Below the pieces are notes generated by a model that was given only the letters and a program-made list of their open reading frames with translations, was not told the DNA's origin and did not search any database. A stretch of 64,000 bases of DNA from Companilactobacillus zhachilii (GTDB taxonomy: Bacteria > Bacillota > Bacilli > Lactobacillales > Lactobacillaceae), in contig NZ_CP031933.2 in assembly GCF_003606365.2 (NCBI RefSeq), positions 1,302,001 to 1,366,000 of the forward strand, written 5' to 3'. This document shows, piece by piece, positions 1 through 64,000 of the stretch. The position numbers were made by a program, and so were the translations under genes. Numbering within the stretch: position 1 is the stretch's first letter; each line of letters begins with the position of its first letter.

Positions 1-1
1 C

Positions 2-256
2 TTAACATTTCCAGATGGAGCACGCTTGGAAGTTGGAACGCGGGAAGATTTAAATCGTCATCACGAGCAAGGGTATCCTTTGGGGTATATGCATTTGGCT
101 ATGTCACTTGGTTCTAAAGAGAATGTTGACAATTTAACTAAAGAAATTGCAGCCGCCGGATATAAGCATCTCAGTGGTCCTCGGACAACTGGAGATGGTT
201 ATTATGAAAGTGTTGTTTGTGACCCTGAAGGAAACCAAATTGAATTAACAGTTTAA
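2..256 (+). CDS. VOC/glyoxalase-family protein, C-terminal part (5' end outside window)
   Basis: The frame is open from the first bases of the window, so the start lies upstream and only about 84 residues are visible. The segment has the second half of a vicinal-oxygen-chelate fold: a LTFPDGARLEV strand, a metal-ligand-type histidine in GYMHLAM, and the closing VVCDPEGNQIELTV strand whose Glu is the usual metal ligand. Such proteins are metal-dependent lyases, isomerases or resistance proteins, and the substrate cannot be read from this fragment. The stop at 254-256 is followed by repeat DNA rather than another gene. Confidence 0.8.
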   Translation, partial: LTFPDGARLEVGTREDLNRHHEQGYPLGYMHLAMSLGSKENVDNLTKEIAAAGYKHLSGPRTTGDGYYESVVCDPEGNQIELTV

Positions 257-274
257 ATAATGGAAATTGAATAT

Positions 275-346
275 AAAATGCGGGAGAGTGTGACAAACAA
301 AGTCAACTTTTGGTCATTGAAACAAATAAAATTCGTAATCCGATTT
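275..346 (+). repeat. Half copy of C-type hairpin repeat
   Basis: The stretch ATGCGGGAGAGTGTGACAAA matches, on the other strand, the outer flank of the C element at 3960-4010. It ends in a CGTAATCCGATTTT hairpin arm. The complementary arm is missing, and the A-type element begins directly at what would be the hairpin apex. Confidence 0.55.
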
Positions 347-709
347 TGTTGGTTGCCGTCTCTGGGTGCAAGAAATGTTGACGCTGTGGGGACCGGTTCG
401 AGCCGAAAAGCGGTCTCGAACCTCGATTTTGAACTTCGCAAAGTGCGCGAATTTCAAAACTCGTCCCGTGGTGTAATGGCTAAATCCATAACACCACCGT
501 CACTGCTGCCAACATTTCTTGCACCCAGAGACTAATACATTCTTTGTTTTTTATATGGTATAACTAATTGATTCGATAAAAGGATTACACATTATTTGAA
601 ATTGAATATAAGTAAAAGGTTAGATGTTTTTTCTGGATTTATTATACAAGGAAAATATATCTAGCTTTTTTTTATATTCGATTCTATAACCAAAATTGCG
701 AGAGAGACC
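347..709 (+). repeat. A-type structured repeat element, copy A1
   Basis: The core is at 358-532 and is bounded by GTCTCTGGGTGCAAGAAATG and its inverted complement. Inside it, GGGGACC pairs with GTCCC around hairpin P2 (arms TTCGAG/CTCGAA) and a conserved TTTTGAA/TTCAAAA hairpin P3. Hairpin P4 (GGTGTAATGG/CCATAACACC) follows. The right part (600-709) carries a second long hairpin and ends in a degenerate terminal repeat beginning GGTCTCTCTCGCAATTTTGG on the minus strand. No convincing protein is encoded. Stretches of 250-820 hold only this element and a half C repeat. Confidence 0.85.
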
Positions 710-824
710 GATTAGAGTCTGCCTCGTCAAATATTTTTCGGTTCTTCCCAGAAAAATAGTAACCGATTTCAATAATTTGCTACAATAGAGTAGATAATTA
801 ATTTATTTATGCGAGGATGATACA

Positions 825-1634
825 ATGCCAAAATATTTAGTATTTATGGATCTTGATGGAACTTTACTTTGTGATCATAAGCATATCTCTGTTCGTACCA
901 AGTCAACGATTGAACGTTTACAAAGACATGACATAATGTTTTATATTTCTACAGGTAGAATGTATGAATTGGCAAAGATTACTCAAGGTTTATTGAACCC
1001 CAATGTACATATGATTACGTCAAATGGGGCTGTTTTTGATGGACCTGCTGGTCAGGAGATCACTCATTTAGGGGGTAAAGCGGTCGAATTGGCGTATGAG
1101 GTTACGCAGGTCAACAAGTTACCAATGATGTTATTTACACCAGAAGAGGCCTACTTTACGGAAAAAATACCTCGTTTCATTGCTCAAAATACTGGTAATT
1201 TTGATGAAGCATTTGGATATAGAGAGATTAAAAGTTTTGCTGAATTAAAAGAAGTTGAGTCAGAAATAACTAATGGGGTCGTTTTGAGTCGAGGTAACAT
1301 GTCGGAACTCAATCAGGCCCGTGAAAAAATGGCGGAAACTAAATTGTTACGTTTGTCTTCATCTGGTGTTGATAATATCGAAATGATTCCTCTAAAGACA
1401 GACAAGGGGACAGCAGTCAGAAGGATTCAATTGGAACGTGGAGTGGACGCTGATCACACCTTTGTTTTCGGTGACGGAATGAATGATGTTGGTATGATGA
1501 AAGAAGCCAAGTATTCAGTTGCTATGGGCAACGCCTTGGCTGAAGTTAAAAAAATTGCCAATTATGAAACAGATACCAATGATAATGATGGTTTAGCTAA
1601 GTTTTTGGAGAACTTTTTTAAAGATGAAATGTAA
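825..1634 (+). CDS. Cof-type HAD-IIB sugar-phosphatase-like hydrolase
   Basis: This 269-residue protein is a haloacid-dehalogenase phosphatase of the Cof/YidA type, probably acting on a phosphorylated sugar or nucleotide in the cytosol. Motif I is MDLDGTL with nucleophile Asp9 and Asp11, motif II is the ISTGR segment, and the C-terminal GDGMNDVGMM supplies the Mg-binding acidic residues. The long insert between them is the C2-type cap. A GAGGATG ribosome binding site precedes the ATG. It appears to be monocistronic and ends at a C-type hairpin terminator. Three further Cof-type paralogues lie in the window, and the substrate is not predictable. Confidence 0.9.
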   Translation: MPKYLVFMDLDGTLLCDHKHISVRTKSTIERLQRHDIMFYISTGRMYELAKITQGLLNPNVHMITSNGAVFDGPAGQEITHLGGKAVELAYEVTQVNKLPMMLFTPEEAYFTEKIPRFIAQNTGNFDEAFGYREIKSFAELKEVESEITNGVVLSRGNMSELNQAREKMAETKLLRLSSSGVDNIEMIPLKTDKGTAVRRIQLERGVDADHTFVFGDGMNDVGMMKEAKYSVAMGNALAEVKKIANYETDTNDNDGLAKFLENFFKDEM

Positions 1635-1687
1635 GTTATCTGAGAAAAATTTCTTTAGCAATAACATGGATTTTTCCGCTTAAAACA

Positions 1688-1729
1688 AAATGGCACCAGC
1701 AATCCGATTTTGGATTACTGGTGCCATTG
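1688..1729 (+). terminator. C-type hairpin acting as terminator of the HAD gene
   Basis: Arms AATGGCACCAGCAATCC and GGATTACTGGTGCCATT enclose a GATTTT loop. T-rich sequence follows. It is preceded by the family flank TTTTTCCGCTTAAAACAAAA, so it is a member of the C repeat family. Confidence 0.75.
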
Positions 1730-1787
1730 TTTTGTTAGTTACTGTCATTGTTTTGTTAGTTACTGTCATTGTTTTGTTAGTTACTGT
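1725..1787 (+). repeat. Three perfect 21-bp tandem repeats
   Basis: The unit CATTGTTTTGTTAGTTACTGT occurs three times head to tail, with a decayed fourth unit following into the 3' end of the GNAT gene. The first unit starts inside the right arm of the hairpin terminator, which suggests slippage expansion of the terminator's own flank. Confidence 0.9.
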
Positions 1788-2434
1788 TATTGTATTGTTG
1801 AATGACTAATAATATAAAACTCTTCTTGACTAGGTTGCCATTTTTTTATCTTAGGTTCAAAACCTTTGTCGAATTGATCAATTTTTTCTTGATTGATTTC
1901 TAAGGCGGCACTCTCTTGATATGACCAATGATGGCCCTTCAATGAATCGGGAACTAACTCCTTCACTAGCATAGCGGTAGGATATGTCTGATTCATTGTT
2001 ACATTGTATTTATAGCAACTTTCAAAGCCACGACCAACATAATTACTTGGCATACCAAAAATGACAATTGCTTCGTAATTTAACTTGCGTGCAATTTTGA
2101 ATGATGCATCCAATAACTTCTTGCTATATCCTTGGCGTTGAAATTCCTTCTTGATACAGACAGGTCCGAAGGTAAGGATAGGTTTTACGTTGCCATTTTC
2201 ATCAGTCAAGGTAGCTTTGGTGTACATAACGTTACCGATAATTTGTCCATTCATCTCGACAATTAAGTCTAATTCGGGAATAAAATCCGGATGTGAACGT
2301 AAAATGTGTGTCAAATAATGTTCACCACAACCGGGGACATATAAATTCCAAAATGCTTCGCGTGTCATTTCTTCAACTGCTCGATAGTCAGCTGGTGTTT
2401 CGTTTCTAATAATAATGTTTTTATTTAAACTCAA
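1787..2434 (-). CDS. GNAT-family N-acetyltransferase
   Basis: The 215-residue product has a GNAT fold: an N-terminal IIIRNETPADYRAVEEM strand-helix, a central strand ending GPVCIKKEFQRQGYSKKLL, which is the acetyl-CoA pyrophosphate-binding Q/RxxGxG/A loop, and a following helix. It should transfer an acetyl group from acetyl-CoA to an amine, but the acceptor is unknown. The TTG start has AGGAGG 7-8 bases upstream. Its last codons run into DNA related to the 21-bp tandem repeats. A short leader ORF and a stem-loop lie just upstream, which could imply translational or attenuation control. Confidence 0.88.
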   Translation of the reverse strand: MSLNKNIIIRNETPADYRAVEEMTREAFWNLYVPGCGEHYLTHILRSHPDFIPELDLIVEMNGQIIGNVMYTKATLTDENGNVKPILTFGPVCIKKEFQRQGYSKKLLDASFKIARKLNYEAIVIFGMPSNYVGRGFESCYKYNVTMNQTYPTAMLVKELVPDSLKGHHWSYQESAALEINQEKIDQFDKGFEPKIKKWQPSQEEFYIISHSTIQ

Positions 2435-2462
2435 AATATTTTCCTCCTAAAAGTTAACAGAT

Positions 2463-2506
2463 CACTTTCGGAAGGTTTGATTAGAAATTGTCGCAAACCT
2501 TCCGGT
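2463..2506 (-). promoter_or_regulatory. Stem-loop between leader ORF and GNAT gene
   Basis: Arms GGAAGGTTTG and CAAACCTTCC flank a loop of about 14 bases. There is no T tract, so it is not an obvious terminator. It begins right at the stop codon of the 12-codon ORF and precedes the GNAT ribosome binding site. Confidence 0.5.
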
Positions 2507-2544
2507 TAGGCAACAATATCCAGGCTATTATTTGTATTTGTCAT
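2506..2544 (-). CDS. Possible 12-residue leader peptide (MTNTNNSLDIVA)
   Basis: A 12-codon ORF starts with ATG preceded by AAGGAG at good spacing. A TATAAT-like box (near 2570-2576) lies upstream. It is followed at once by a perfect 10-bp stem-loop and then the GNAT gene. This arrangement resembles leader-peptide control of some resistance genes, but it is inferred only from layout. Confidence 0.35.
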   Translation of the reverse strand: MTNTNNSLDIVA

Positions 2545-2586
2545 AAACGAACTCCTTAATCTTAATTATTGGTATTATATCATAAT

Positions 2587-3450
2587 TTATTTTTTAGTGC
2601 TCTTAGCCATTTTTTCACTGCTCTTAATGATAAATTGATGGAATAGTGTAATGAACTGTGGGTTCGTTAACATATCTGAATGTTGAGCATTTGAGCCCGT
2701 CAAAGTTATGAACATATAGTGTTTAATTTGGTCCTGATAAATAAACTTACCAGCATCAACACTGCTAAGAGGGACAATGCCGTCGTCAGTGTACTGTTCT
2801 GTGCCAGCAATAGAATAATAGCTCAATGATTTTGGCAGGTTGGCTTTATTTTTTATAAGTTGATCTAACATTTCTGTTCGTTCTGAATGACTTTTTTCTT
2901 CAAAATTATAGGGAGCTCCAACAGTCATTAAGTGTTTGATCTGGACTCGCTGATATTTCTGGAAGTAGTCCTCTAGAAAGTAAGTCCAAATAAGACTGCC
3001 ATTAGAATGACCAAAGGCATTAAATGTTTTGAAGTGATATTTTTGTTGTAAATCATTGAAAGCAATATTGAACCAAGCGGTTTGTTTTTTTACATTCTCC
3101 AAACCATCTTGATTATTTTCAAATCCAACAACGATGTAAGGATTCTTCTCCTTGCTGGAAATGTGACCACTGTAGCTTAAATGATTATCGGTACTAACAG
3201 TCACTTTTAAAACATCGTGATGTTCCTTGTAGCGGTTATTTACATTATTAATCAATCCATCTAACACATTATTGTCGGCATCACTTCCAGGAATCATAAT
3301 AATCGGTGCCATAGTTGGGTCTGGTTTGGCCGTTGAGATAGAATTCTTGTGTTGAGTCCACGAATATAAGAGGATTATTAATAGTAAGATAACGATTGAA
3401 GTTATAGTGAGATAACGACGTTTGGAATTGCTTTTGTTATGTTTACGCAT
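2587..3450 (-). CDS. Membrane-anchored/secreted alpha/beta hydrolase (DUF915-like)
   Basis: The 287-residue protein starts with basic residues and one hydrophobic helix (about residues 12-30), so it is exported or membrane-anchored. The hydrolase domain has the nucleophile elbow FGHSNGS and the PIIMIPGSDAD oxyanion strand. A late VSTDGIVPLSS-like stretch (here DDGIVPLSS) and a C-terminal His (NAQHSDML) complete a Ser-Asp-His triad. This matches the DUF915 cell-surface hydrolases common in lactobacilli, whose substrates are uncertain. It is transcribed towards the GNAT gene with a 150-bp gap. Confidence 0.85.
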   Translation of the reverse strand: MRKHNKSNSKRRYLTITSIVILLLIILLYSWTQHKNSISTAKPDPTMAPIIMIPGSDADNNVLDGLINNVNNRYKEHHDVLKVTVSTDNHLSYSGHISSKEKNPYIVVGFENNQDGLENVKKQTAWFNIAFNDLQQKYHFKTFNAFGHSNGSLIWTYFLEDYFQKYQRVQIKHLMTVGAPYNFEEKSHSERTEMLDQLIKNKANLPKSLSYYSIAGTEQYTDDGIVPLSSVDAGKFIYQDQIKHYMFITLTGSNAQHSDMLTNPQFITLFHQFIIKSSEKMAKSTKK

Positions 3451-3533
3451 TGGAGCTACCTTCTTAAATAGGGATTAACAAATGTCAAATTGATTATAAC
3501 GTTAAATTAAAAAAGATTTTATCAAAAAGGCTT

Positions 3534-3793
3534 AAATTTGGTTGGTTTCCGTCTCTGGGTACAAGAAATATTGGCACTGTGGGGACCGCCCGGAGCCAAG
3601 GTCTCCGAGCTCGATTTTGAACTTCGCAAAGTACGCGAATTTTAAAACTCGTTCCGTGGTGTAATGGCTAAAGCTATAACACCACCTTCACTGCTGCCAA
3701 TATTTCTTGTACCCAGAGACTAATGCATTTGTTATTTTTAATATAATGTAATTAACCGATTCAATAATAGTGCTGTATATATTTTAAATATGC
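3534..3793 (+). repeat. A-type structured repeat element, copy A2 (truncated)
   Basis: The core spans 3551-3720 with ends GTCTCTGGGTACAAGAAATA and its complement. The base change relative to other copies (GTGCAAG to GTACAAG) is matched by a compensating change in the far arm. P2 arms are CGGAG/CTCCG. Homology to the A element continues to about 3790, then switches into a C-type element, so the second hairpin module is missing. Confidence 0.85.
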
Positions 3794-4012
3794 AGCATGA
3801 ACTTCTAACAAAATATAATTTTTCCACTTAAACCAAACGAAGGGGCCGTGACATAACTATTTTTGTTTCAAATATGCAGCATAAACGTGCAACAAAACAT
3901 AGCTTTTTCCGCTTAAACCAAACAATACCCGCAATCCAAAATCGGATTACGGGTATTGTTTGCCTTAATGCTCGAAAGCTGACCATGTTTTGTCACACTC
4001 TCTCATTTTAAT
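3781..4012 (+). repeat. C-type repeat, duplicated flank plus hairpin terminator
   Basis: Two direct copies of an approximately 57-bp flank (ATATGCAGCAT...TTTTTCC.CTTAAACC) start near 3788 and 3870. The second runs into a hairpin with arms AACAATACCCGCAATCC and GGATTACGGGTATTGTT (3920-3960). The outer right flank TGTTTTGTCACACTCTCTC is itself an inverted relative of the left flank. It sits between two convergent-to-tandem minus-strand genes and probably terminates transcription. Confidence 0.75.
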
Positions 4013-4015
4013 ACA

Positions 4016-5404
4016 TTATTTATTAATTGATAATTGTTGACGAATACGTTTTTCCTCTCCAATAGCAATGATTGCTAAGACAATAATACTTAAAATTACC
4101 GCCAAATAGAAGACGATAAATGTATCGTTCCAACCGTGTAAGTTCATTCCCAACATTGATAGACCATTAGCTTTAGGATCAGCAATTGCCGCAAATCCAA
4201 CTTGTGCCATTAGATCACCAAAGATGTAAGCAAAAGTACCAGTTAGACCGTCAGATACATTTAAAGCATTTTTAGGAACAAAGCTGATAACAGAGACACC
4301 AATCAATAGTTGTGGTCCATAGATCAACATTCCTAAGAAGAATAGTGAAGTATTGATCATCATCGGAGTTGTACCATAACGATAGCCTAAAACGACGAAA
4401 GCTGTTAAAGCTAAACAAATAATAGATACAACGGCTCGGCGTCCTTTGAGAAGATCGGAGAACCAGCCCCAGACAACACTACCGATAATTCCACCTAATT
4501 GGAAAAGCAACAAGGTATTAGCACCTTGTGCAACGGTAAAGTGAAGTTGTTGAACAGTATACAATGGTGCCCAATTGACAATCCCAATTCTGACAACATA
4601 AACAAAGACGTTGGCGATGCAAAGTAGCCAAACCCAAGGACTCTTCATAACAAAAGTCTTAAAGATATCCCATTTACTCATTTTTGCAGCTGACTCATCA
4701 GCTTTTGAAACGTTTTCTCCAAAGATAACTTCACTGGAGTCCCAGCCTAATTCTTGAGGATCATCGGCTCCGAAAAATAGTCCCCAGAAACCAACGATTA
4801 ATCCGATAACGGCTGGAAAGATGAACATTCCACCAACGTTACCACTGAATAAATGATTAGCACCCCAAAGTGCAATAACACCAGCAACGGCACCACCAAA
4901 TTCGTGTGAAATATTCCAGATACCAATATAACGTCCACGAGTTGTTGTTGTCGTCCAACGTGAGATAGTGGAGAGTGAAGCTGAACCACCAGGTGATTGG
5001 AAGATACCATTTAATGACCAAAGAACTAAAATCAAACCGACCGGAGCTTGGTTCATTAATAAAGCAACACCAATAACCAAAGTCATAATGGCAGCTAAGA
5101 TAAGTAAGAATGACATGAAACGTTTAGTATTCTTACCATCGACTACATACCCTAAAACGGTTTTTCCAATTCCGTAAGCAAGCGAGAATCCGTAACCGAT
5201 CCAACCTAAAGCAGTGGTTGAAATGCCTTGCTTAACCAAAAGTGGTTGTGCAGCTGACAAGTTGTTCCGTATCAAATACATACAGAAGTAAACAAAGAAA
5301 ACGACCAAGAAGGACTTGAGAAATTCCTTGAACCAGCGACTTTTTTGTTCATCGATGGAAAGTCCTAATTTTGCAGGTCGTTTTAAATCGAAATAATGTA
5401 ACAT
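4016..5404 (-). CDS. MFS transporter, organophosphate:phosphate antiporter type (GlpT/UhpT-like)
   Basis: The protein has about 462 residues and twelve hydrophobic segments. The N-terminal SFLVVFFVYFCMYLIRNN and LGYVVDGKNTKRF loop resemble the OPA branch of the major facilitator superfamily, which exchanges glycerol-3-phosphate or hexose-phosphate for phosphate. The C-terminal half contains the paired SVVWGWFSDLLKGRR loop. I chose the ATG at 5404 because GAGGGG touches the earlier ATG at 5413 without spacing. A perfect 18-bp palindrome lies upstream, suggesting repression by a LacI-type regulator not present here. Substrate assignment is by family only. Confidence 0.8.
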   Translation of the reverse strand: MLHYFDLKRPAKLGLSIDEQKSRWFKEFLKSFLVVFFVYFCMYLIRNNLSAAQPLLVKQGISTTALGWIGYGFSLAYGIGKTVLGYVVDGKNTKRFMSFLLILAAIMTLVIGVALLMNQAPVGLILVLWSLNGIFQSPGGSASLSTISRWTTTTTRGRYIGIWNISHEFGGAVAGVIALWGANHLFSGNVGGMFIFPAVIGLIVGFWGLFFGADDPQELGWDSSEVIFGENVSKADESAAKMSKWDIFKTFVMKSPWVWLLCIANVFVYVVRIGIVNWAPLYTVQQLHFTVAQGANTLLLFQLGGIIGSVVWGWFSDLLKGRRAVVSIICLALTAFVVLGYRYGTTPMMINTSLFFLGMLIYGPQLLIGVSVISFVPKNALNVSDGLTGTFAYIFGDLMAQVGFAAIADPKANGLSMLGMNLHGWNDTFIVFYLAVILSIIVLAIIAIGEEKRIRQQLSINK

Positions 5405-5547
5405 TAAAAACATCCCCTCAAAAATATTGTTGAATTAAGTAGAGTGGGAATCAATTTGAAATATATTTCGTGATAATAATGAAGGGTGAAAATTAAAGTG
5501 TTGTAAATTGGTCTGCAACTGGTACTTAATTCACTCTAATTTTAGTT

Positions 5548-5565
5548 TATCGAACCGGTTCGATA
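5548..5565. promoter_or_regulatory. Perfect 18-bp palindrome, probable LacI-family operator
   Basis: TATCGAACCGGTTCGATA is fully self-complementary with a CCGG centre. It lies about 145 bp upstream of the transporter start in an otherwise AT-rich gap. Its form is typical of LacI/GalR operators. Confidence 0.6.
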
Positions 5566-5616
5566 CCAAGAAAAATTAAAAACGTTATTAAAAAATAATA
5601 AATATTTGTTTGGTAT

Positions 5617-5792
5617 CCACCTCCAAGAGCAAGAAGTTTAGGTCGCTATGGGGACCGATAAAAGCCAAGGCCTTTTGTCTCGATTTTGAACCTCTCACAA
5701 ATCACGAGTTTCAAAATTCGTCCCGTGGTGTACGCACTAAAGTGCTAACGCCACCTGCACAGCGACCAAAATTTCTTGCTCTTTCCGGTTAG
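5617..5792 (+). repeat. B-type structured repeat, copy B1
   Basis: The core is bounded by CCTCCAAGAGCAAGAAGTTT and an inverted partner ending TCTTGCTCTTTCCGG. It shares with A copies the GGGGACC/GTCCC pairing, the TTTTGAA/TTCAAAA hairpin and the GGTGTA...AACGCC hairpin. P2 arms are AAAAG/CTTTT and P4 is GCACT/AGTGC, differing from other copies in step. The rest of the gap 5414-5972 holds the operator and AT-rich sequence. Confidence 0.85.
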
Positions 5793-6005
5793 TTCATTTT
5801 TTGTTTTTGAATCAATATTAAATAAATTTAATTATAAATTTACTCTTATTCATTTGATTAGATATTAGACTAATATTTTACTATTTAATTACATTTTAGT
5901 AACTTTTATTACCGTTCCTACACAGATGTGTAACTTTTAATCAAAATCAAAAAACTTGAATTATACTCCTCTATGTTGCGATGGCAACAAAAGGGAGAAG
6001 AGGTT

Positions 6006-7232
6006 ATGGTTTTGAAGAAAAGGTTTATTGCAGCATTAACGGCTGTGATGTCTTTGGTAGTCTTATTTTTTGGTGTGACAACTGTTGATGCAGCCAGAAC
6101 TGATATGGTTGATGTCTCAAATAACAACGGTGCTATGACGGTTGCTAATTTTCAAGACATGTATAATAACTACGGTGTAAAAGCTGCTGTTACTAAGATT
6201 AGTGAAGGTAACTCTTTTAAAGATGCTACCGCTGCTAATAATATCAAGACGGCTCAAGCTGCGGGGTTATATATCAATGGTTATCATTATGCTCATTATA
6301 GTTCTGTGGCTGGAGCAATTGCTGAGGCAGATTATGCTGCCCAAACTGCTAAGGCTGACGGTCTACCAAGTGGAGCTGTATTAGCTGCTGATGTTGAAAG
6401 TTCTGAACAGAGTGCTAGTTCAGTATCACAAAACAATGCAGATAATGCTGCCTTTATGAATGAGGTTGCTAAGTATGGTTATCGTTCCACAATCTACACC
6501 ATGGGTTCATGGGTCGGTTCAGTAATGAATGTTGATCAAGGCTGGATTGCTGCCTATCCATATGATCCAACTGGCCAAGATTGGTATACCGGAAATCACG
6601 GTTGGCAATGGTCAAGTTCATACCAATTTAGTGGTAGTTATGGTAATTTTGATGTTTCTGAGTTATACGATAACTTCTTTACAAGTTATCAATCAACGAC
6701 TGGTTCAGCAAATACCGGTTCGACTACAACTGACAGTGGTTCTACTTCGACAGGTAGTTCGTCGACTGGCACGACTGTAAGTAGTAAATCAGTTATTAAT
6801 GTAAATAATGCTTCTGGTAGTTTTGTACCACTTGTATCAATTAGTGCTGATGGTAGTGTTGTAAAAACAATCAGTAATCGTGCCTTGAGTAATCATTCAG
6901 CTTGGCAAACAGACCAAACTAAATCGGTCGATGGTGTGACATATTATCGTGTCGCAACTAACGAGTGGGTTGCTGCTCAGTACTTGACTGATAATACTAG
7001 TTCCAGTCAAAGCAGTGCCAATAGTAATATGAACGTTATTAAAGTTAAAAATAGCAATGCCAGTTTTGTTCAATTGATGGCTTTGCAAGATGACGGCTCA
7101 ATGAAAGTTGTTACCAATCGTGCATTAGGTAATAATACTTCATGGCAAACAGACCAAAGTAAGTCTGTTGATGGAGTAACATATTATCGCGTTGCAACTA
7201 ATGAATGGGTCGCTGCATCGTATGTTATTTAA
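6006..7232 (+). CDS. Secreted GH25 muramidase with two C-terminal SLAP repeats
   Basis: The 408-residue protein begins with a lysine-rich, hydrophobic signal peptide (cleavage near VDAA). A GH25 lysozyme domain follows, with DMVDVSNNNG at its start and the catalytic LAADVES motif, and should hydrolyse the MurNAc-GlcNAc bond. A Ser/Thr-rich linker leads to two tandem repeats of about 65 residues, each ending YYRVATNEWVAA.Y, the signature of SLAP cell-wall anchoring domains. I chose the ATG at 6006, with AGAGG upstream, over 5973 because it directly precedes the signal peptide. It likely acts in wall turnover or autolysis and could also be prophage-like, but no phage genes adjoin. Confidence 0.9.
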   Translation: MVLKKRFIAALTAVMSLVVLFFGVTTVDAARTDMVDVSNNNGAMTVANFQDMYNNYGVKAAVTKISEGNSFKDATAANNIKTAQAAGLYINGYHYAHYSSVAGAIAEADYAAQTAKADGLPSGAVLAADVESSEQSASSVSQNNADNAAFMNEVAKYGYRSTIYTMGSWVGSVMNVDQGWIAAYPYDPTGQDWYTGNHGWQWSSSYQFSGSYGNFDVSELYDNFFTSYQSTTGSANTGSTTTDSGSTSTGSSSTGTTVSSKSVINVNNASGSFVPLVSISADGSVVKTISNRALSNHSAWQTDQTKSVDGVTYYRVATNEWVAAQYLTDNTSSSQSSANSNMNVIKVKNSNASFVQLMALQDDGSMKVVTNRALGNNTSWQTDQSKSVDGVTYYRVATNEWVAASYVI

Positions 7233-7251
7233 GTTTTAATAAATACACACA

Positions 7252-7293
7252 AAAATAACCTTTCAAACTTGTAGTAGTTTGGAAGGTTATTTA
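7252..7293. terminator. Bidirectional terminator
   Basis: Arms AAATAACCTTTCAAAC and GTTTGGAAGGTTATTT are A-rich before and T-rich after, serving the convergent muramidase and HesB-like genes. Confidence 0.8.
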
Positions 7294-7301
7294 TTTAGTA
7301 A

Positions 7302-7712
7302 TTAACAAATTTTATCGCCTAAACTAAGCATTTTTTCACGACGTTCAGCTTCAGTCTCAGGTTTAACATTTCTCCAGTCGACTACTGATAAAGCACCGTC
7401 TAAGATACCGCTATTATCTTTCAAGGCTAATGCATTGTGCCAAAGTGAGATGTTCAAGCCATTTGTCATCAAATCAGCATCAGATGGGGATGTGCTTAGG
7501 TTAAATCCAGCCTCGTTTTCTAATTCAACGGTATATTTTGGATCGGCGTCTTTCAAAATAACTAGTTGGAACTTGTCACCGATAGCACAGCTACCACCAA
7601 GACTAGAGTACTTGTTGGAACCATCATCAGTTGTAAGAATAATAGTTGCATCGGTTGGAACATTTTTATTTTCTAAGTATGTGATTGCTTCTGGTTTAAT
7701 ATTAATTTTCAT
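7302..7712 (-). CDS. HesB/IscA-like (Fe-S_biosyn) protein, paralogue 1
   Basis: The 136-residue protein resembles the lactobacillar proteins annotated as iron-sulfur cluster biosynthesis family. It lacks the Cys-Gly-Cys motif of true A-type carriers. It retains one internal Cys in GGSCAIGDKFQ and ends with Cys as its last residue (LGDKIC). A paralogue with the same two cysteines is at 9567-9974. Role in cluster delivery is therefore uncertain. A TTGTACAAAAC motif occurs twice within 60 bp upstream and has a counterpart before the paralogue. Confidence 0.75.
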   Translation of the reverse strand: MKINIKPEAITYLENKNVPTDATIILTTDDGSNKYSSLGGSCAIGDKFQLVILKDADPKYTVELENEAGFNLSTSPSDADLMTNGLNISLWHNALALKDNSGILDGALSVVDWRNVKPETEAERREKMLSLGDKIC

Positions 7713-7748
7713 GGTTAAAGGTCCTTTCTAATACGGTATTTTATTAGC

Positions 7749-7774
7749 TTGTACAAAACTAATTTGTACAAAAC
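7749..7774. promoter_or_regulatory. Paired TTGTACAAAAC motifs upstream of HesB-like gene
   Basis: Two copies at 7749 and about 7764, each with a TTGTACAA palindromic centre, lie 37-60 bp before the start. A related TTTGTGCAAAACTGATTT lies about 45 bp before the paralogue at 9974. A shared operator is plausible. Confidence 0.35.
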
Positions 7775-7902
7775 CTTTATTACAATTTTTAATATACATC
7801 ATTTGTGCCAAGCGTACAAATATTTAGCTTATAGTCTGAATTTAATTGAAAAAGAGTCCAGCTTAGTTAATAATCTAGCTATAAAGTAAACGGGGTATTA
7901 AT

Positions 7903-8316
7903 ATGAAGAAAATTTATTTCATTTGTACAGGAAATTCTTGTCGAAGTCAGATGGCAGAAGGTTTTGCTAAAAAAGCTTTTAGTAATGAATGGCAAGTTGA
8001 AAGCGCCGGAATTGAAGCACATGGAGTTAATCCTTTAGCAATCACAGCAATGGCTGAGGTTGGGATTGATCTTTCAAAGAATAAATCTAAGATAATTGAT
8101 AATGATTTTCTCAATGATTGTGACGTGGTGGTCACTCTTTGTGGGGATGCTAAAGATCGTTGTCCAATGACACCGCCAAGTGTTAAAAAAATACATTGGC
8201 CATTGGAAGATCCAGCTCAAGCTACTGGCTCTGAAACTGAAAGAATGGTTGTCTTCCGTCAAGTTCGCAATCAAATCAGCGATTTGGTTAATGATTTAGC
8301 AGCAAGTTTACAATAG
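7903..8316 (+). CDS. arsC: Arsenate reductase, thioredoxin-coupled LMW-phosphatase type
   Basis: The 137-residue protein has the N-terminal P-loop CTGNSCRS and the later CGDAKDRC pair, the redox cysteine triad of the Staphylococcus-type ArsC family. It reduces arsenate to arsenite using thioredoxin. No arsenite pump (ArsB/Acr3) or ArsR of the ars type is adjacent. Instead a Cys-rich small protein and an oxidoreductase follow on the same strand, suggesting a metal or thiol-stress unit. Confidence 0.9.
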   Translation: MKKIYFICTGNSCRSQMAEGFAKKAFSNEWQVESAGIEAHGVNPLAITAMAEVGIDLSKNKSKIIDNDFLNDCDVVVTLCGDAKDRCPMTPPSVKKIHWPLEDPAQATGSETERMVVFRQVRNQISDLVNDLAASLQ

Positions 8317-8394
8317 TAGTTTAAAGAATTACTTTGTGGCGATATAATATAAGTATATTTATAATTACTATATTATTTAGAAAGAGGCTAGATT

Positions 8395-8547
8395 ATGACT
8401 GATAAAACTGAAACAAATCCATATTGTCATGCAGGTATGACTTGCCATGAAGGCTGTCGTTGTGCAAGTTCTGATGGTGTTTGCCACTGCCCAATGTTGG
8501 ATGATGAGAAATGTGCTTGTGATGGTTATTGTGGAGCTAAAAAATAG
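8395..8547 (+). CDS. Small Cys-rich, metallothionein-like protein (50 aa)
   Basis: This ORF encodes 50 residues with nine cysteines (11, 17, 21, 23, 30, 32, 40, 42, 46) and three histidines, including CxC pairs GCRCA, VCHCP and KCACD. Such density suggests a metal-thiolate cluster protein. AAAGAGG lies upstream at suitable spacing. The stop codon shares a base with the GTG start of the next gene (TAGTG), so the two are probably translationally coupled. It does not obviously match the SmtA or MymT patterns I know, so family membership is open. Position after arsC supports a metal-binding or detoxification role. Confidence 0.75.
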   Translation: MTDKTETNPYCHAGMTCHEGCRCASSDGVCHCPMLDDEKCACDGYCGAKK

Positions 8548-9509
8548 TGCGTGCTGCATATATTGAACAAACTGGTAGTATCGATCAAATTATAATCGGG
8601 GATTTACCAATGCCAGAGTTGACTGATTCTGAAGTTTTGGTGAAGACAATTGCAGTGTCAGTTAATTTCGTTGATACTTTTGTGCGTGCTGGTGGCTTTA
8701 AAACAAAGCTGGCTTTTCCATTCGTAATTGGCAGAGATGCTGTCGGAACTGTGGTTAAAGTGGGAACTAAAGTCGATAATTTTAAAATAGGTGATTTAGT
8801 TTGGACTAATAGTATGGGGTATGACGGTCGCCAGGGAACAACAAGCGAATTTGTCGCTGTACCAAAAGAACGACTCTTTGCAGTTCCTGATGGAGTTGAT
8901 CCTGTTAAATTAGTCGCATCAGTTCATTCCTCAGCAACTGCGGCGATTTTACTAGGTGATATTTTACAAGTTGAGCCTGACCATAGTTTGTTAGTGGAAG
9001 GTGCTGCTGGACATGTTGGCTCCAAGCTAGTTTCGTTGGCTAAGCCATTGGGACTGGATGTTGCTACCACAAGTAATAAACGAGATTTTGCCAAGTTAAC
9101 AAAGCAGGGTGTCGATTCAACCTACGATTATCATCAGCCGATTTCAAATATAGTGGAAACTTTTGATTATATCGTTGATACTTCTGGTAAAGTCGATTTG
9201 CAAGCTAATCTTGATAAATTGAAGCTTCGTGGACAAGTGGGTCTAATCACGGCACCATCAACTAATAAGTTCACTTTTGATGTACGTCAAATGTACACAA
9301 GTACTAAGTCCATCAAGGGTTTTGTCATTAGCCATGCCACTCTAACGCAATTACAAAATGCTGGTCATTTATTGAACAAAAGTTTTGCGGCCGGAAAGTT
9401 ATTAGATGATAAAATATTGCAACTGCCGATGGAACAAGCAGCTAAGGCTCAGAAAATGTTAGTTGAAGGTCAAACCAAGAATCAGAAAATAATTCTCAAA
9501 ATGTCATAA
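8547..9509 (+). CDS. MDR-family NAD(P)H:quinone oxidoreductase-like enzyme (zinc-free)
   Basis: The 320-residue protein is a medium-chain dehydrogenase/reductase of the quinone oxidoreductase type. It has the N-terminal GroES-like domain with VNFVDTFVRAG and GRDAVGTVVKVG, then a Rossmann domain with VEGAAGHVGS nucleotide-binding loop. Catalytic and structural zinc cysteines are absent. It would reduce quinones or enones with NADPH. The GTG start overlaps the stop of the Cys-rich gene by one base and is used because the next in-frame ATG would remove the first strand. Confidence 0.85.
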   Translation: MRAAYIEQTGSIDQIIIGDLPMPELTDSEVLVKTIAVSVNFVDTFVRAGGFKTKLAFPFVIGRDAVGTVVKVGTKVDNFKIGDLVWTNSMGYDGRQGTTSEFVAVPKERLFAVPDGVDPVKLVASVHSSATAAILLGDILQVEPDHSLLVEGAAGHVGSKLVSLAKPLGLDVATTSNKRDFAKLTKQGVDSTYDYHQPISNIVETFDYIVDTSGKVDLQANLDKLKLRGQVGLITAPSTNKFTFDVRQMYTSTKSIKGFVISHATLTQLQNAGHLLNKSFAAGKLLDDKILQLPMEQAAKAQKMLVEGQTKNQKIILKMS

Positions 9510-9565
9510 AAAAAGCTATAAGAATTTCATCAATTAATAAAGATGATTTTCTTATAGCTTTTTTG
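9509..9565. terminator. Bidirectional terminator
   Basis: Arms AAAAGCTATAAGAA and TTCTTATAGCTTTT with a flanking T run separate the oxidoreductase and the convergent HesB-like gene. Confidence 0.8.
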
Positions 9566-9566
9566 G

Positions 9567-9974
9567 TTAGCAGATTTGATCGCCCAAAGTTACCATCTTG
9601 TTGAGTCGATCTTTTTCACTTTCGGGACTAACATTGCGCCAATCGATAACGGATAAAGCGTTATCTAGAATACCGCTTTTGTCTTTTAAGGTTAAAGTAC
9701 CGTGGTCAAAATCAACCGTTAACTGGTCACTAACTAAATATTTTTCGTAATCGGCCATTGTTAGATGATAATTGGCATTGTTTTGAATCGGAATAGTAAA
9801 ATTATCATCCGGTTGATTTAAGATAATCAGTTGAAATTTGTCAGCTAAGGCACAAGTTGCACCAATACTGGAGTATTTATTTGAACCATCATCAGTTGTT
9901 AAAATGACAACGCTGTTGTTGGGGATTTTGTTCTCTAAGTAATCTAGTGCTGCGGGTTTGAAATTTGCTTCCAT
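9567..9974 (-). CDS. HesB/IscA-like protein, paralogue 2
   Basis: The 135-residue protein aligns along its length with the product of 7302-7712, including LTTDDGSNKYSS, one internal Cys in GATCALADKFQ, SVIDWRNV and the terminal LGDQIC. I start at the ATG at 9974, which has AAAGGA upstream and gives a length equal to the paralogue. As in the paralogue, the CGC carrier motif is absent. The two genes bracket the arsC, Cys-rich protein and oxidoreductase block, both reading inward-opposed. Confidence 0.75.
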   Translation of the reverse strand: MEANFKPAALDYLENKIPNNSVVILTTDDGSNKYSSIGATCALADKFQLIILNQPDDNFTIPIQNNANYHLTMADYEKYLVSDQLTVDFDHGTLTLKDKSGILDNALSVIDWRNVSPESEKDRLNKMVTLGDQIC

Positions 9975-10242
9975 AATTAAAATCCTTTCGTATGACATAT
10001 TTGATTTTCTAAAATTTGTTTGTGCAAAACTGATTTCTCGACTTAAATTTAGTGCTTATATCGGAGTGATGCAAATAATCTGCTCACATTAATTATATTC
10101 TACATATTAAATCATTAAGTGAGGAGTATCTGATGTAATATAAAAAAATTGGTGTTGAATATACTTTTAAATCGATTCTTTAGTGATTATTTTTGCTAAA
10201 CTTTAAATAAGTAAAACAAATCAAAATAGGAGGAATCTAACA

Positions 10243-11184
10243 ATGAATTTGGTGGAATTAAATGATGTGACCATTGCCAATAATTTGGTTCATTATTCTT
10301 TGAGTATTCAGCAATATGAGCGACTTGGTCTAGTGATGGATAATCAAGAAAGCCAGTTATTGTTAGATTTACTCTCGGGGAGAATTTTTCCCAGTTCAGG
10401 TAACTTTCAGCTTAATGCGGAGTTGATGTTCAAGAGAGATACTGATGGGATGTATGATGATTTGACTGTTAAAACATATCTGAAGTTATTCTTTGAATTA
10501 GCTAAAACTAGAATTGATTTGAAGCAGGTAATGGAAATATTTCATTTGGATTCAGAAATGAAAACTAAAATCAGCAATTTATCAGTGGATCAAAAAGAAC
10601 GGTTACACTTGTTGCGAATCTATTTATTTCAGCCAAAGATTTTGTTACTGGAGAGTCCATTGCGTAAATTAACAAGTTCAGGTGCGAGGTTGTATTTGGA
10701 ATTGGTGGAATATCTGCGGACTAAAGGAATCACAATCGTTGTTATGGCTTCTTCTTTGAATGAATTACAACAATTGAGCACTGTTTGTTATCGAATTAAT
10801 AATAACCGCTTAGAAAAGATTGACTCATCAGCAACTAAAAATAATCTAAAAATTGTCAGTCGTCGTAATGAGCAAATCATTTATTTTGATGTTTCTGAGA
10901 TAGATTTTATTGAAAGCATTAACGGTGTTACTAATTTATCAGTTGCTGGGAAATACTATCCGGTTAATTTTACTTTGAATGAAATGACGGCCAAATTAGT
11001 GTCAGAAGATTTCTTTAGATGTCATCGATCGTACATAGTTAATTTAAAAATGGTGCTGTCAATTGAGAATTATTCGAAAAATAGTTACACGATTATTCTT
11101 AAAAATCAGTCACGGACCGAGTTGCCTTTGTCGAGAACTAAGGTTACTGAAATTAAGCAACTATTAGGTACAATTCAGCGGTAA
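10243..11184 (+). CDS. Degenerate ABC ATPase domain fused to LytTR DNA-binding domain
   Basis: The first 200 residues follow the layout of an ABC ATPase: D-loop-like strand, a signature region NLSVDQKERL and a Walker B-like KILLLESPL. The Walker A GxxGxGKST loop is replaced by GLVMDNQESQ and the catalytic Glu context is altered, so ATP hydrolysis is doubtful. Residues about 205-310 form a LytTR domain, with IDFIESINGV, FFRCHRSYIVNL and a closing LPLSRTKVTEI. LytTR domains bind DNA. It heads an operon with an ABC-2 type membrane protein, so it may act as both regulator and transporter-associated subunit. AGGAGG precedes the ATG. Confidence 0.8.
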   Translation: MNLVELNDVTIANNLVHYSLSIQQYERLGLVMDNQESQLLLDLLSGRIFPSSGNFQLNAELMFKRDTDGMYDDLTVKTYLKLFFELAKTRIDLKQVMEIFHLDSEMKTKISNLSVDQKERLHLLRIYLFQPKILLLESPLRKLTSSGARLYLELVEYLRTKGITIVVMASSLNELQQLSTVCYRINNNRLEKIDSSATKNNLKIVSRRNEQIIYFDVSEIDFIESINGVTNLSVAGKYYPVNFTLNEMTAKLVSEDFFRCHRSYIVNLKMVLSIENYSKNSYTIILKNQSRTELPLSRTKVTEIKQLLGTIQR

Positions 11185-11264
11185 ATAGCCACGATTCATG
11201 AAAAAAACATCTTTTTACAGATTTTTCGTTATATGATTTGACTGTACGAAAGGAGAGAACAGGG

Positions 11265-11987
11265 ATGAACTTGTCGTTAAAAAATGTGTGGTTGATGTTC
11301 AAATTGCGAGCTATCTTAATCGTAAAGAATCCAACAATTGCGATGTTCCCATTATTAGCAATCGGTTACGTAGTCATTTTTAAAGGCATTGTCAGTGCTA
11401 ATCGGGGTCCAGCAATGATTTGGATATTGAGCATGGCAATTTTGTTTAACACGGTTATGAGTGGCTTGATGTTTTCGACAATCCCCTTAGCAACTGAGAA
11501 AGAGAATAAAACCTTGTTTGTTTTACTAAACTCCCAAGTTACTAGCCGTGAGTATATGCTGGGAACGACGCTATTCAGTGTTTTGACCATCGTTATAACG
11601 GACATATTGGCAGTGTTGGTCAGTGAAATTTCTTGGCAGCAGTTACCATTTGGGGGATTTTTATTGTTAAGTATTGTTACGACGATTATCAGTTCATTGA
11701 TAGGTGATTTTGTCGCAATAGTAGTATCAAGTCAAACCGTGGCAAGTTTCATAACTTTGCCATTAATGTTCATTTTTGCCATCATTCCGATGTTTAAATC
11801 GTTCAGCACTTTGGCTGCAAGAATATCTGATGCAACTTATTCTGGAATTATGATGAATTTCATGATTAAAAGCGTTGCAACGGGCAAAAATGGCTGGAGT
11901 CTCAGTGATATGATGCTGATGATAGTTTGGTTAATAGTAACATTGCTGTTCTTGTTAATTGCGTACCGGAAAAAGGGCCTGACCTAA
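11265..11987 (+). CDS. ABC-2-type permease-like membrane protein
   Basis: The 240-residue protein has six predicted membrane helices and the pattern of ABC-2 exporters: an N-terminal cytoplasmic stretch, then paired helices and a late LMFIFAIIPMF segment. I use the ATG at 11265, preceded by GGAGAG, rather than the upstream TTG. It follows the ABC-LytTR gene by 80 bp, and an inverted TTTCGT/ACGAAA motif lies in that gap. With a nucleotide-binding partner it could export or sense a peptide or antimicrobial, which is an inference from context. Confidence 0.7.
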   Translation: MNLSLKNVWLMFKLRAILIVKNPTIAMFPLLAIGYVVIFKGIVSANRGPAMIWILSMAILFNTVMSGLMFSTIPLATEKENKTLFVLLNSQVTSREYMLGTTLFSVLTIVITDILAVLVSEISWQQLPFGGFLLLSIVTTIISSLIGDFVAIVVSSQTVASFITLPLMFIFAIIPMFKSFSTLAARISDATYSGIMMNFMIKSVATGKNGWSLSDMMLMIVWLIVTLLFLLIAYRKKGLT

Positions 11988-12005
11988 GTAAATGAGGTAT
12001 TGCTT

Positions 12006-12287
12006 ATGAGAAAAATTGTGGAAACTGGACCGAGTATCATCTTCATATTGTTCTTTTTGACAGGGATGTATTTGAAGATGAATGGTCAATCATGGGTCAA
12101 TAGTTTTGTTATCGGTATAACTGGTTTGAGCGTCTATTCGTTTGTAATAATCATGGTTGAAGGATTAGCCAGTGGTATGAGAATGGGAAAACATTTGGAT
12201 TTTTCGAGCAAAGTATTCTATACGTTGCATGTCAGCTTATGGATTTTTTCGACTACTTTAGCGATATATTTAATGGCACATAATTAA
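12006..12287 (+). CDS. Small three-helix membrane protein, unknown
   Basis: The 93-residue product is almost entirely hydrophobic, with helices near 10-26, 33-52 and 70-90 and no motif I recognise. It starts 18 bp after the permease stop and ends 18 bp before the next start, so it belongs to the same operon. It may be an accessory subunit of the permease. Confidence 0.65.
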   Translation: MRKIVETGPSIIFILFFLTGMYLKMNGQSWVNSFVIGITGLSVYSFVIIMVEGLASGMRMGKHLDFSSKVFYTLHVSLWIFSTTLAIYLMAHN

Positions 12288-12305
12288 TGATGGAGGAATG
12301 TGATG

Positions 12306-12869
12306 ATGAAATTTGATCAGAAAACAACTCTTCGCGTCGGCAATAAAGTTACTTGGAAACGAATAATTGGGACCATTATTGTCGTAATTTTAGTTAGTGC
12401 ATTATTTACGGGATTTGGCTATCAACCCTTCTGGGTATTTTTGATTGTATTAGTTTTTGGTTTAACAGTTACTTTACCAGCTTGTTTTAATTCATATTGG
12501 GTGATTTACGATAATAGTCTAAAAATATTTAACTTTTCAAAAAATGATTTGATTAAGTTGGGGCAGTTATTAAGAATAAAAAAGATGGATATTAAACAGA
12601 TTAATTATTCTGACATCAGAGAGGCTGAGTTTAAATATCAGAAAAAACAACGGGTTAGTCCTTTTGATATAAGTCATGATTTTTTCAAAATAAATTTTAA
12701 ATTGAAGAATGGTCAGGTTATATCATTACCAATTGAGCCATCTTTGACAGCTAATTTAACAGACTTTCAGCGTTTGTTAGAGCGCAACGGAGTAAAAGTG
12801 ACTGATTCGCAGCATATTATAAGTATTTTGAATAACGGTAATAGTCTCTTTGAACATTTTAATCAGTGA
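12306..12869 (+). CDS. Membrane protein with two helices and a PH-like C-terminal domain
   Basis: About 187 residues: two hydrophobic helices (residues 20-60), then a soluble part with alternating strands (INYSDIREAEFKY, FFKINFKLKNGQVISLPIE) that looks like a bacterial PH-type domain ending in a helix. GGAGG lies eight bases before the third ATG, chosen as start. It is last in the ABC-LytTR operon. Function is not known. Confidence 0.65.
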   Translation: MKFDQKTTLRVGNKVTWKRIIGTIIVVILVSALFTGFGYQPFWVFLIVLVFGLTVTLPACFNSYWVIYDNSLKIFNFSKNDLIKLGQLLRIKKMDIKQINYSDIREAEFKYQKKQRVSPFDISHDFFKINFKLKNGQVISLPIEPSLTANLTDFQRLLERNGVKVTDSQHIISILNNGNSLFEHFNQ

Positions 12870-12883
12870 AATGAGAAACTTAA

Positions 12884-13306
12884 AAAATAGCCCCGGTAAT
12901 CCATAAATAAGGTTGTCTCTCAATTTTGGTTATAGAATTGAAAATAAAAAAGGCTAGGTATCTCTTCTGGAAATCCAGAAAAATATCTAGCCTTTTGCTT
13001 ACGTTCAATTTCAAATAATATAGCACTTTTTTATCGAATTAGTTAGTCACATCGTATTAAAAATAATAAATGTATTAGTCTCTGGGTGCAAGAAATGTTG
13101 GCAGCAGTGAAGGTGGCGCTGGCGCTTTAGCGCCTACACCACGGGACGAGTTTTGAAATTTGCGCACTTTGCGAAGTTCAAAATCGAGATTGGAGACCGC
13201 TCTCCGGATCCAATCGGTCCCCACAGCGCCAACATTTCTTGCACCCAGAGACGGCCAACTAGCCAAATTTAAGAAAGAACTCAAAATAGATTACTGGAGC
13301 TATTTG
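12884..13306. repeat. C-type hairpin split at its apex by A element A3
   Basis: The left arm AAATAGCCCCGGTAATC (about 12885-12901) and the right arm GATTACTGGAGCTATTT (about 13289-13305) match as inverted repeats at 15 of 17 positions, and the recurrent TAATCC/GATTA apex bases are present. They are separated by about 390 bp that is the whole A element. The simplest reading is insertion of A into the loop of a pre-existing C hairpin. Confidence 0.65.
12911..13280 (-). repeat. A-type structured repeat element, copy A3
   Basis: The core is at 13078-13252, minus strand. The element is bounded by GGTTGTCTCTCAATTTTGG on the left and, on the minus strand, GTTCTTTCTTAAATTTGG on the right, giving imperfect terminal inverted repeats. 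A long hairpin module (AAAAGGCTAG...CTAGCCTTTT, 12948-12996) is internal. P2 arms GATTGGA/TCCAATC and P4 arms GGCGCT/AGCGCC differ from other copies and remain paired. Confidence 0.88.
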
Positions 13307-13711
13307 TCATAATTTCCGAAAATTGAATATATTTGCATTGGTAAAATAATCTAAATAAACAGGTGTCATTAGAATACAAACGATTGTTGCAAGTATAAGC
13401 GATTGCCACCAAAAGGGACGTAGGGGTAAAAATGCAACTATCAAGACCGAAAAATATTGAAGTGATAGGCGCCAAGGGTGTGTTTTGACTATGGTCCAAT
13501 ACTTTATTTGCCTATATTTTTTATAATCAATACGATTTTCAGTCCAAAACCAAGTTTGGGGAATGACAATTATCATTCCGTTGATGGCCATGATAATTCC
13601 TAGGAACCACTGTAAATAAATATTAAGATCATAAAATAAAAATTTGTTGGAAAAAATAGCCAAAATAAAAACAACAATTAGATAAAAAGAATGCTTTCGT
13701 AGATATGCCAT
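13307..13711 (-). CDS. Four-helix membrane protein, unknown
   Basis: The 134-residue product has four hydrophobic segments arranged as two hairpins around a basic central loop (TENRIDYKKYRQIKYW). I recognise no family. A GGAGG ribosome binding site lies nine bases before the ATG. Its stop codon touches the right arm of the split C hairpin, which could be its terminator. Confidence 0.65.
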   Translation of the reverse strand: MAYLRKHSFYLIVVFILAIFSNKFLFYDLNIYLQWFLGIIMAINGMIIVIPQTWFWTENRIDYKKYRQIKYWTIVKTHPWRLSLQYFSVLIVAFLPLRPFWWQSLILATIVCILMTPVYLDYFTNANIFNFRKL

Positions 13712-13842
13712 TATTTACATCCTCCAAGTAAGTTTTCTAGTCTTCAATATAAGTATAAAACTAATGTAACCGCTTTAATAGGATGCTATGTGTAATTAAC
13801 ACTTGTTTTAAGGGTAATATAGTAGTCAGGAGGAATGATATT

Positions 13843-14574
13843 TTGGGTTGGATATTTTTAATGTTGTTTGCGGCTTTGATGGCAGGTTTTGTTCAAGGTG
13901 TGACCGGTTTTGGTTCCGGAATTATTATGATGATTTTTTTACCATATTTATTGCCGATTAATCAAAGTGCTGGGGTTTCCACTTTAACGATGATTGTGGC
14001 TAACATAATGGTAGTTTGGCATTATCGAAAATATTTGAAGTGGCAAAGACTGGTTTTGCCATTTATTATTTATATAACGACAGCTTTTTTTTCGGTGTAT
14101 CTAAGTAAATCAATGGCGACAGGTCATTTGAAATTTTTGTTAGGATTATTGTTGGTGGTTTTAGCAACTTATTATTTGATTATGAGTATCCATTCAATTA
14201 AATTAAAGAGCATTCCAATATATGTGATGTTTGTTTTTGCCATTATTTCAGGATTCTTTAACGGTTTGTTTGGAATTGGTGGTCCGTTGATGGCCCTGTA
14301 TTTTTTGACTATTGCTGATTCCAAAGAAAATTATTTGGCAAGTATTCAAACTTTTTTCCTAATTGATACTTTTTGTATCACGAGTATACGGTTTGCCAGT
14401 GGAATTTTAACATTAGTTAATTTGAAGTTTGTTTTTGTAGGTATTATAGGTGCAGTTGCTGGTACTATATTGGCAAATCACTTAGTTAAACATTTGAATT
14501 TAAAAATTATTAAATTGTGTATATATGGATTCATTGCTTTCAGTGGAATCTATTATTTAATAACTGCCATATAA
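13843..14574 (+). CDS. TauE/SafE-family membrane permease
   Basis: The protein has about 243 residues and eight predicted helices in two similar halves. The motif GFVQGVTGFGSGIIMM near the start and GFFNGLFGIGGPLMALY in the middle are the paired TauE/SafE repeats. The family moves sulfite, sulfoacetate or related organosulfur anions, and the substrate here is unknown. I chose the TTG at 13843 because AGGAGG lies seven bases upstream and the product then begins directly with helix 1. Confidence 0.85.
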   Translation: MGWIFLMLFAALMAGFVQGVTGFGSGIIMMIFLPYLLPINQSAGVSTLTMIVANIMVVWHYRKYLKWQRLVLPFIIYITTAFFSVYLSKSMATGHLKFLLGLLLVVLATYYLIMSIHSIKLKSIPIYVMFVFAIISGFFNGLFGIGGPLMALYFLTIADSKENYLASIQTFFLIDTFCITSIRFASGILTLVNLKFVFVGIIGAVAGTILANHLVKHLNLKIIKLCIYGFIAFSGIYYLITAI

Positions 14575-14692
14575 GTCTCTCAAATCGAGGCTTATTTTTT
14601 TTAGAAAACTTGTCTTTTTTTGTGGTTAAAATTTTGGATATCGAATATATTATGGGTGGATTTTGACAATAAGAATATTAGAGGACAAGCTT

Positions 14693-15025
14693 ATGAACAA
14701 GCAAGTTAAAAATAGAGTGCTTGAGGCGTTTATAGATGAGTTTCTAATTCGTTTGAGGGAAGTTGCTGCTGATCCAGCAATGAAGAAACGTCCTGATTTG
14801 GAAGCAATCGTTTATCAAGATATAAAGATATTGGAACAAACCGATAATTTAGACAAATTGGCTCCTAAAATGTTCCAACAAATTAGTAGCAGATATATCG
14901 AAGAGCCGGCTAATTTCCCTAAGTCGTTGATTGAATTGTATTATTGGGCTCGTGTAGAAACCAATAAATATGACGCCGTTGCTTGGAGTGATGTTCAGGC
15001 AGGTACCAATTGGTTGGAAAAGTGA
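14693..15025 (+). CDS. Hypothetical soluble helical protein (110 aa)
   Basis: The 110-residue product is charged and predicted mainly helical, with no membrane segment and no motif I recognise. The ATG at 14693 follows GAGGACAAGCTT. Size and helical character would suit a bacteriocin-immunity-like protein, but nothing in the sequence confirms it. An ABC-F gene follows 76 bp downstream. Confidence 0.6.
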   Translation: MNKQVKNRVLEAFIDEFLIRLREVAADPAMKKRPDLEAIVYQDIKILEQTDNLDKLAPKMFQQISSRYIEEPANFPKSLIELYYWARVETNKYDAVAWSDVQAGTNWLEK

Positions 15026-15101
15026 AGAATATCATTGCGTATCATGACATTTCCCCGTATAATGCAAGCTAGACTACTTCGAAGAAATGAGGATTATATA
15101 T

Positions 15102-16730
15102 TTGATTACTGTTACTGATGTTAGTTTGCACTTTGCTGATCGAAAATTATTCGAGGATGTAAATATTAAATTTGCACCAGGAAATTGTTATGGTTTGATT
15201 GGCGCTAATGGTGCCGGTAAATCAACTTTTCTAAAAGTTTTATCAGGTGAAATCAAACCTTCAACGGGTTCGGTTAAATTAGGACCTAATGAACGTTTGG
15301 CAACTTTAAAGCAAAACCACTTTGACTACGATGATTATACAGTTATGGAAACTGTCTTGATGGGTCACACTGACCTTTATAAAATCATGCAAGAAAAAGA
15401 TGCTATTTATGCAAAACCAGACTTTAATGAAGAAGATGGCTTACGAGCTGCTGATTTGGAAACTAAGTTTGGTGAAATGGGTGGATGGGAAGCTGAAGGT
15501 GAAGCTTCTCAAATGCTTCAAGGCTTAAATATCCCTGAAAAATTACACCAAGTAAAGATGAACACTTTGACGGCTGGGCAAAAGATCAAGGTCTTGTTAG
15601 CTCAAGCACTCTTTGGTCAACCAGATGTATTATTATTAGATGAGCCAACTAATGGTTTGGATGTTGAATCAATTGATTGGTTGGAAGAATTTTTAATTAA
15701 TTTTGAAAATACCGTTATCGTTGTTTCCCATGATAGATACTTCTTAAATAAAGTATGTACTTACATGGCTGACCTTGATTACAGCAAGATTCAACTTTAT
15801 GCTGGTAATTATGATTTCTGGCAACAATCTTCTGAATTAGCTCAACAAATGAAACAAGATCAGAATTCTAAAAAAGAAGAAAAAATCAAGGAACTCCAAG
15901 ACTTTATTGCCCGATTCTCGGCTAATGCTTCGAAATCAAAACAGGCAACTTCTCGTAAGAAGATGCTTGATAAGATTACGCTAGACGATATTCAACCAAG
16001 TTCAAGACGTTATCCATTTATCAAATTTGTGCCTAATCGTGATATTGGTAATGACTTATTGAAAGTTGATAATCTATCTGTAACTATCGATGGCAAACAA
16101 ATTTTAAAGAATGTTAGTTTTATTCTTAACAAAGATGATAAGGTAGCATTTTTAGCTAAAGATGATATGAAGACAACGGCATTGTTCCGTGTCTTAGCAG
16201 GTGATTTGACTCCTGATTCAGGAACTATTACTTGGGGTGTAACAACCAGCCAAGCCTACTTACCTAAAGATTTTAATGCCATGTTTAATGAAGAGACACC
16301 AATTATTGATTGGTTACGTCAGTTTGCTGAAAAGGGTGAAGATGACGATACCTTCCTACGTGGTTTCTTAGGAAGAATGCTTTTCTCTGGTGATGATGTT
16401 ACTAAGCATGTGGATGTCTTATCTGGTGGGGAAAAAGTGCGTGTTATGCTTTCAAAGATGATGTTATTGAAAGCTAATGTCTTAATGCTTGATGACCCAA
16501 CTAACCATTTGGACTTGGAATCAATTACATCACTGAATGATGGTTTGATTGACTATAAAGGTTCAATTTTGTTTGCTTCACATGACCACCAGTTTATTCA
16601 AACCATTGCTAATCGTTTGGTTTACTTGACTGACAATGGTGTGGTTGATCGTGCTGATACAACTTATGATGAATTCAGACTGAACCCACAAGTTGAAAAG
16701 CAAATCGCTGAATTGGATAGTGAAGACTAA
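15102..16730 (+). CDS. ABC-F family ATPase (YbiT-like)
   Basis: About 542 residues with two ABC ATPase domains and no membrane segment. Domain 1 has Walker A GANGAGKST (34-42) and LLLDEPTNGLD. Domain 2 has a weak Walker A (FLAKDDMKTT in place of GxxGxGKST) but an intact LSGGEKVRV signature and LMLDDPTNHLD. The SRRYPFIKFVPNRDIGND linker is typical of the YbiT/Uup-type branch. ABC-F proteins act on ribosomes, resolving stalling or protecting from antibiotics. The TTG at 15102 gives the family's usual MITVTDVS start and sits 8-10 bases from GAGGAT. Confidence 0.88.
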   Translation: MITVTDVSLHFADRKLFEDVNIKFAPGNCYGLIGANGAGKSTFLKVLSGEIKPSTGSVKLGPNERLATLKQNHFDYDDYTVMETVLMGHTDLYKIMQEKDAIYAKPDFNEEDGLRAADLETKFGEMGGWEAEGEASQMLQGLNIPEKLHQVKMNTLTAGQKIKVLLAQALFGQPDVLLLDEPTNGLDVESIDWLEEFLINFENTVIVVSHDRYFLNKVCTYMADLDYSKIQLYAGNYDFWQQSSELAQQMKQDQNSKKEEKIKELQDFIARFSANASKSKQATSRKKMLDKITLDDIQPSSRRYPFIKFVPNRDIGNDLLKVDNLSVTIDGKQILKNVSFILNKDDKVAFLAKDDMKTTALFRVLAGDLTPDSGTITWGVTTSQAYLPKDFNAMFNEETPIIDWLRQFAEKGEDDDTFLRGFLGRMLFSGDDVTKHVDVLSGGEKVRVMLSKMMLLKANVLMLDDPTNHLDLESITSLNDGLIDYKGSILFASHDHQFIQTIANRLVYLTDNGVVDRADTTYDEFRLNPQVEKQIAELDSED

Positions 16731-16744
16731 TTATATAAAATTTG

Positions 16745-16787
16745 AAAAGTTCTAGGTAAAATTTTTTTACTTAGAGCTTTTTTTGTA
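16745..16787 (+). terminator. Terminator after ABC-F gene
   Basis: An imperfect hairpin AAAAGTTCTAGGT...ACTTAGAGCTTTT is followed by a T7 run. Confidence 0.65.
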
Positions 16788-17214
16788 TTTTCTTCATATT
16801 TGACACAGAAAAATCGCATAATTTTAAGCTTCCTTAAATTTACTGATTGTAAGATCAAAGTATCAATTAAATAGTAAACAATTAAAAGTAAATTTTTCTA
16901 AAGGAGTGTTGCCTATGCGTTGGATGCCTTTATTTATTATTTGGACGTTGTCATTATTAAGTGGAATCTATTTGTTCAATAACATCAGAGAATTTAATCG
17001 ACGTCGTGTGTCCTTAATTAGTTTGATTTATTTAACGTTTTTAGGAACCATTTTATAAAAGTTGCTAATTGAAAAAACTCGGTAATTCATTGCCGAGATG
17101 AATCAATGTCTCGAGCAACTTATTTTTTGAAATATATTTAAACAATAGTGCTTTTTAACCAACATAAATCCCCCATGATGATATGATTTAACCACATCGA
17201 GGGGAGGCGAACAT

Positions 17215-18384
17215 ATGACTCTTAAAGGAATTAAACTTCGGATATACCCTAATGAATTCCAAATTCAACATATCGAAATGAACTTTGGTTGTGTTCGCAA
17301 AGTTTGGAATTTGATGTTATCCATGCAAAAAGATAGATATGAGAATAATCCTGACTGTAAATTCGTATCAAACTTTGATATGAATATCCTTTTACCTCTT
17401 TTGAAGAAGGAATATCCTTACCTGAAACAGGTAGAGAGCACTAGTCTACAGTGTGTTAATAAAGATTTGTCAGAAGCATTCAAAAAATTCTTTGAAGAAC
17501 ATACTGGATATCCAAGATTTAAAAGTAGAAAATATTCTCGTCAAAGTTACCAATCAAAATATGTGAATCATAATATAAAACAAATTAACGATTCCTATAT
17601 CAAACTTCCAAAACTTGGTGAAATGAAATTCAAGTGTGGTAGAGATATACCTGAGGTTATCAAGTCAGTTACCATTCGTAGGAGTCCAGCTGGTAAATAT
17701 TACGCTATGTTGACAGTCGAAGACGAAAACCAAGCATTCGATAAAACACAAGCACAAGTTGGACTAGATATGGGTGTAGCTGATTTAATTATCACGTCAG
17801 ACGCTATTAAGTTTCCAACTATTCGTTTTGATAAGCTCCTAGCTAAGAAGAAACTTAACTGGGAGCGTAAACTTGCTAGAAGACGATCACTTGCCGTCAA
17901 GGACAGAGCAAAAACTAAAAAGATTGGCTTAATTGAACCAAGGCCACTTGAAGACTATAAAAATGTTCAAAAGGCTAAACGGATGGTTGCTAAATATTCA
18001 GAAAAAGTTGCTAGTCAACGTAGAGACTATATCCATAAGATAACTACAAAACTTGTACAAGATTATGATGTTATAACGATTGAAGATTTGAAATCCAGCA
18101 ATATGTTAAAGAATCATAATCTAGCTAGAGTGATTGCCAATCAATCGTGGAGAATGATTAGGACAATGCTTGAATACAAGTGTGAGTGGTATGGCAAAAA
18201 GTTAGTCGTTGTGAATCCCTTCAAAACGAGTCAATACTGTGCCGAATGTGGGTATGACGATGGTAAACATGAATTGAATATTCGCCAATGGATATGTCCA
18301 AATTGCAATTCGAACAATGACCGTGATATCAATGCAAGCAAAAACATACTCAAGAAAGGCTTGGAACAAGCCTTAGTAAAATAG
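17215..18384 (+). CDS. tnpB: TnpB RNA-guided nuclease (IS605 OrfB)
   Basis: The 389-residue protein has the TnpB layout: N-terminal helix-turn-helix-like region, beta-barrel, and a split RuvC domain with Asp185 (GLDMGVADL), Glu290 (TIEDLKSSN) and Asp371 (NNDRDINASKN). A zinc ribbon Cys342/345/361/364 lies between the last two. All catalytic positions look intact, so it is probably active. TnpB cleaves DNA next to a TAM, guided by RNA from the element's right end, favouring retention of the element. GAGGGGAGG precedes the ATG. Confidence 0.93.
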   Translation: MTLKGIKLRIYPNEFQIQHIEMNFGCVRKVWNLMLSMQKDRYENNPDCKFVSNFDMNILLPLLKKEYPYLKQVESTSLQCVNKDLSEAFKKFFEEHTGYPRFKSRKYSRQSYQSKYVNHNIKQINDSYIKLPKLGEMKFKCGRDIPEVIKSVTIRRSPAGKYYAMLTVEDENQAFDKTQAQVGLDMGVADLIITSDAIKFPTIRFDKLLAKKKLNWERKLARRRSLAVKDRAKTKKIGLIEPRPLEDYKNVQKAKRMVAKYSEKVASQRRDYIHKITTKLVQDYDVITIEDLKSSNMLKNHNLARVIANQSWRMIRTMLEYKCEWYGKKLVVVNPFKTSQYCAECGYDDGKHELNIRQWICPNCNSNNDRDINASKNILKKGLEQALVK

Positions 18385-18469
18385 CTATGACCAATGCCAA
18401 AAGGTTGAAATACCTGGCGGTAAGTCAAGTGTTCCTAGAAGCTCGGTACTTTAGTGCCGAGTAGTTCAC
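18300..18469 (+). ncRNA. Probable TnpB guide RNA (omega/reRNA) region
   Basis: By analogy with characterised TnpB elements, the RNA scaffold overlaps the 3' end of tnpB and runs to the right end. The sequence from about 18385 contains no gene and ends in the 8-bp right-end hairpin. The 5' limit given is approximate and the call is inferred from family knowledge. Confidence 0.5.
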
Positions 18470-19102
18470 TTACACCTATGTCGTTTACTGGTACGAAAGT
18501 TTACATCATGCCAGCCGGAATTGGTAGCGTAAATTTATCTCGTATTACTTATGATTTAGGATTTATTGAAAATATTGCGTTGACCGTACCACTCGGTTTT
18601 CTAATAAAACGAGCATTTTCAAATATCTCATTAATTTCGATGGTGCCGATTGGTTTGATGACTGGGGCTGCGATTGAAACAATGCAATATTATTTGTCAC
18701 ATGTATTCTTGATCAATCGAACGAGTGACATAAGCGATGTAGTTGCCAATGGTATCGGTATCGTGGTTGGTTCAGTGTTGGTATTAGTTTATCGGTATGT
18801 TTATGAGCAAAAATTATTGGAAAAATGGATGTAAAGAAGCGTTATGGATAAAATTCTGTAATGCTTTTTTGTTGGTCATGCTTATAACGGCGTTTCAATG
18901 AATTGAACAATGTTTGTTTAAAGAAACATCACGCAACTTCAAATAAGTTGATGTATCAGTATTTAATTAGCAGGTTGTATGCTTTTAGTTGCGCAAATTT
19001 TACTTTCTTCGTTACATAACCGATTAAAGTTTTGCTTGTTCAAATACAGAATGTATAACAGAATAGAGTTAAAGATTAATTACTAATGAAGAGGGGATAA
19101 TA

Positions 19103-19468
19103 ATGACAGAGTTCGCAAAGCAATTAAAAATGTATCGAACTGATCGTGGAGTTACCCAGGATGAATTAGCAGGAAAACTTTTTGTTACTAGACAAGCTAT
19201 TTCAAAATGGGAGGCTGGTGAATCAACGCCAGATTTAAATAACTTGGTAAAATTAACAGAAATTTTTAATGTAGGATTGGATGAGCTGGTTTTTGGAATT
19301 AAGAATCAAACTCAAATTGATAATGATGAATTTGTTCTTGACCCGAAAACCCATACATATGTCCGACGTTATGGAAAGATGAACTTTTGGGATTATATCA
19401 ATGAGAATTGGTGGGTAATCATTGCTATTGGTACTATTATTATTACTGCGGCGAGTCTTTTTAGCTGA
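19103..19468 (+). CDS. XRE-family regulator with C-terminal membrane helix
   Basis: The 121-residue protein has an N-terminal Cro/CI-type helix-turn-helix (residues 5-60, with VTQDELAGKLFVTRQAISKWEAGESTP). A short linker leads to one C-terminal transmembrane helix (ENWWVIIAIGTIIITAASLF). Membrane-tethered XRE regulators of this form are common in lactobacilli. It lies between the interrupted and intact VanZ genes, so local regulation is possible but not shown. GAGGGGATAATA precedes the ATG. The 268-bp gap before it shows no further gene. Confidence 0.85.
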   Translation: MTEFAKQLKMYRTDRGVTQDELAGKLFVTRQAISKWEAGESTPDLNNLVKLTEIFNVGLDELVFGIKNQTQIDNDEFVLDPKTHTYVRRYGKMNFWDYINENWWVIIAIGTIIITAASLFS

Positions 19469-19573
19469 ATACGGATTAATTTCGGTATTCTTCACAAAAA
19501 AGTCTAACTTTCTTCGTTTTGTTCAAACCAAAAGGATGTATGATTGGTGTAACAATTAAAAAGGAGCGATTAG

Positions 19574-20071
19574 ATGCGCTGGGTACCTTTATTGATTATA
19601 TTGAGTCTATCGTTCTTAAGCGGACTTTATATTCTTGGTAATGTCGATGATACAAATCATCGCAAAGTGTTATTAGTTAGATTAGCTTACTTAACTTTTC
19701 TGGGAGCAATCTTATTTTCACCGTTATCCTTCACTGGAACCGCCGTTTACATTATGCCGGCCGGAATAGGAAGAGTTAACTTAAGATATATTTATATCGG
19801 TTTAGGTTTCATTGAAAATATTATTTTGACAATTCCATTAGGATTTCTGATTAAACGTATTTTCCAAAATATGTCTTTTATTTCAATCGTACCACTGGGA
19901 TTTATGACTGGGGCAGTGTTTGAAATAGTCCAGTATTATTTGTCACACGTATTCTTTATTAATCGGATCAGTGATATTAATGATGTTCTGGCTAATGGTA
20001 TTGGTATCATTGTTGGAGCGATTGTGGCGGTAATGTATAGTCATTTTTTTGAAAGAAAACAGTATGCTTAG
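19574..20071 (+). CDS. VanZ-like membrane protein, intact
   Basis: The 165-residue protein has four or five hydrophobic helices and the VanZ pattern, with N-terminal MRWVPLLIILSLSFLSG, GLGFIENIILTIPLGFLI and a polar DINDVLANGIGIIVGA motif before the last helix. It is closely related to the gene split by the TnpB element at 16915-18834. The function of most VanZ-like proteins is unknown. AAAGGAG lies upstream and a terminator follows. Confidence 0.88.
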   Translation: MRWVPLLIILSLSFLSGLYILGNVDDTNHRKVLLVRLAYLTFLGAILFSPLSFTGTAVYIMPAGIGRVNLRYIYIGLGFIENIILTIPLGFLIKRIFQNMSFISIVPLGFMTGAVFEIVQYYLSHVFFINRISDINDVLANGIGIIVGAIVAVMYSHFFERKQYA

Positions 20072-20073
20072 TA

Positions 20074-20118
20074 AAAAAGATTGGGTTTGATAAAACATCA
20101 AAACTCAATCTTTTTTTG
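20074..20118 (+). terminator. Terminator after vanZ-like gene
   Basis: Hairpin arms AAAGATTGGGTTTGAT and ATCAAAACTCAATCTTT are followed by a T7 run. Confidence 0.8.
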
Positions 20119-20185
20119 GTAGCTACAATAGTGATAGTTGTAGTAAAGTTTAAAATAGTTAATTTAACATGATGGGGAATTTGTG

Positions 20186-20878
20186 ATGATAAAATACATG
20201 ATTTTTGACTTAGATGATACTGTTTTAGATTTTCATCGAGGTGAAATGGAATATATTGATGAAATTTTTAATCAGCAAGGTGTTTCTGACATTTCTGCGG
20301 CAAAAAGTGAGTATTTAAAACTTAACAAGAAAATTTGGGAGAATATTGAGGCAGGTGCTAAACCACAGCCACTATTGAACACGCGTTTTTCCAAAACTTT
20401 ATCGTTGTTTGGTATTGAGGCTGACGGTGTACAATTAGAGGCTCAGTATCGAAATATGTTAAATCATAATTTTTATACAATTCCTGGAGCAAATGATTTA
20501 TTAACCCGTTTACAAAAATTGGGTATTACATTATTTGTTGGGACCAATGGAGTTAAAAAGACACAAATAGAGCGACTACACGGATCCGGTTTAGATAAAT
20601 ACTTTGCTGAATATTTCATTTCTGAAGATATTGGTTATTCTAAGCCCAATGCTAAATTTTTCTCCCCTATGTTTAAAAGGATTTCTGATTTAACATCTGA
20701 AAACACAGTAATGGTAGGTGATCGTTTGCAGTCAGATATTTTGGGAGCTAGTAGAGCTGGGTTACAGAGTATCTGGTTTAATCCTAATAAGCACAATAAT
20801 AAATCTGAAATTCAACCCACCTATACAGTTGACAGTTACCAGCAGTTATATAAACTTATTGCTCAAAAATTAAACTAA
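20186..20878 (+). CDS. HAD hydrolase, YjjG/YfnB-type nucleotidase
   Basis: The 230-residue protein has motif I FDLDDTVLDF, motif II TNGV, the lysine motif GYSKPNAKFF and motif IV MVGDRLQSDILGA. This set is typical of the YjjG 5'-nucleotidase group (pyrimidine nucleoside monophosphate or modified-nucleotide house-cleaning). A helical C1 cap lies after motif I. I chose the ATG at 20186, one codon after a GTG, because GGGG lies eight bases upstream. Confidence 0.85.
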   Translation: MIKYMIFDLDDTVLDFHRGEMEYIDEIFNQQGVSDISAAKSEYLKLNKKIWENIEAGAKPQPLLNTRFSKTLSLFGIEADGVQLEAQYRNMLNHNFYTIPGANDLLTRLQKLGITLFVGTNGVKKTQIERLHGSGLDKYFAEYFISEDIGYSKPNAKFFSPMFKRISDLTSENTVMVGDRLQSDILGASRAGLQSIWFNPNKHNNKSEIQPTYTVDSYQQLYKLIAQKLN

Positions 20879-20957
20879 TACAATTACGTGTGTGTTCCTT
20901 TTAAATATGGTGCCGTATACTATATATAAAATAATTAATATAGGCGGAGGGATAAGA

Positions 20958-21464
20958 ATGTATCCAGCTAAGCAAGTCGAAGAAGCTTTAGAGAAGATGG
21001 ATATTAAGTATCAAATAGTTCATCATCCGGTAGCGCATACAACTGAAGAAGCTGATAATTTCATTGAAGGAATCGAAGGTGTTCGTACTAAAACAATGTT
21101 TTTGACTAACAAGAAAAAGACAGAATGTTATTTGTTAGTAATGGACGATGCTAAACGATTAAACTTTCATCAGTTCGAGGAATTGACCGGAGCTAAGCGT
21201 CCCAAAATGGGGCATGATGACCTGCTATTTGAAAAGCTTGGTTTGGAGCCGGGAATCGTATCTATTTTCGGATTGTTGAATAATAAAGATCACGACGTGA
21301 AAGTTTATTTTGACAAAGCAATTTTGAGTGAGAAACGAATGAGTTTTCATCCTAATATCAATACAAGGACCATTTTTGTTGACAGTGACGATGTCTTACA
21401 ATTTGTTAAGAATTTGGGATATGATTATCAGATTCTTGAGTTAGAAGAAGATAAGGAATTTTAA
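20958..21464 (+). CDS. YbaK/ProX-type aminoacyl-tRNA deacylase
   Basis: The 168-residue protein belongs to the YbaK/prolyl-tRNA-editing superfamily, which hydrolyses mischarged aminoacyl-tRNAs. The N-terminal YQIVHHPVAHTTEEADNF and the later KRLNFHQFEELTGAKRPKMGHDDLL are characteristic of the ProXp-ala (PrdX) group, which clears Ala-tRNA(Pro). The start at 20958 has GGCGGAGGGATAAGA upstream. A second, YbaK-like member is encoded at 52411-52917. Confidence 0.85.
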   Translation: MYPAKQVEEALEKMDIKYQIVHHPVAHTTEEADNFIEGIEGVRTKTMFLTNKKKTECYLLVMDDAKRLNFHQFEELTGAKRPKMGHDDLLFEKLGLEPGIVSIFGLLNNKDHDVKVYFDKAILSEKRMSFHPNINTRTIFVDSDDVLQFVKNLGYDYQILELEEDKEF

Positions 21465-21494
21465 ATGAATATAATTTTAAAAAGGTTTCCACCT

Positions 21495-21546
21495 AAAGCA
21501 AAAGAGAGCAGCAATCTAAAATTGGATTGTTGCTCTCTTTTGCTTT
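21495..21546. terminator. C-type hairpin terminator
   Basis: Arms AAAAGAGAGCAGCAATC and GATTGTTGCTCTCTTTT form a long stem. The preceding TTTCCACCTAAAGCA is a decayed copy of the C-family flank. It serves the two convergent genes. Confidence 0.8.
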
Positions 21547-21556
21547 AATTTATTAC

Positions 21557-22369
21557 TTAAATTTCTAAAAACTTTTCAATGGCATTACCGACACCGTCGT
21601 GATTGTTATCAGTTGTTATATAATCACAGACTGCTTTTGAGCCAGCAGTGGCATTGCCCATAGCAACACCAGTTCCGGCAACTTTTAACATTGGGATGTC
21701 ATTATCACGGTCACCAATAGTCATTACTTCTTGTAGGTCGATGCCAAGTTTGTTAGCTAGAAAGGCCACTGCATTGCCCTTATTAACTCGATTGGGGAAA
21801 ATTTCTAAATAGCCGACACCTGTTCGAACGACGAAATAGTCCGCAAATGAGTCTTTAATGAAGTTAGTGATTTCATCTAGCTTTGTTTCATCACCATTGA
21901 TGACGGCTTTAGTAATTTCAAAGTTGGTTGATAAGTCTTCGGGCTTTCTGATGTGGAGACCGTCATTATTTTCAAAGGCCATTGCAACGGTATATTGATT
22001 GATATTGTAATTATTACTTGTATAGATGTTGCCGTGAACGTCAAAGACACAGTACGATAAATCGTTAGTCTCAGTAAAAGCTACGAAATTCCGATAAAAT
22101 TCGTTAGAAAGGGTCTTTTGCATAATAAATTCACCATGCATATTTTCAATAATTGCGCCGCCATTAGTGATCATATACTGGTCCGAACCTTTGATATTCA
22201 GCTTATCAGCGTATTTGATCATAGCTTTGTGGGGACGGCCTGAACAAAGGACAATCTTAACGTCTTCAGCCAGTGCCTGGGAAATCATTAGTCTATTTTT
22301 GGTGGAAATATTTTTTTGATCATCTAACAAAGTATCGTCGATATCAATTGCGATTAATTTATAGTTCAT
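21557..22369 (-). CDS. Cof-type HAD-IIB hydrolase
   Basis: The 270-residue protein has IAIDIDDTLLDD (motif I), LCSGRP (motif II), a C2 cap and the acidic GDRDNDIPML motif with GVAMGNA, all diagnostic of Cof-type sugar phosphatases. KGNAVAFLANKLGI provides the conserved lysine region. Transcribed alone on the minus strand, it ends at the C-type terminator. Confidence 0.9.
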   Translation of the reverse strand: MNYKLIAIDIDDTLLDDQKNISTKNRLMISQALAEDVKIVLCSGRPHKAMIKYADKLNIKGSDQYMITNGGAIIENMHGEFIMQKTLSNEFYRNFVAFTETNDLSYCVFDVHGNIYTSNNYNINQYTVAMAFENNDGLHIRKPEDLSTNFEITKAVINGDETKLDEITNFIKDSFADYFVVRTGVGYLEIFPNRVNKGNAVAFLANKLGIDLQEVMTIGDRDNDIPMLKVAGTGVAMGNATAGSKAVCDYITTDNNHDGVGNAIEKFLEI

Positions 22370-22549
22370 AGTGCCTCCAAGAATGTGATTTTAACAAAAT
22401 CAATATAATCAAAAATCTTATTTGAAACAAGAAAATAATTAAACTAATTGAATTTTTATTTGTGGTTATCGCTTGACTAGCTTTTTTGAAGTAGTCTAAG
22501 TGTATTGCTAGTGTTTGCTATAATGGCTATATAATTGGGGGACAAGCTC

Positions 22550-23212
22550 ATGGCGATGGTAACTTTTAAGAACAGTAAGGTAAATTTTGGTAAATTAACA
22601 AAGTTTGGATTTATTAAGCATGATAATGAATATATTTATCAGGTACCAATTGTGAATCAACAATTTCAAATGACAGTTGTCGTGAATCAAAAGGGACAAC
22701 TTGATACTAAGGTTGTCGATGTGGAAACTAAAACAGAATATGTTTTACACTTGCAGCCTAATCTAACTGGAAAATTTGTAAAACGGGTTGCTAATGAATA
22801 TCAAGCGGTTCTTGATGAAATTAAGGCAAATTGTTTTGATTCAGATATTTTTAAAACACCGCAGTCAAAAAAAGTAATTGCTCATGTCACTTCAACATTT
22901 GGAGATAATTTAGAGTTTCTTTGGAAAAATTTTCCTCAATATGCAATTTGGCGAAGAAATGATACTAAAAAATGGTATGCATTGTTACTAAATGTTCCTA
23001 AGTCAAAGCTAGGTCTTGATTCTGATGAGATAGTTACCGTCATGGATTTCCATGGTCAACCGGATGAAATTGTAAAATTGGTAGATAATCAAAAATATTT
23101 TACCGGTTATCACATGAATAAACATAGTTGGTACACGATAATTCTAGATGGTAGTGTAAATAATCAAGAAATTTTTGAACGTCTACAAGTAAGTTATGGT
23201 TTAGCAAAATAA
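22550..23212 (+). CDS. MmcQ/YjbR-family protein
   Basis: The 220-residue protein carries a C-terminal YjbR/MmcQ domain: FPQYAIWRRNDTKKWYALLL, a VTVMDFHGQPDEIVKL strand-helix and YHMNKHSWYTIILDGSV. The fold is CyaY-like and has been suggested to bind DNA, but the biochemical role is unknown. About 90 N-terminal residues are extra compared with minimal family members. The ATG at 22550 follows GGGGGACAAGCTC, and a second ATG two codons on is an alternative. Confidence 0.78.
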   Translation: MAMVTFKNSKVNFGKLTKFGFIKHDNEYIYQVPIVNQQFQMTVVVNQKGQLDTKVVDVETKTEYVLHLQPNLTGKFVKRVANEYQAVLDEIKANCFDSDIFKTPQSKKVIAHVTSTFGDNLEFLWKNFPQYAIWRRNDTKKWYALLLNVPKSKLGLDSDEIVTVMDFHGQPDEIVKLVDNQKYFTGYHMNKHSWYTIILDGSVNNQEIFERLQVSYGLAK

Positions 23213-23332
23213 ATTAATTTGCTTGTCAACTTCAAACTAAAAATTATTTTATAAATATTTTCCTAGTATACAAAGTTATTGATACTATATCTGTTACGAT
23301 TATTTATACAGATTATTAAACGGGGTGCTTAT

Positions 23333-24097
23333 ATGATTGAAATTAGCGATTTATCGAAGAATTATGGAACAAAACAAGCATTACAGCATTTAACTTTGCA
23401 AATTAAGCCGGGAGAAATTTTTGGCTTTCTCGGTCATAATGGTGCCGGAAAATCAACGACCATTAAAAATTTGGTTAGTATTATTGAACCGACGAGTGGC
23501 TCGATTACGGTGGATGGTTTAGATTTAGCAGAACATCGTCAAGAAATTAAACAAAAAATCGCTTATGTGCCAGATACGCCAGATATATTTTTACAATTAA
23601 CGGCGATGGAATACTGGAACCTATTGTCCTCGGCCTATGAATTAGCGGAAAAAGATGTTCAAGCACGTCGTAATAAATTAGTTGCACTATTTAATATGGC
23701 AGAACATGTTGATGAGACGATGGCAAGTTTTTCACATGGTATGCGTCAAAAAGCTGTTTTAATTGGAGCGTTGTTATCTGATCCTGATATTTGGATTTTG
23801 GATGAACCAATGCAAGGTTTGGATCCACAAGCTGCTTATGATTTGAAACAATTGATGAAGGCTCATGCTCAAAAAGGGAAAACGGTCATTTTTTCAACTC
23901 ATAATTTGGATACGGCTCAGCAATTATGTGATGAATTAGCCATCTTGAAAACAGGTAAATTAATTTATAATGGTTCGGTTCAAGATTTATTAGCTCAGCA
24001 TGCCGGAAAATCGCTTGAAGAAATTTATTTAGAGATGGCCGGTCGTCAGGGTGATAGCCATTTAGTTGATGATATTGAAGGTGATACCCATGAATAA
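23333..24097 (+). CDS. ABC exporter ATPase
   Basis: The 254-residue protein is a single ABC ATPase with Walker A GHNGAGKST (34-42), signature SHGMRQKAV, Walker B IWILDEPMQGLDPQ and the switch His in STHNLD. It pairs with the membrane protein whose ATG lies inside its last codons (ATGAATAA overlap), so the two are translationally coupled. It resembles the EcsA-type ATPases; the transported substrate is not known. The ATG at 23333 yields the standard MIEISDLSK start. Confidence 0.9.
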   Translation: MIEISDLSKNYGTKQALQHLTLQIKPGEIFGFLGHNGAGKSTTIKNLVSIIEPTSGSITVDGLDLAEHRQEIKQKIAYVPDTPDIFLQLTAMEYWNLLSSAYELAEKDVQARRNKLVALFNMAEHVDETMASFSHGMRQKAVLIGALLSDPDIWILDEPMQGLDPQAAYDLKQLMKAHAQKGKTVIFSTHNLDTAQQLCDELAILKTGKLIYNGSVQDLLAQHAGKSLEEIYLEMAGRQGDSHLVDDIEGDTHE

Positions 24098-25676
24098 AAA
24101 ACAATTGGGTACCTTGATGGCTGTAAATTTGCGATTGTTGAATCCTCAAGTAACAGACCGTTATCGAAAAAAGGGAAAGACTGGTGCTAGTTTAACCAGG
24201 AAACTCTGGTTTCAATTCCTAATTAACGGCGCAATCTTTCTATTGATTTATGGAATGACGATGATATCAGTTGATTTCAGCAAGTTACCAGGGATGTTCA
24301 CTTTTTACGTGGCTATTTTTATCTTGCTGGCTATTTCGCAGAGTATTTCGGGAATCTATAATATTTTCTTTGCGGGCAAAGATTTGAATAGTTATTTACC
24401 GTTGCCGTTTCGCCAAAAAGAGATATTTCTCAGTAAAATTTTAGTGGTGTCGTTCAACGTTATTCCGTTTTCTTTACCACTTTTCGTAGTTTTTATCTTA
24501 TTAGGATGGCGTTCTGGGATGATGATTCCATTGGCAATTCTAATGTCACTAGTTGTTTATTTATTGTTAATGGCCGTTATTTTTATGCTCTGTTCTTTGA
24601 TAGTTTTTGCATTAACCAAAACCAAACTATTTCGTGAGCACCAAAATTTAGTCATGAATATTTTGACGGGTGTCACTCTAGCAGTTGTTCTTGGCGGAAT
24701 TTATTTGATTAATGGTGGCAATTCCAGTTCCACAGATGGAATGATTGATCGTCCAGTAATATTATTTTTAATGCCGATATTCGATTTATTTAAGCAACCA
24801 ATTTCTTTAGCAAGTGGCTTTTCATGGTTAGGATTGTTGGGATTAACAGTAATTCTGGTTATTTTATTAAAACAGTTGGTTTTACCAAAAATAAGTGAGC
24901 AGTTAACATCAGTCAATACAGCTATGTTAAGCAATTCACATCAACGGTCAAGTAGCAAACGCCATGGTTTAAACGCTGACTTAGATGCATATAATCGACA
25001 GTTGTTAAAAGAACCAAACCTAATGTTACAAGTAATTATGAATTCAATTATGGTGCCAGTTATTTTTATTTTTTCGTTTGCTTTTGCAAAAGTTCCAAAC
25101 GGGTTGGGACTTGAGTGGTTGGGCGTCTTTTTTGTGGGTGGATTAGCTTTTAGTACGATTACAGTCAATCCTGCAGCTCTAGTGGCAAACCTAATTTCTT
25201 TAGATCGAGCTAACTTGGAGTTTGTTCGGTCTTTGCCCATTTCAATGCGGCGTTACTTGCAAAGAAAATTTTTATTGGGTTATGAAATTCAATTGCTAGT
25301 CAATTTGTTGATGGTAGTTATTATTTCTATAATTATTAAAGCAGGTTTATTGATGAGTTTATCATTGATTTTCGGTACTATACTGGGAACCTATTTTGTT
25401 AGTTTGCATTATTTTAGACGTGATTACCGTTTGCGAATTACGAATTGGACTAATGTAACGGAGCTGTTTAATCGCGGTGGTGGAAACTTAGGGATGATGG
25501 CAACCATGTTTGCGACCTTGATAATAGGCGTTATTTTAATTGTCGGATACAGTATGATAATTATCATGACACCGTTTGCCCTTATAATTAATACGATTGT
25601 AGCCATTTTAGTAATTACAGTTTCGGTTTTGATTTTTAGACATTATCAAACAACTTTTTGGGAACGATTTGATTGA
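24090..25676 (+). CDS. ABC exporter membrane subunit
   Basis: The 528-residue protein has about twelve hydrophobic helices and begins 8 bp before the stop of its ATPase. Hydrophilic loops follow the second helix (GKDLNSYLPLPFRQKEIFLSK, an elbow-helix region) and the middle of the protein (RSSSKRHGLNADLDAYNRQ). A similar FVRSLPISMRRYLQRK loop recurs in the second half, indicating an internally duplicated permease that can form the transporter with the ATPase. Substrate unknown. A bidirectional terminator follows. Confidence 0.85.
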   Translation: MNKKQLGTLMAVNLRLLNPQVTDRYRKKGKTGASLTRKLWFQFLINGAIFLLIYGMTMISVDFSKLPGMFTFYVAIFILLAISQSISGIYNIFFAGKDLNSYLPLPFRQKEIFLSKILVVSFNVIPFSLPLFVVFILLGWRSGMMIPLAILMSLVVYLLLMAVIFMLCSLIVFALTKTKLFREHQNLVMNILTGVTLAVVLGGIYLINGGNSSSTDGMIDRPVILFLMPIFDLFKQPISLASGFSWLGLLGLTVILVILLKQLVLPKISEQLTSVNTAMLSNSHQRSSSKRHGLNADLDAYNRQLLKEPNLMLQVIMNSIMVPVIFIFSFAFAKVPNGLGLEWLGVFFVGGLAFSTITVNPAALVANLISLDRANLEFVRSLPISMRRYLQRKFLLGYEIQLLVNLLMVVIISIIIKAGLLMSLSLIFGTILGTYFVSLHYFRRDYRLRITNWTNVTELFNRGGGNLGMMATMFATLIIGVILIVGYSMIIIMTPFALIINTIVAILVITVSVLIFRHYQTTFWERFD

Positions 25677-25699
25677 GAAATATATCTTCACTAGTAGAT

Positions 25700-25746
25700 A
25701 AAATAGCATCTATAGAAAATTAATTTTCTGTAGATGCTATTTTTAA
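25700..25746. terminator. Bidirectional terminator
   Basis: Arms AAATAGCATCTATAGAAAA and TTTTCTGTAGATGCTATTT are nearly perfect and followed by T residues on both strands. Confidence 0.85.
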
Positions 25747-25758
25747 TCTGTCTTTAAA

Positions 25759-28521
25759 TCAGATGGTTTGTTGATGATTCTTTCTGACGAACAGTTTTCT
25801 TAATTCTTCAATCAAGAAATTTGGGATAGGTATGATAATTAAGAAAATCCAATCTTTAACTTGTAAAGGTGCGGTATTGAAGACTGATTGAATGCCTGGT
25901 GTGTAAACCAGAATTGCTAAAAGTGCAATTTCAAAGATGATACCGGCCCAGATACGATGGTTACTAAATAAACCTAGCTTGAAGACTGAAGTGTATTTAC
26001 TCCGACAATTTAAGGCTGCAGCAATTTGACAGAAGATGATTGCTGCTAAGGTCATGGTTGTTGCTCTGTTATAGCCAATGCCTGAAGCAAGTAGGTTTTG
26101 AGCGGGCCAACCATTTTCTATATTGACGAAGAAGTAGGAAAGTGTTGACACGAGTGAGGCAATGGCACCATACCAAGCAAACGCCGTTAAAATTAGATGC
26201 TTATCTAGTAAGTGTGAATTACGTGAGCGTGGGGCTTGATTCATAATACCTGGCTCAGGTTGTTCTGAACCTAATCCTAAAGCTGGTAACATGTCAGTCC
26301 CCAAATCAACAACTAGTATTTGGAGAACCGTCAATGGCAATGGTATTAAGCCACGACTGAGTAAGAATAAAACTGATGGTATAGCTTCAGGAACATTTGA
26401 ATTGAAAATATAAAGCAAGAACTTTTGGATATTGCTATAGACAGTTCGACCTTCTTCGATAGCGGCAACGATTGAAGCAAAATTATCATCAGTCAAAATC
26501 ATGTCAGCGGCGTCCTTAGCAACATCAGTACCAGTAACGCCCATAGCTACACCAATATTAGCTTTTTTCAAAGCAGGGGCATCATTGACACCGTCACCGG
26601 TTGAAGCAACGATTTGACCCATTTTTTGTAAGGTCGAAACAATTTTATATTTTTGTTCAGGAGCAACACGGGCAAAAATAATTTCTCCCTTAAGAGCCTC
26701 AGTTAAAGCTTGAGAATTCATTTCATCGAGTTCTGTACCGGTAACAACACGAGCTTTATCACTAGTGATACCAATCTTTACGGCAATTGACTTAGCTGTG
26801 ATTTCACTATCCCCAGTGACCATAATAATTTTGATTTTAGCATCATGACATTTTTTAACCGCATCGTAAATTTCCGGACGTGGAGGATCAGCCATGACAG
26901 TTAAACCGACGAATGCTAAGTCTTGTTCAGTGTTGGTAATCGTCATTTTATCAAGCTGACTTTTATCAGTGTATGGAATTTCTTTGTAAGCAAAGGCAAG
27001 TGAACGAAGTCCCTTGGTAGCGTACATTTTATTAGCCTGACTGATAGCAGTTAAGTCTTCTGGATTAATTTTACGAATATTGCCATGATCTTGAATGGTA
27101 GTGCATTGTTTTAATAAATCGCTCAATGATCCCTTAACCGCTACGAATAATTTTTGATTTTGCTGATGAATTGTCGTCATCCGTTTACGGTCAGAATCGA
27201 ATGGTAATTCCTTTAATCGAGGACTATTTTTTAAAGCTTTTTCGACAGGGAAACCAGCCTTTTGTGCCAAAATAACTAGAGCGGCTTCAGTTGGTGTACC
27301 GAGAATTTTAGGTTTGTGTGTATCCTTGGTATATTCAACTGAGGTGTCATTGTTAAAACTCGCAATGGTTAAGAGCTGTTTTAAGTCAGGGTCATTGTTG
27401 AAATCAATGTTTTGTTGCTGTTTTTGGATTTTACCGTTATTGATATAACCTTGACCAGAAACAGTGTAAACTCCAGATGGTAACCAAACATGGTTAACCG
27501 TCATCTGATTTTGGGTCAAAGTACCAGTTTTATCAGAACAGATAACGGTCGTTTCTCCCAAAGTTTCAACACTATTTAGATCTTTGACTAAGGCATGTTT
27601 TTTAGCCATTCGTTGAACACCTTGAGCTAAGGACAAAGTAACCGTGGGTAGGAGTCCCTCGGGAATAAAGGCCACAATCATACCTAAGGCAAAGATGAAT
27701 GATTGAGCGACGGGATGATGGACGATTAAAATAGCCGCGATGAAAAAGGCTAAGCCAATACCCATCGCAATCAGTGAGATTTGTTTGGTTAAACGATTTA
27801 ATTCAGTTTGAAGGGGACTGACTTCTTTATTTTGTTTTTGTGTCAAAGAAGCAATCTTGCCAAATTCAGTGTGCATACCAGTTGCAATAGCCACAGCCTT
27901 AGCATCACCAGCTCCGACCGTGGTACCGGCATAAACTAAATCCGACTCGGAAAATTTGCCCTCACCGGATAAAAATTTAACATCCTTTGATTCGGGAACC
28001 GTTTCGCCAGTTAAAGCTGACTGGTCAACTTGGACAGAAGTTGCTTCAAGTAAACGAGCATCAACAGGGACTGAATTTCCAGCTTGGAGGGTGAAGATAT
28101 CACCAGGAACTAGTTCATTGGCGTTTATTTGTTCAATCTTTTGGTCCCGATAAACTCGAGTATATGTAGGTAACATCGCCATTAATGAATCGGTAGCTTT
28201 GGCGGCTTTATGTTCTTGCCAGAAGCTGAAAATACCATTGATGATATTAACAAGCCAAATTGCGATACCTAGCTCTAAAGAACCAGTAACCATAGCGATA
28301 AAGCCACTGACCCAAAGAAGAATTGCCATTAAGCTCATAAAGTTTTTCAGAAAAACCATGATTTGAGATTTTTGTCGACTATGATTAATGGTATTAGGAC
28401 CATAAGTTTTCTGCCGTTTAGAGGCTTCCGCTTGTGATAGTCCAGTAGGCGTGGTTTTTAAATTGTTAAGCAGTTGTTTAATTGGTTCTGTTGCGTAATT
28501 TTCTGTCTGAATGTTTTTCAT
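25759..28521 (-). CDS. P-type cation ATPase, Na+/K+-ATPase-like (type IIC-like)
   Basis: The 920-residue protein has the actuator motif LTGETVPES (about 169-177), TM4 PEGLLPTVTLSLA (287 on), phosphorylation motif SDKTGTLTQ with Asp330, and the hinge GDGVNDAPALKKA. TM5-TM6 read NSNVPEAIPSVLF and VDLGTDMLPALGLGSEQ. These resemble animal Na+/K+-ATPases (SNIPE, IDLGTDMVPAISLA) more than SERCA pumps. It should move a cation across the membrane using ATP; the ion is unproven. I chose the ATG at 28521 because GGTGAAA precedes it, although one four codons upstream exists. Confidence 0.88.
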   Translation of the reverse strand: MKNIQTENYATEPIKQLLNNLKTTPTGLSQAEASKRQKTYGPNTINHSRQKSQIMVFLKNFMSLMAILLWVSGFIAMVTGSLELGIAIWLVNIINGIFSFWQEHKAAKATDSLMAMLPTYTRVYRDQKIEQINANELVPGDIFTLQAGNSVPVDARLLEATSVQVDQSALTGETVPESKDVKFLSGEGKFSESDLVYAGTTVGAGDAKAVAIATGMHTEFGKIASLTQKQNKEVSPLQTELNRLTKQISLIAMGIGLAFFIAAILIVHHPVAQSFIFALGMIVAFIPEGLLPTVTLSLAQGVQRMAKKHALVKDLNSVETLGETTVICSDKTGTLTQNQMTVNHVWLPSGVYTVSGQGYINNGKIQKQQQNIDFNNDPDLKQLLTIASFNNDTSVEYTKDTHKPKILGTPTEAALVILAQKAGFPVEKALKNSPRLKELPFDSDRKRMTTIHQQNQKLFVAVKGSLSDLLKQCTTIQDHGNIRKINPEDLTAISQANKMYATKGLRSLAFAYKEIPYTDKSQLDKMTITNTEQDLAFVGLTVMADPPRPEIYDAVKKCHDAKIKIIMVTGDSEITAKSIAVKIGITSDKARVVTGTELDEMNSQALTEALKGEIIFARVAPEQKYKIVSTLQKMGQIVASTGDGVNDAPALKKANIGVAMGVTGTDVAKDAADMILTDDNFASIVAAIEEGRTVYSNIQKFLLYIFNSNVPEAIPSVLFLLSRGLIPLPLTVLQILVVDLGTDMLPALGLGSEQPEPGIMNQAPRSRNSHLLDKHLILTAFAWYGAIASLVSTLSYFFVNIENGWPAQNLLASGIGYNRATTMTLAAIIFCQIAAALNCRSKYTSVFKLGLFSNHRIWAGIIFEIALLAILVYTPGIQSVFNTAPLQVKDWIFLIIIPIPNFLIEELRKLFVRKNHQQTI

Positions 28522-28665
28522 ATTTTTCACCATCTTTTTTGAAACATAACAATAGAATAATGAAAATAGACTTGGGTTGAGGAATTTTCATCACATTCAT
28601 CAAAATATATTATAAAGCTGATTATTAATTATGAATAAGACAATTACGTTTATTTATATAAATAT

Positions 28666-28844
28666 GCCGCCTACAAGAGCAAGAAATTTAGGTCGCTATG
28701 GGGACCGACTTGAGCCAAGGTCTCAAGTCTCGATTTTGAGCCTTACTGAGAACCGTAAGTCTCAAAAGTCGTCCCGTGGTGTAAGCGCTGAAGCGCCAAC
28801 GCCACCTGCACAGCGACCTAAATTTCTTGCTCTTTCCGGCTGGT
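28666..28844 (+). repeat. B-type structured repeat, copy B2
   Basis: Outer arms AGAGCAAGAAATTTAGGTCG and CGACCTAAATTTCTTGCTCT are perfectly complementary. P2 arms are GACTTGAG/CTCAAGTC and P4 arms GCGCT/AGCGC. The left terminal extension seen in B4 is absent. It lies 50 bp from element A4, so the 840-bp gap 28534-29377 is filled by one B and one A element. Confidence 0.88.
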
Positions 28845-28896
28845 TTGTTCTTTGTTTTTAGTTAGGGATATAAAAATGATTAAAGTTCATCCTCAA

Positions 28897-29267
28897 GGTT
28901 CTTTCTCAATTCTGATTATAGAATACAATAAAAAAAGCTAGATATGCTTTCCTGGTATGATAAATCCAGAAAAAGCATCTTGCCTTTTATTCATATTCGA
29001 TTTCAAATAATGTGTCATCTTTTTATCGAATCAATTAGTTATACTGTATAAAAAACGACGAATATATTAGTCTCTGAGTGCAAGAAATATTGGCAGCAGT
29101 GAAGGTGGCGTTATGGCTTCAGCCATTACACCACGGGACGAGTTTTGAAATTCGCGTACCTTGCGAAGTTCAAAATCGAGACGAAAGACCTTGGCTTTCG
29201 TCGGTCCCCACAGCGCCAACATTTCTTGCACCCAGAGACGGCAACCAATCAAATTGAAGAAAGAACC
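28897..29267 (-). repeat. A-type structured repeat element, copy A4
   Basis: This 371-bp copy best defines the ends: GGTTCTTTCTCAATTCTGAT on the left and GGTTCTTTCTTCAATTTGAT on the minus strand at the right. The core is at 29070-29239. P2 arms are GACGAAAG/CTTTCGTC and P4 ATGGCT/AGCCAT. The hairpin module lies at 28932-28988. I see no clear target-site duplication. Confidence 0.88.
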
Positions 29268-29377
29268 TCGTCAAAAAGCAACTGGCACCATATTTATTGA
29301 AATTTATACCTTCAATTTTCTTAAAAAAATGATTTTGTGATATCATAAAATAATGATTTTTAAGAGGATGTGGGTAT

Positions 29378-30199
29378 ATGACCATTAAATTAGTAGCTTT
29401 TGACATGGATGGAACTTTCCTAAATGACAAAAATACGTACAATCATCAACGATTTGGTGAGATTTTAAAGAAATTAAGAGCAGAAAATATTCGTGTAGTT
29501 GCGGCCAGTGGTTCGCAATATCAGCGCTTACTTGATCAATTTGCTGAATTTAATTCTGAGATGGACTTTGTTTCTCAAAATGGGGCTGCTGTTTATAGCA
29601 ACGGAGAGCCGTTATTGATTCAAGCCATGCCTGAAGAAGCAGTGACAGCTACACTGGATATTATTAATAATCAATTTCCAGCAACTGATATTGCTGAACA
29701 TTTGGTTGTGGGGGTTAAGTCAGCTTATGTTGATCAAACAATTTCACAAGCTGCTTTTGATTTAACATATCATTACTATAACCATTTGCAACGGGTGACT
29801 GATTTACCAACCGTCACTCCTAAAATCTTGCAAGATCAAGTTACTAGTATTGGTGTAACTTTTGCGGACCATGTTGATTTCAAAAAGGTTATTGGCAGTT
29901 TGCGTCAAGCCTTACCAGCCGGTTTATCTAGTCAGACATCTGGTTATAACACGGAATTGATTAGTGAAAACTCAGTTAATAAAGCTGCTGGTTTACGGGA
30001 ATTACAAAACCGCTTCAATATTGCGGATGATGAGATCATGACCTTTGGTGACAATGAAAATGATTTGAGTATGTTGAAGTTGACTCCTTATGGTTATGCA
30101 GTTGAAAATGCGACTGAAAAGATTAAAAATTCAGTTAATCATTATACTGAATCTAACAATGACGAAGGTGTGCTCAATGTTTTGAGTCGTTTAATTTAA
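29378..30199 (+). CDS. Cof-type HAD-IIB hydrolase
   Basis: The 273-residue protein has LVAFDMDGTFL (motif I), VAASGSQYQRL (motif II region), a C2 cap and FGDNENDLSMLKL with YAVENA. It is another Cof-type phosphatase of unknown substrate, monocistronic, with GAGGATG upstream and a strong terminator downstream. Element A4 ends 110 bp upstream of its start. Confidence 0.9.
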   Translation: MTIKLVAFDMDGTFLNDKNTYNHQRFGEILKKLRAENIRVVAASGSQYQRLLDQFAEFNSEMDFVSQNGAAVYSNGEPLLIQAMPEEAVTATLDIINNQFPATDIAEHLVVGVKSAYVDQTISQAAFDLTYHYYNHLQRVTDLPTVTPKILQDQVTSIGVTFADHVDFKKVIGSLRQALPAGLSSQTSGYNTELISENSVNKAAGLRELQNRFNIADDEIMTFGDNENDLSMLKLTPYGYAVENATEKIKNSVNHYTESNNDEGVLNVLSRLI

Positions 30200-30204
30200 C
30201 ATAT

Positions 30205-30254
30205 TAAAAACGGATATCTACAAGAAAAGTTTACTTGTAGGTATCCGTTTTTTT
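30205..30254. terminator. Bidirectional terminator
   Basis: Arms AAAACGGATATCTACAAG and CTTGTAGGTATCCGTTTT are followed by a T run. Confidence 0.85.
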
Positions 30255-31461
30255 AACCTCTTTGGGGCATAAATGCTGAAAGGCCTTGTCGTTTAACAGC
30301 GAAACCAAGCGAACTCCAAGCATTCTCAGTAATTTGAACAGGCAGAGTTTTGGCAACACGGAACATTTGTTGTTGATAATAACTTAAGCCGACCAGTGAG
30401 CCAACTTTTTTATCAAGTCCTTTAAGACCAGTTGATAAGTGATGTAATTGAATGGCGGTAAAGTTACCAGCTTTGAATCTATTAGGTAAATCGGGAATCA
30501 AAACGATTGGTCGTGCCAAACCGATAAAATCAGCTTCGTTGTTTTCAATAGCGTGAGACATACCATTGGCAGTGCTGAAACCACCAGTCACGGCAATTGG
30601 AGCTTTAACTGATTGTTTAACTTTTGCAGCATAGTCAATGAAGAAAGCTCCTTTACCAATGCCTTGAACAGTTGGCTTTTCATAATTGCCACCGGAAATT
30701 TCGATTAGGTCAATTCCTAATTGATCCATTTTTTGAATAACCTTGAGTGAATCTTCTTCGGAGAAACCACCGGGACGTAAATCAGACGAGTTGATTTTTA
30801 AGGCAATTGGAAAGTCAGCACCTAGGCGTTCACGCATACCAGTATAGATTTCGACTAAGAGACGCATACGATTTTCCAAGCTGCCACCATATTCGTCGAC
30901 TCGTTTGTTATCGTGGGGCGAGAGGAATTGACTTAACAAGTAGCCATGGGCAGCATGAATCTCAACTCCAGAAAAACCGGCTTTTTTAGCAACAGAAGCA
31001 GCGTTGATAAATTTTTGAATAATCGTTTTGATTTCGTTATTAGTTAATGCTCTAGGAGTATTAAAGGCAAAACTGTTTGAACCTTCCATGGGGATGGCAC
31101 TAGCTGAGACTGGTTGTTTACTAATAGTTTTTGGTGATTGTTTTCCTGGGTGGTTTAACTGCATGAAAATCTTAGTACCATTTTGAGTTCCGGCTTGGGC
31201 GCATTGTTTTAATAAATCTAAGTTTTGAGTATCTTCAATAACAATATTACCGAATTCGCCCCGAGCCGTTTGGTCGACCATTACATTACCCGTGATAATC
31301 AGTCCGGTGCCACCATCAGCCCAAGTTTTGTAAAGATTGATTAATTCAGTGGTTGGACGATAATTTTTGTCACCCATAGTTTCGCTAGTTGCAGCCTTCA
31401 TAAAACGATTTTTGATAGTTGTTCCATTTGGTAGTTTTAGTGAGTTAAAGATAGTTGTCAT
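30253..31461 (-). CDS. NADH:flavin oxidoreductase, old yellow enzyme family
   Basis: The 402-residue protein is a TIM-barrel FMN enzyme. Visible motifs are LPNGTTIKNRFMKAA near the N-terminus, GVEIHAAHGYLLSQFLSP with the substrate-binding HAAH, and RVDEYGGSLENRMR. FIGLARPIV binds the FMN phosphate. OYEs reduce activated alkenes using NAD(P)H. The gene's upstream region contains an inverted TTTAAACGT/ACGTTCAAA motif matching the operator in front of the adjacent ArsR-type gene, which suggests shared control. Confidence 0.92.
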   Translation of the reverse strand: MTTIFNSLKLPNGTTIKNRFMKAATSETMGDKNYRPTTELINLYKTWADGGTGLIITGNVMVDQTARGEFGNIVIEDTQNLDLLKQCAQAGTQNGTKIFMQLNHPGKQSPKTISKQPVSASAIPMEGSNSFAFNTPRALTNNEIKTIIQKFINAASVAKKAGFSGVEIHAAHGYLLSQFLSPHDNKRVDEYGGSLENRMRLLVEIYTGMRERLGADFPIALKINSSDLRPGGFSEEDSLKVIQKMDQLGIDLIEISGGNYEKPTVQGIGKGAFFIDYAAKVKQSVKAPIAVTGGFSTANGMSHAIENNEADFIGLARPIVLIPDLPNRFKAGNFTAIQLHHLSTGLKGLDKKVGSLVGLSYYQQQMFRVAKTLPVQITENAWSSLGFAVKRQGLSAFMPQRG

Positions 31462-31485
31462 AATTGATAATTCCTCCAGTTGATA

Positions 31486-31507
31486 GGTTTAAACGTTTGA
31501 ACGTATA
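31486..31507. promoter_or_regulatory. Operator-like motif upstream of old yellow enzyme gene
   Basis: GGTTTAAACGTTTGAACGTA contains the same TTTAAACGT half-site as the perfect operator at 31849-31872, followed by a partially inverted second half. It is 25-45 bp upstream of the start codon. Confidence 0.65.
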
Positions 31508-31527
31508 GGCTAAAAAATAATTTCATC

Positions 31528-31836
31528 CTAGTCAGATGAAATACTTTTTTCTAGTGCTGAGGTTAATTTCTTGAGTAATTCGACAGTATCGTCTAAGGAT
31601 ACCTGATAAAATCGTTCCTTGCCGACTTTTTTAACCGTGATGACTTGGGCATCAAGCATCAGTTTTAGATGATGTGAGACGGCAGGCCGAGATAGTTCTA
31701 ATTGATCGGTAATTTGGTTAACGGTCATTTCTTTGTTCTTACACAACAATAAGATGATTCTTTGACGATTTTCATCCTGAAAAATTGAGAAAATAGGCAT
31801 ACCATGTTTAAAGATTGCCATTACTTCTTCAGCCAT
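31528..31836 (-). CDS. ArsR-family winged-helix repressor
   Basis: The 102-residue protein has the ArsR fold with recognition helix region VNQITDQLELSRPAVSHHLKLM and the wing KKVGKERFYQVSL. No CxC metal-sensing motif is present, so it likely senses something other than As/Cd by the classical site, perhaps an electrophile handled by the neighbouring old yellow enzyme. It lies directly upstream of that gene on the same strand. A perfect 24-bp inverted repeat sits immediately before its ribosome binding site, pointing to autorepression. Confidence 0.88.
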   Translation of the reverse strand: MAEEVMAIFKHGMPIFSIFQDENRQRIILLLCKNKEMTVNQITDQLELSRPAVSHHLKLMLDAQVITVKKVGKERFYQVSLDDTVELLKKLTSALEKSISSD

Positions 31837-31848
31837 AAATTTCCTCCG

Positions 31849-31872
31849 ATACGTTTAAAGGTTTAAACGTAT
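31849..31872. promoter_or_regulatory. Perfect inverted-repeat operator for the ArsR-type regulator
   Basis: ATACGTTTAAA, a GG spacer and TTTAAACGTAT form a perfect 11+2+11 inverted repeat directly upstream of the regulator. A degenerate relative sits upstream of the old yellow enzyme gene. Confidence 0.8.
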
Positions 31873-32001
31873 TATATTTTGTAGCTGCTAAAAAGTCAAT
31901 CAAAGATTTCATTTAGGAATTCAAAATGGCGATTGAAGATATTTCATATCTATAAAGTCGTGAGTTAGGTATACTTATTTTGGAAATGAGGGAGGATTAT
32001 C

Positions 32002-32316
32002 ATGAAGAAAAATTTAGAAGATGAAACATTTCAAATAATTGATTCGATGTATAATCTTTTGAGTAGTGAGAAACGTGACCGACAGGTTTTACAGATATTA
32101 TTAAAAGCTGGAACTGCTTTAAGTAAAAATGTACCTCCACAAATAGTAGCAACTAAGACTGTTAATGGTTTTAGTTTATATGTTATGACACATAAGGGAG
32201 AAAGTTTTGGACCCGAAGTGAACCAAGGAATTAATGAATTAACAAGAATTGCACGATTAGCAGGATATAAGTGGAATAGTATCGGTTTGGGCGATTTACA
32301 AGTTCAGTTTGAATAA
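32002..32316 (+). CDS. Enterocin-A-immunity-like protein, copy 1
   Basis: The 104-residue protein looks helical and soluble. Its C-terminal LTRIARLAGYKWNSIGLGDL resembles the end of enterocin A immunity (EntA_Immun) family proteins, which protect against class IIa bacteriocins at the mannose-PTS. The next gene encodes a close paralogue, and the two share long identical DNA stretches at codons 5-17. No bacteriocin structural gene or exporter was seen nearby, so it may be an orphan immunity function. GGGAGGATTATC precedes the ATG. Assignment by resemblance only. Confidence 0.6.
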   Translation: MKKNLEDETFQIIDSMYNLLSSEKRDRQVLQILLKAGTALSKNVPPQIVATKTVNGFSLYVMTHKGESFGPEVNQGINELTRIARLAGYKWNSIGLGDLQVQFE

Positions 32317-32379
32317 ATATATGAACTTGGATAATGAATTAGTGACACTTTCTTACTACGATAATGAAGGGAAATTATC

Positions 32380-32694
32380 ATGGCAGAAGATTTAGAAGAT
32401 GAAACATTTCAAATAATTGATTCAATGTATAACTGTCTGTATAAGGATAAAAAAGATCAGCAGTTATTGAATGTATTGTTAAAGGCAGCCGCCGCTTTGA
32501 ACAAGGGAGTTCCTCCACAGATTGTTGCTACCAAAACGGTTAATGGTTTTAGCTTATATGTTTTAACACACGTGGAAGAAAGTTTTGGACCAGAAGTTAA
32601 TCAAGGGATTAAAGAGTTAACAAGAATTGCACGGTTAGCTGGATATAAGTGGAATAGTATGGGCTTAGGTGATTTGCGTGTTCAATTTGAATAA
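32380..32694 (+). CDS. Enterocin-A-immunity-like protein, copy 2
   Basis: The 104-residue product is a tandem duplicate of its upstream neighbour, with the same EDETFQIIDSMYN start, PPQIVATKTVNGFSLYV centre and LTRIARLAGYKWNS end. Differences concentrate at residues 19-45. Both copies have similar ribosome binding sites and probably share a promoter, with the terminator after this gene. Diverged duplicates could give a wider immunity range. Confidence 0.6.
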   Translation: MAEDLEDETFQIIDSMYNCLYKDKKDQQLLNVLLKAAAALNKGVPPQIVATKTVNGFSLYVLTHVEESFGPEVNQGIKELTRIARLAGYKWNSMGLGDLRVQFE

Positions 32695-32710
32695 CATGAA
32701 CTTAGAAATA

Positions 32711-32752
32711 AAAAATAACAGCAATCCAGCTTCGGATTGCCGTTATTTTTTT
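32711..32752. terminator. C-type hairpin terminator
   Basis: Arms AAAAATAACAGCAATCC and GGATTGCCGTTATTTTT with an AGCTTC loop serve both the immunity pair and the convergent hydrolase gene. Confidence 0.8.
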
Positions 32753-32759
32753 GAGTTAA

Positions 32760-33773
32760 TTATAAATTGTCATCGAAAAATTCATTTAATTTTTCAAAAG
32801 GAATCAAGTCAGTTTTATCATATAAATCAACGTGTCCAGCATTAGGAACTTTGTAAAGTTCTTTAGGTTCGTTGGCAGCTTGATATGCATCTTCACTAAA
32901 TCCTAAGGAAATAGCCTTTTCACCTGCGATAAATAGTAATGGACGTGGTGAAACAGTTTCTAAGTCACTTAATGAGTAGAAGTTTAACAACTTAGCAAAA
33001 CTGGTTAATGTTGGGTGGGTCGTTGTGGCTGCAGCCCCACGTTGTGTACGGTAGAAGTCGTAAAATTCTTTAGAGAAGGCATCAGAATTTTCATCGATTT
33101 CTTCGGGAGTGCCACTTGTATAAGCAATTGCTTGTCCCGCAATTTCTTTAGTTCTTTGATTTGAAGCTTGGTCAACCATGGCAGTTTTACCCATAGCATC
33201 CCTTTGACCACGGGCAACGGCACCCATATCAGTTAAACTAACTGTGGCAATTGCTTTGAGTCGTGTATCAACTTTAGCTTCATTTAAAGCAAAACTACCA
33301 GAGGCACAAATACCAAGCACACCAATTTTGTCATTATCAACGTATTCTAAGCTTGTAAAGTAATCAACAGCAGCTGAAAAACTTTCCGAGTATAGGTCAG
33401 GGGCCATGGCATTTCGAGGAGAGCCATCACTTTCTCCCCAAAAGACCTGATCAAATGATAAAGTTACAAATCCATATTCAGCCATCTTAGTAGCGTACAG
33501 ATTAGCTGATTGTTCTTTGACTGCACCATTTGGCGCACCGACCACGATAGCAGGGTGAGTTGTGTTTTTATTTAAATCTTTTGGTGTAAATAAATTTCCA
33601 GCAATTGACATGCCATAAAGATTCTTAAAAGTTACTGGAGTTTTGTCGACCTTGTCACTTGTATACCAATTATTAGCTCCATTACTTTGATCACCAGTAG
33701 GTAGGTCAGTATTTCTTGATTGAACATTTTTAATACCAGCAGGATATGTTGGTAAATTCTTTTCTTGATCCAT
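32760..33773 (-). CDS. Alpha/beta hydrolase, dienelactone-hydrolase/YcjY-like
   Basis: The 337-residue cytosolic protein has an N-terminal extension, an alpha/beta hydrolase core with HPAIVVGAPNGAVKEQ, the elbow GVLGICASGSF, an acid region PRPLLFIAGEKA and a late His in NAGHVDLYD. The elbow GICASG has Cys where DLH-type enzymes place their nucleophile, so Ser or Cys chemistry is unresolved. It lies downstream of the frameshifted LysR gene on the same strand and may belong to its redox regulon. Confidence 0.8.
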   Translation of the reverse strand: MDQEKNLPTYPAGIKNVQSRNTDLPTGDQSNGANNWYTSDKVDKTPVTFKNLYGMSIAGNLFTPKDLNKNTTHPAIVVGAPNGAVKEQSANLYATKMAEYGFVTLSFDQVFWGESDGSPRNAMAPDLYSESFSAAVDYFTSLEYVDNDKIGVLGICASGSFALNEAKVDTRLKAIATVSLTDMGAVARGQRDAMGKTAMVDQASNQRTKEIAGQAIAYTSGTPEEIDENSDAFSKEFYDFYRTQRGAAATTTHPTLTSFAKLLNFYSLSDLETVSPRPLLFIAGEKAISLGFSEDAYQAANEPKELYKVPNAGHVDLYDKTDLIPFEKLNEFFDDNL

Positions 33774-33898
33774 AATATTCCTCTTTTGCTATTTGATAAA
33801 TTCATTATAGAAAGAGAATCCTAAAATTGCTAATACTTATAATCAATGGATTAGTATAACTATAAAGCATACTTAGCAAATCAGTATAACGTAAAGTA

Positions 33899-34770
33899 TC
33901 AATTAAGATCAGTAGTTATTTGTTTAAGAAATGCATCGGCAGCGATTGATAAACGGATATCCTTTTGCCAAACTAAACTGGCTCCAGCAGTGTGTCGCGG
34001 TTCTAAAGGGATAAAAGTTAAATCAGATTGATTGGTATTTACGATACCGTCTAGACAGAGTGCGTAGCCGACACCAGCCGAAACTAGCAGAGAAGCGTTA
34101 TACAGTAAGGTATAAGTTGCAACAATATTGAACTTGCGTTTACTTTCACCGTACCAACTATTTAATAAATTTAACATTCCTTTTTGGCCGGAAATAATAA
34201 TGTCATTACCTTCAAGATCACTTAACGCTAAGTGGTCTTTTTTTGCGAGTGGTGAACTGTTAGGAACTAATAACCCCAACGACTTTCACCCGGCAAATTT
34301 ATAAAATCATAATCACTTTTGTCAGCTGGTTCCATGACGACACCAAAATCGTAAACACCTGATTTTAATTGTGAGCGGATTTCATCGGCATTGGTACTAA
34401 CAATATTGGTTTGTATATGTGGATAAGATTTTCGTAAAGCATGAATCGATTGGGCAACATTGATAAAACTACGAGCTTCAGCAGCACCGATAACGACTGA
34501 TCCAGTAATATCTTGATCCTCATGGATATTCTTCAAGGTTTTATCAGTTAGTGACAAAATTTGATTCACTTGTGCTGAGAAGTATTCGCCACTGCTAGTT
34601 AATTCAATATTACGGCTACCACGTTCAAACAAAGTAACCCCTAATTCTTCTTCTAAACTTTTAAGCTGACGAGATACGGCGGGTTGAGAAACATGTAGTT
34701 GTTCCGCGGCACGACTGATATTCCGTTCACGGACGACAGCTTGAAAATATCTGAGTACACGTAATTCCAT
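33899..34770 (-). pseudogene. LysR-family regulator, frameshifted
   Basis: The N-terminal part (MELRVLRYFQAVVRERNISR, helix-turn-helix with AAEQLHVSQPAVSRQLKSLE) runs to a stop just after GESRWGY. The rest of the effector domain (GLLVPNSSPLAKKDHLAL onward) continues in another frame from 34279. Restoring one base near 34268-34275 (GGGGTTATTA) gives a continuous LysR protein of about 290 residues reading ESRWGLLVPN. The lesion could be real or a sequencing error. It is divergent from the DUF2255-SDR-AKR-ADH cluster, which it would be expected to regulate. Confidence 0.85.
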
Positions 34771-34888
34771 AATTACCTCCTATAACAAAAATGCATATAT
34801 TTCAATTAAATCTAAGCATTAGACATGACTACTGTCAAGCCTTAAGGTATTACTTGTGAACGACAGGGACTTAACGGAGGAATCAAAT

Positions 34889-35281
34889 ATGAATGATAGT
34901 AAAACTTCAACTTGGAGTAGCGAACAGTTGGAACAATTTTCTCAAGCTGATGATTTAAGAATTTCACCATTTTATAGTGATGGAAAAACTTATGGTACAC
35001 CAACTTGGATTTGGTCAGTCGTCGTTGATAAAAGACTATATGTTCGAGCTTGGAACGGACAACGTTCGCGTTGGTATCGATCAGCGGTACAACAAAGAGC
35101 TGGTCGAATGCATTTAGCGGGTGGTAATTTTGAAATTAGTTTTAAACCAATTATGGATAACCAATTAATTAAGCAAATCGATCAAGCTTATCGAATTAAG
35201 TATGCGGGCAGTTCCTATCTAGAGCCTATGCTTCAAACTGGTCCACAGAGTTCAACTTTAAATATCGTACCTAGACAATAG
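34889..35281 (+). CDS. DUF2255-family protein
   Basis: The 130-residue protein matches the DUF2255 pattern: WSSEQLEQFSQADDLRISPF, TPTWIWSVVVDKRLYVRAWNG, and SRWYRSAVQQRAGRMHLAG. The fold suggests a nitroreductase/PNPOx-like small barrel, but no activity is known. GGAGG lies nine bases before the ATG at 34889. It heads a four-gene block with an NAD(P)-binding protein, an aldo/keto reductase and a zinc alcohol dehydrogenase, with gaps of 10-20 bp, so an operon is likely. Confidence 0.82.
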   Translation: MNDSKTSTWSSEQLEQFSQADDLRISPFYSDGKTYGTPTWIWSVVVDKRLYVRAWNGQRSRWYRSAVQQRAGRMHLAGGNFEISFKPIMDNQLIKQIDQAYRIKYAGSSYLEPMLQTGPQSSTLNIVPRQ

Positions 35282-35299
35282 ACAAGAAGGTTTAATTAA

Positions 35300-35941
35300 A
35301 TGAAAAAAGTAACGATTATTGGTGCCCATGGCGCCACAGCACAAATTTTAACTAAGCGTCTTTTGAATGAGACAGATGACAAATTGATTTTGTTTTTGAG
35401 AAATGCCCAACGTCTAAATGCATACTCTGATAATGAACGTGTCACTTTAATTGATGGGAATGTTTTGAAGACTGATGAATTAGCTAATGCTATGAAACCG
35501 GCTGATATTATATATTCAAATGTCGGTGGCACTGACTTAGCTGACCAAACAGAAAGTATTTTAGCGGCAATGAAGCAAACAAATAAACAGCGATTAATTT
35601 TCATCAGTGCCTTAGGTGCTCATCGTGAAGTGCCAGGTAAATTTGGTGAATGGAATGAGCAAGCTATCGCCGCATTTTTGCCAGGCTTTCGTAAATCGGC
35701 TCAACTGTTGATTAATTCAGGAGTGATTTATACGGAAATTCGACCTTCATGGTTAACTAATAATGACGAAATTGATTATGAAGAAAAAACTTTAAATCAA
35801 TCATTAACTGGAACAGAAGTATCGCGTGCCAGTGTGGCTGATTTTGCTTTAAAGGTTATTAATGCCCCTGAACAATATCAGAAGGAAAGTATTGGTTTGA
35901 ATAAGCCCAATACTGATGGTGATAAACCAAGTTGGATGTAG
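35300..35941 (+). CDS. NAD(P)-binding atypical SDR protein
   Basis: The 213-residue protein has the glycine motif IIGAHGATAQILTKRLL at the N-terminus and a LIDGNVL strand. RLIFISALGAHREVPG replaces the classical YxxxK site, as in atypical SDRs of the NmrA/quinone-reductase type. It may reduce or sense a redox cofactor. It is second in the four-gene block. Confidence 0.82.
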   Translation: MKKVTIIGAHGATAQILTKRLLNETDDKLILFLRNAQRLNAYSDNERVTLIDGNVLKTDELANAMKPADIIYSNVGGTDLADQTESILAAMKQTNKQRLIFISALGAHREVPGKFGEWNEQAIAAFLPGFRKSAQLLINSGVIYTEIRPSWLTNNDEIDYEEKTLNQSLTGTEVSRASVADFALKVINAPEQYQKESIGLNKPNTDGDKPSWM

Positions 35942-35956
35942 AGAGGAAGTTATCTA

Positions 35957-36808
35957 ATGGAAACAATTAAGTTAAACAATGGTGTTGAAATGCCAGCTAA
36001 AGGTTATGGCGTGTTTCAAATAACTGATTTAAAACAATGTGAGACAAGTGTTATTGATGCATTTACAACTGGTTATCGCTTGTTAGATACCGCTGCAACA
36101 TATGGAAATGAAACTGCTGTTGGTAGTGCTATTAAGAAAAGCGGTGTGCCACGTGATGAAATCTTTATCTCATCAAAAGTATGGATTCAGGATGCTAGTT
36201 ACGAGAAAACGAAGGCTTCCTTTGCCAAAACACTAGAAAATTTACAAACAGATTATTTGGACCTGTATCTAATTCATATGCCTTATGGCGATTATCATGG
36301 GGCTTGGCGCGCGATGGAAGAACTTTATCGAGCTGGAAAAATCAAGGCAATTGGCGTTTGCAATTTTGAAGCCAATCGTTTGGCAGATTTGATTTTGACA
36401 CATGAAATAGTTCCAGCTATCAATCAAGTGGAAATGCATCCATTTTGGCAAGAAAAAGAATTACGTTCAGTTATGGATCGTTATGGAATTAGAACAATGG
36501 CTTGGGCACCTTTTGCGGAAGGTCGGCAAGGTATTTTCCATAATGAAATTTTGGCAACAATTGGAGCACAATATGGTAAAACACCAGCCCAAGTAGTTTT
36601 GCGTTGGTTGTATCAAAGTCATATCATTGCGATTCCGAAGTCGGTTCATTTAGAACGTATTCAACAGAATTTTGATATTGATGATTTTGAATTGTCACAA
36701 CAAGATATCATTCAAATTGAACATCTTGATCAAAGAAAACCTTTGATTTTGAATATTCATGATTTGAATGAGGTTTATCGTTTACATGGAATTACATTTG
36801 AACAATAG
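35957..36808 (+). CDS. Aldo/keto reductase
   Basis: The 283-residue TIM-barrel protein has the AKR5-like pattern: YRLLDTAATYGNETAVG with the catalytic Asp and Tyr, FISSKVW with Lys, and LIHMPYG with His. IGVCNFEANRL and IPKSVHLERIQQN bind NADPH. It reduces aldehydes and ketones to alcohols. It is third in the block, 16 bp after the SDR gene and 12 bp before the ADH start. Confidence 0.9.
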   Translation: METIKLNNGVEMPAKGYGVFQITDLKQCETSVIDAFTTGYRLLDTAATYGNETAVGSAIKKSGVPRDEIFISSKVWIQDASYEKTKASFAKTLENLQTDYLDLYLIHMPYGDYHGAWRAMEELYRAGKIKAIGVCNFEANRLADLILTHEIVPAINQVEMHPFWQEKELRSVMDRYGIRTMAWAPFAEGRQGIFHNEILATIGAQYGKTPAQVVLRWLYQSHIIAIPKSVHLERIQQNFDIDDFELSQQDIIQIEHLDQRKPLILNIHDLNEVYRLHGITFEQ

Positions 36809-36819
36809 GAGTGAATAAA

Positions 36820-37863
36820 TTGGAAAAAGTAAAAGCTTTAGTAGCAGATCATTCAGCATTTGATTCATTTCATCATACAGTTATAACAAGACGTTCATTA
36901 AGAGCTGATGATGTAGCAATTGATATAAAATATTGTGGTATTTGTCATTCAGATATTGCTCAGGTTGAGATGATAGATAGTTTTCAACATCCAGTTGTAC
37001 CAGGACATGAGATTACAGGAATAGTTAGTGCAGTTGGCGCAAACGTTAAAGATCACAAAGTTGGTGACCGTGTTGGGGTAGGTTGTTTCGTGGATTCTTG
37101 CGGTAAGTGCAAATATTGTAAAGCGGGACAAGAGCAGTTTTGTGAAAAGGGTGTTGTCGCAGTATTCAATGCCCCAGATTATGAAGGTAATATCACCGCT
37201 GGTGGATATTCACAATCATTAGTTGTTAAAGATCATTTTGTATTGGATATTCCAGATAATCTTGATTTAGCGGATGCTAGTCCCTTGTTGTGTGCAGGAA
37301 TCACGACTTATAATCCATTAAAACGTTATGGTGTTGGTAAGGGTTCCAAAGTCGCAGTCGTCGGATTAGGTGGCTTAGGTCATATTGCAGTTCAGTTTGC
37401 TAGCAAAATGGGTGCAGAAGTTACTGTTTTGGGTCATTCCGAAAGCAAACGTAATGAAGCTAATCAATTTGGGGCCACTAGTTATGAAATTTTGAAATCT
37501 GATCAAGATTTTGATAAATTAGCAGGAAAATTTGATTTTATTTTAAATACAGTTGCAGTTAAATTGAATTTAGATAATTACTTAAAGTTATTGAATGTTA
37601 ATGGTATCTTTTGTTTCGTTGGTTTAACGGCAGAAGAACAAGAGTTTAATATTTTAAATATGTTTAACAAACAGGCTACGATGACGGTTTCCAATGTAGG
37701 TGGCATTGCCATGACACAAGAAATGTTAAATTTTGCGGCTGAAAATGATGTTAGACCTATGATTGAAATGATAGGGATTGACGATGTTCCAGAAGCTTAT
37801 CAACGTGTGATAGATAGTGATGTACATTATCGATTTGTGATTGATATGAGTACTTTAGATTAA
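36820..37863 (+). CDS. Zinc-dependent NAD(P) alcohol dehydrogenase, YahK-like
   Basis: The 347-residue MDR enzyme has catalytic-zinc ligands in KYCGICHSD and GHEITG, and the structural-zinc lobe SCGKCKYCKAGQEQFC with its four cysteines. The Rossmann motif is VVGLGGLGHIAVQ. It belongs to the cinnamyl-alcohol/aldehyde reductase (YahK) group. I favour the TTG at 36820, spaced eight bases from AGGAG, over the GTG at 36811 that overlaps it. It ends the four-gene redox block. Confidence 0.9.
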   Translation: MEKVKALVADHSAFDSFHHTVITRRSLRADDVAIDIKYCGICHSDIAQVEMIDSFQHPVVPGHEITGIVSAVGANVKDHKVGDRVGVGCFVDSCGKCKYCKAGQEQFCEKGVVAVFNAPDYEGNITAGGYSQSLVVKDHFVLDIPDNLDLADASPLLCAGITTYNPLKRYGVGKGSKVAVVGLGGLGHIAVQFASKMGAEVTVLGHSESKRNEANQFGATSYEILKSDQDFDKLAGKFDFILNTVAVKLNLDNYLKLLNVNGIFCFVGLTAEEQEFNILNMFNKQATMTVSNVGGIAMTQEMLNFAAENDVRPMIEMIGIDDVPEAYQRVIDSDVHYRFVIDMSTLD

Positions 37864-37903
37864 AGAAAATGAAAAAATATACCTTGGTTTCGAGTATGAA
37901 GTC

Positions 37904-37946
37904 AAAAATCTCAGTAATCAAAAATCGGATTACTGAGATTTTTTTG
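37904..37946 (+). terminator. C-type hairpin terminator
   Basis: Perfect arms AAAAATCTCAGTAATC and GATTACTGAGATTTTT with an AAAAATCG loop and a trailing T run. Confidence 0.85.
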
Positions 37947-38011
37947 TAACTAAATAGACAAATTGTTTTTCAATAATGTCTGGAAGAACTTTCTTATTAT
38001 TATCGTAATAG

Positions 38012-38218
38012 ATGTCGTCTTTTAATAAGACTCCCAATGAGTTTCTGAATGATTATCGAATGTCGCTGGCGACAATGCTTTTGACGGATTCAAAGCAGAC
38101 TTTGGCAGATATTTCTGATACGTGTGGATTCCAAACTGCGAGTTATTTTGGTAGACGATTTAAGCAGTCATTCGGTACGACACCAAAACAGTACCGAATG
38201 AAAATCATGAATAAATAG
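38012..38218 (+). pseudogene. AraC-family regulator, C-terminal HTH remnant
   Basis: The 68 residues visible correspond to the end of the first and the whole second helix-turn-helix of an AraC DNA-binding domain: KTPNEFLNDYRMSLATMLL, LADISDTCGFQTASYFGRRF and SFGTTPKQYR. An in-frame stop directly precedes the ATG, and no effector domain or first HTH is found upstream in any frame. It is best seen as a decayed gene. Confidence 0.75.
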
Positions 38219-38304
38219 TGGAATGGGGAAATTCTCATGGTTGCGTTTACAATAATACTTCGATAAGGTTAATAGGTAATCTTTAAAGGTGAGAGGATTT
38301 TACT

Positions 38305-39129
38305 ATGTATAAAATGATTGTGTGTGATCTTGATGAAACGTTAATGAATGATGATGGAAGTTTGTCTGATAAAAATGCTAAAGCAATTCAAGCGGCTACA
38401 GCTAAAGGGGTTCATTTTGTTGTAAACTCCGGTCGTAGCTATACGTCATTTCAAAATGATTTAGAAACAATGCACTTACGTGACCAACCGAATGAGTATT
38501 CAATTTCATATAATGGTGGGTTAGTTTTAGAAAATAAAAATAATAAACCATTAATTATCAATGCGATGCCATTTGACGTTGCCAAAGCAGTCTTTGAAGT
38601 TGGAGCAGCTGATCACAACGCGGCTACTCATGTCTATACGCAAAATAAATTGTATATTTATAATCCAACAAGTGATGATTCAAATTATTTGAAGACACGT
38701 GGCGTATCTTATGAAGTAATGGACGAGCCTGAATTTAATCAATTCAAGGACCAAAATATTATGAAAGTTATTATGGCTTTACCAACGGTCGACGAACGTA
38801 AGGCAATGCGTGATGCTGTTTTAAACAAAGTCGATGCAAGTAAATTGGCGGTTACTTTTTCTTCCGGTCGCTATGTTGAATTTAATCCGGCTGGAATTGA
38901 TAAAGGTAGTGCCTCAGTTCAATTGGGTAAATTACTTGATATCAAGCCAGAAGAGATTATTGCGGCAGGTGATAATAGTAATGATTTACCAATGTTAAAA
39001 GTAGTGGGTCTACCAGTCAGTGTTGCTAACGGAATTGATACTGTGAAAGCTGCTGCTAAGTATGTGACAAAGGCCAATAATAACCAAGATGCTTTGGCTG
39101 AAGTTATCGATAAATTTGTTTTGAAATAA
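38305..39129 (+). CDS. Cof-type HAD-IIB hydrolase
   Basis: The 274-residue protein has VCDLDETLMNDDG (motif I, with the variant DLDET), NSGRSYTSF (motif II), a C2 cap and AAGDNSNDLPMLK with VSVANG. It is the fourth Cof-type phosphatase in the window and the only one with Glu in place of Gly in motif I. GTGAGAGGAT lies upstream and a terminator follows. Confidence 0.9.
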   Translation: MYKMIVCDLDETLMNDDGSLSDKNAKAIQAATAKGVHFVVNSGRSYTSFQNDLETMHLRDQPNEYSISYNGGLVLENKNNKPLIINAMPFDVAKAVFEVGAADHNAATHVYTQNKLYIYNPTSDDSNYLKTRGVSYEVMDEPEFNQFKDQNIMKVIMALPTVDERKAMRDAVLNKVDASKLAVTFSSGRYVEFNPAGIDKGSASVQLGKLLDIKPEEIIAAGDNSNDLPMLKVVGLPVSVANGIDTVKAAAKYVTKANNNQDALAEVIDKFVLK

Positions 39130-39131
39130 AT

Positions 39132-39185
39132 AAAAAAATGAACTCTTATACTGAATTATTATTTCAGTTAAGAGTTCATTTTTTT
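39132..39185. terminator. Bidirectional terminator
   Basis: Arms AAATGAACTCTTATACTGAA and TTCAGTTAAGAGTTCATTT with flanking A and T runs. Confidence 0.85.
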
Positions 39186-40179
39186 ACTTGATTAATTTAT
39201 CGATTTGTTCAACTTCATCAGTTGAGAATTGGAGATTATCTAGTGCTTTGAGATTTTCGTCCAGATGGTCGTTACTTGTTGTTCCAATAATGACACTGGC
39301 AACAACGGGATCACGTAATAACCAAGCTAATGACATTTGACTAAGTGTTTGGTTACGTTCCTTGGCAATATCGTTTAATTTATTCAATTTTGCGACTAAT
39401 GCTTCCGGTCCGTTATCGAGTAAACTGGCATTTGTATGATGAATATTGAAATCCTTTGAAATTCCACCAAGGTAACGGTCAGATAATAGTCCTTCACAAA
39501 GTGGACCATAGGCGATTGCACCAGCGCCATTGTCTCGAAGCACTTGAGCAATTCCGCTTTTTTCTACGTGGTCATTTAAAAGATTCATACTCATTTGATC
39601 TAAAACAAATGGGGTGCCAAGTTGTTTGAATAAGGCAATGGCCTTCTTCAATTCAGGAACTTCATAGTTTGAAACGCCAACATATAAAGCTTTACCAGAA
39701 CGAACGATATCATCTAATGCTCTAACGGTCTCTTCAATTGGAGTCTTATCATCGTAACGATGAGCATAATAAATATCAACATAATCCAAATTAAGTCTAG
39801 CTAAGGAATCGTTGATACCTTGTAATAGTGACTTGCGTGAAGTTCCAATTCCGTAAGGACCATCATGAATTTCATAGCCCACCTTAGTGGAAATAACTAG
39901 TTCATCACGATAAGGTTTCAAATCATTCTTCAAAATTTGTCCCAGTAATTCCTCGGAACTACCGAAACCGACATTGCCGTCACCATAGTGATTAGCAACG
40001 TCAAAATGAAATACCCCTTTGTCAAAAGCATGTAAAATCACATCACGGCGATCACTAAATGGATCAGCACTACCGAAGTGACGCCATAATCCTAGCGAAA
40101 TTGGTGGTAACATTAAACCAGTCTTACCAGCGTGGCGAACTGAATTATTTTCATAACGATTTTTTGATGCAGTGTACAT
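39184..40179 (-). CDS. Aldo/keto reductase, YghZ/AKR14-like
   Basis: The 331-residue TIM-barrel protein has FHFDVANHYGDGNVGFGSSEELLG with the catalytic Asp/Tyr, VISTKVGY with Lys, and DIYYAHRYDDKTPIEET with His. The GSSEE variant and C-terminal SVIIGTTSNDHLDENL fit the L-glyceraldehyde-3-phosphate reductase (YghZ) group. It reduces aldehydes using NADPH. The ATG at 40179 has GGGAGGTTGAGGAT upstream, better placed than the earlier ATG. Confidence 0.88.
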   Translation of the reverse strand: MYTASKNRYENNSVRHAGKTGLMLPPISLGLWRHFGSADPFSDRRDVILHAFDKGVFHFDVANHYGDGNVGFGSSEELLGQILKNDLKPYRDELVISTKVGYEIHDGPYGIGTSRKSLLQGINDSLARLNLDYVDIYYAHRYDDKTPIEETVRALDDIVRSGKALYVGVSNYEVPELKKAIALFKQLGTPFVLDQMSMNLLNDHVEKSGIAQVLRDNGAGAIAYGPLCEGLLSDRYLGGISKDFNIHHTNASLLDNGPEALVAKLNKLNDIAKERNQTLSQMSLAWLLRDPVVASVIIGTTSNDHLDENLKALDNLQFSTDEVEQIDKLIK

Positions 40180-40358
40180 ATCCTCAACCTCCCGATTATT
40201 CTTACCATTCAATAGTAATACAGTGGAAACGGTTACTCAATAATAACTGATTTTGATTAGTATAAAGAAGAGTTAGGAGCATATCTAATAGGAGTATTAT
40301 ATATAACGTCAGATTAGTCTAATAATATTGAATTAAATAATTAAGAAGGTATCAAACG

Positions 40359-40763
40359 ATGAATGTAAAATTTAGCGAAGTTCTTGAAGCAATTAAAGGT
40401 GCAGGGGATGATGTAAATTACTATTATGATAAAAAGACCCAAACTATTTCTTTTACTTCGGAGTATGACGATGAGGAAGCCGATGATATTGAAGATGATT
40501 TTGATAGTCATATCATGTTGCCTTCTAAATATGATATAAATGATTATCACATTATGGAAGAATTCATTTGGAATCTTAAAGATGAAGGGCAACAAAGCCA
40601 ACTTGAGAATGCCATTAATGGTCGCGGAGCATTTCACTATTTTCGTAATTTAGTTGACCAATTTGGCATCACACAAGAATGGTACGATTTTCAAGATGCA
40701 ACTTATAAAAATATTGCTTGTGCGTGGTGTGAGGAAAATAAGCTTAATATTATAGATAAATGA
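40359..40763 (+). CDS. UPF0158-family protein
   Basis: The 134-residue acidic protein matches the UPF0158 pattern, with HIMLPSKYDINDYHIMEEFIWNL and ENAINGRGAFHYFRNLVDQFGITQEWYDF near the centre. No enzymatic role is established for the family. It is monocistronic with AGAAGG upstream and a terminator about 80 bp downstream. Confidence 0.82.
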   Translation: MNVKFSEVLEAIKGAGDDVNYYYDKKTQTISFTSEYDDEEADDIEDDFDSHIMLPSKYDINDYHIMEEFIWNLKDEGQQSQLENAINGRGAFHYFRNLVDQFGITQEWYDFQDATYKNIACAWCEENKLNIIDK

Positions 40764-40844
40764 TACTAAAGGAACTTACAAATCAATTACTAAAAATTGT
40801 CTTCAGGTGAAATTGTATTGATTTTTCTTGCTGTAATATTAAAT

Positions 40845-40890
40845 AGCTAAAAAGGGCAACCAAATCATTTATCTGGTTGCCCTTTTAGCT
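40845..40890. terminator. Bidirectional terminator
   Basis: Perfect arms AGCTAAAAAGGGCAACCA and TGGTTGCCCTTTTAGCT. Confidence 0.85.
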
Positions 40891-41101
40891 ATTTTGTTGG
40901 TTCAATTAGATGGTAATAAATCATATGTATGGCTGATAACAATAAAGTTATCATGAAAGTCCATCCGAAAACACCTTGTGGTCGATTGTAAGCAAAAATA
41001 GGTGTGACACTAGATAAGCCTGCTTTTTTTGCTATTAATATAAACAGTATTATTTGTATAACCCAGACTATTATTAGTAGCCGTCTTAATCTTTTTCGCA
41101 T
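40889..41101 (-). CDS. Small two-helix membrane protein, unknown
   Basis: The 70-residue product has a basic N-terminus, two hydrophobic helices (residues 8-25 and 45-63) and no recognised motif. It is supported by a terminator right after its stop codon and by the absence of any competing gene. Confidence 0.55.
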   Translation of the reverse strand: MRKRLRRLLIIVWVIQIILFILIAKKAGLSSVTPIFAYNRPQGVFGWTFMITLLLSAIHMIYYHLIEPTK

Positions 41102-41224
41102 CTTATGATATCTCCAAGATTATTATATTTATCATAAATATCGTAGCACTAAAAGCTATTAGAAATTTCTTTTCGGTGGATTTATCGGGGAAAAGAGAGT
41201 AGTACGAACATGTTTAATTTTCGA

Positions 41225-41340
41225 ATATTAAATTAAACGATTCTAGTAATCCGATATTTGATTACTAGAATCATTTGTTTTAAGTGGAAAAAGTTATGTT
41301 TTGTTACCCGCTGATGCCGCATGTTTAAAGACAATACCAG
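41225..41340 (-). repeat. C-type repeat copy with hairpin
   Basis: Hairpin arms ATTCTAGTAATC and GATTACTAGAAT (41240-41272) are followed by the family flank in reverse (AAGTGGAAAAAGTTATGTTT, then GCATGTTTAAAG). The remaining gap 41102-41514 holds only an inverted ATGATGT/ACATCAT pair near 41422 and the GDPD promoter region. Confidence 0.75.
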
Positions 41341-41514
41341 CTTTGTTTAGAACTTGAATGCACTTTTTAAATTTAGTTATTTATTCGTATATTTTAGCCA
41401 ACATGTTTTTTTTCGTGATGTTATGATGTAATCACATCATGGTGGGAGAAAGAATCGCAACAAGATATTCTTCTGTTAATGTTGAACAAATGATTTTATA
41501 CGTAAGGAAGAAAC

Positions 41515-42351
41515 ATGAAAGTTAATCCGAGTAAATTTTTAAAGAAACTACATCAGAATAAATTCTTAATTATTGTTCATCGTGGTTCACATGGTGGAAA
41601 CATTATTGAGAATACGAGCGACGCGGTTAAAGTTTCACAACTGCAACATGCTGATATTGTTGAGATGGATATTTCTATGTCGACTGATAACGACTTCTTC
41701 GTTTTCCACGATGGGGGAGAAAAACGTCTTTTGGATGAAAATCGTAATATTCAAGAGCTTTCGACAGCTGAGATTAACTCTAAACATTTTAGAAATGCTT
41801 TAGGCGATACGATTTCTAAGTCTGTCGAAACGTTCGATTATTTCTATAACCATATAAATCATGATGTCTTCTTAAATATTGATCGATCATGGGATTATTG
41901 GGATACGTTCTTGCCAGAGCTAGATAATTATGAAGTGATGCGAGAATACTTTATCTTGAAATCACCAGTTAAACGTGAGTATTTAGAAAAACTGAATAAT
42001 CATTCGGTGCAATATTTATATTTTCCGATTGTCACCAATGTAGAGGAATTAGAAGTTCTAGCTGATTATCCTAATTTGAATATTGTTGGATTTGAAATTA
42101 TTGAAAAAGGTTTACGTTTTGAACTAGTTAATGCACCGTCTTTTGATAAATATCGCAATGGTGATTACATGTTTCTTAGCAACAGTATCAGATTGAATGA
42201 TAAGAATGTTTTGTTTGGCGGATTGGACGACAATTTAGCACTATTGTCAGGGATGGATCAAAGCTGGACGAAAACACTAGATTTTGGAATCAATGCGATT
42301 CAAACTGATTGGCCAGATGTATTGAACGAGTACAGAAGTCATTTAATTTAA
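41515..42351 (+). CDS. Glycerophosphodiester phosphodiesterase family protein
   Basis: The 278-residue protein starts its TIM barrel with LIIVHRGSHGGNIIENTSDA and DIVEMDISMSTDNDFFVFHDGG, the GDPD catalytic pattern HRG...EN...E.D...HD. It would release glycerol-3-phosphate from glycerophosphodiesters, or act on a related phosphodiester. Sequence after the first 70 residues is divergent. There is no signal peptide, so the enzyme is cytosolic. AAGGAAGAAAC precedes the ATG. Confidence 0.87.
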   Translation: MKVNPSKFLKKLHQNKFLIIVHRGSHGGNIIENTSDAVKVSQLQHADIVEMDISMSTDNDFFVFHDGGEKRLLDENRNIQELSTAEINSKHFRNALGDTISKSVETFDYFYNHINHDVFLNIDRSWDYWDTFLPELDNYEVMREYFILKSPVKREYLEKLNNHSVQYLYFPIVTNVEELEVLADYPNLNIVGFEIIEKGLRFELVNAPSFDKYRNGDYMFLSNSIRLNDKNVLFGGLDDNLALLSGMDQSWTKTLDFGINAIQTDWPDVLNEYRSHLI

Positions 42352-42376
42352 GACTTAGGTAATTGTAAATAAAACC

Positions 42377-42439
42377 CAAATAACCATCTATTTTCGACCT
42401 ACATTAAAATTGGTTGAAAATAGATGGTTATTTATTTTT
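42377..42439. terminator. Bidirectional terminator
   Basis: Long arms AAATAACCATCTATTTTC and GAAAATAGATGGTTATTT enclose a 20-base loop between convergent genes. Confidence 0.85.
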
Positions 42440-43289
42440 AAATTGTGCTTTGTGGCGCTGTAAGATCTCGTAAAACATCTTCAATATTTCCTGAAAATTC
42501 AATAGTTTGCTTTTTAATTGAATCTGGAATAACGATGTGGTCACGATTGATGATAATATAATTGGCTTGTGGAGCTAATGCCAGCATGTCGAATATTGGT
42601 TTGCGCAAATTAGGATGATTTTGTCCAACGCCCAATTCTAAAACAGTTAAAGGGTTATGCATAGAAATTGTTGAATTTAGAAAGGCCGAAAACTTCTCTT
42701 GACTTTGAACGGGTTTAAGATATTTTGCATTGAATGGTAGATGAGGCAATAGTATATTTCCGCAAGTTTCACACTTAGGTAATGAGTCAAAGGTAAGCTG
42801 ATTTTCTTTGTCAGCAGCGAGGATTTTTTCAGCAATTGGTAGTGACTTAATTTCTTGTCTATTATCATGTGAACCAAAGCACTGAACCGTTCCCCAATCA
42901 CCTTCGGTAGCTAAAACGGATTCGTCATTGAAACCAGCGAGATTAAAGTGATATTCACCATTAGATGTGGCAATTAAATAATCCTTGTTTTTTAGTAATT
43001 GTTTCAAAGATTGCATTTGTGGACTGATGTGATAATTTCCAACAAAATAATTTATTAAACGAGCCCAGACTTGCCAAGCATCCAAAAGATTATCATACGG
43101 ATATGATAATGCTGAAAGGATAGAATTAAAATGATACTTGGGAATGAGATCGCCTAGGATTTTTTGGAAATCGTCGTTATTTTGGAAAATATTGATACCT
43201 TCACCGATTGAAAAACCATTACTGGCAGTGACTAGAACGTGGGGAGCAGAATTTAAAATTTGTTTGGCTTGATTTAATTTACTTGTCAT
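42438..43289 (-). CDS. Divergent Sir2-like protein (degenerate sirtuin)
   Basis: The 283-residue protein aligns in outline with the sirtuin encoded just upstream but has lost key positions. The NAD-binding GASGLS loop reads TASNGFSIG, TTNxDxxF reads ATSNGEYHF, and the first zinc pair reads QCFGSH instead of QCSNAC, while CETCG is kept. It may be catalytically altered or a binding partner of the other sirtuin. The ATG at 43289 overlaps the end of the upstream gene (ATGACAAGTAA), so the two are coupled. Confidence 0.75.
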   Translation of the reverse strand: MTSKLNQAKQILNSAPHVLVTASNGFSIGEGINIFQNNDDFQKILGDLIPKYHFNSILSALSYPYDNLLDAWQVWARLINYFVGNYHISPQMQSLKQLLKNKDYLIATSNGEYHFNLAGFNDESVLATEGDWGTVQCFGSHDNRQEIKSLPIAEKILAADKENQLTFDSLPKCETCGNILLPHLPFNAKYLKPVQSQEKFSAFLNSTISMHNPLTVLELGVGQNHPNLRKPIFDMLALAPQANYIIINRDHIVIPDSIKKQTIEFSGNIEDVLRDLTAPQSTI

Positions 43290-44259
43290 TTTTAGCCTCA
43301 ACTAACTGGTTTCGGACGTCGTGTAATACTTTAGCAATATCGTTTTGCATGGCTAAACCTTTGTTTTCTAGTTGTTCAGGTAAAAAGGCATTGTCACGAT
43401 TTACGGAAATATAACTAGCGTTTGGTAAATTGTAGCTTAAAGTCCAGAAGGGTTCTTGAATGAACATAGGTGTCATACGTCCAACTCCAAGTTCAATGAA
43501 TAATGTTTTAGCACCTTGATGACTTAAAAGTGCATTGGAAATCTTAGTATATTCTTCTTGGTATTTTTTTCCTTCCAAAAAATTACCATAGCCACGAACC
43601 CATGGGAACGCTTCAGCACCACAGTGTGGACAATGGGGAATTAAGTCAGTCGGTATCTGAGTGTCATCACCCATAGCTTGGATCATTTGGTCGATTGATT
43701 TAGTTGCATCCCAAACATCATCGGTACAAGCGTTAGAACATTGAAAGAAACGGTGGTCTCCCTGAATTTCAGAAACTTTAGTCTCGTCAAATTCTTTTAT
43801 AAATTGTGTATCCTGATTAGTAGTTACAATATCAAAATCTTTATCTTGTAAAATTGTTGCTAGATCCTGATACGGTTGTCTGACTGGGGCATTCAAAGTT
43901 GTATGTAAAAATGTTGCTAAGTATCCCCAGTAAGTTTCACGATTAGGGAAGGGATATTGCATACCAGCGAAAGCACCTTTAAAACCATATTTCTCTGAAA
44001 ACTTTCCGAAATTTTCATAAAATGATGGCGTATCAGTGTAATAGAAATCACCGCCACCAGCAGCTGATAATCCTGATGCACCACCGATTACAACATATTC
44101 TGCATCGTTAAGCATTTTGCTAAATTGATCAATTTGTGTTTCATATTTTTCAGGTTGTTTAGTGCTTAATTTTATGGGCGTCTTTCCTTGCGCATAGGTG
44201 GAATAGTTACTCTGAAAACTTTGTTGTGCTTGTAAAACTAGTTGTTCATAAAAAATCAT
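43279..44259 (-). CDS. Sir2-family NAD-dependent protein, class M (SirTM)-like
   Basis: The 326-residue protein has the sirtuin NAD loop VVIGGASGLSAAGGGDF (57-73) and TTNQDTQFIK. The EIQGDHRFFQCSNAC and CPHCG motifs supply four zinc cysteines, and LFIELGVGRMTPMFI follows. Altered catalytic context (TTNQD, QGDHRFFQC) resembles SirTM sirtuins, known in other Firmicutes to reverse or install ADP-ribosylation on a lipoylated GcvH-like carrier. No macrodomain, GcvH-L or LplA gene adjoins here, so this role is only a suggestion. GGAGG precedes the ATG at 44259. Confidence 0.8.
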   Translation of the reverse strand: MIFYEQLVLQAQQSFQSNYSTYAQGKTPIKLSTKQPEKYETQIDQFSKMLNDAEYVVIGGASGLSAAGGGDFYYTDTPSFYENFGKFSEKYGFKGAFAGMQYPFPNRETYWGYLATFLHTTLNAPVRQPYQDLATILQDKDFDIVTTNQDTQFIKEFDETKVSEIQGDHRFFQCSNACTDDVWDATKSIDQMIQAMGDDTQIPTDLIPHCPHCGAEAFPWVRGYGNFLEGKKYQEEYTKISNALLSHQGAKTLFIELGVGRMTPMFIQEPFWTLSYNLPNASYISVNRDNAFLPEQLENKGLAMQNDIAKVLHDVRNQLVEAKNDK

Positions 44260-44297
44260 GAAGATTTCCTCCAAAAAGTTGTTTATTAATTAAATTC

Positions 44298-44326
44298 TTG
44301 ACACGGTGTAACGAAATTAATAAAGT
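44298..44326 (+). promoter_or_regulatory. Promoter of TetR-type gene
   Basis: TTGACA, a 17-base spacer and TAAAGT lie in the 150-bp divergent region between the sirtuin operon and the TetR gene. Confidence 0.6.
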
Positions 44327-44406
44327 TTATTTTAACTAATGGGGAATCAAAGTTAAGAACAGTTATTACGAATTTGTATTTTTTTAAACATAACTGGGAA
44401 AGTGTA

Positions 44407-44979
44407 ATGGAGTTTAAAATGACAAATATAAACAGAAAAATTGATCGTAGAACCTTGTACACCGTACAAATAGTGAAGGATTCATTTTTGAAATTAGTTG
44501 AAGAGAATGGATATTCAAAAATAACTGTAGCAAAGTTATGTCGAAGGTCCGATATTACACGAACGACCTTTTACTTGCATTTTGATAATATAACCGCAGT
44601 GTTAAATGCGGTATTAGATGATGCACTTGATTTTCAGTTAGTTTCTGAAAATGGACCATTTAACGATGAGTCATTTATTCCAGCATGTCAAAGAGTGGCT
44701 AAGTCTGGTAAATATCAGGCTTTGTTCATGGACTCTAATTTGACCGAATATATTATCGGCCGAATTTATTCACATGAAAAGGACAGAATGATTCCAGATA
44801 TTATGAAGAAGACTAATCTCAATCAAAAAGATGCTGATTTGATGTTTCAATACACTTTGCGTGGTTCATTTTACGTAAATTATCAACATCATTGGCAAAG
44901 AACAGCCGACTGGAAACACGATGTAAAATTAATGAATTATTTTGTGGAAAGTGGTTATAAAGCCTTTCATGAACGTTAA
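44407..44979 (+). CDS. TetR/AcrR-family regulator
   Basis: The protein has about 190 residues with an N-terminal TetR helix-turn-helix: VKDSFLKLVEENGYSKITVAKLCRRSDITRTTFYLHFDN. The C-terminal effector part contains LRGSFYVNYQHHWQR and resembles the TetR_C_8 group. It is divergent from the sirtuin pair and could repress it. GGGAAAG lies before the ATG at 44407, and an ATG four codons on is an alternative start. Confidence 0.85.
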   Translation: MEFKMTNINRKIDRRTLYTVQIVKDSFLKLVEENGYSKITVAKLCRRSDITRTTFYLHFDNITAVLNAVLDDALDFQLVSENGPFNDESFIPACQRVAKSGKYQALFMDSNLTEYIIGRIYSHEKDRMIPDIMKKTNLNQKDADLMFQYTLRGSFYVNYQHHWQRTADWKHDVKLMNYFVESGYKAFHER

Positions 44980-45064
44980 ATCTATGGACTTTGGCCCACT
45001 AGGAATCACTAGTCATTGATAGCAAAATAATATTTTAAATATTGATTCAAAAACAAACAATGGA

Positions 45065-45241
45065 CTAGCCGGAAAGAGCAAGAAATTTAGGTCGCTGTGC
45101 AGGTGGCGTTAGCACTTTAGTGCTTACACCACGGAACGAATTTTGAAATTCGCGTACTTTGCGAAGTTCAAAATCGAGTCTTGAGACCTTGGCTCAAGAC
45201 GGTCCCCATAGCGACCTGAATTTCTTGCTCTTGGAGGTGGC
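45065..45241 (-). repeat. B-type structured repeat, copy B3
   Basis: Outer arms AAGAGCAAGAAATTTAGGTC and GACCTGAATTTCTTGCTCTT are complementary apart from one base. P2 arms GTCTTGAG/CTCAAGAC and P4 arms GCACT/AGTGC are perfect. It ends 19 bp before the -35 box of the riboflavin operon promoter. The gap 44980-45563 also holds the FMN riboswitch. Confidence 0.88.
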
Positions 45242-45259
45242 ATATTTAAATAACTCGCA

Positions 45260-45288
45260 TTGCAATTATATTTTTACTGTGATAATAT
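45260..45288 (+). promoter_or_regulatory. Promoter of riboflavin operon
   Basis: TTGCAA, a 17-base spacer and TAATAT lie 25 bp upstream of the FMN riboswitch. Confidence 0.65.
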
Positions 45289-45312
45289 CGCTTTTGAAAA
45301 CTGAATAATGAT

Positions 45313-45437
45313 TTCTTCGGGGCAGGGTGTAATTCCCGACCGACGGTAACAACTAAATGTTGAAGTCCGTGACCCGCGTTTTGCGGTGGATCCAGTGTGA
45401 GTCTGGAACCGACAGTATAGTCTGGATGGGAGAAGAA
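45313..45437 (+). promoter_or_regulatory. FMN riboswitch (RFN element)
   Basis: The conserved RFN blocks are visible in order: TTCGGGGCAGGGTGTAATTC, CCGACCGACGGTAACA, GTCCGTGACCCGCG, GGTGGATCCAGTGTGAGTCT, GGAACCGACAGTATAGTCTG and GATGGGAGAAG. FMN binding should favour the downstream terminator at 45517-45548 and switch off the rib operon. Confidence 0.97.
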
Positions 45438-45516
45438 AAATAAGATTTTTTCGTACTCAGTACGTTTATTTAAGATTGTCTTCGAAAGAAGTCTTATTTG
45501 GCTTAATAAAAATAAT

Positions 45517-45548
45517 GGGGCCCCGCATTTTTGCGGGACCTTTTTTTT
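45517..45548 (+). terminator. Riboswitch-controlled terminator
   Basis: GGGCCCCGC, an ATTTTT loop, GCGGGACC and a T8 run form a strong intrinsic terminator between riboswitch and ribD. This arrangement implies transcriptional attenuation. Confidence 0.9.
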
Positions 45549-45563
45549 GTGGGGTGAATAAGA

Positions 45564-46610
45564 TTGACAGATCAGCAGTATTTAGAAATAGCAATAAACC
45601 AAGCAAAAAAAGGATTGGGTCAGACTTGGCAAAATCCTTTAGTTGGTGCAGTTATTGTTAAAAATGGTCAGATTTTAGCGAAAGGTTATCACCATCGTTT
45701 TGGTGAGAATCATGCTGAAATTGATGCCATTAGTCATTTAAAAAATGAGAAAGAGGCCGCTGGAGCGACAATTTATGTGACCTTAGAACCTTGTAGCCAT
45801 CAAGGAAAGACACCACCATGCGTCAATAAAATAATTGAACTGGGATTTAAGCGCGTAGTTATTGGTCAAATTGATCCTAATCCACTGGTTGCGGGAAAAA
45901 GTGTTGAACGTCTGAAACAGCATAATATTCAAGTAACCAATTTGGATAATAGTGAATCACTGAACCCAGCTTATAATTTTTATTTTCAAAATCAGCGGCC
46001 ACTCATTACTTTGAAGTATGCCATGTCATTGGATGGAAAAATCAATCAAAAAGATGGTTACCGCACTATGTTAACTGGCAAGGATACCTTTCAAGATACT
46101 CAAAAATTACGACAGATGAACCAAGCTATCTTGATTGGCGAAAACACTTTGAAAGTTGATGATCCTAAATTAACAATACGGTCGAATCCAGCATTTCCAC
46201 CTTTTAGGATTGTATTGATTCATAATGCTCAAAAATTAGATTTACAACAAGCCATTTTTCAGACAAAGGGTCCCATCTATATTTTGACTAATCACAAAAA
46301 TGAACAAGTTTTACCAGAAAACATTCACGTTTTAGTTGATGAAGTTTGGACGCCACGAAAAATTATTGATTTTTTGACCCAACAAGGAATTCAATCTTTG
46401 CTGATTGAAGGCGGCAGTCATATTCATGCCGACTTTGTTAAAAGTAATTTAGTCGATAATTTAATTGTCTATATTGCGCCGAAGTTGATTGGGGGAACTG
46501 GGTTACCAAGTGTTTGGGGACCAGGAATTTCCGAGATGATGAATTTCAAGTTCAAACAAATTACTCAATTAGGATCAGATATCAAAATTTCTGCAAAGAG
46601 GGTGTATTGA
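45564..46610 (+). CDS. ribD: Bifunctional riboflavin deaminase/reductase RibD
   Basis: The 348-residue protein has an N-terminal zinc deaminase domain (GENHAEIDAI with catalytic HAE, and LEPCSHQGKTPPC with two zinc cysteines). The C-terminal reductase domain has TLKYAMSLDGKI and LLIEGGSHIHADF. It performs the second and third steps of riboflavin synthesis. The TTG at 45564 after GGGGTGAATAAGA is used as start. The stop codon shares its A with the ATG of ribE. Confidence 0.95.
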   Translation: MTDQQYLEIAINQAKKGLGQTWQNPLVGAVIVKNGQILAKGYHHRFGENHAEIDAISHLKNEKEAAGATIYVTLEPCSHQGKTPPCVNKIIELGFKRVVIGQIDPNPLVAGKSVERLKQHNIQVTNLDNSESLNPAYNFYFQNQRPLITLKYAMSLDGKINQKDGYRTMLTGKDTFQDTQKLRQMNQAILIGENTLKVDDPKLTIRSNPAFPPFRIVLIHNAQKLDLQQAIFQTKGPIYILTNHKNEQVLPENIHVLVDEVWTPRKIIDFLTQQGIQSLLIEGGSHIHADFVKSNLVDNLIVYIAPKLIGGTGLPSVWGPGISEMMNFKFKQITQLGSDIKISAKRVY

Positions 46611-47215
46611 TGTTTACAGGAATCGTCAAAGGACAAGGAAAAATCGTGCAACTGCAAGATAATCATGGAACTGAACAAATTAGGATTGCATCATCATTGA
46701 TTGACCCTGAGAATTTTGCAATTGGTGAAAGTATTTCGATCAACGGAGTATGTTTAACGATTACTAAATTTCAAAATAACGACTTCTGGGTTGATGCCAT
46801 GCCAGAAACTTTAAAGAGAACTACTTTCGATGAGCTGCAATTGAACAGTCTAGTTAACTTGGAACCGGCTCTACAAGTGACGGAACGCTTGAACGGCCAT
46901 TTTCTCTTAGGACACGTTGATACGACAGCTGTAGTAACTAAAATTGAAGAACAGTCGAGTTCTAAGGTATTTACTTTAAAAATAGATTCTAGCCAAATGC
47001 CATTTATTGTCGAAAAAGGTTCTATTGGAATAGACGGTGTCAGCTTAACGGTTGTTGCTGTTGGATCAGACTGGTTTCAAGTAGCCTTGATTCCTTACAC
47101 GTTAAAAGAAACAATCTTAGGACAATTGAAATCCGGAGAAAAAGTAAACATTGAGACTGATATCTTAGGTAAATATGTCGTGAAAATGAATAATGAGGTA
47201 GTTGACTATGAGTAA
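46610..47215 (+). CDS. ribE: Riboflavin synthase alpha subunit
   Basis: The 201-residue protein has the two lumazine-binding repeats, beginning MFTGIVKGQGKIV and later GHFLLGHVDTTAVV, with SISINGVCLT and GSIGIDGVSLTV as paired motifs. It dismutates two dimethyl-ribityllumazine molecules into riboflavin. The ATG overlaps the ribD stop (TGATG), and its own stop overlaps the ribBA start by 8 bp. Confidence 0.95.
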   Translation: MFTGIVKGQGKIVQLQDNHGTEQIRIASSLIDPENFAIGESISINGVCLTITKFQNNDFWVDAMPETLKRTTFDELQLNSLVNLEPALQVTERLNGHFLLGHVDTTAVVTKIEEQSSSKVFTLKIDSSQMPFIVEKGSIGIDGVSLTVVAVGSDWFQVALIPYTLKETILGQLKSGEKVNIETDILGKYVVKMNNEVVDYE

Positions 47216-48422
47216 AGATGAGTATATTCAAAGAGTTGGATCAGCAATCAAAGCTTTAAAACAAGGACAATTAGTAGTTGTCGCTGATGCCGTTGATCGC
47301 GAAGGTGAAGGAGATATGGTTGGGTTGGCTGACTTTGCGACGCCTTATACAGTTAACCAAATGATCAGTCAGGCCAAAGGATTGTTGTGTGTTCCGATGA
47401 GTCAACAAGTGGCACAAAGATTGTCTCTGGAACCAATGATTTCCCACGGGACAGATGCTTTTGGAACAGCTTTCACAGTTAGTTTGGATGCTAAAACAAC
47501 TACGACAGGCATCTCAGCTTATGACCGTGCCGATACGATCAAGACTCTAGCTGATCCGACAAGTAATTGGGACAGATTTTATCATCCAGGGCATATTTTT
47601 CCACTCATTGCGAAAGATGGTGGGGTCAAAACTCGTGGCGGACACACTGAAGCAGCGGTTGATTTGGCCAAACTTGCTGAAGTTACACCAGTGGCCTATA
47701 TTTGTGAGATTGTTAAAGAAGATGGTCACATGGCTAGAACAAAAGATTTACAATTATTTGCCAAACAAAATAAGCTCAATTTTTTGACTATTAACGATAT
47801 TTTAAAGTATCGAGAGTTTCAGGAAAATGCACAGATTAAACCTTACGCGACCGTTGACTTGCCAACAGCTTATGGGCATTTTCAGTTACAAGCATTTGGA
47901 GATGGAGAAAAAGAACCAAACTTATTGATCTCTAAAGGTGATATTACCGGTAAGGAGCCGTTATTAGTGCGCGTTCACAGTGAATGTCTGACGGGTGATG
48001 TTCTTGGTTCACTTCGTTGTGATTGTGGTCCGCAATTGCGGGAATCGTTACGGAGAATTGAACAAGCTGGCCGCGGTGCGGTGATTTATTTACGACAAGA
48101 AGGTCGTGGAATTGGTTTAACTAATAAATTGCGCGCCTATCATTTACAAGATACAGGGCTGGATACAGTTGAAGCAAATCAGGCACTTGGCTTGCCGGCA
48201 GATGCTCGCCACTATGATCTTGCTGCTGAAATCCTTAAATCTAAAGGTATTAAACAAATAGAATTAATGACGAATAATCCTGATAAGGTCAAGCAACTGC
48301 AAGAATCAGGAATCGAAGTTGTTCAAAGGATTCCCTTAGAAGTGGGCTTAACAAAGGAAAATCAAGATTATTTAAAAACAAAAAAAGAGAAATTTCATCA
48401 TATATTGAGTGAGGTAAAGTAA
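47208..48422 (+). CDS. ribBA: Bifunctional DHBP synthase / GTP cyclohydrolase II
   Basis: The 404-residue protein carries an N-terminal DHBP synthase domain (VADAVDREGEGDMVGLADFA; GHIFPLIAKDGGVKTRGGHTEA). The C-terminal GTP cyclohydrolase II domain has VRVHSECLTGDVLGSLRCDC and REGRGIGLTNKLRAY. Both domains look complete, giving both entry branches of the pathway. The ATG at 47208 lies inside the ribE stop region, so it is translationally coupled. Confidence 0.95.
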   Translation: MSKDEYIQRVGSAIKALKQGQLVVVADAVDREGEGDMVGLADFATPYTVNQMISQAKGLLCVPMSQQVAQRLSLEPMISHGTDAFGTAFTVSLDAKTTTTGISAYDRADTIKTLADPTSNWDRFYHPGHIFPLIAKDGGVKTRGGHTEAAVDLAKLAEVTPVAYICEIVKEDGHMARTKDLQLFAKQNKLNFLTINDILKYREFQENAQIKPYATVDLPTAYGHFQLQAFGDGEKEPNLLISKGDITGKEPLLVRVHSECLTGDVLGSLRCDCGPQLRESLRRIEQAGRGAVIYLRQEGRGIGLTNKLRAYHLQDTGLDTVEANQALGLPADARHYDLAAEILKSKGIKQIELMTNNPDKVKQLQESGIEVVQRIPLEVGLTKENQDYLKTKKEKFHHILSEVK

Positions 48423-48423
48423 A

Positions 48424-48897
48424 ATGAAGGAAATTACTACTAAGCAAATTAATGGTTCTAAGAAAATCGGTATTGTGGTCGCAGATTTTAACAGTATCGT
48501 TACTAGCGCATTATTGCATGGTGCAGTTCAAAAGCTTCAAGAAAGTGCGGTTACTTCTGAGCAAATTATAGTTGTCCATGTACCTGGTGCCTTGGAATTA
48601 GCTCGGGTCGTCAATAAATTATCAAAGAGTGGCTTAGTCGACGGGATAATTGCATTAGGTGCGGTTATCAAAGGTGAGACGAATCATTATGACTATGTCT
48701 GCAAAGAAACTGCAGCCGGATTGAGTCAAGTGTCCTTGCATGGTGCGGTTCCCGTTATGTTTGGCGTTTTGACCACTGAATCCTTAGCTCAGGCAATTGA
48801 TCGTGCTGGAGGTAAATCAGGTAATAAAGGAACCGAGTGCGCTGCAGGAATTGTGCAGATGCTTAGTGTTGAAGCTCAAATAGATGAGCTGGCCTAA
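48424..48897 (+). CDS. ribH: Lumazine synthase
   Basis: The 157-residue protein has GIVVADFNSIVTSALLHGAV, VHVPGALELARVV and LGAVIKGETNHYDYVC, the substrate-binding motifs of 6,7-dimethyl-8-ribityllumazine synthase. It starts one base after the ribBA stop and completes the four-gene operon, followed by a strong terminator. The host is therefore a likely riboflavin prototroph. Confidence 0.95.
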   Translation: MKEITTKQINGSKKIGIVVADFNSIVTSALLHGAVQKLQESAVTSEQIIVVHVPGALELARVVNKLSKSGLVDGIIALGAVIKGETNHYDYVCKETAAGLSQVSLHGAVPVMFGVLTTESLAQAIDRAGGKSGNKGTECAAGIVQMLSVEAQIDELA

Positions 48898-48933
48898 GGT
48901 AATATTCGATAGAGTGAAGTAATTTGATGATGC

Positions 48934-48980
48934 CAAAAGACACCTTTGAGAAATCAAATGATTTTTCGAAGGTGTCTTTT
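48934..48980. terminator. Bidirectional terminator
   Basis: Arms AAAAGACACCTTTGAGAAAT and ATTTTTCGAAGGTGTCTTTT between ribH and the convergent YxeA-like gene. Confidence 0.85.
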
Positions 48981-48989
48981 AGTTTGGGG

Positions 48990-49376
48990 TTATTCGGTTT
49001 GTAGTTTGTTGTACACATTAGTTGGCATGTCATTTTTGAAAACTTCTTTATAAGTGATGACGTAAGCACCCTTAGCAGTAACTTCTAGGAAGTGTCCTTG
49101 TTTAAGTTTGCCCATACCAGTGAATTTAATGGGATGTTCATTACCATCTTTGTCGTAACTAGTCAGGGTATAGTTGTAATTTCCATAGCCGTCTTCATCT
49201 TTTCCCTTGGCATTGTCAATTTTAACAAAACGTGGTTCCTCTTTAACTAGGAAATTGAATTGTCCCATTAATTGGGCAAAATCATCTGTCCGATCCTTTG
49301 TATAAACACAAGCACCAACGTAAACTAATCCGATAATAGAAATTGTTAAAAATAGTGATTTCAATAATTTTCTCAT
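48990..49376 (-). CDS. YxeA-family protein (DUF1093), exported
   Basis: The 128-residue protein has an N-terminal signal or anchor helix (KSLFLTISIIGLVYVGACVY). A small OB-like domain follows with YGNYNYTLTSYDKDGNEHPI, FTGMGKLKQGHFLEV and a closing YKEVFKNDMPTNVYNKL. These fit the YxeA family, of unknown function and often linked to cell-envelope stress genes. AGGAGG lies upstream. Confidence 0.85.
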   Translation of the reverse strand: MRKLLKSLFLTISIIGLVYVGACVYTKDRTDDFAQLMGQFNFLVKEEPRFVKIDNAKGKDEDGYGNYNYTLTSYDKDGNEHPIKFTGMGKLKQGHFLEVTAKGAYVITYKEVFKNDMPTNVYNKLQTE

Positions 49377-49466
49377 AAGTGAATTTTCCTCCTATGACTA
49401 GGTTATTAGAATTTACTATTTTTTTACATTTGATTTACTTACGAATTGCTTACAAATATGTAAGGA

Positions 49467-49811
49467 AACTCGTGGTGCTAGTTAAATATGCCGCCTCCAA
49501 GAGCAAGAGATTCTGGTCGCTATGGGGACCGATTCGAGCCAAAGAGCGGTCTCGAATCTCGCTTTTGAACCTCGCAAAAACCGCGAGTTTCAAAAGTCGT
49601 CCCGTGGTGTAAAGGATAAATCCCTAACGCCACCTGCACAGCGACCAGAATCTCTTGCTCTTTCCGGCTAGGTTATTCGTTGTTTCTAAATCAATAGTGA
49701 GTAATTTTCAATATTATTATGTTACTGGTAATTAAAGTCATAGGATAAGGGGGGATATTTGGATTTTAAAATTAATTTTAAATATAGTTAAAAATCAACT
49801 AGTACTACACG
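49467..49811 (+). repeat. B-type element copy B4, flanked by 10-bp direct repeat
   Basis: The core (49490-49671) has outer arms AAGAGCAAGAGATTCTGGTC and GACCAGAATCTCTTGCTCTT. P2 is GATTCGAG/CTCGAATC. The full element extends from CGTGGTGCTAGTT on the left to CTAGTACTACACG on the right, an imperfect terminal inverted repeat. TATGTAAGGA occurs at 49457-49466 and again at 49812-49821, consistent with a target-site duplication. The right arm is homologous over about 130 bp to that of B6. Confidence 0.85.
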
Positions 49812-49837
49812 TATGTAAGGATATATTATTGCAAAAA

Positions 49838-49898
49838 AGTTTGGGACAAAACATAGCTTTTTCCACCCAAAGCAAATTGCGTTAGCAATCCTAAATCG
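49838..49898 (+). repeat. Half copy of C-type repeat
   Basis: ACAAAACATAGCTTTTTCC and a GTTAGCAATCC arm belong to the C family. The second arm is missing, replaced by an A-type terminus. Confidence 0.6.
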
Positions 49899-50015
49899 TG
49901 TTCTTTCCCAAGTTTGGTTATAGAATCGAAAATAAAAAAGGCTAGGTATTTTTCTTGGTATAAATCAGAAAAATGTCTAGTCTTTGATTATGTTCAATTT
50001 AAAATAATATATCAC
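49899..50015 (-). repeat. A-type element remnant (hairpin module only)
   Basis: TGTTCTTTCCCAAGTTTGG matches an A terminus, followed by the AAAAAGGCTAG...CTAGTCTTT hairpin module. The structured core is absent, and homology ends at the stop codon of the peptidase gene. It may serve as that gene's terminator. Confidence 0.65.
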
Positions 50016-51236
50016 TTATCCAAAATACTTAGTAGCAATGGTTTTATAAATATCAATGTACTTCAAGTAGTCATCTTCAAAGACAAATTCATTGATTTGG
50101 TGGGCTGATTCATTACCGGGACCGGCAACAACCACATCTAAGTTTTGATTAGCTTGAATAAATTGTGAGGCATCTGTACCACCAGGGGCACCAACGGTTA
50201 AAATATTTACTCCAAGGACATCTTTATAACTATCACGAACAAGTTTCATGAACTTGGAATCAATATCAGTCTTAACAGGCCAGTTGCTGCTTGAAAGTTT
50301 GAATTCTAAGTTCATTCTTGGATCGGCTTGGTTCATCTTATCAATGATATCTTTTAACTCAGTGATGATTTTATCGTTGTTATATTCTGGAATGGTTCTG
50401 ATTTTAACAGTCATTTCAGCATAATCAGGGATGGTATTTTCTTGTTTACCACCGTTCATAATTGTTACGGATGGCTTAGTAGTACCAAGGACATCATCGT
50501 CAGTTTTAATTAGCTCTTGGAAATAAGCGGCTTGTTTGTTGTAGTATGCAACTAAGTTGTCCAAAGCATTGATACCAACTTCAGGCATTGAACTATGAGC
50601 AGCACGACCGTGAGAAATGACTTTGTAAGTTACAGAACCTTTGTGTGCGCAAAAGGCGGCAATACGTGATTCTGGTTTTTGACCGTTGGTTTCGATCAGA
50701 CCAGCACCAATTAATTTTTCCATTGCTAGACGAGATGATGAATTACTTGGTTCACCAACAACTAAAGCATCAACATCGTCTACGTAACCTTCTTTAGCAA
50801 GCTTGGCCGATCCGAGTTCTCCAATTTCTTCACCGACGGTAGCGATGAACTTGATATTACCTTTGAAGTTATCATCTTCGTTTAATTCAATTAAGGCAAT
50901 AGCAAGTCCAGCTAAACCGCCTTTCATATCAGATGTACCACGTCCAAAGATTTTGCCATCAATATGCTTAGGGTTGAAAGGACCATAATTCCACTTATCA
51001 TTGTCAACAGTAGGGACAACATCCTCATGTCCGGTAAATCCCAGAAAGTTTCCGTTACCCTTTTTAATAGAAGCAATTAAATTGTAGCGGTTATCGTCAT
51101 ATTTATTTAATTCAGTGGCGATGCCATTTTGTTCAAATAACTTTTTTAGATAATTAGCGACAATTTCCTCATTTCCATTAACTGTCTCTAACTTGATCAA
51201 ATCATCCAAAACACTTAGTCTTTGTGCTTTATCCAT
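50016..51236 (-). CDS. M20-family peptidase/deacylase (ArgE/DapE-like)
   Basis: The 406-residue metallo-enzyme has FTGHEDVVPTVD (first metal His and Asp), GRGTSDMKGGLAG (bridging Asp), TVGEEIGELGS (catalytic Glu pair) and GGTDASQF. A dimerisation domain containing CAHKGSVTYKV and GRAAHSSMPE lies in the middle. Members remove acyl or aminoacyl groups, such as succinyl-diaminopimelate or acetyl-amino-acid deacylation; the substrate is not certain. TGGAGGG lies upstream of the ATG. Confidence 0.88.
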   Translation of the reverse strand: MDKAQRLSVLDDLIKLETVNGNEEIVANYLKKLFEQNGIATELNKYDDNRYNLIASIKKGNGNFLGFTGHEDVVPTVDNDKWNYGPFNPKHIDGKIFGRGTSDMKGGLAGLAIALIELNEDDNFKGNIKFIATVGEEIGELGSAKLAKEGYVDDVDALVVGEPSNSSSRLAMEKLIGAGLIETNGQKPESRIAAFCAHKGSVTYKVISHGRAAHSSMPEVGINALDNLVAYYNKQAAYFQELIKTDDDVLGTTKPSVTIMNGGKQENTIPDYAEMTVKIRTIPEYNNDKIITELKDIIDKMNQADPRMNLEFKLSSSNWPVKTDIDSKFMKLVRDSYKDVLGVNILTVGAPGGTDASQFIQANQNLDVVVAGPGNESAHQINEFVFEDDYLKYIDIYKTIATKYFG

Positions 51237-51334
51237 TTTAAGCCCTCCAAGATAATGTATAATATTAGTAATAAACGTATCAACTTATATTTTAGTATTT
51301 TTTGCTTAAAATTAATAATAAAAGGACGTGCAAA

Positions 51335-51508
51335 ATGAATTTATTAATGAAACTTGACCGTTGGTTGGGGATTTTACTATTAGTTGTGGCTTTATTGGGC
51401 TTTATTTTTAAATGGTTTAGCAATTCACAATTGTTATCAGCGGCAGTTGCTGGGGGAGTATTGTTGTTGATTTCAGCAACAGCAGATATTGATCGACCTA
51501 GCAAATAG
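51335..51508 (+). CDS. Small two-helix membrane protein (57 aa)
   Basis: The 57-residue product is two hydrophobic helices with a short polar turn (KWFSNSQLL) and a charged tail ADIDRPSK. AAAAGGACG lies before the ATG at 51335. The gene ends about 10 bp before the left edge of repeat B5, so the repeat may supply its 3' UTR. No family recognised. Confidence 0.6.
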   Translation: MNLLMKLDRWLGILLLVVALLGFIFKWFSNSQLLSAAVAGGVLLLISATADIDRPSK

Positions 51509-51518
51509 CCGTAAATGT

Positions 51519-51696
51519 GCCGCCTCCAGGAGCAAGAGATTTTGGTCACTATGGGGGACCGACAAAAGTCAAGGTCTTTTGTCTCGCTTTTGAATCTCGA
51601 ACAAACCGCGAGTTTCAAAATTCGTCCCGTGGTGTAAACACTAAAGTGTTAACGCCACCTGCACAGTGACCAAAATCTCTTGCTCCTTCCGACTAG
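51519..51696 (+). repeat. B-type structured repeat, copy B5
   Basis: Outer arms AGGAGCAAGAGATTTTGGTC and GACCAAAATCTCTTGCTCCT pair, including a compensated G/C to the usual A/T change. P2 is GACAAAAG/CTTTTGTC and P4 is AACACT/AGTGTT. An extra G in TGGGGGACC is present. The gap 51509-51890 holds only this repeat and a terminator. Confidence 0.87.
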
Positions 51697-51824
51697 GGTA
51701 TTCGTTGTACTTGTTGTACTTAATGAATGAGGATTTTTAATGGCTCGGATATGTAAGTGTTGATTATATATTTCTGAATTTACCGGAGTATCAATTTTGA
51801 AAGATAATTTGTAACCATATATAT

Positions 51825-51872
51825 GAAAAAAGTCTGAGCAAATAATCGTATGATTATCGGCTCAGACTTTTT
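51825..51872. terminator. Terminator
   Basis: Arms AAAAAGTCTGAGC and GCTCAGACTTTTT with a 20-base loop serve the small minus-strand gene that follows. Confidence 0.8.
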
Positions 51873-51890
51873 AGGTCACAGTTATCTGTG

Positions 51891-52070
51891 TTAGTTTACT
51901 TTTTTACGCCCATCAGGTGTGTACTTATTATTTTGATGTCTTCGATAGAGATAATAAATACCACCGATGATTGCTAGGATAACAATCAGTGGCAATATTA
52001 TGTGAATGAAGAATGAGAATAGTAGCAGGGCAATAAAGAAGCCCAAAACGTATTTCCAAATGTTATTCAT
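51891..52070 (-). CDS. Small membrane protein (59 aa)
   Basis: A 59-residue ORF starts with ATG preceded by AAAAGGAGAATTAA. It has two adjacent hydrophobic helices (residues 7-23 and 25-41) and a basic hydrophilic tail (YRRHQNNKYTPDGRKKVN). Its own terminator lies 20 bp downstream. Function not recognised. Confidence 0.7.
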   Translation of the reverse strand: MNNIWKYVLGFFIALLLFSFFIHIILPLIVILAIIGGIYYLYRRHQNNKYTPDGRKKVN

Positions 52071-52224
52071 TTAATTCTCCTTTTCTAATTGTGTCTTAAA
52101 TTTTATTCATAATCCTATTAAAGGTCAAGTAAAAGAGTTTTTGATTGACTTTGTTCATAAAAGCACGTAGTATAACAGACAGTCGCTACCCTTTGATACG
52201 GAACATAAAGGAGGAGTGAATAAT

Positions 52225-52362
52225 ATGAAGTATAGAATTTTATTAGATCTTAAGGATCAATTATTCACCGCAGTTGATGTTAAAGATAGCAATAACTTTG
52301 GTAACGGTACAACCATTGAAAAAGCTATCAATGATTTAAAGAACAACAATAAAGCTGCATAA
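52225..52362 (+). CDS. Small soluble protein (45 aa)
   Basis: A 45-codon ORF begins with ATG after a very strong AAAGGAGGAG. The product (MKYRILLDLKDQLFTAVDVK, then a helix-like EKAINDLKNN) is polar with a beta-beta-alpha look. A tidy terminator follows 17 bp after the stop. Ribosome binding site and terminator together argue for a real gene; I know no family. Confidence 0.65.
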   Translation: MKYRILLDLKDQLFTAVDVKDSNNFGNGTTIEKAINDLKNNNKAA

Positions 52363-52378
52363 ATGTATAAATTTAATT

Positions 52379-52410
52379 CGTCAATGATTTAGGTCATTGG
52401 CGTTTTTTTA
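52379..52410. terminator. Terminator
   Basis: CGTCAATGA, a TTTAGG loop, TCATTGGCG and a T7 run. Confidence 0.85.
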
Positions 52411-52917
52411 TTATTCTGGATTGTCGACCGCAAAGTCTCCAAAAGTGGCATTAACAGCTTTAGCTAAGGCATGTGGCTCAATTAAAATGGATTGGCCAAC
52501 TTTACCAGCGGAGACAATGATTTTTTCGGAACGTTCTGCTTCATTATCAAAGAAAATAGGATAGTTATGTAATGAATGAATTCCCACAGGACTATTGGCT
52601 CCGTGTTCAAAGCCACTTGTCTTAATGAGGTCCTTCAATGGAACCATACCGACTTTCTTGTTACCAGATAACTTAGCCAGCATCTTGTAGCTTAGGTGCT
52701 TATCTAATGGCAACATACCAACAAGCGGACCAGTCTTATTACCAGTAAGGACTAGTGTTTTGTAAATTTTATAGCCGTCACGGGTACTTTTATCAGTAAC
52801 TAACTCTTGTGTATCACCATCGGCTTCTGTTTCAAATGTCATTGGAACATAATCAACTTTTTCTTTATCAAGAATCTTTTCAACTAATGTTTTTTGTATT
52901 TTTTTCTTTTTACTCAT
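52411..52917 (-). CDS. ybaK: YbaK/EbsC-type Cys-tRNA(Pro) deacylase
   Basis: The 168-residue protein has IYKTLVLTGNKTGPLVGMLP, the catalytic-region lysine in HLSYKMLAKLSGNKKVGMVP, and the glycine-rich GANSPVGIH. These are hallmarks of YbaK, which clears Cys-tRNA(Pro) made by prolyl-tRNA synthetase. It is distinct from the ProX-like paralogue at 20958-21464. Confidence 0.9.
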   Translation of the reverse strand: MSKKKKIQKTLVEKILDKEKVDYVPMTFETEADGDTQELVTDKSTRDGYKIYKTLVLTGNKTGPLVGMLPLDKHLSYKMLAKLSGNKKVGMVPLKDLIKTSGFEHGANSPVGIHSLHNYPIFFDNEAERSEKIIVSAGKVGQSILIEPHALAKAVNATFGDFAVDNPE

Positions 52918-53092
52918 TTTTTCTTTTCAACCCCTAAAACTTAAAGCTTACTTAGTATATAATAACAAAGCTATTAATTTTTAAAAGCGAAGTGGCCTTG
53001 TGGGAGGAAAAATTTATTTTAATTTTCCAGGTCTATTTTCACGTGATTGTTATATAATTATTAGCGTTACAACAGGATAAGGAGCGATTAGC

Positions 53093-53278
53093 ATGAGTTT
53101 TTTCAAAAAACATCAAGAAGATCCTGCCAAGAATGATTTTAGTAAAATTTCTCAAGAAATTAAGAATAGTCCTAAAAAATTATCTGAGGCTCAAAAGTTA
53201 TTTAAGAATGATGAATCTTTAAGAAAAAAGGTCGTCGATGGTCCTAATAAAGTATCTCGAGATGACAATAAGAATTAA
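53093..53278 (+). CDS. Small charged hypothetical protein (61 aa)
   Basis: The 61-residue product is rich in Lys, Asp and Asn (SFFKKHQEDPAKNDFSK start) with two short amphipathic helices and no membrane segment. AAGGAGCGATTAGC precedes the ATG. It is followed by a C-type hairpin. Function unknown. Confidence 0.65.
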   Translation: MSFFKKHQEDPAKNDFSKISQEIKNSPKKLSEAQKLFKNDESLRKKVVDGPNKVSRDDNKN

Positions 53279-53324
53279 AAATAAGAAGTCTGACGAAATA
53301 AGATCAAATTTCAAATATTAAGGT

Positions 53325-53395
53325 AAATGGCTCCAGTAATCCGATTTCGGGTTGCTGGGGTCATTTATTTTAAACGGAAAAAATGTTTGTCAGTG
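53325..53395 (-). repeat. C-type repeat with hairpin terminator
   Basis: Arms AAATGGCTCCAGTAATCC and GGGTTGCTGGGGTCATTT pair with wobbles. The family flank follows in reverse (TTTTAAACGGAAAAAATGTT). Confidence 0.75.
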
Positions 53396-53457
53396 TCAAA
53401 AATAATCTTACCCAATTGAAATAAGATTCAGTTCTGTTGAAACTATTTTCAATATTA

Positions 53458-53473
53458 ATGAAAACGATTGTTT
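53458..53473. promoter_or_regulatory. cre-like site upstream of ROK gene
   Basis: ATGAAAACGATTGTTT fits the CcpA consensus WTGNAANCGNWNNCW except at the penultimate C. It lies about 70 bp before the ROK start, consistent with carbon catabolite repression. Confidence 0.5.
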
Positions 53474-53539
53474 ATCGAATCATTCTTGGATAAGATTTGG
53501 GTAAGTATAGACGAGAAGAGGGAAGTAGGTGGGAACTAA

Positions 53540-54421
53540 ATGAATAGTGATAAATTAATTGCAATTGATGTCGGTGGAACTTCTATAAAGTATGGGTTGT
53601 GGAATCAAAGAAGTTTAATGCTTTCTAATAAAGATAGTGTTAAAACTCCAGAGACACTGGAAGAGTTTTATGGGGTTATTAAATATATTGCTGATAAATT
53701 TCATAATGAGCAGATTCAAGGAATTGGCTTGAGTATTCCTGGTGCTGTTGATCAATCTACTGGAATTATCAATGGTGTGAGTGCGTTACCTTATATTCAT
53801 GGTTTCAAAATACTTGACGAACTAGAAAGCTTAACTGGTCATCAAATGGCGATGGAAAACGATGCAAATTGTTCTGCTTTAGCCGAAATATCAATTGGAG
53901 CAGCTAAAGATTTTAATAATATTGTCTTTCTCGTGATTGGTACGGGTGTCGGTGGTTCAGTTGTCATTGATGGTAAGATTGTTTACGGCAGTCATCTTTA
54001 TGGAGGGGAACTGGGCATGATGCTAGGATCCAATGGTCAAACGTTGAGTATGGCCGGAACGGCAGTCCATTTAGCTGAACGGTATAATAAAAAATATCAG
54101 ACAGATTTTTCGGGACAACATGTTTTGGAATTAGCTGATACTGGTGATAGAGGGGCCATCAAAGAGGCTCAAGTAATGTATGATAGTTTGGCTCAAGCTA
54201 TTTATAATTTGCAGTTTGTAACTGACCCTGAAGCAATAATCATTGGTGGGGGAATCTCAGCCAATAATAACTTCATTGCTAATTTGAAGGCAGCTGTGAC
54301 AAAGTTGATGGCTCAGTGGGGTGATAATGTTTTGGCCCCACAAATAAAACCAGCTAAGTATCGGAATGATGCCAATCTGATTGGTGCAGTTTATAATTTT
54401 TATAATCAATTTAATCAATAA
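53540..54421 (+). CDS. ROK-family sugar kinase or regulator-like protein
   Basis: The 293-residue protein has the ATP-binding IAIDVGGTSIKYG, the catalytic-type NDANCSALAE, and VIGTGVGGSVVIDG. No N-terminal helix-turn-helix is present, so a kinase is more likely than a repressor. The Cys-rich zinc motif of glucokinase-type ROK proteins is absent (GGELGMMLGSNG in that region), resembling beta-glucoside kinases. It precedes a PTS and glycosidases, so it may phosphorylate a released sugar. Confidence 0.87.
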   Translation: MNSDKLIAIDVGGTSIKYGLWNQRSLMLSNKDSVKTPETLEEFYGVIKYIADKFHNEQIQGIGLSIPGAVDQSTGIINGVSALPYIHGFKILDELESLTGHQMAMENDANCSALAEISIGAAKDFNNIVFLVIGTGVGGSVVIDGKIVYGSHLYGGELGMMLGSNGQTLSMAGTAVHLAERYNKKYQTDFSGQHVLELADTGDRGAIKEAQVMYDSLAQAIYNLQFVTDPEAIIIGGGISANNNFIANLKAAVTKLMAQWGDNVLAPQIKPAKYRNDANLIGAVYNFYNQFNQ

Positions 54422-54441
54422 ATATTATTTATAAAATGGTG

Positions 54442-54472
54442 GGACACTTTCGCGAGAAAGTGTCTTTTTTTG
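54442..54472 (+). terminator. Terminator after ROK gene
   Basis: GACACTTTC, GCGA loop, GAAAGTGTC and a T7 run. The PTS gene that follows therefore needs its own promoter. Confidence 0.85.
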
Positions 54473-54520
54473 TAAAAATTTTCAGCTAAGAATCCGCTTA
54501 CGTAAATAAATTCTAAAGTA

Positions 54521-54537
54521 TTAGAAAGCGTTTACTA
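54521..54537. promoter_or_regulatory. cre site upstream of PTS gene
   Basis: TTAGAAAGCGTTTACTA contains the AAAGCGTTTAC core of CcpA-binding sites and lies about 55 bp before the EIIBC start. Confidence 0.65.
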
Positions 54538-54588
54538 TTTTTATTCGATAAATTATTATCAGAGTATAAAAACAAAGGGGATGAAATA

Positions 54589-56082
54589 ATGGCTAAAAAA
54601 TTAGTTGCAGTTACAGCCTGTGCTGCTGGTATTGCGCATACGTATATGGCTGCTGAAGCGATTGAAAAAGCTGCTAAAGAACTTGGCTATGAGGTCAAAG
54701 TTGAAACAGATGGCGCAATTGGTGCTGAAAATAAACTTACAGAAGAGGATATTGAAAGTGCTGATTTAGTTGTTGTTGCTGCAGATATAAAAATCGATCC
54801 AATTAGATTTACAGGTAAAAGACTTTTTGTAACAGATTCAAACGATGCTATCAATGATGGTAAAGCCGTAATTGAAAAAGCTGAACAAGAAGCGGTTGTT
54901 TTCGGTAAAAAAGGTGGCAAGGTTGGTAAGATTCAAATTGGTAGCAACAAAGAAAAAACAACTTTCTTTACACATGTTATGAGTGGTATTTCATACATGT
55001 TGCCAATGGTTATTGCAGCTGGTTTGATTTTAACTATTGCTAATCTTTATGCTTTCCAAAAAGACGACATGGGTCGAATTGTTAAGTGGGGATTCGATAC
55101 GCATACTCAAATGGGGATGTTGATGTCAAATTTGTTCCAAGTTGGTCAAGTTGGTTTTAAATTAATGATTCCACTTTTTGCGGGATTTGTAGCTAATTCG
55201 ATTGCTGACAAACCAGCAATTGCTCCAGCGATGATTGGTGCTTATATTTCAAATGATCCAGAACTTTTACATGCTAAAGCTGGTGGTGGTTTCATTGCTG
55301 CTATGTTAGTTGCATTTATTGTTGGTTACTTCGTTTTACTTTTGAAGAAGATCAAATGGCCTAAGATTTTGCAGCCGATTGTTCTGATTATGATTATTCC
55401 GTTCATTGCGACGTTGTTTATCTCGCTAATGGTCTTTTATGTAATTGGGAAACCGATTGCTGGAGGTATGGATGGACTATATTCTTGGCTAAATTGGATT
55501 AATACTAATTCAGCAAGTGCTCCGATTGTATTAGGAGCTGTCATTGGTGCCATGATTGGTTTTGATTTAGGTGGTCCTGTTAATAAAACAGCTCTGATTT
55601 TCGGTACAGCAATTTTTACTGATACGATGACAAAATATGGTATTCAAGGTGCCAACTTTGTTCCCGGTACAGCTGCTCAAGCAGCAATTTCCGTTGCTCC
55701 ACTTGGTGTTTGGTTAGCTTCAATGATTTGGAAAAACAAGTTTTCCAAAGATGAAAAGACAGCTGCTAGTGCAGCCCTTGGTATGGGGTTAGTTGGTGTT
55801 ACTGAAGGAGCTATTCCGTTTGTTGCTTCTGATCCATTAAGAATGATTATTGCTAATGTGTCTGGTTCAGCGATGGCTGGTGGTTTAGTAGCAGCAACCG
55901 GATGTAAATTCTACGGAGGAATTGGTTCACCATTAGGAACGTTTATTGGTTATATCGAACAGCCAATTCCATTCGTGACATGGATTTTATGTGTTAGTGC
56001 CGGTATTTGCGTAACAGCCTTAATCATTGGTCTAACAAGAAGTAATGCTGTTATTGAAGCAGCTAAAAGTGTTGATGAATAA
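54589..56082 (+). CDS. PTS fructose/mannosylglycerate-type EIIBC
   Basis: The 497-residue protein begins with a fructose-type EIIB domain, AVTACAAGIAHTYMAAEAIE, where Cys11 is the phosphorylation site. An EIIC domain of about ten helices follows, with GFDLGGPVNKTALIFG and GVTEGAIPFVASDP, the conserved substrate-path motifs. It imports and phosphorylates a sugar or glycoside. Neighbouring GH38 makes a mannosyl compound (for example mannosylglycerate, as for E. coli MngA/MngB) plausible. GGGGATG precedes the ATG. A cre site lies upstream. EIIA is separate and frameshifted. Confidence 0.9.
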   Translation: MAKKLVAVTACAAGIAHTYMAAEAIEKAAKELGYEVKVETDGAIGAENKLTEEDIESADLVVVAADIKIDPIRFTGKRLFVTDSNDAINDGKAVIEKAEQEAVVFGKKGGKVGKIQIGSNKEKTTFFTHVMSGISYMLPMVIAAGLILTIANLYAFQKDDMGRIVKWGFDTHTQMGMLMSNLFQVGQVGFKLMIPLFAGFVANSIADKPAIAPAMIGAYISNDPELLHAKAGGGFIAAMLVAFIVGYFVLLLKKIKWPKILQPIVLIMIIPFIATLFISLMVFYVIGKPIAGGMDGLYSWLNWINTNSASAPIVLGAVIGAMIGFDLGGPVNKTALIFGTAIFTDTMTKYGIQGANFVPGTAAQAAISVAPLGVWLASMIWKNKFSKDEKTAASAALGMGLVGVTEGAIPFVASDPLRMIIANVSGSAMAGGLVAATGCKFYGGIGSPLGTFIGYIEQPIPFVTWILCVSAGICVTALIIGLTRSNAVIEAAKSVDE

Positions 56083-56102
56083 ATAAAAATGTAGGTGAAA
56101 AC

Positions 56103-56548
56103 ATGGATAAAGCAATTTTTACTCAAGAAAATATTTTTTTGACAACGATAGTAAGACCCAAGATGAAGCATTTCAAAATATAGCTAAATTTGTTAGTGAG
56201 AAAGGTTATAGTTCATCAGAAACGGATTTCTATGAAGGTTTAAAAAATCGTGAAAAGGAATCGACAACTGGGTTTAAAGACGGTATTGCAATACCTCATA
56301 GTAATGACAACAGTATTACCAAGCCGGGATTATTCTTAGCTAAGTTTGCTCATCCTATTGAATGGGATGCCTTAGATAAAAAGCCAATCAATGTCGCATT
56401 TGTGCTAAGTATTCCGAAAGACGGTTCAACAGAACATTTAAAACTTTTAAGTAAAATTGCCCGTAAGTTAATGGATGAAAACTTTCGACAAACGATTTTG
56501 GAAAATGAAGATAAGGGTATTTTGGCTGATACAGTTGATGAAATTTAG
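56103..56548 (+). pseudogene. PTS fructose-type EIIA, frameshifted
   Basis: The gene begins MDKAIFTQENIF after TAGGTGAAAAC and then shifts at a run of seven T (56134-56140), stopping after 26 codons. With one more base it reads FDNDSKTQDEAFQNIAKFV and continues to 56548 as a complete EIIA of about 148 residues. That product has the phosphoryl-accepting His in GIAIPHSND and a C-terminal KLLSKIARKLMDE. Loss of one T from a homopolymer fits slippage or a sequencing error; programmed frameshifting is a remote alternative. It would be the phosphoryl donor to the upstream EIIB. Confidence 0.88.
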
Positions 56549-56580
56549 AATTGGCAATAGTCTACTTCTAACTTATCAAA

Positions 56581-56905
56581 CGGTGGTGCTAATTGATTTT
56601 TAACTATGGATTTAGAATCCAAATATAACCCCGTATCCTATAAATTTAGTCATCAGTGACGTAATAATACTGAAAATTGTTCACTATTGATTTAGAAACA
56701 AAGAATAAACTAGCCGGAAAGAGCAAGAGATTTTGGTCGCTGTGCAGGTGGCGTTAACACTTTAGTGTTTACACCACGGGACGACTTTTGAAACTCGCGA
56801 TTTGTGCGAGGTTCAAAAGCGAACCGAAAGACCTTGGCTTTCGGTGGTCCCCATAGCGACCAAAATTTCTTGCTCTTGGAGGCGGAACATTTAACTAGCA
56901 CCGCG
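56581..56905 (-). repeat. B-type element, copy B6
   Basis: The core (56710-56884) has arms AAGAGCAAGAGATTTTGGTC and GACCAAAATTTCTTGCTCTT. P2 is CCGAAAG/CTTTCGG and P4 AACACT/AGTGTT. Terminal repeats are CGGTGGTGCTAATT on the left and GCGGTGCTAGTTAAA on the minus strand at the right. The element lies between the EIIA pseudogene and the mannosidase gene, ending 45 bp before the latter, and fills most of the 400-bp gap. Confidence 0.88.
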
Positions 56906-56950
56906 CGTTATCTACTAATTTGTACAATGCGTTATTTGAAAGGAATTGAT

Positions 56951-59578
56951 ATGAAAAAAGTACATGTGATTCAACATACCCACTGGGATTTCGAATGGTA
57001 CTTTACTAGAAATGAAGCTATTGTTCAGTTTGTTTATCATATGGATGAGGTTTTCGCAGCTTTAGAGAAACAACAAGTCGATTACTATCTGTTAGACGGT
57101 CAGATGAGTATCTTAGACGATTACTTGGATGCTTATCCAGAAAAACGAGCAGAATTACGTAAGTGGATCAAGGCCGGCCGTTTATTTATTGGACCATGGT
57201 ATACCCAAACTGATGAGTTGATTATTACAGGTGAATCAATTATTCGTAATTTATGTTTAGGTATGCAAATGGCTCAAGATTTAGGTGGTGGTCAAAAGAT
57301 AGGTTACTTACCAGATTCTTTTGGTCAAGGTGCCGATATGCCTAAAATTTATAATGGCATGGATATTCATGATGCGGTTTTCTGGAGAGGTCTATCAGCT
57401 GATAAGACTAAAGCACGCGAATTTAACTGGAAGTCTGAAGACGGTTCTGATGTTTCAGTTGTTAATATTAAAGATGGGTATTTTGTAGGTGTTGGTTTAA
57501 TTTATGATGACAACGTCAAGGAAGTTATGAAGACCATTGTCGATGGAACTACTTTGGATGACATTGCCTTTCCAGTTGGTGGTGATCAACGATATGTTGA
57601 TTATAATTTAAAAGATCGAATTGATTTTTATAATCAACAGCTGATAGATCAGGATACACAACTGGTCGAAAGCAATTATCCACAATTATTTACTGAAATT
57701 CATAAGAGCAAGCAACAGTTGGATGACGTTTCAGGTGAGTTTATAAGCAGTTCAGTTTCAAAAATTCACCGTTCGATTTATTCTTCAAGATATGATCAAA
57801 AGTATTTGAATGACAAACTTGAACGTCGGATGATTTATCAATTGGAACCGCTGATGGCTATGGCTGATCGTGTGGGCATTCCTTACAAAAAGTCGTTGCT
57901 AGATAAGATATGGAAATTAATTGTCCGCAATCAGGCACATGATAGCGCTGGCGGATGTAACAGTGATAAAACTAATCAAATTATTTTGGAAAGATTACGA
58001 GAAGCTGACCAGTTATCCTATTCAACAGTCGATTATTTGACTCGAAAAATTGCGGAGTCAGAGGTTCATAAACAAGCCAACCAATTGACGTTTTTCAATA
58101 CGTTACCGTTCGCGGTTCAAAAGAATGTTAAATTCCAAATTTCATTAAAGAGTAAGAATTTTGAAATTTTTAACGGCGATGAGAAACTTTCATTTGATGT
58201 ATGGAAAACGACTAAAAAATACCACGGTCAAATTAAGCGGGATGAATCACAATACGCTGAAGAAGATTATTATTACGTTTATGATTGTTCCGCTAAGGTC
58301 ACTATTCCAGCACTTCAATGGATTAATTTACAAGTTAAACCATTGTCTGCAAGTGAAATTGCTGTAGTTAAAGCAGATGATTCCAAATTAATTAAGAATC
58401 ATCATTATCAGGTTTCTTATCATGATGGTCAGTTAGATTTATTGAATTTGCAAACTAGTGAAAAAATAGCTGATTTCATTAAATTTATTGACGATGGTGA
58501 TGAAGGTGATACGTATGATTATTCGCCAGCATATCAAGATCGAATTATAGATTTAGATTTTTCTAACGCCGAGATTATGTGTAAATCTGGTCAAAATCAA
58601 CAAAACATGGTAATTCAAGGCGATTGGTTATTACCACAGAATCTAAAGAGTCGTGCGGAAGATGGACAAGATAAAGTAATAAAGTATGAATTAAATATTT
58701 CTTTAGATGATAGTAATTTAATTAACGTTCATTTGTTAATTGATAATCAGGTTGAAGATCACCGGATGCGTGCGATTATTAAAACAAATACAAGTACAAA
58801 TAAATATTCATATGCTGATACTGGATTTGGGTATATTGCACGTCCAACAACAGATCCACATTTACATGATTGGAAAAAGATTGGCTGGCATGAGGAACCA
58901 ACTTCTATTTATCCAATGCTGCATTATGTTAATTTGCATGACAATCACAGCAATGTAACGGTTTATGCTAAAGGAATTAAGGAATATCAAATTGTTGGGA
59001 ATGATTTTAATCAAGTTGCATTGACATTATTCAGGTCAGTTGGCTTTTTAGGACGCCCAGATTTACAGCGGCGACCTGGGGTTGCATCTGGAAATCAATT
59101 TACATATATTCCAACACCTGATAGTCAATTGAAAGAGCAATTGCATTTTAAGTTTGCAATCGAACTTAACCAAGAATTTGATCCAGCTCAGATTATGAAA
59201 CAATTTCAGAAGTATGCTATCAGCAATCCGTACTATCAAATACAAGATTTGAATCAATTTACAAATACTTTGAAATACTTTGTCATGCACGATTTGGATA
59301 AAAAGGTTCAATCCGTTCCATTTTTGGAGATTAATAGTGATAATTTAGTGTTTAGTAGTTTGACTGAGAGTAAAGATGAGTCAGGTTGGTTGCTACGGAT
59401 TTATAATCCCAATAAATTTATTTGTGACGGTGATAACGATTTAGTGCTAAAAGAGGCTCGTGTTATGAGTTTCACTGACTTTACTGGTAAAATCGTTAAG
59501 TGTCTAGGTAAAAAGCAAATGGTTTCGTTAGGCTTGTTTAAACCTGGAGAAATTAAGACGATAAAAGTCAACAAATAA
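56951..59578 (+). CDS. GH38 alpha-mannosidase (MngB-like)
   Basis: The 875-residue protein shows GH38 motifs: zinc ligands His11 and Asp13 in QHTHWDFEW, nucleophile Asp122 in YLPDSFGQGADMP, and the later NQAHDSAGGCNSDKTN with zinc His. Beta-rich C-terminal domains follow. It cleaves alpha-mannosides, probably intracellularly since no signal peptide exists. With the PTS, a phosphorylated mannosyl substrate such as mannosylglycerate phosphate is plausible. The ATG at 56951 has GAAAGGAATTGAT upstream. Element B6 separates it from the PTS genes. Confidence 0.9.
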   Translation: MKKVHVIQHTHWDFEWYFTRNEAIVQFVYHMDEVFAALEKQQVDYYLLDGQMSILDDYLDAYPEKRAELRKWIKAGRLFIGPWYTQTDELIITGESIIRNLCLGMQMAQDLGGGQKIGYLPDSFGQGADMPKIYNGMDIHDAVFWRGLSADKTKAREFNWKSEDGSDVSVVNIKDGYFVGVGLIYDDNVKEVMKTIVDGTTLDDIAFPVGGDQRYVDYNLKDRIDFYNQQLIDQDTQLVESNYPQLFTEIHKSKQQLDDVSGEFISSSVSKIHRSIYSSRYDQKYLNDKLERRMIYQLEPLMAMADRVGIPYKKSLLDKIWKLIVRNQAHDSAGGCNSDKTNQIILERLREADQLSYSTVDYLTRKIAESEVHKQANQLTFFNTLPFAVQKNVKFQISLKSKNFEIFNGDEKLSFDVWKTTKKYHGQIKRDESQYAEEDYYYVYDCSAKVTIPALQWINLQVKPLSASEIAVVKADDSKLIKNHHYQVSYHDGQLDLLNLQTSEKIADFIKFIDDGDEGDTYDYSPAYQDRIIDLDFSNAEIMCKSGQNQQNMVIQGDWLLPQNLKSRAEDGQDKVIKYELNISLDDSNLINVHLLIDNQVEDHRMRAIIKTNTSTNKYSYADTGFGYIARPTTDPHLHDWKKIGWHEEPTSIYPMLHYVNLHDNHSNVTVYAKGIKEYQIVGNDFNQVALTLFRSVGFLGRPDLQRRPGVASGNQFTYIPTPDSQLKEQLHFKFAIELNQEFDPAQIMKQFQKYAISNPYYQIQDLNQFTNTLKYFVMHDLDKKVQSVPFLEINSDNLVFSSLTESKDESGWLLRIYNPNKFICDGDNDLVLKEARVMSFTDFTGKIVKCLGKKQMVSLGLFKPGEIKTIKVNK

Positions 59579-59589
59579 AGAGGGAAATT

Positions 59590-60393
59590 ATGGCCAATGA
59601 AGTTAATGACCTATTTTTATTAATAGAATCAAAAAGAAATGATTTTACTTCAGTGGAACAAGTGATTGCAGATTATTTTATAGCTAAACGAAAGATTTTA
59701 AGTATTAGTGACCTGGCAAAAGAAATTATTGTATCGGCACCTTCGATAACAAGGTTTTGTAAAAAGCTTGGTTTGAACAATTATAAGGAGTTAATTTTTC
59801 TTTATAGCTTGTCCTTGAGGGATCAAACTGTAGATGCAAGCATGATTTCTACTCCTGTGACAGCTAGTTATCATGCTTTGGCAACTAGAAGTGACGCTTC
59901 ATATCGCAGTCAGGCAGTTACTAACTTCTGTGATTTAATTTATACAACCAAAATAATTTTATTTTGGGGTTTAGGTTTCAATTCCTTCGCAGGCCAGGAT
60001 TTTACGTTCAAGTTTTCACGCTTCGGAAAATTTATTCAAGTCTATGGTGATCAGCATTCAATTCTTTTATCAGCGGCTTCGGCAAGTGCGGATAATTTGA
60101 TTTTAATTTCATCACTTAGTGCTAAAGACCCAAATATTTTGAAAGCTATTAAGCTAGGCAAGGAAAACGGAGCACACTTTTTATTAATAACTGCAAATGA
60201 AGATTCACCATTTATTGATTACTGTGAGGAAACAATTTATGCGGCTAGTTTTTCACCGGATGAAGCGTTAGGAAGTGTATCGCCTCAAGTACCAATTTTG
60301 ATTCAATTGGATATTATTTATTCGAAATATGTCAGTTTACACAAAGATAATGTTGATAAATGGCTACTCTCAGAAAATATTTTGAAAAATTGA
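59590..60393 (+). CDS. RpiR-family regulator (HTH + SIS domain)
   Basis: The 267-residue protein has an N-terminal RpiR helix-turn-helix (ISDLAKEIIVSAPSITRFCKKLG) and a C-terminal SIS domain that binds phosphosugars (ILFWGLGFNSFAGQDF; LILISSLSAKDPNILKAIKLG). It lies 11 bp after the mannosidase and 10 bp before the GH1 gene, so it is likely the operon's own sensor of the PTS-made sugar phosphate. AGAGGGAAATT precedes the ATG. Confidence 0.9.
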   Translation: MANEVNDLFLLIESKRNDFTSVEQVIADYFIAKRKILSISDLAKEIIVSAPSITRFCKKLGLNNYKELIFLYSLSLRDQTVDASMISTPVTASYHALATRSDASYRSQAVTNFCDLIYTTKIILFWGLGFNSFAGQDFTFKFSRFGKFIQVYGDQHSILLSAASASADNLILISSLSAKDPNILKAIKLGKENGAHFLLITANEDSPFIDYCEETIYAASFSPDEALGSVSPQVPILIQLDIIYSKYVSLHKDNVDKWLLSENILKN

Positions 60394-60403
60394 GGATAGA
60401 TAA

Positions 60404-61777
60404 ATGATAAAATTCCCAAAGGACTTTCTCTGGGGGGCTGCTACTTCGGCTCCACAAACAGAAGGTCACAGCTTATTGGATGGTAAGTCAGCAACAACGT
60501 GGGATAAATGGTTTGAAATGAATCCTGAAAAATTTAATGATAATCAAGGTCCTGAGAATACTTCAAACACATACGAGCTGTTTGCAGAAGATGTTCAAAA
60601 TATGAAAAAGATTGGTATGAATTCATTTCGAACCTCTATTTCATGGGCAAGATTATTACCAGATGGTAAGACGGTTAATGAAGAGGCAGTAAAGTTTTAT
60701 CGCACCTACTTTCAAATGATGCTTGATAATGGAATTGAACCAATCATGAATCTCTTCCATTTTGATATGCCTTGGTGGTTAATGGAACGTGGTGGTTGGG
60801 AGAATCGAGAGTCAGTAGATGATTTTGCTAATTATGCCCAAGTAGCGTTTTAACAATTTGGTGATTTAGTAAAAAATTGGTCGACGTTTAACGAACCGAC
60901 TGTCCATATTGAATGTGGTTATTTATATGGTTATCATTATCCAGCAGTAGTTGATTTAAAACGAGCTATCCAGGTAGGTTACAATACTTTGATGGCACAC
61001 GTTAAAGCGGTTCAGAAATACCGCGAGATGAAGCAGACAGGTAAAATTGGTATTATTTTGAATGTTCTGCCTGCATATAGCCGTAGTGATGATCCTGAAG
61101 ATTTAGAGGCTAAGCGAATTTCTGATTTGATTAGTAGCAGAAGTTTTTTGGATCCAGTCGTTTTAGGACATATTCCGAACGAATTAGTTAAATTACTGGC
61201 AGATAATGAGTTACTACCTGAGATTGATGAAAATGATAAGCAATTGATTATTGATAATACGGTAGATTTCGTTGGTATTAATTATTATCAACCACGGAGG
61301 GTACAGGCACCTAGTAATCCCCATAAACCTGCAAAAATGCCGGAAGATTGGTTTGAAGCATATGATTGGCCTGATAAAAGAATCAATCCTTATCGCGGTT
61401 GGGAAATTTATCCACCGGCACTATATGATATCTCGATAATGATGCGTGACGAGTATGGTAATATTCCTTGGTATGTTAGTGAAAACGGTATGGGTGTTGC
61501 TGACGAGGAACGTTTTAAAGACGATACGGGGATGATTGATGATCAGTATCGAATTGATTTTATGAAGGAACATTTAGAACAATTAGCAAAGGGTATAGCC
61601 GCCGGTAGTAATTGTTTTGGCTATCATATGTGGACTTTTGTTGACTGTTGGTCTTGGTTAAATGGTTACCGAAATCGCTATGGCTTTTTCCGAGTTGATT
61701 TGAATGATAATTATCGAAGAACGGTTAAAAAAAGTGGATTATGGTTTAAACAGTTAACGGAAAATAATGGTTTTTGA
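60404..61777 (+). pseudogene. GH1 family glycosidase (6-phospho-beta-glucosidase type) with in-frame stop
   Basis: One continuous frame of 457 codons covers a whole GH1 barrel: KFPKDFLWGAATSAPQTEG at the start, acid/base Glu164 in TFNEPTVH, nucleophile Glu360 in YVSENGMG, and a C-terminal NRYGFFRVD. Codon 150 is TAA (60851-60853), reading VAF-stop-QFGDLVKNW. Family members usually have Lys or similar there, so a single AAA-to-TAA change is likely. All other positions look intact, suggesting recent loss or an error. It ends the glycoside operon. Confidence 0.9.
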
Positions 61778-61789
61778 GAATAATGTTAT

Positions 61790-61831
61790 AAAAAATGCTT
61801 GTTGGATGATTTCTTCTGACAAGCATTTTTA
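61790..61831 (+). terminator. Terminator of glycoside operon
   Basis: Arms AAAAATGCTTGT and ACAAGCATTTTT around an 18-base loop. The rest of the 296-bp gap to 62073 is AT-rich with no gene seen. Confidence 0.8.
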
Positions 61832-62073
61832 TCTTTTAACACAAATCTTTAAATATAGACTAGAGCCTAGGAATGCACTAGTAAAACACGATATTTTATG
61901 TTTTTGGTTAATATAGTTTTATGATTTAAATTATCTTTTTTTGTTAAGAATAAAAGTAGCTGAGCTAAAACCCACCTATAATCGACTTTTAATAGTATTA
62001 TAAAAATAAACTAATACTTTGCATAATTAAATTCATATGCTATTATATTAAAAAGAAATGAGGTGGAGGATTT

Positions 62074-62424
62074 ATGACAGCACAATCAAATAAATATCGT
62101 ATATTAGAAACTAACGTTCTCTTAGAAAGATTTGTAACTTATAACGAGGTTTTTACAGAATATTTTAAGACGATGAAAATTATCGAACGAGGGGAAGCGT
62201 TGAGATATGAAACATATTCACGCTTAGCCGATAATTATATTTCAAATATCCATCGTTTTATGAAGTTGTGTATTTCTTACCTTGATAAATATCATCTTCA
62301 AAACAGTGTGATGGCTGAAAAATTAAACAATTACTTTGTTGATTTAATTGACGCCCTTAACTGTATGGATACTGATAATAATCTAATCAATCACTTGAGT
62401 TTAGAAGAAGCTCGTTCAAAATAA
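62074..62424 (+). CDS. Hypothetical helical protein (116 aa)
   Basis: The 116-residue protein appears all-helical and soluble (NVLLERFVTYNEVFTEYFKT; YISNIHRFMKLCISYLDKY) with no recognised motif. GAGGTGGAGGATTT gives a strong ribosome binding site for the ATG. It stands alone between the glycoside operon and an A element. Confidence 0.65.
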   Translation: MTAQSNKYRILETNVLLERFVTYNEVFTEYFKTMKIIERGEALRYETYSRLADNYISNIHRFMKLCISYLDKYHLQNSVMAEKLNNYFVDLIDALNCMDTDNNLINHLSLEEARSK

Positions 62425-62438
62425 AAGCAAGTCAAGGC

Positions 62439-62810
62439 GAATTCCTCAATTCGATTAATTTTTTCATTAAATAAAAAGGGCTAGGTATTTCTTCTGGGAT
62501 AAATCCAGAAAAATATCTAGCCTTTTGCTTATGTTCAATTTCGAATAAGATAGCACTTTTTTATCAAATTAGTTAGTTACATCGTATAAAGAATAACGAA
62601 TATATTAGTCTCTGGGTGCAAGAAATGTTGGCAGCAGTGAAGGTGGCGTTATGGCTTTAGCCATTACACCACGGGACGAGTTTTGAAATTCGCGTACTTT
62701 GCGAAGTTCAAAATCGAGATTGGAGACCGCACTCTGGCTCCAATCGGTCCCCACAGCACCAACATTTCTTGCACCCAGAGACGGTAGATAACCAAAGTTA
62801 AGAAAGAACC
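62439..62810 (-). repeat. A-type structured repeat element, copy A5
   Basis: The core is at 62608-62782 and the hairpin module (GGGCTAGGTATTTCTTCTGG, then its partner) at 62477-62526. The right terminus on the minus strand is GGTTCTTTCTTAACTTTGG; the left terminus is decayed. P2 arms are GATTGGAG/CTCCAATC and P4 ATGGCT/AGCCAT. The 540-bp gap before prmA is mostly this element. Confidence 0.87.
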
Positions 62811-62964
62811 TCTTTTTTTTATTGGCTTTTTCTAGTAATCTAATTAATAACTATAAGTTGTTGTCTTCAGTCGCAAACAGGGAAACTTGTGACTTGAGAC
62901 TAATATAATGGTGGAAAGACAAAAGCCACGTTTTAAATCAGATACAACTGGAGGAACTACATAA

Positions 62965-63882
62965 ATGCTTTGGAAAAAAATAACGGTCGCCATTCCTAAT
63001 GATTTTGATCCTGAAATTATTTCGGATGTCTTTATGCGTGTTGGCGCTAATGGGACAGAAATGGTTGACGATGAAAATAATGAGGTTAAAACAAAAATTA
63101 ACTCTTATTTTGATGAGAACAGTTATGATGATAAAATTGTAAATAACTTACAAGCTGAAATCGATAAATTACCTGAATTTGGCTTTGATACTACTGGAGT
63201 TAAGATTTCTATCAGTGAACTAGATGATAGTAGCTGGGAAAATGAATGGAAACAGTATTATCATCCGGTAAAAATCAGTCGCTATTTGACGGTTGTACCT
63301 AATTGGGTCGATTACCAACCAAAGTACGCTGATGAACATACTATTGTTATGGATCCTGGTAAGTCATTTGGTACCGGAACCCATCCAACTACTTATTCAT
63401 GTATGCAAGCATTAGAGCTAATTCTAGGCGATGCTGACTCACTTTATGATGTCGGAACTGGTTCAGGCATTTTATCGATTCAAGCTCGTTTGTTGGGTGT
63501 GAAGGATATCAAGGCTTACGATCTTGACCCTGAAGCTGTCCGCGCTGCCAAGGAAAATATTCAACTGAATCCTGGCTGTGAAGATATTGAAGTATTTGAA
63601 AATTCTTTACTTGATGGTGTTGATGGCAAAGTTGATGTGATTGTCGCTAATATGTTAGCCGATGTCATTCAACAATTTATTCCTGACATCGATAATCATT
63701 TGAATGCTAATGGTTTTGTAGTATTATCGGGTATTATTAATGAAAAAGAGCAATTGATAACTGACCAAATGGCTGAACAAGGCTTTATCGTCTTGGAAGC
63801 TTTCCATTTAAAGGGATGGTCAACATTAATTTGTAGAAGAAAAGAAGAGTTCGAGGCGGAAGATGGAGCAATACTTCGTTAA
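62965..63882 (+). CDS. prmA: Ribosomal protein L11 methyltransferase
   Basis: The 305-residue protein has the PrmA layout: an N-terminal ferredoxin-like substrate domain (KITVAIPNDFDPEIISDVFM), the linker MDPGKSFGTGTHPTT, SAM motif LYDVGTGSGILSI and the catalytic-pocket NMLADVI. It trimethylates ribosomal protein L11. GGAGGAACTACATAA precedes the ATG. The gene overlaps rsmE by 20 bp, the usual Firmicute pairing. Confidence 0.93.
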   Translation: MLWKKITVAIPNDFDPEIISDVFMRVGANGTEMVDDENNEVKTKINSYFDENSYDDKIVNNLQAEIDKLPEFGFDTTGVKISISELDDSSWENEWKQYYHPVKISRYLTVVPNWVDYQPKYADEHTIVMDPGKSFGTGTHPTTYSCMQALELILGDADSLYDVGTGSGILSIQARLLGVKDIKAYDLDPEAVRAAKENIQLNPGCEDIEVFENSLLDGVDGKVDVIVANMLADVIQQFIPDIDNHLNANGFVVLSGIINEKEQLITDQMAEQGFIVLEAFHLKGWSTLICRRKEEFEAEDGAILR

Positions 63883-64000
63883 AGAAATTATTAATAGTGA
63901 TAAATTTACAATCGATGAAGCAGAGACTTTTAAGCATATTGCTAAAGTAATGCGTCATAAGACTGGTGATATTGTTTATTTGGTGGATCCAAGTGAGAAA
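63863..64000 (+). CDS. rsmE: 16S rRNA (uracil-1498-N3) methyltransferase, N-terminal part
   Basis: Forty-six codons are visible before the window ends. MEQYFVKEIINSDKFTIDEA and HIAKVMRHKTGDIVYLVDPS match the N-terminal PUA-like RNA-binding domain of RsmE, including the conserved H..KVMR..GD segment. It starts 20 bp inside prmA, so it is translationally coupled. The catalytic SPOUT domain lies outside the window. Confidence 0.88.
   Translation, partial: MEQYFVKEIINSDKFTIDEAETFKHIAKVMRHKTGDIVYLVDPSEK

What the first reader, a model, noticed from the sequence alone, without database searches (positions are those of the whole stretch)
358..62782. Eleven copies of a structured 170-180 bp repeat whose stems covary between copies
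Cores lie at 358-532, 3551-3720, 13078-13252, 29070-29239, 62608-62782 (type A) and 5617-5792, 28666-28844, 45065-45241, 49490-49671, 51519-51696, 56710-56884 (type B). All read as one fold. A 20-plus-bp outer stem encloses a GGGGACC/GTCCC stem around hairpins P2 and P3, then a GGTGTA...AACGCC hairpin P4. P2 arms change in step: TTCGAG/CTCGAA, CTTGAG/CTCAAG, CGAAAG/CTTTCG, TTGGA/TCCAA, CAAAAG/CTTTTG. P4 arms do the same (ATGG/CCAT, GCGC/GCGC, GTGC/GCAC). Types A and B have unrelated outer-stem sequence (GGGTGCAAGAAATG versus AGAGCAAGAAATTT families) yet the same inner architecture. Compensated changes in four stems are strong evidence for selection on folded RNA or single-stranded DNA. I know no named family that matches.
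Basis: seen in the sequence. Interest (0 to 1): 0.92.

Follow-up and report, generated by a model that had tools for sequence, protein, structure and literature searches.

The report
Mobile DNA repeats with cloverleaf ends
A lactic acid bacterium carries hundreds of copies of a short DNA element that folds into a cloverleaf, sits between genes and often comes as mismatched mirror pairs; the fold seems to be kept while the element spreads but not after it has landed, so it looks like a mobile element rather than a working RNA gene.

Summary
In detail: all 11 cores lie at the stated places, share one fold and covary strongly. They belong to a large family: 231 strict-pattern copies in the 2.71 Mb home genome, 275 profile hits in 1.26 Mb sampled, and relatives across Companilactobacillus and in some Levilactobacillus and Lactiplantibacillus. 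No Rfam match overlaps a core in the sequences scanned; strict or blastn searches of phages, plasmids and viral contigs gave nothing.

The 180-bp core is not the whole unit. 63 of 65 close neighbours are convergent. One such 530-bp unit is missing from all 21 relatives in which both flanks were found. Pairs show no target duplication and no ORF over 96 codons; partners avoid being alike. Y1 transposase is absent from the two genomes richest in strict copies.

Best reading: a non-autonomous mobile element with folded DNA ends; enzyme unknown; a new variant of a known kind.

The parts
352..537 (+). Core A1 (type A)
   Evidence: 181.4 bits; a type A end at 686-708 with 4 mismatches
3545..3725 (+). 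Core A2 (type A)
   Evidence: 183.3 bits
5613..5794 (+). Core B1 (type B)
   Evidence: 181.2 bits
12911..13281 (-). Larger type A unit, 371 bp between its two terminal repeats (2 and 5 mismatches to the motif), with a terminator-like hairpin (by eye) and one core
13073..13258 (-). Core A3 (type A)
   Evidence: 179.7 bits
28663..28845 (+). Core B2 (type B); left member of the only convergent pair in the window
28897..29267 (-). Larger type A unit, 371 bp between terminal repeats (2 and 6 mismatches), carrying core A4 and lying beside B2; so this pair may be a chance neighbour rather than a two-core unit
29065..29245 (-). Core A4 (type A)
   Evidence: 192.2 bits
45063..45244 (-). Core B3 (type B), 64 bp before the FMN riboswitch
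   Evidence: 198.9 bits
49471..49811 (+). Larger type B unit, 341 bp, ends CGTGGTGCTAGTTAA (49471-49485) and AACTAGTACTACACG (49797-49811); direct repeat TATGTAAGGA at 49457-49466 and 49812-49821
49487..49673 (+). Core B4 (type B); genome G029 lacks window 49478-49644 here but keeps the right part
51516..51698 (+). Core B5 (type B); no core at this site in the six relatives aligned
56582..56905 (-). Larger type B unit, 324 bp between end motifs (3 and 1 mismatches); site without the unit in the five relatives aligned
56708..56889 (-). Core B6 (type B)
   Evidence: 198.9 bits
62603..62788 (-). Core A5 (type A); a type A end at 62788-62810
   Evidence: (191.9 bits)

Best explanation
This is a family of short non-autonomous mobile DNA elements of Lactobacillaceae. 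The 182-position core is a structured terminus: a long outer stem, an inner GGGGACC/GTCCC stem carrying two hairpins, and a further hairpin. The mobile unit is either two unlike cores facing inward (GCCGYC...CTAG - spacer - CTAG...GRCGGC; 294-707 bp, median 539) or one core with about 150 bp of inner flank (roughly 325-380 bp). Units inserted between genes, often just after a stop codon; two-core units left no detectable target duplication. SHOWN: shared fold, covariation, hundreds of copies, convergent unlike pairs, empty sites in relatives, intergenic placement. INFERRED: an enzyme supplied in trans recognises the folded DNA (cruciform or single strand) rather than a long sequence. Either only copies with intact stems are copied onward, or arms are corrected against each other during copying, so stems stay paired along spreading lineages while settled copies decay. 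The enzyme is not identified.
For: Mobility: the pair unit at L098:15929-16460 is missing in all 21 loci (21 genomes; 29 loci compared) in which both flanks were found, with -9 to 129 bp between the flanks against 535-566 bp at home. B6 and B5 sites lack the core in the five and six relatives aligned. Copies: 231 by strict pattern, 275 in 1.264 Mb by profile. Unit: 63 of 65 neighbours closer than 400 bp are convergent at home, 75 of 84 in fetched relatives. Partners at least 80% identical: 1 of 60 pairs against 10.8 expected; 0 of 2000 re-pairings as low. Ends: conservation starts sharply at TGCCG (209 copies that could be anchored). Constraint while spreading: home copies at least 96% identical (17 comparisons) differ by 2.47 one-sided and 0.35 compensated stem changes each; at 80-85% (5,314) by 3.47 and 9.11; at 50-60% (1,862) by 7.07 and 22.15. 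At equal identity (85-90%) copies at the same site in two species show more one-sided and fewer compensated changes (4.33 and 4.60, 15 comparisons) than copies at different sites (3.06 and 6.45 at home; 3.03 and 6.28 between species). Placement: 0 of 212 units lie inside a called ORF; outer ends facing a gene's 3' end are within 30 bp of it in 52 of 120 cases, against 143 of 629 control intergenic points.
Against: No mobilising enzyme is known: Y1_Tnp is absent from G000 and G005. Of the longest ORF in each of 28 convergent gaps of 400-4000 bp I classified 20; two are mobile-element genes, each seen once: a TnpB-like protein in L089 and a group II intron reverse transcriptase in L114. Movement was not observed. 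93 of 212 units could be anchored in fetched relatives; 61 had an occupied same site and 35 an empty one, in loci mostly fetched because they hold copies; occupied sites may be old insertions or reused sites. Conserved mismatches (a T-G at one P4 pair in 68 of 115 copies) would be erased by free arm correction. 103 of 149 single-core units show neither larger terminal repeat. One single-core unit (B4) does have a 10-bp direct repeat. Comparisons are not independent, and binning by identity itself limits compensated changes in the closest bins; at 90-93% identity compensated (3.45) already exceed one-sided (3.19) at home.
Confidence: 0.7

Rival explanations
1. It is a functional RNA family (small RNA genes or a 3'-UTR element), and stem pairing is kept by selection on the transcript.
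For: Very stable fold and strong covariation; placement just after stop codons in many cases; read on the complementary strand the wobble bias has the RNA-like direction, 345 G-U to 144 A-C at home and 500 to 186 in relatives, in every helix.
Against: Hundreds of copies; insertion polymorphism; one-sided changes dominate among near-identical copies. At pairs conserved in at least 93% of copies the wobble bias is weak and reverses in relatives (G>A 33 v C>T 20 at home, 14 v 23 in relatives), although at the 85% threshold it persists (68 v 31 and 47 v 42). tRNAs give 35 G-U to 0 A-C. No Rfam match on a core.
Confidence: 0.1
2. It is a portable two-way transcription terminator or mRNA 3'-end protector kept by the host because it seals gene ends.
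For: A stable stem is followed by a conserved T-rich inner flank (CTAGTTTATTC...); outer ends facing a gene's 3' end are within 30 bp of it in 52 of 120 cases; a pair would act from both sides.
Against: At the clean empty site the gene keeps its own terminator-like hairpin (by eye). Outer ends face gene starts as often as gene ends (135 v 120). In the closest comparisons pairing is not maintained in place. A terminator does not need a multi-helix cloverleaf.
Confidence: 0.12
3. Stem pairing is kept by a mutational process alone: arm-to-arm correction of imperfect palindromes during replication, with no selection for the fold.
For: Of 3429 cells that depart from the commonest pair in 259 home copies, 2706 are other Watson-Crick pairs, with few wobble intermediates.
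Against: Some mismatches and a T-G persist across copies; the same architecture recurs with differing sequence in other genera; near-identical copies keep one-sided changes uncorrected.
Confidence: 0.2
4. It is a REP/REPIN-type or IS200/IS605-related element moved by a Y1 transposase, with or without TnpB.
For: Palindromic, intergenic, high copy, mirror dimers with unlike members and no target duplication resemble REP dimers (PMC3733652 passages). One TnpB-like gene lies between two convergent cores (L089:1771-2940).
Against: No Y1_Tnp in G000 or G005. The core beside that TnpB belongs to a type A unit that starts 126 bp after the gene, so the arrangement may be chance; TnpB (PF01385) is absent from 13 of 36 genomes, among them G009 and G015 with at least 74 and 67 model matches. 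No significant replication-strand bias (86 of 149, p 0.07).
Confidence: 0.1

Closest known systems
EFAR, Enterococcus faecalis repeats (recalled; paper not held)
   Same: About 170 bp, intergenic, folds into joined stem-loops, high copy in a lactic acid bacterium; as recalled, a miniature insertion sequence that targets stem-loop sites.
   Different: Sequences could not be compared. The model found no match at 1e-8 outside the home family among 395 Lactobacillales genomes (only 6 candidates per genome scored with strict filters, and whether E. faecalis was included is unknown). Convergent paired units are not part of the recalled description.
REP dimers, BIMEs and REPINs (PMC3733652, passages read)
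   Same: Mirror-image dimers, preference for unlike partners, intergenic, no internal gene; no target duplication here.
   Different: REPs are 20-40-bp hairpins tagged GTAG or CGTC; these cores are 182-position cloverleaves, and no Y1 gene is present in G000 and G005.
bcr1 of the Bacillus cereus group (table row and reference title seen in PMC2267715; the rest recalled)
   Same: A structured repeat of 147-167 bp with mobile-element traits, specific to one bacterial group.
   Different: bcr1 makes a short target duplication (recalled); two-core units here show none. No convergent pairing is recalled for bcr1.
MITEs in general (PMC10969869, passages read)
   Same: Non-coding, short, inverted termini, AT-rich intergenic sites; some single-core units have extra short terminal inverted repeats.
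   Different: No target duplication for pairs; the terminus is a folded 182-position domain whose sequence drifts with compensation; no parent insertion sequence found.

Membership tests
Rfam RNA families (release 15) | Match at or above the curated gathering score | tested here: not met
   Window and six loci with cores: one FMN riboswitch and two tRNAs, none on a core.
MITE | Short non-coding unit present as an insertion and absent at empty sites | tested here: met
   longest ORF in 63 pair units 96 codons, median 52.
MITE | Terminal inverted repeats | tested here: met
   Pairs: outer ends GCCGYC / GRCGGC. Of 149 single-core units 9 have both, 30 one and 103 neither of the two larger repeats; 7 too near an edge.
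MITE | Target site duplication | tested here: not met
   Pairs: longest flanking direct repeat 4.57 bp on average v 4.61 when flanks are re-paired, 61 pairs. Exception among singles: B4 has TATGTAAGGA on both sides; other singles not tested.
MITE | Related autonomous insertion sequence | tested here: inconclusive
   In 28 convergent gaps of 400-4000 bp the only ORF resemblances were one same-site pair and two MFS transporters 32% alike; one TnpB-like and one group II intron gene occur once each. No ORF of 120 codons between a type A end and its core in the 10 loci fetched of 37 sites.
REP / REPIN | 20-40-bp hairpin tagged GTAG or CGTC at one end | tested here: not met
   Core model has 182 positions and six helices.
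REP / REPIN | Mirror dimers | tested here: met
   63 of 65 close neighbours convergent.
REP / REPIN | Y1 (RAYT-type) transposase in the genome | tested here: not met
   PF01797: 0 matches in G000 and G005; 18 of 36 genomes of the genus have one.
EFAR | Sequence and fold homology to E. faecalis repeats | not tested
   Reference sequences and paper not at hand.
bcr1 | Sequence homology and short target duplication | not tested
   No bcr1 sequence fetched; known here only from PMC2267715 passages and recall.

The most novel reading that the evidence does not exclude
A transposition system of its own: the mobile unit is bounded by two unlike 180-nt cloverleaf DNA folds recognised by shape, inserts beside gene ends without target duplication, and is moved by an enzyme of no recognised transposase type; the folds drift freely in sequence as long as they stay paired while spreading.
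Probability: 0.3. Interest if true: 0.75.

Novelty: new variant of a known kind. Interest (0 to 1): 0.5.

Why it matters
Stem covariation is usually read as proof of a functional RNA. Here covariation is strong, yet the copies seem constrained only while they spread, and this can be tested by comparing compensated and one-sided changes by copy age. The family is also abundant (275 cores of about 182 bp in 1.264 Mb, about 4% of a sample partly chosen for having copies), so it matters for annotation, assembly and gene-end biology in food lactobacilli, and it points to an unidentified enzyme that may recognise DNA by shape.

Tried and rejected
Riboswitch or T-box relation: a T-box-like look of one hairpin was considered by eye and dropped; Rfam gives nothing on a core.

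Y1 transposase: absent from G000 and G005.

Autonomous copy between convergent cores: 28 gaps of 400-4000 bp. The blastp comparison found two resemblances, one same-site pair (L084/L132) and L286/L119 at 32%, which are MFS transporters. Of the longest ORF in each gap I classified 20 of 28 with Pfam; 18 are ordinary or regulatory genes, one is TnpB-like and one a group II intron reverse transcriptase. The TnpB case is kept as a lead, not a claim: the core after it belongs to a type A unit that starts 126 bp past the gene, and TnpB is missing from 13 of 36 genomes.

Replication-strand bias: with a wrongly assumed terminus 94 of 149, p 0.002; the skew profile puts the terminus between 1.46 and 1.50 Mb and the corrected test gives 86 of 149, p 0.07; dropped.

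I assign no functional strand.

Terminator targeting: terminator-like sites lie within 60 bp upstream of 22 of 126 outer ends of pairs, 17 of 149 left ends and 1 of 149 inner ends of singles, against 1.5% of random points; the control includes coding DNA, so this is a lead only.

Mean partner identity was distorted by a zero given to short overlaps; one search repeats it without that (0.676 v 0.710; 0 of 2000 re-pairings as low).

In-place compensation: many same-site copies in two species differ more than their flanks, so they are not taken as simple orthologues.

Earlier descriptions: searches listed none that I could recognise from titles and abstract starts; several lists were capped (20 of 83, 20 of 4,407, 10 of 184), and most subscription journals are not held.
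Full report
OBSERVATION. Two cores folded singly have z-scores of -12.95 and -10.55, with 0 of 200 shuffles as good. In 43 copies from the same genome the consensus has 65 pairs, 39 of which show changes on both sides. Against shuffled partners, pairing is 98.1% v 87.0%, double-changed cells 322 v 82 and covariation score 0.350 v 0.133, 0 of 500 shuffles reaching any; sliding the partners drops pairing to 47.5% or less.

EXTENT. The window is G000:C1:1302001-1366000 of a 2,714,973-base genome. The strict pattern GGGGACCN{50,80}CGTYCCGTGGTGTA occurs 231 times (118 forward, 113 reverse; reversed-pattern control 0). A profile built from 115 copies finds 275 copies in 1.264 Mb, 260 of them over 150 model positions; part of that sample was chosen for having copies. 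The strict pattern occurs in 8 of 35 other genomes of the genus and 0 of 24 sampled outside it. The covariance model R1 matches 32 of 36 genomes of the genus, the home genome included, at E 1e-3 with at most 74 candidates scored per genome. Weak matches near 1e-10 need caution, because R1 also matches the antisense of real cores at about 1e-8 to 1e-13. In 395 genomes of the order, the home genome included, 18 match at 1e-8, in 6 of 80 genera, all of the home family; only 6 candidates per genome were scored with strict filters, so this is a lower bound. A named-genome scan with the strict pattern returned 118 stretches, 80 of them listed: seven Companilactobacillus species, nine Levilactobacillus species and Lactiplantibacillus herbarum. 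Hits in G005 and G027 near contig starts have the same positions as in C. nantensis and C. insicii records, so the home genus is Companilactobacillus. One core gave no blastn match among plasmids or phages, and the strict pattern none among viral contigs.

UNIT. Of 65 neighbours closer than 400 bp in the home genome, 63 are convergent, 0 tandem forward, 1 divergent and 1 tandem reverse; in fetched relatives 75 of 84 are convergent. The 63 pair units are 294-707 bp long (median 539) with spacers of 29-344 bp, and their longest ORFs have a median of 52 and a maximum of 96 codons. Partners are unlike: 1 of 60 pairs is at least 80% identical against 10.8 expected, and 0 of 2000 re-pairings are as low. 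The two largest sequence clusters (208 and 46 of 259 copies) pair with each other 28 times, the larger with itself 28 times, the smaller with itself once, others 3. Conservation begins sharply at TGCCG on the outer side (209 copies anchored) and runs about 18 bases past CTA on the inner side (188 anchored). Some single cores sit in larger units with their own short terminal repeats: 371 bp at 12911-13281 and 28897-29267, 341 bp at 49471-49811, 324 bp at 56582-56905. Of 149 single-core units, 6 have both type A ends, 3 both type B ends, 30 one such end, 103 neither, 7 too near an edge. The window's only pair (B2, A4) may simply be a type A unit that landed beside B2.

EMPTY SITES. The pair unit at L098:15929-16460 is absent from all 21 loci, of 29 compared, in which both flanks were found: -9 to 129 bp between flanks there against 535-566 bp at home. 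At home it lies between a stop codon and a terminator-like hairpin, read by eye. B6 is absent in the five relatives aligned, and no core is present at the B5 site in the six aligned, though some hold other sequence there. At B4, genome G029 lacks window 49478-49644 but keeps the right part. Pairs have no target duplication: 4.57 bp v 4.61 bp when flanks are re-paired, 61 pairs. Single unit B4 is flanked by a 10-bp direct repeat.

PLACEMENT. 0 of 212 units are spanned by a called ORF. Outer ends that face a gene's 3' end are within 30 bp of it in 52 of 120 cases (control 143 of 629); those that face a gene's start are that close in 13 of 135 (control 163 of 570). Gene calls are simple ORFs of 100 codons or more, so distances are approximate.

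HOW THE FOLD EVOLVES. If a transcript were under selection, G-U should be tolerated and A-C not. 22 tRNAs give 35 and 0 (ARAGORN picks paired columns, which favours pairing). On the complementary strand the ratio is RNA-like in direction, but at pairs conserved in at least 93% of copies it is weak and reverses between data sets. More telling is the dependence on divergence. Home copies at least 96% identical differ by 2.47 one-sided and 0.35 compensated changes (17 comparisons); at 93-96% by 3.30 and 1.67 (118); at 90-93% by 3.19 and 3.45 (291); at 80-85% by 3.47 and 9.11 (5,314); at 50-60% by 7.07 and 22.15 (1,862). One-sided changes stay at a few per comparison while compensated ones accumulate. 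Binning by identity limits compensated changes in the closest bins, so the fairer control is same-site against different-site copies at equal identity. At 85-90% the same-site copies show 4.33 one-sided and 4.60 compensated (15 comparisons), against 3.06 and 6.45 for home copies at different sites. The four same-site comparisons at 93% or more show 10 one-sided, 2 compensated and 1 other double change. I read this as decay of settled copies and constraint, or arm correction, along lineages that spread. The data do not separate selection at mobilisation from correction; conserved mismatches speak for some selection.

SAME-SITE COPIES. 93 of 212 units could be anchored in fetched relatives; 61 had an occupied and 35 an empty same site in at least one locus. 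Most relatives' loci were fetched because they carry copies, so this is not a rate. At occupied sites the two copies are 57% to 98% identical while flanks are about 79-95% (63 comparisons, a few of them the same site fetched twice). At one site with 94% flank identity the two species carry plainly different cores. Reuse of gene-end sites or replacement is likely.

WHAT MOVES IT. Unknown. PF01797 (Y1) is absent from G000 and G005, the genomes with most strict-pattern copies, and present in 18 of 36 of the genus. In 28 convergent gaps of 400-4000 bp no gene family recurs beyond one same-site pair and two MFS transporters 32% alike. One gap holds a TnpB-like gene (L089:1771-2940) and one a group II intron reverse transcriptase (L114:6064-7461) among 20 ORFs classified. 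The TnpB gene is 92% identical to one in the window at 17215-18384 that has no core near it, and the core after it belongs to a type A unit starting 126 bp past the gene; TnpB is absent from 13 of 36 genomes. I keep it as a lead. No significant replication-strand bias remains after correcting the terminus.

KNOWN RELATIVES. Passages were read in PMC3733652 (REP dimers and heterodimers), PMC2267715 (bcr1 and Efa-1 in tables), PMC2229807 and PMC10969869 (MITEs). EFAR is recalled. The searches listed no description of this family that I could recognise; several lists were capped. It works like a structured MITE or REP dimer, but it misses defining features of both (target duplication for pairs; hairpin size, tag and Y1 gene for REPs), so I file it as a new variant of a known kind.

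Noticed in passing
window 45309-45441: FMN riboswitch (RF00050, 119 bits), followed by ORFs from 45564 that are probably a riboflavin operon (not checked); core B3 lies 64 bp before it.
   Followed up: no
window 17215-18384: TnpB-like gene (389 codons), 92% identical to the one between two convergent cores in L089; the home genome has two such genes and no Y1 transposase.
   Followed up: partly
L114 6064-7461: Group II intron reverse transcriptase gene between two convergent cores in C. nantensis.
   Followed up: no
L045-L054: A second sub-family (GCCGTCCTCC...GGAACG...CCGGACTAG in most of these) with similar architecture but different conserved letters, in other species of the genus.
   Followed up: partly
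G000, 37 sites of GGTTCTTTCTYAAYTTTGGTTATAGA: The type A terminal repeat occurs 37 times (up to 2 mismatches); 9 of the 10 loci fetched have a core nearby. The motif recalls ISL3-type ends (recalled, untested).
   Followed up: partly
L096:6621-7161 against L176: Mosaic pair: one core nearly the same in two species, the other replaced.
   Followed up: partly
G000 between 1.46 and 1.50 Mb: GC skew changes sign, marking the likely replication terminus, off the half-way point of the genome.
   Followed up: no
L027, just right of the core at 1464-1644: A short tandem series of CCGGNAGATAAC-like units directly after a core.
   Followed up: no
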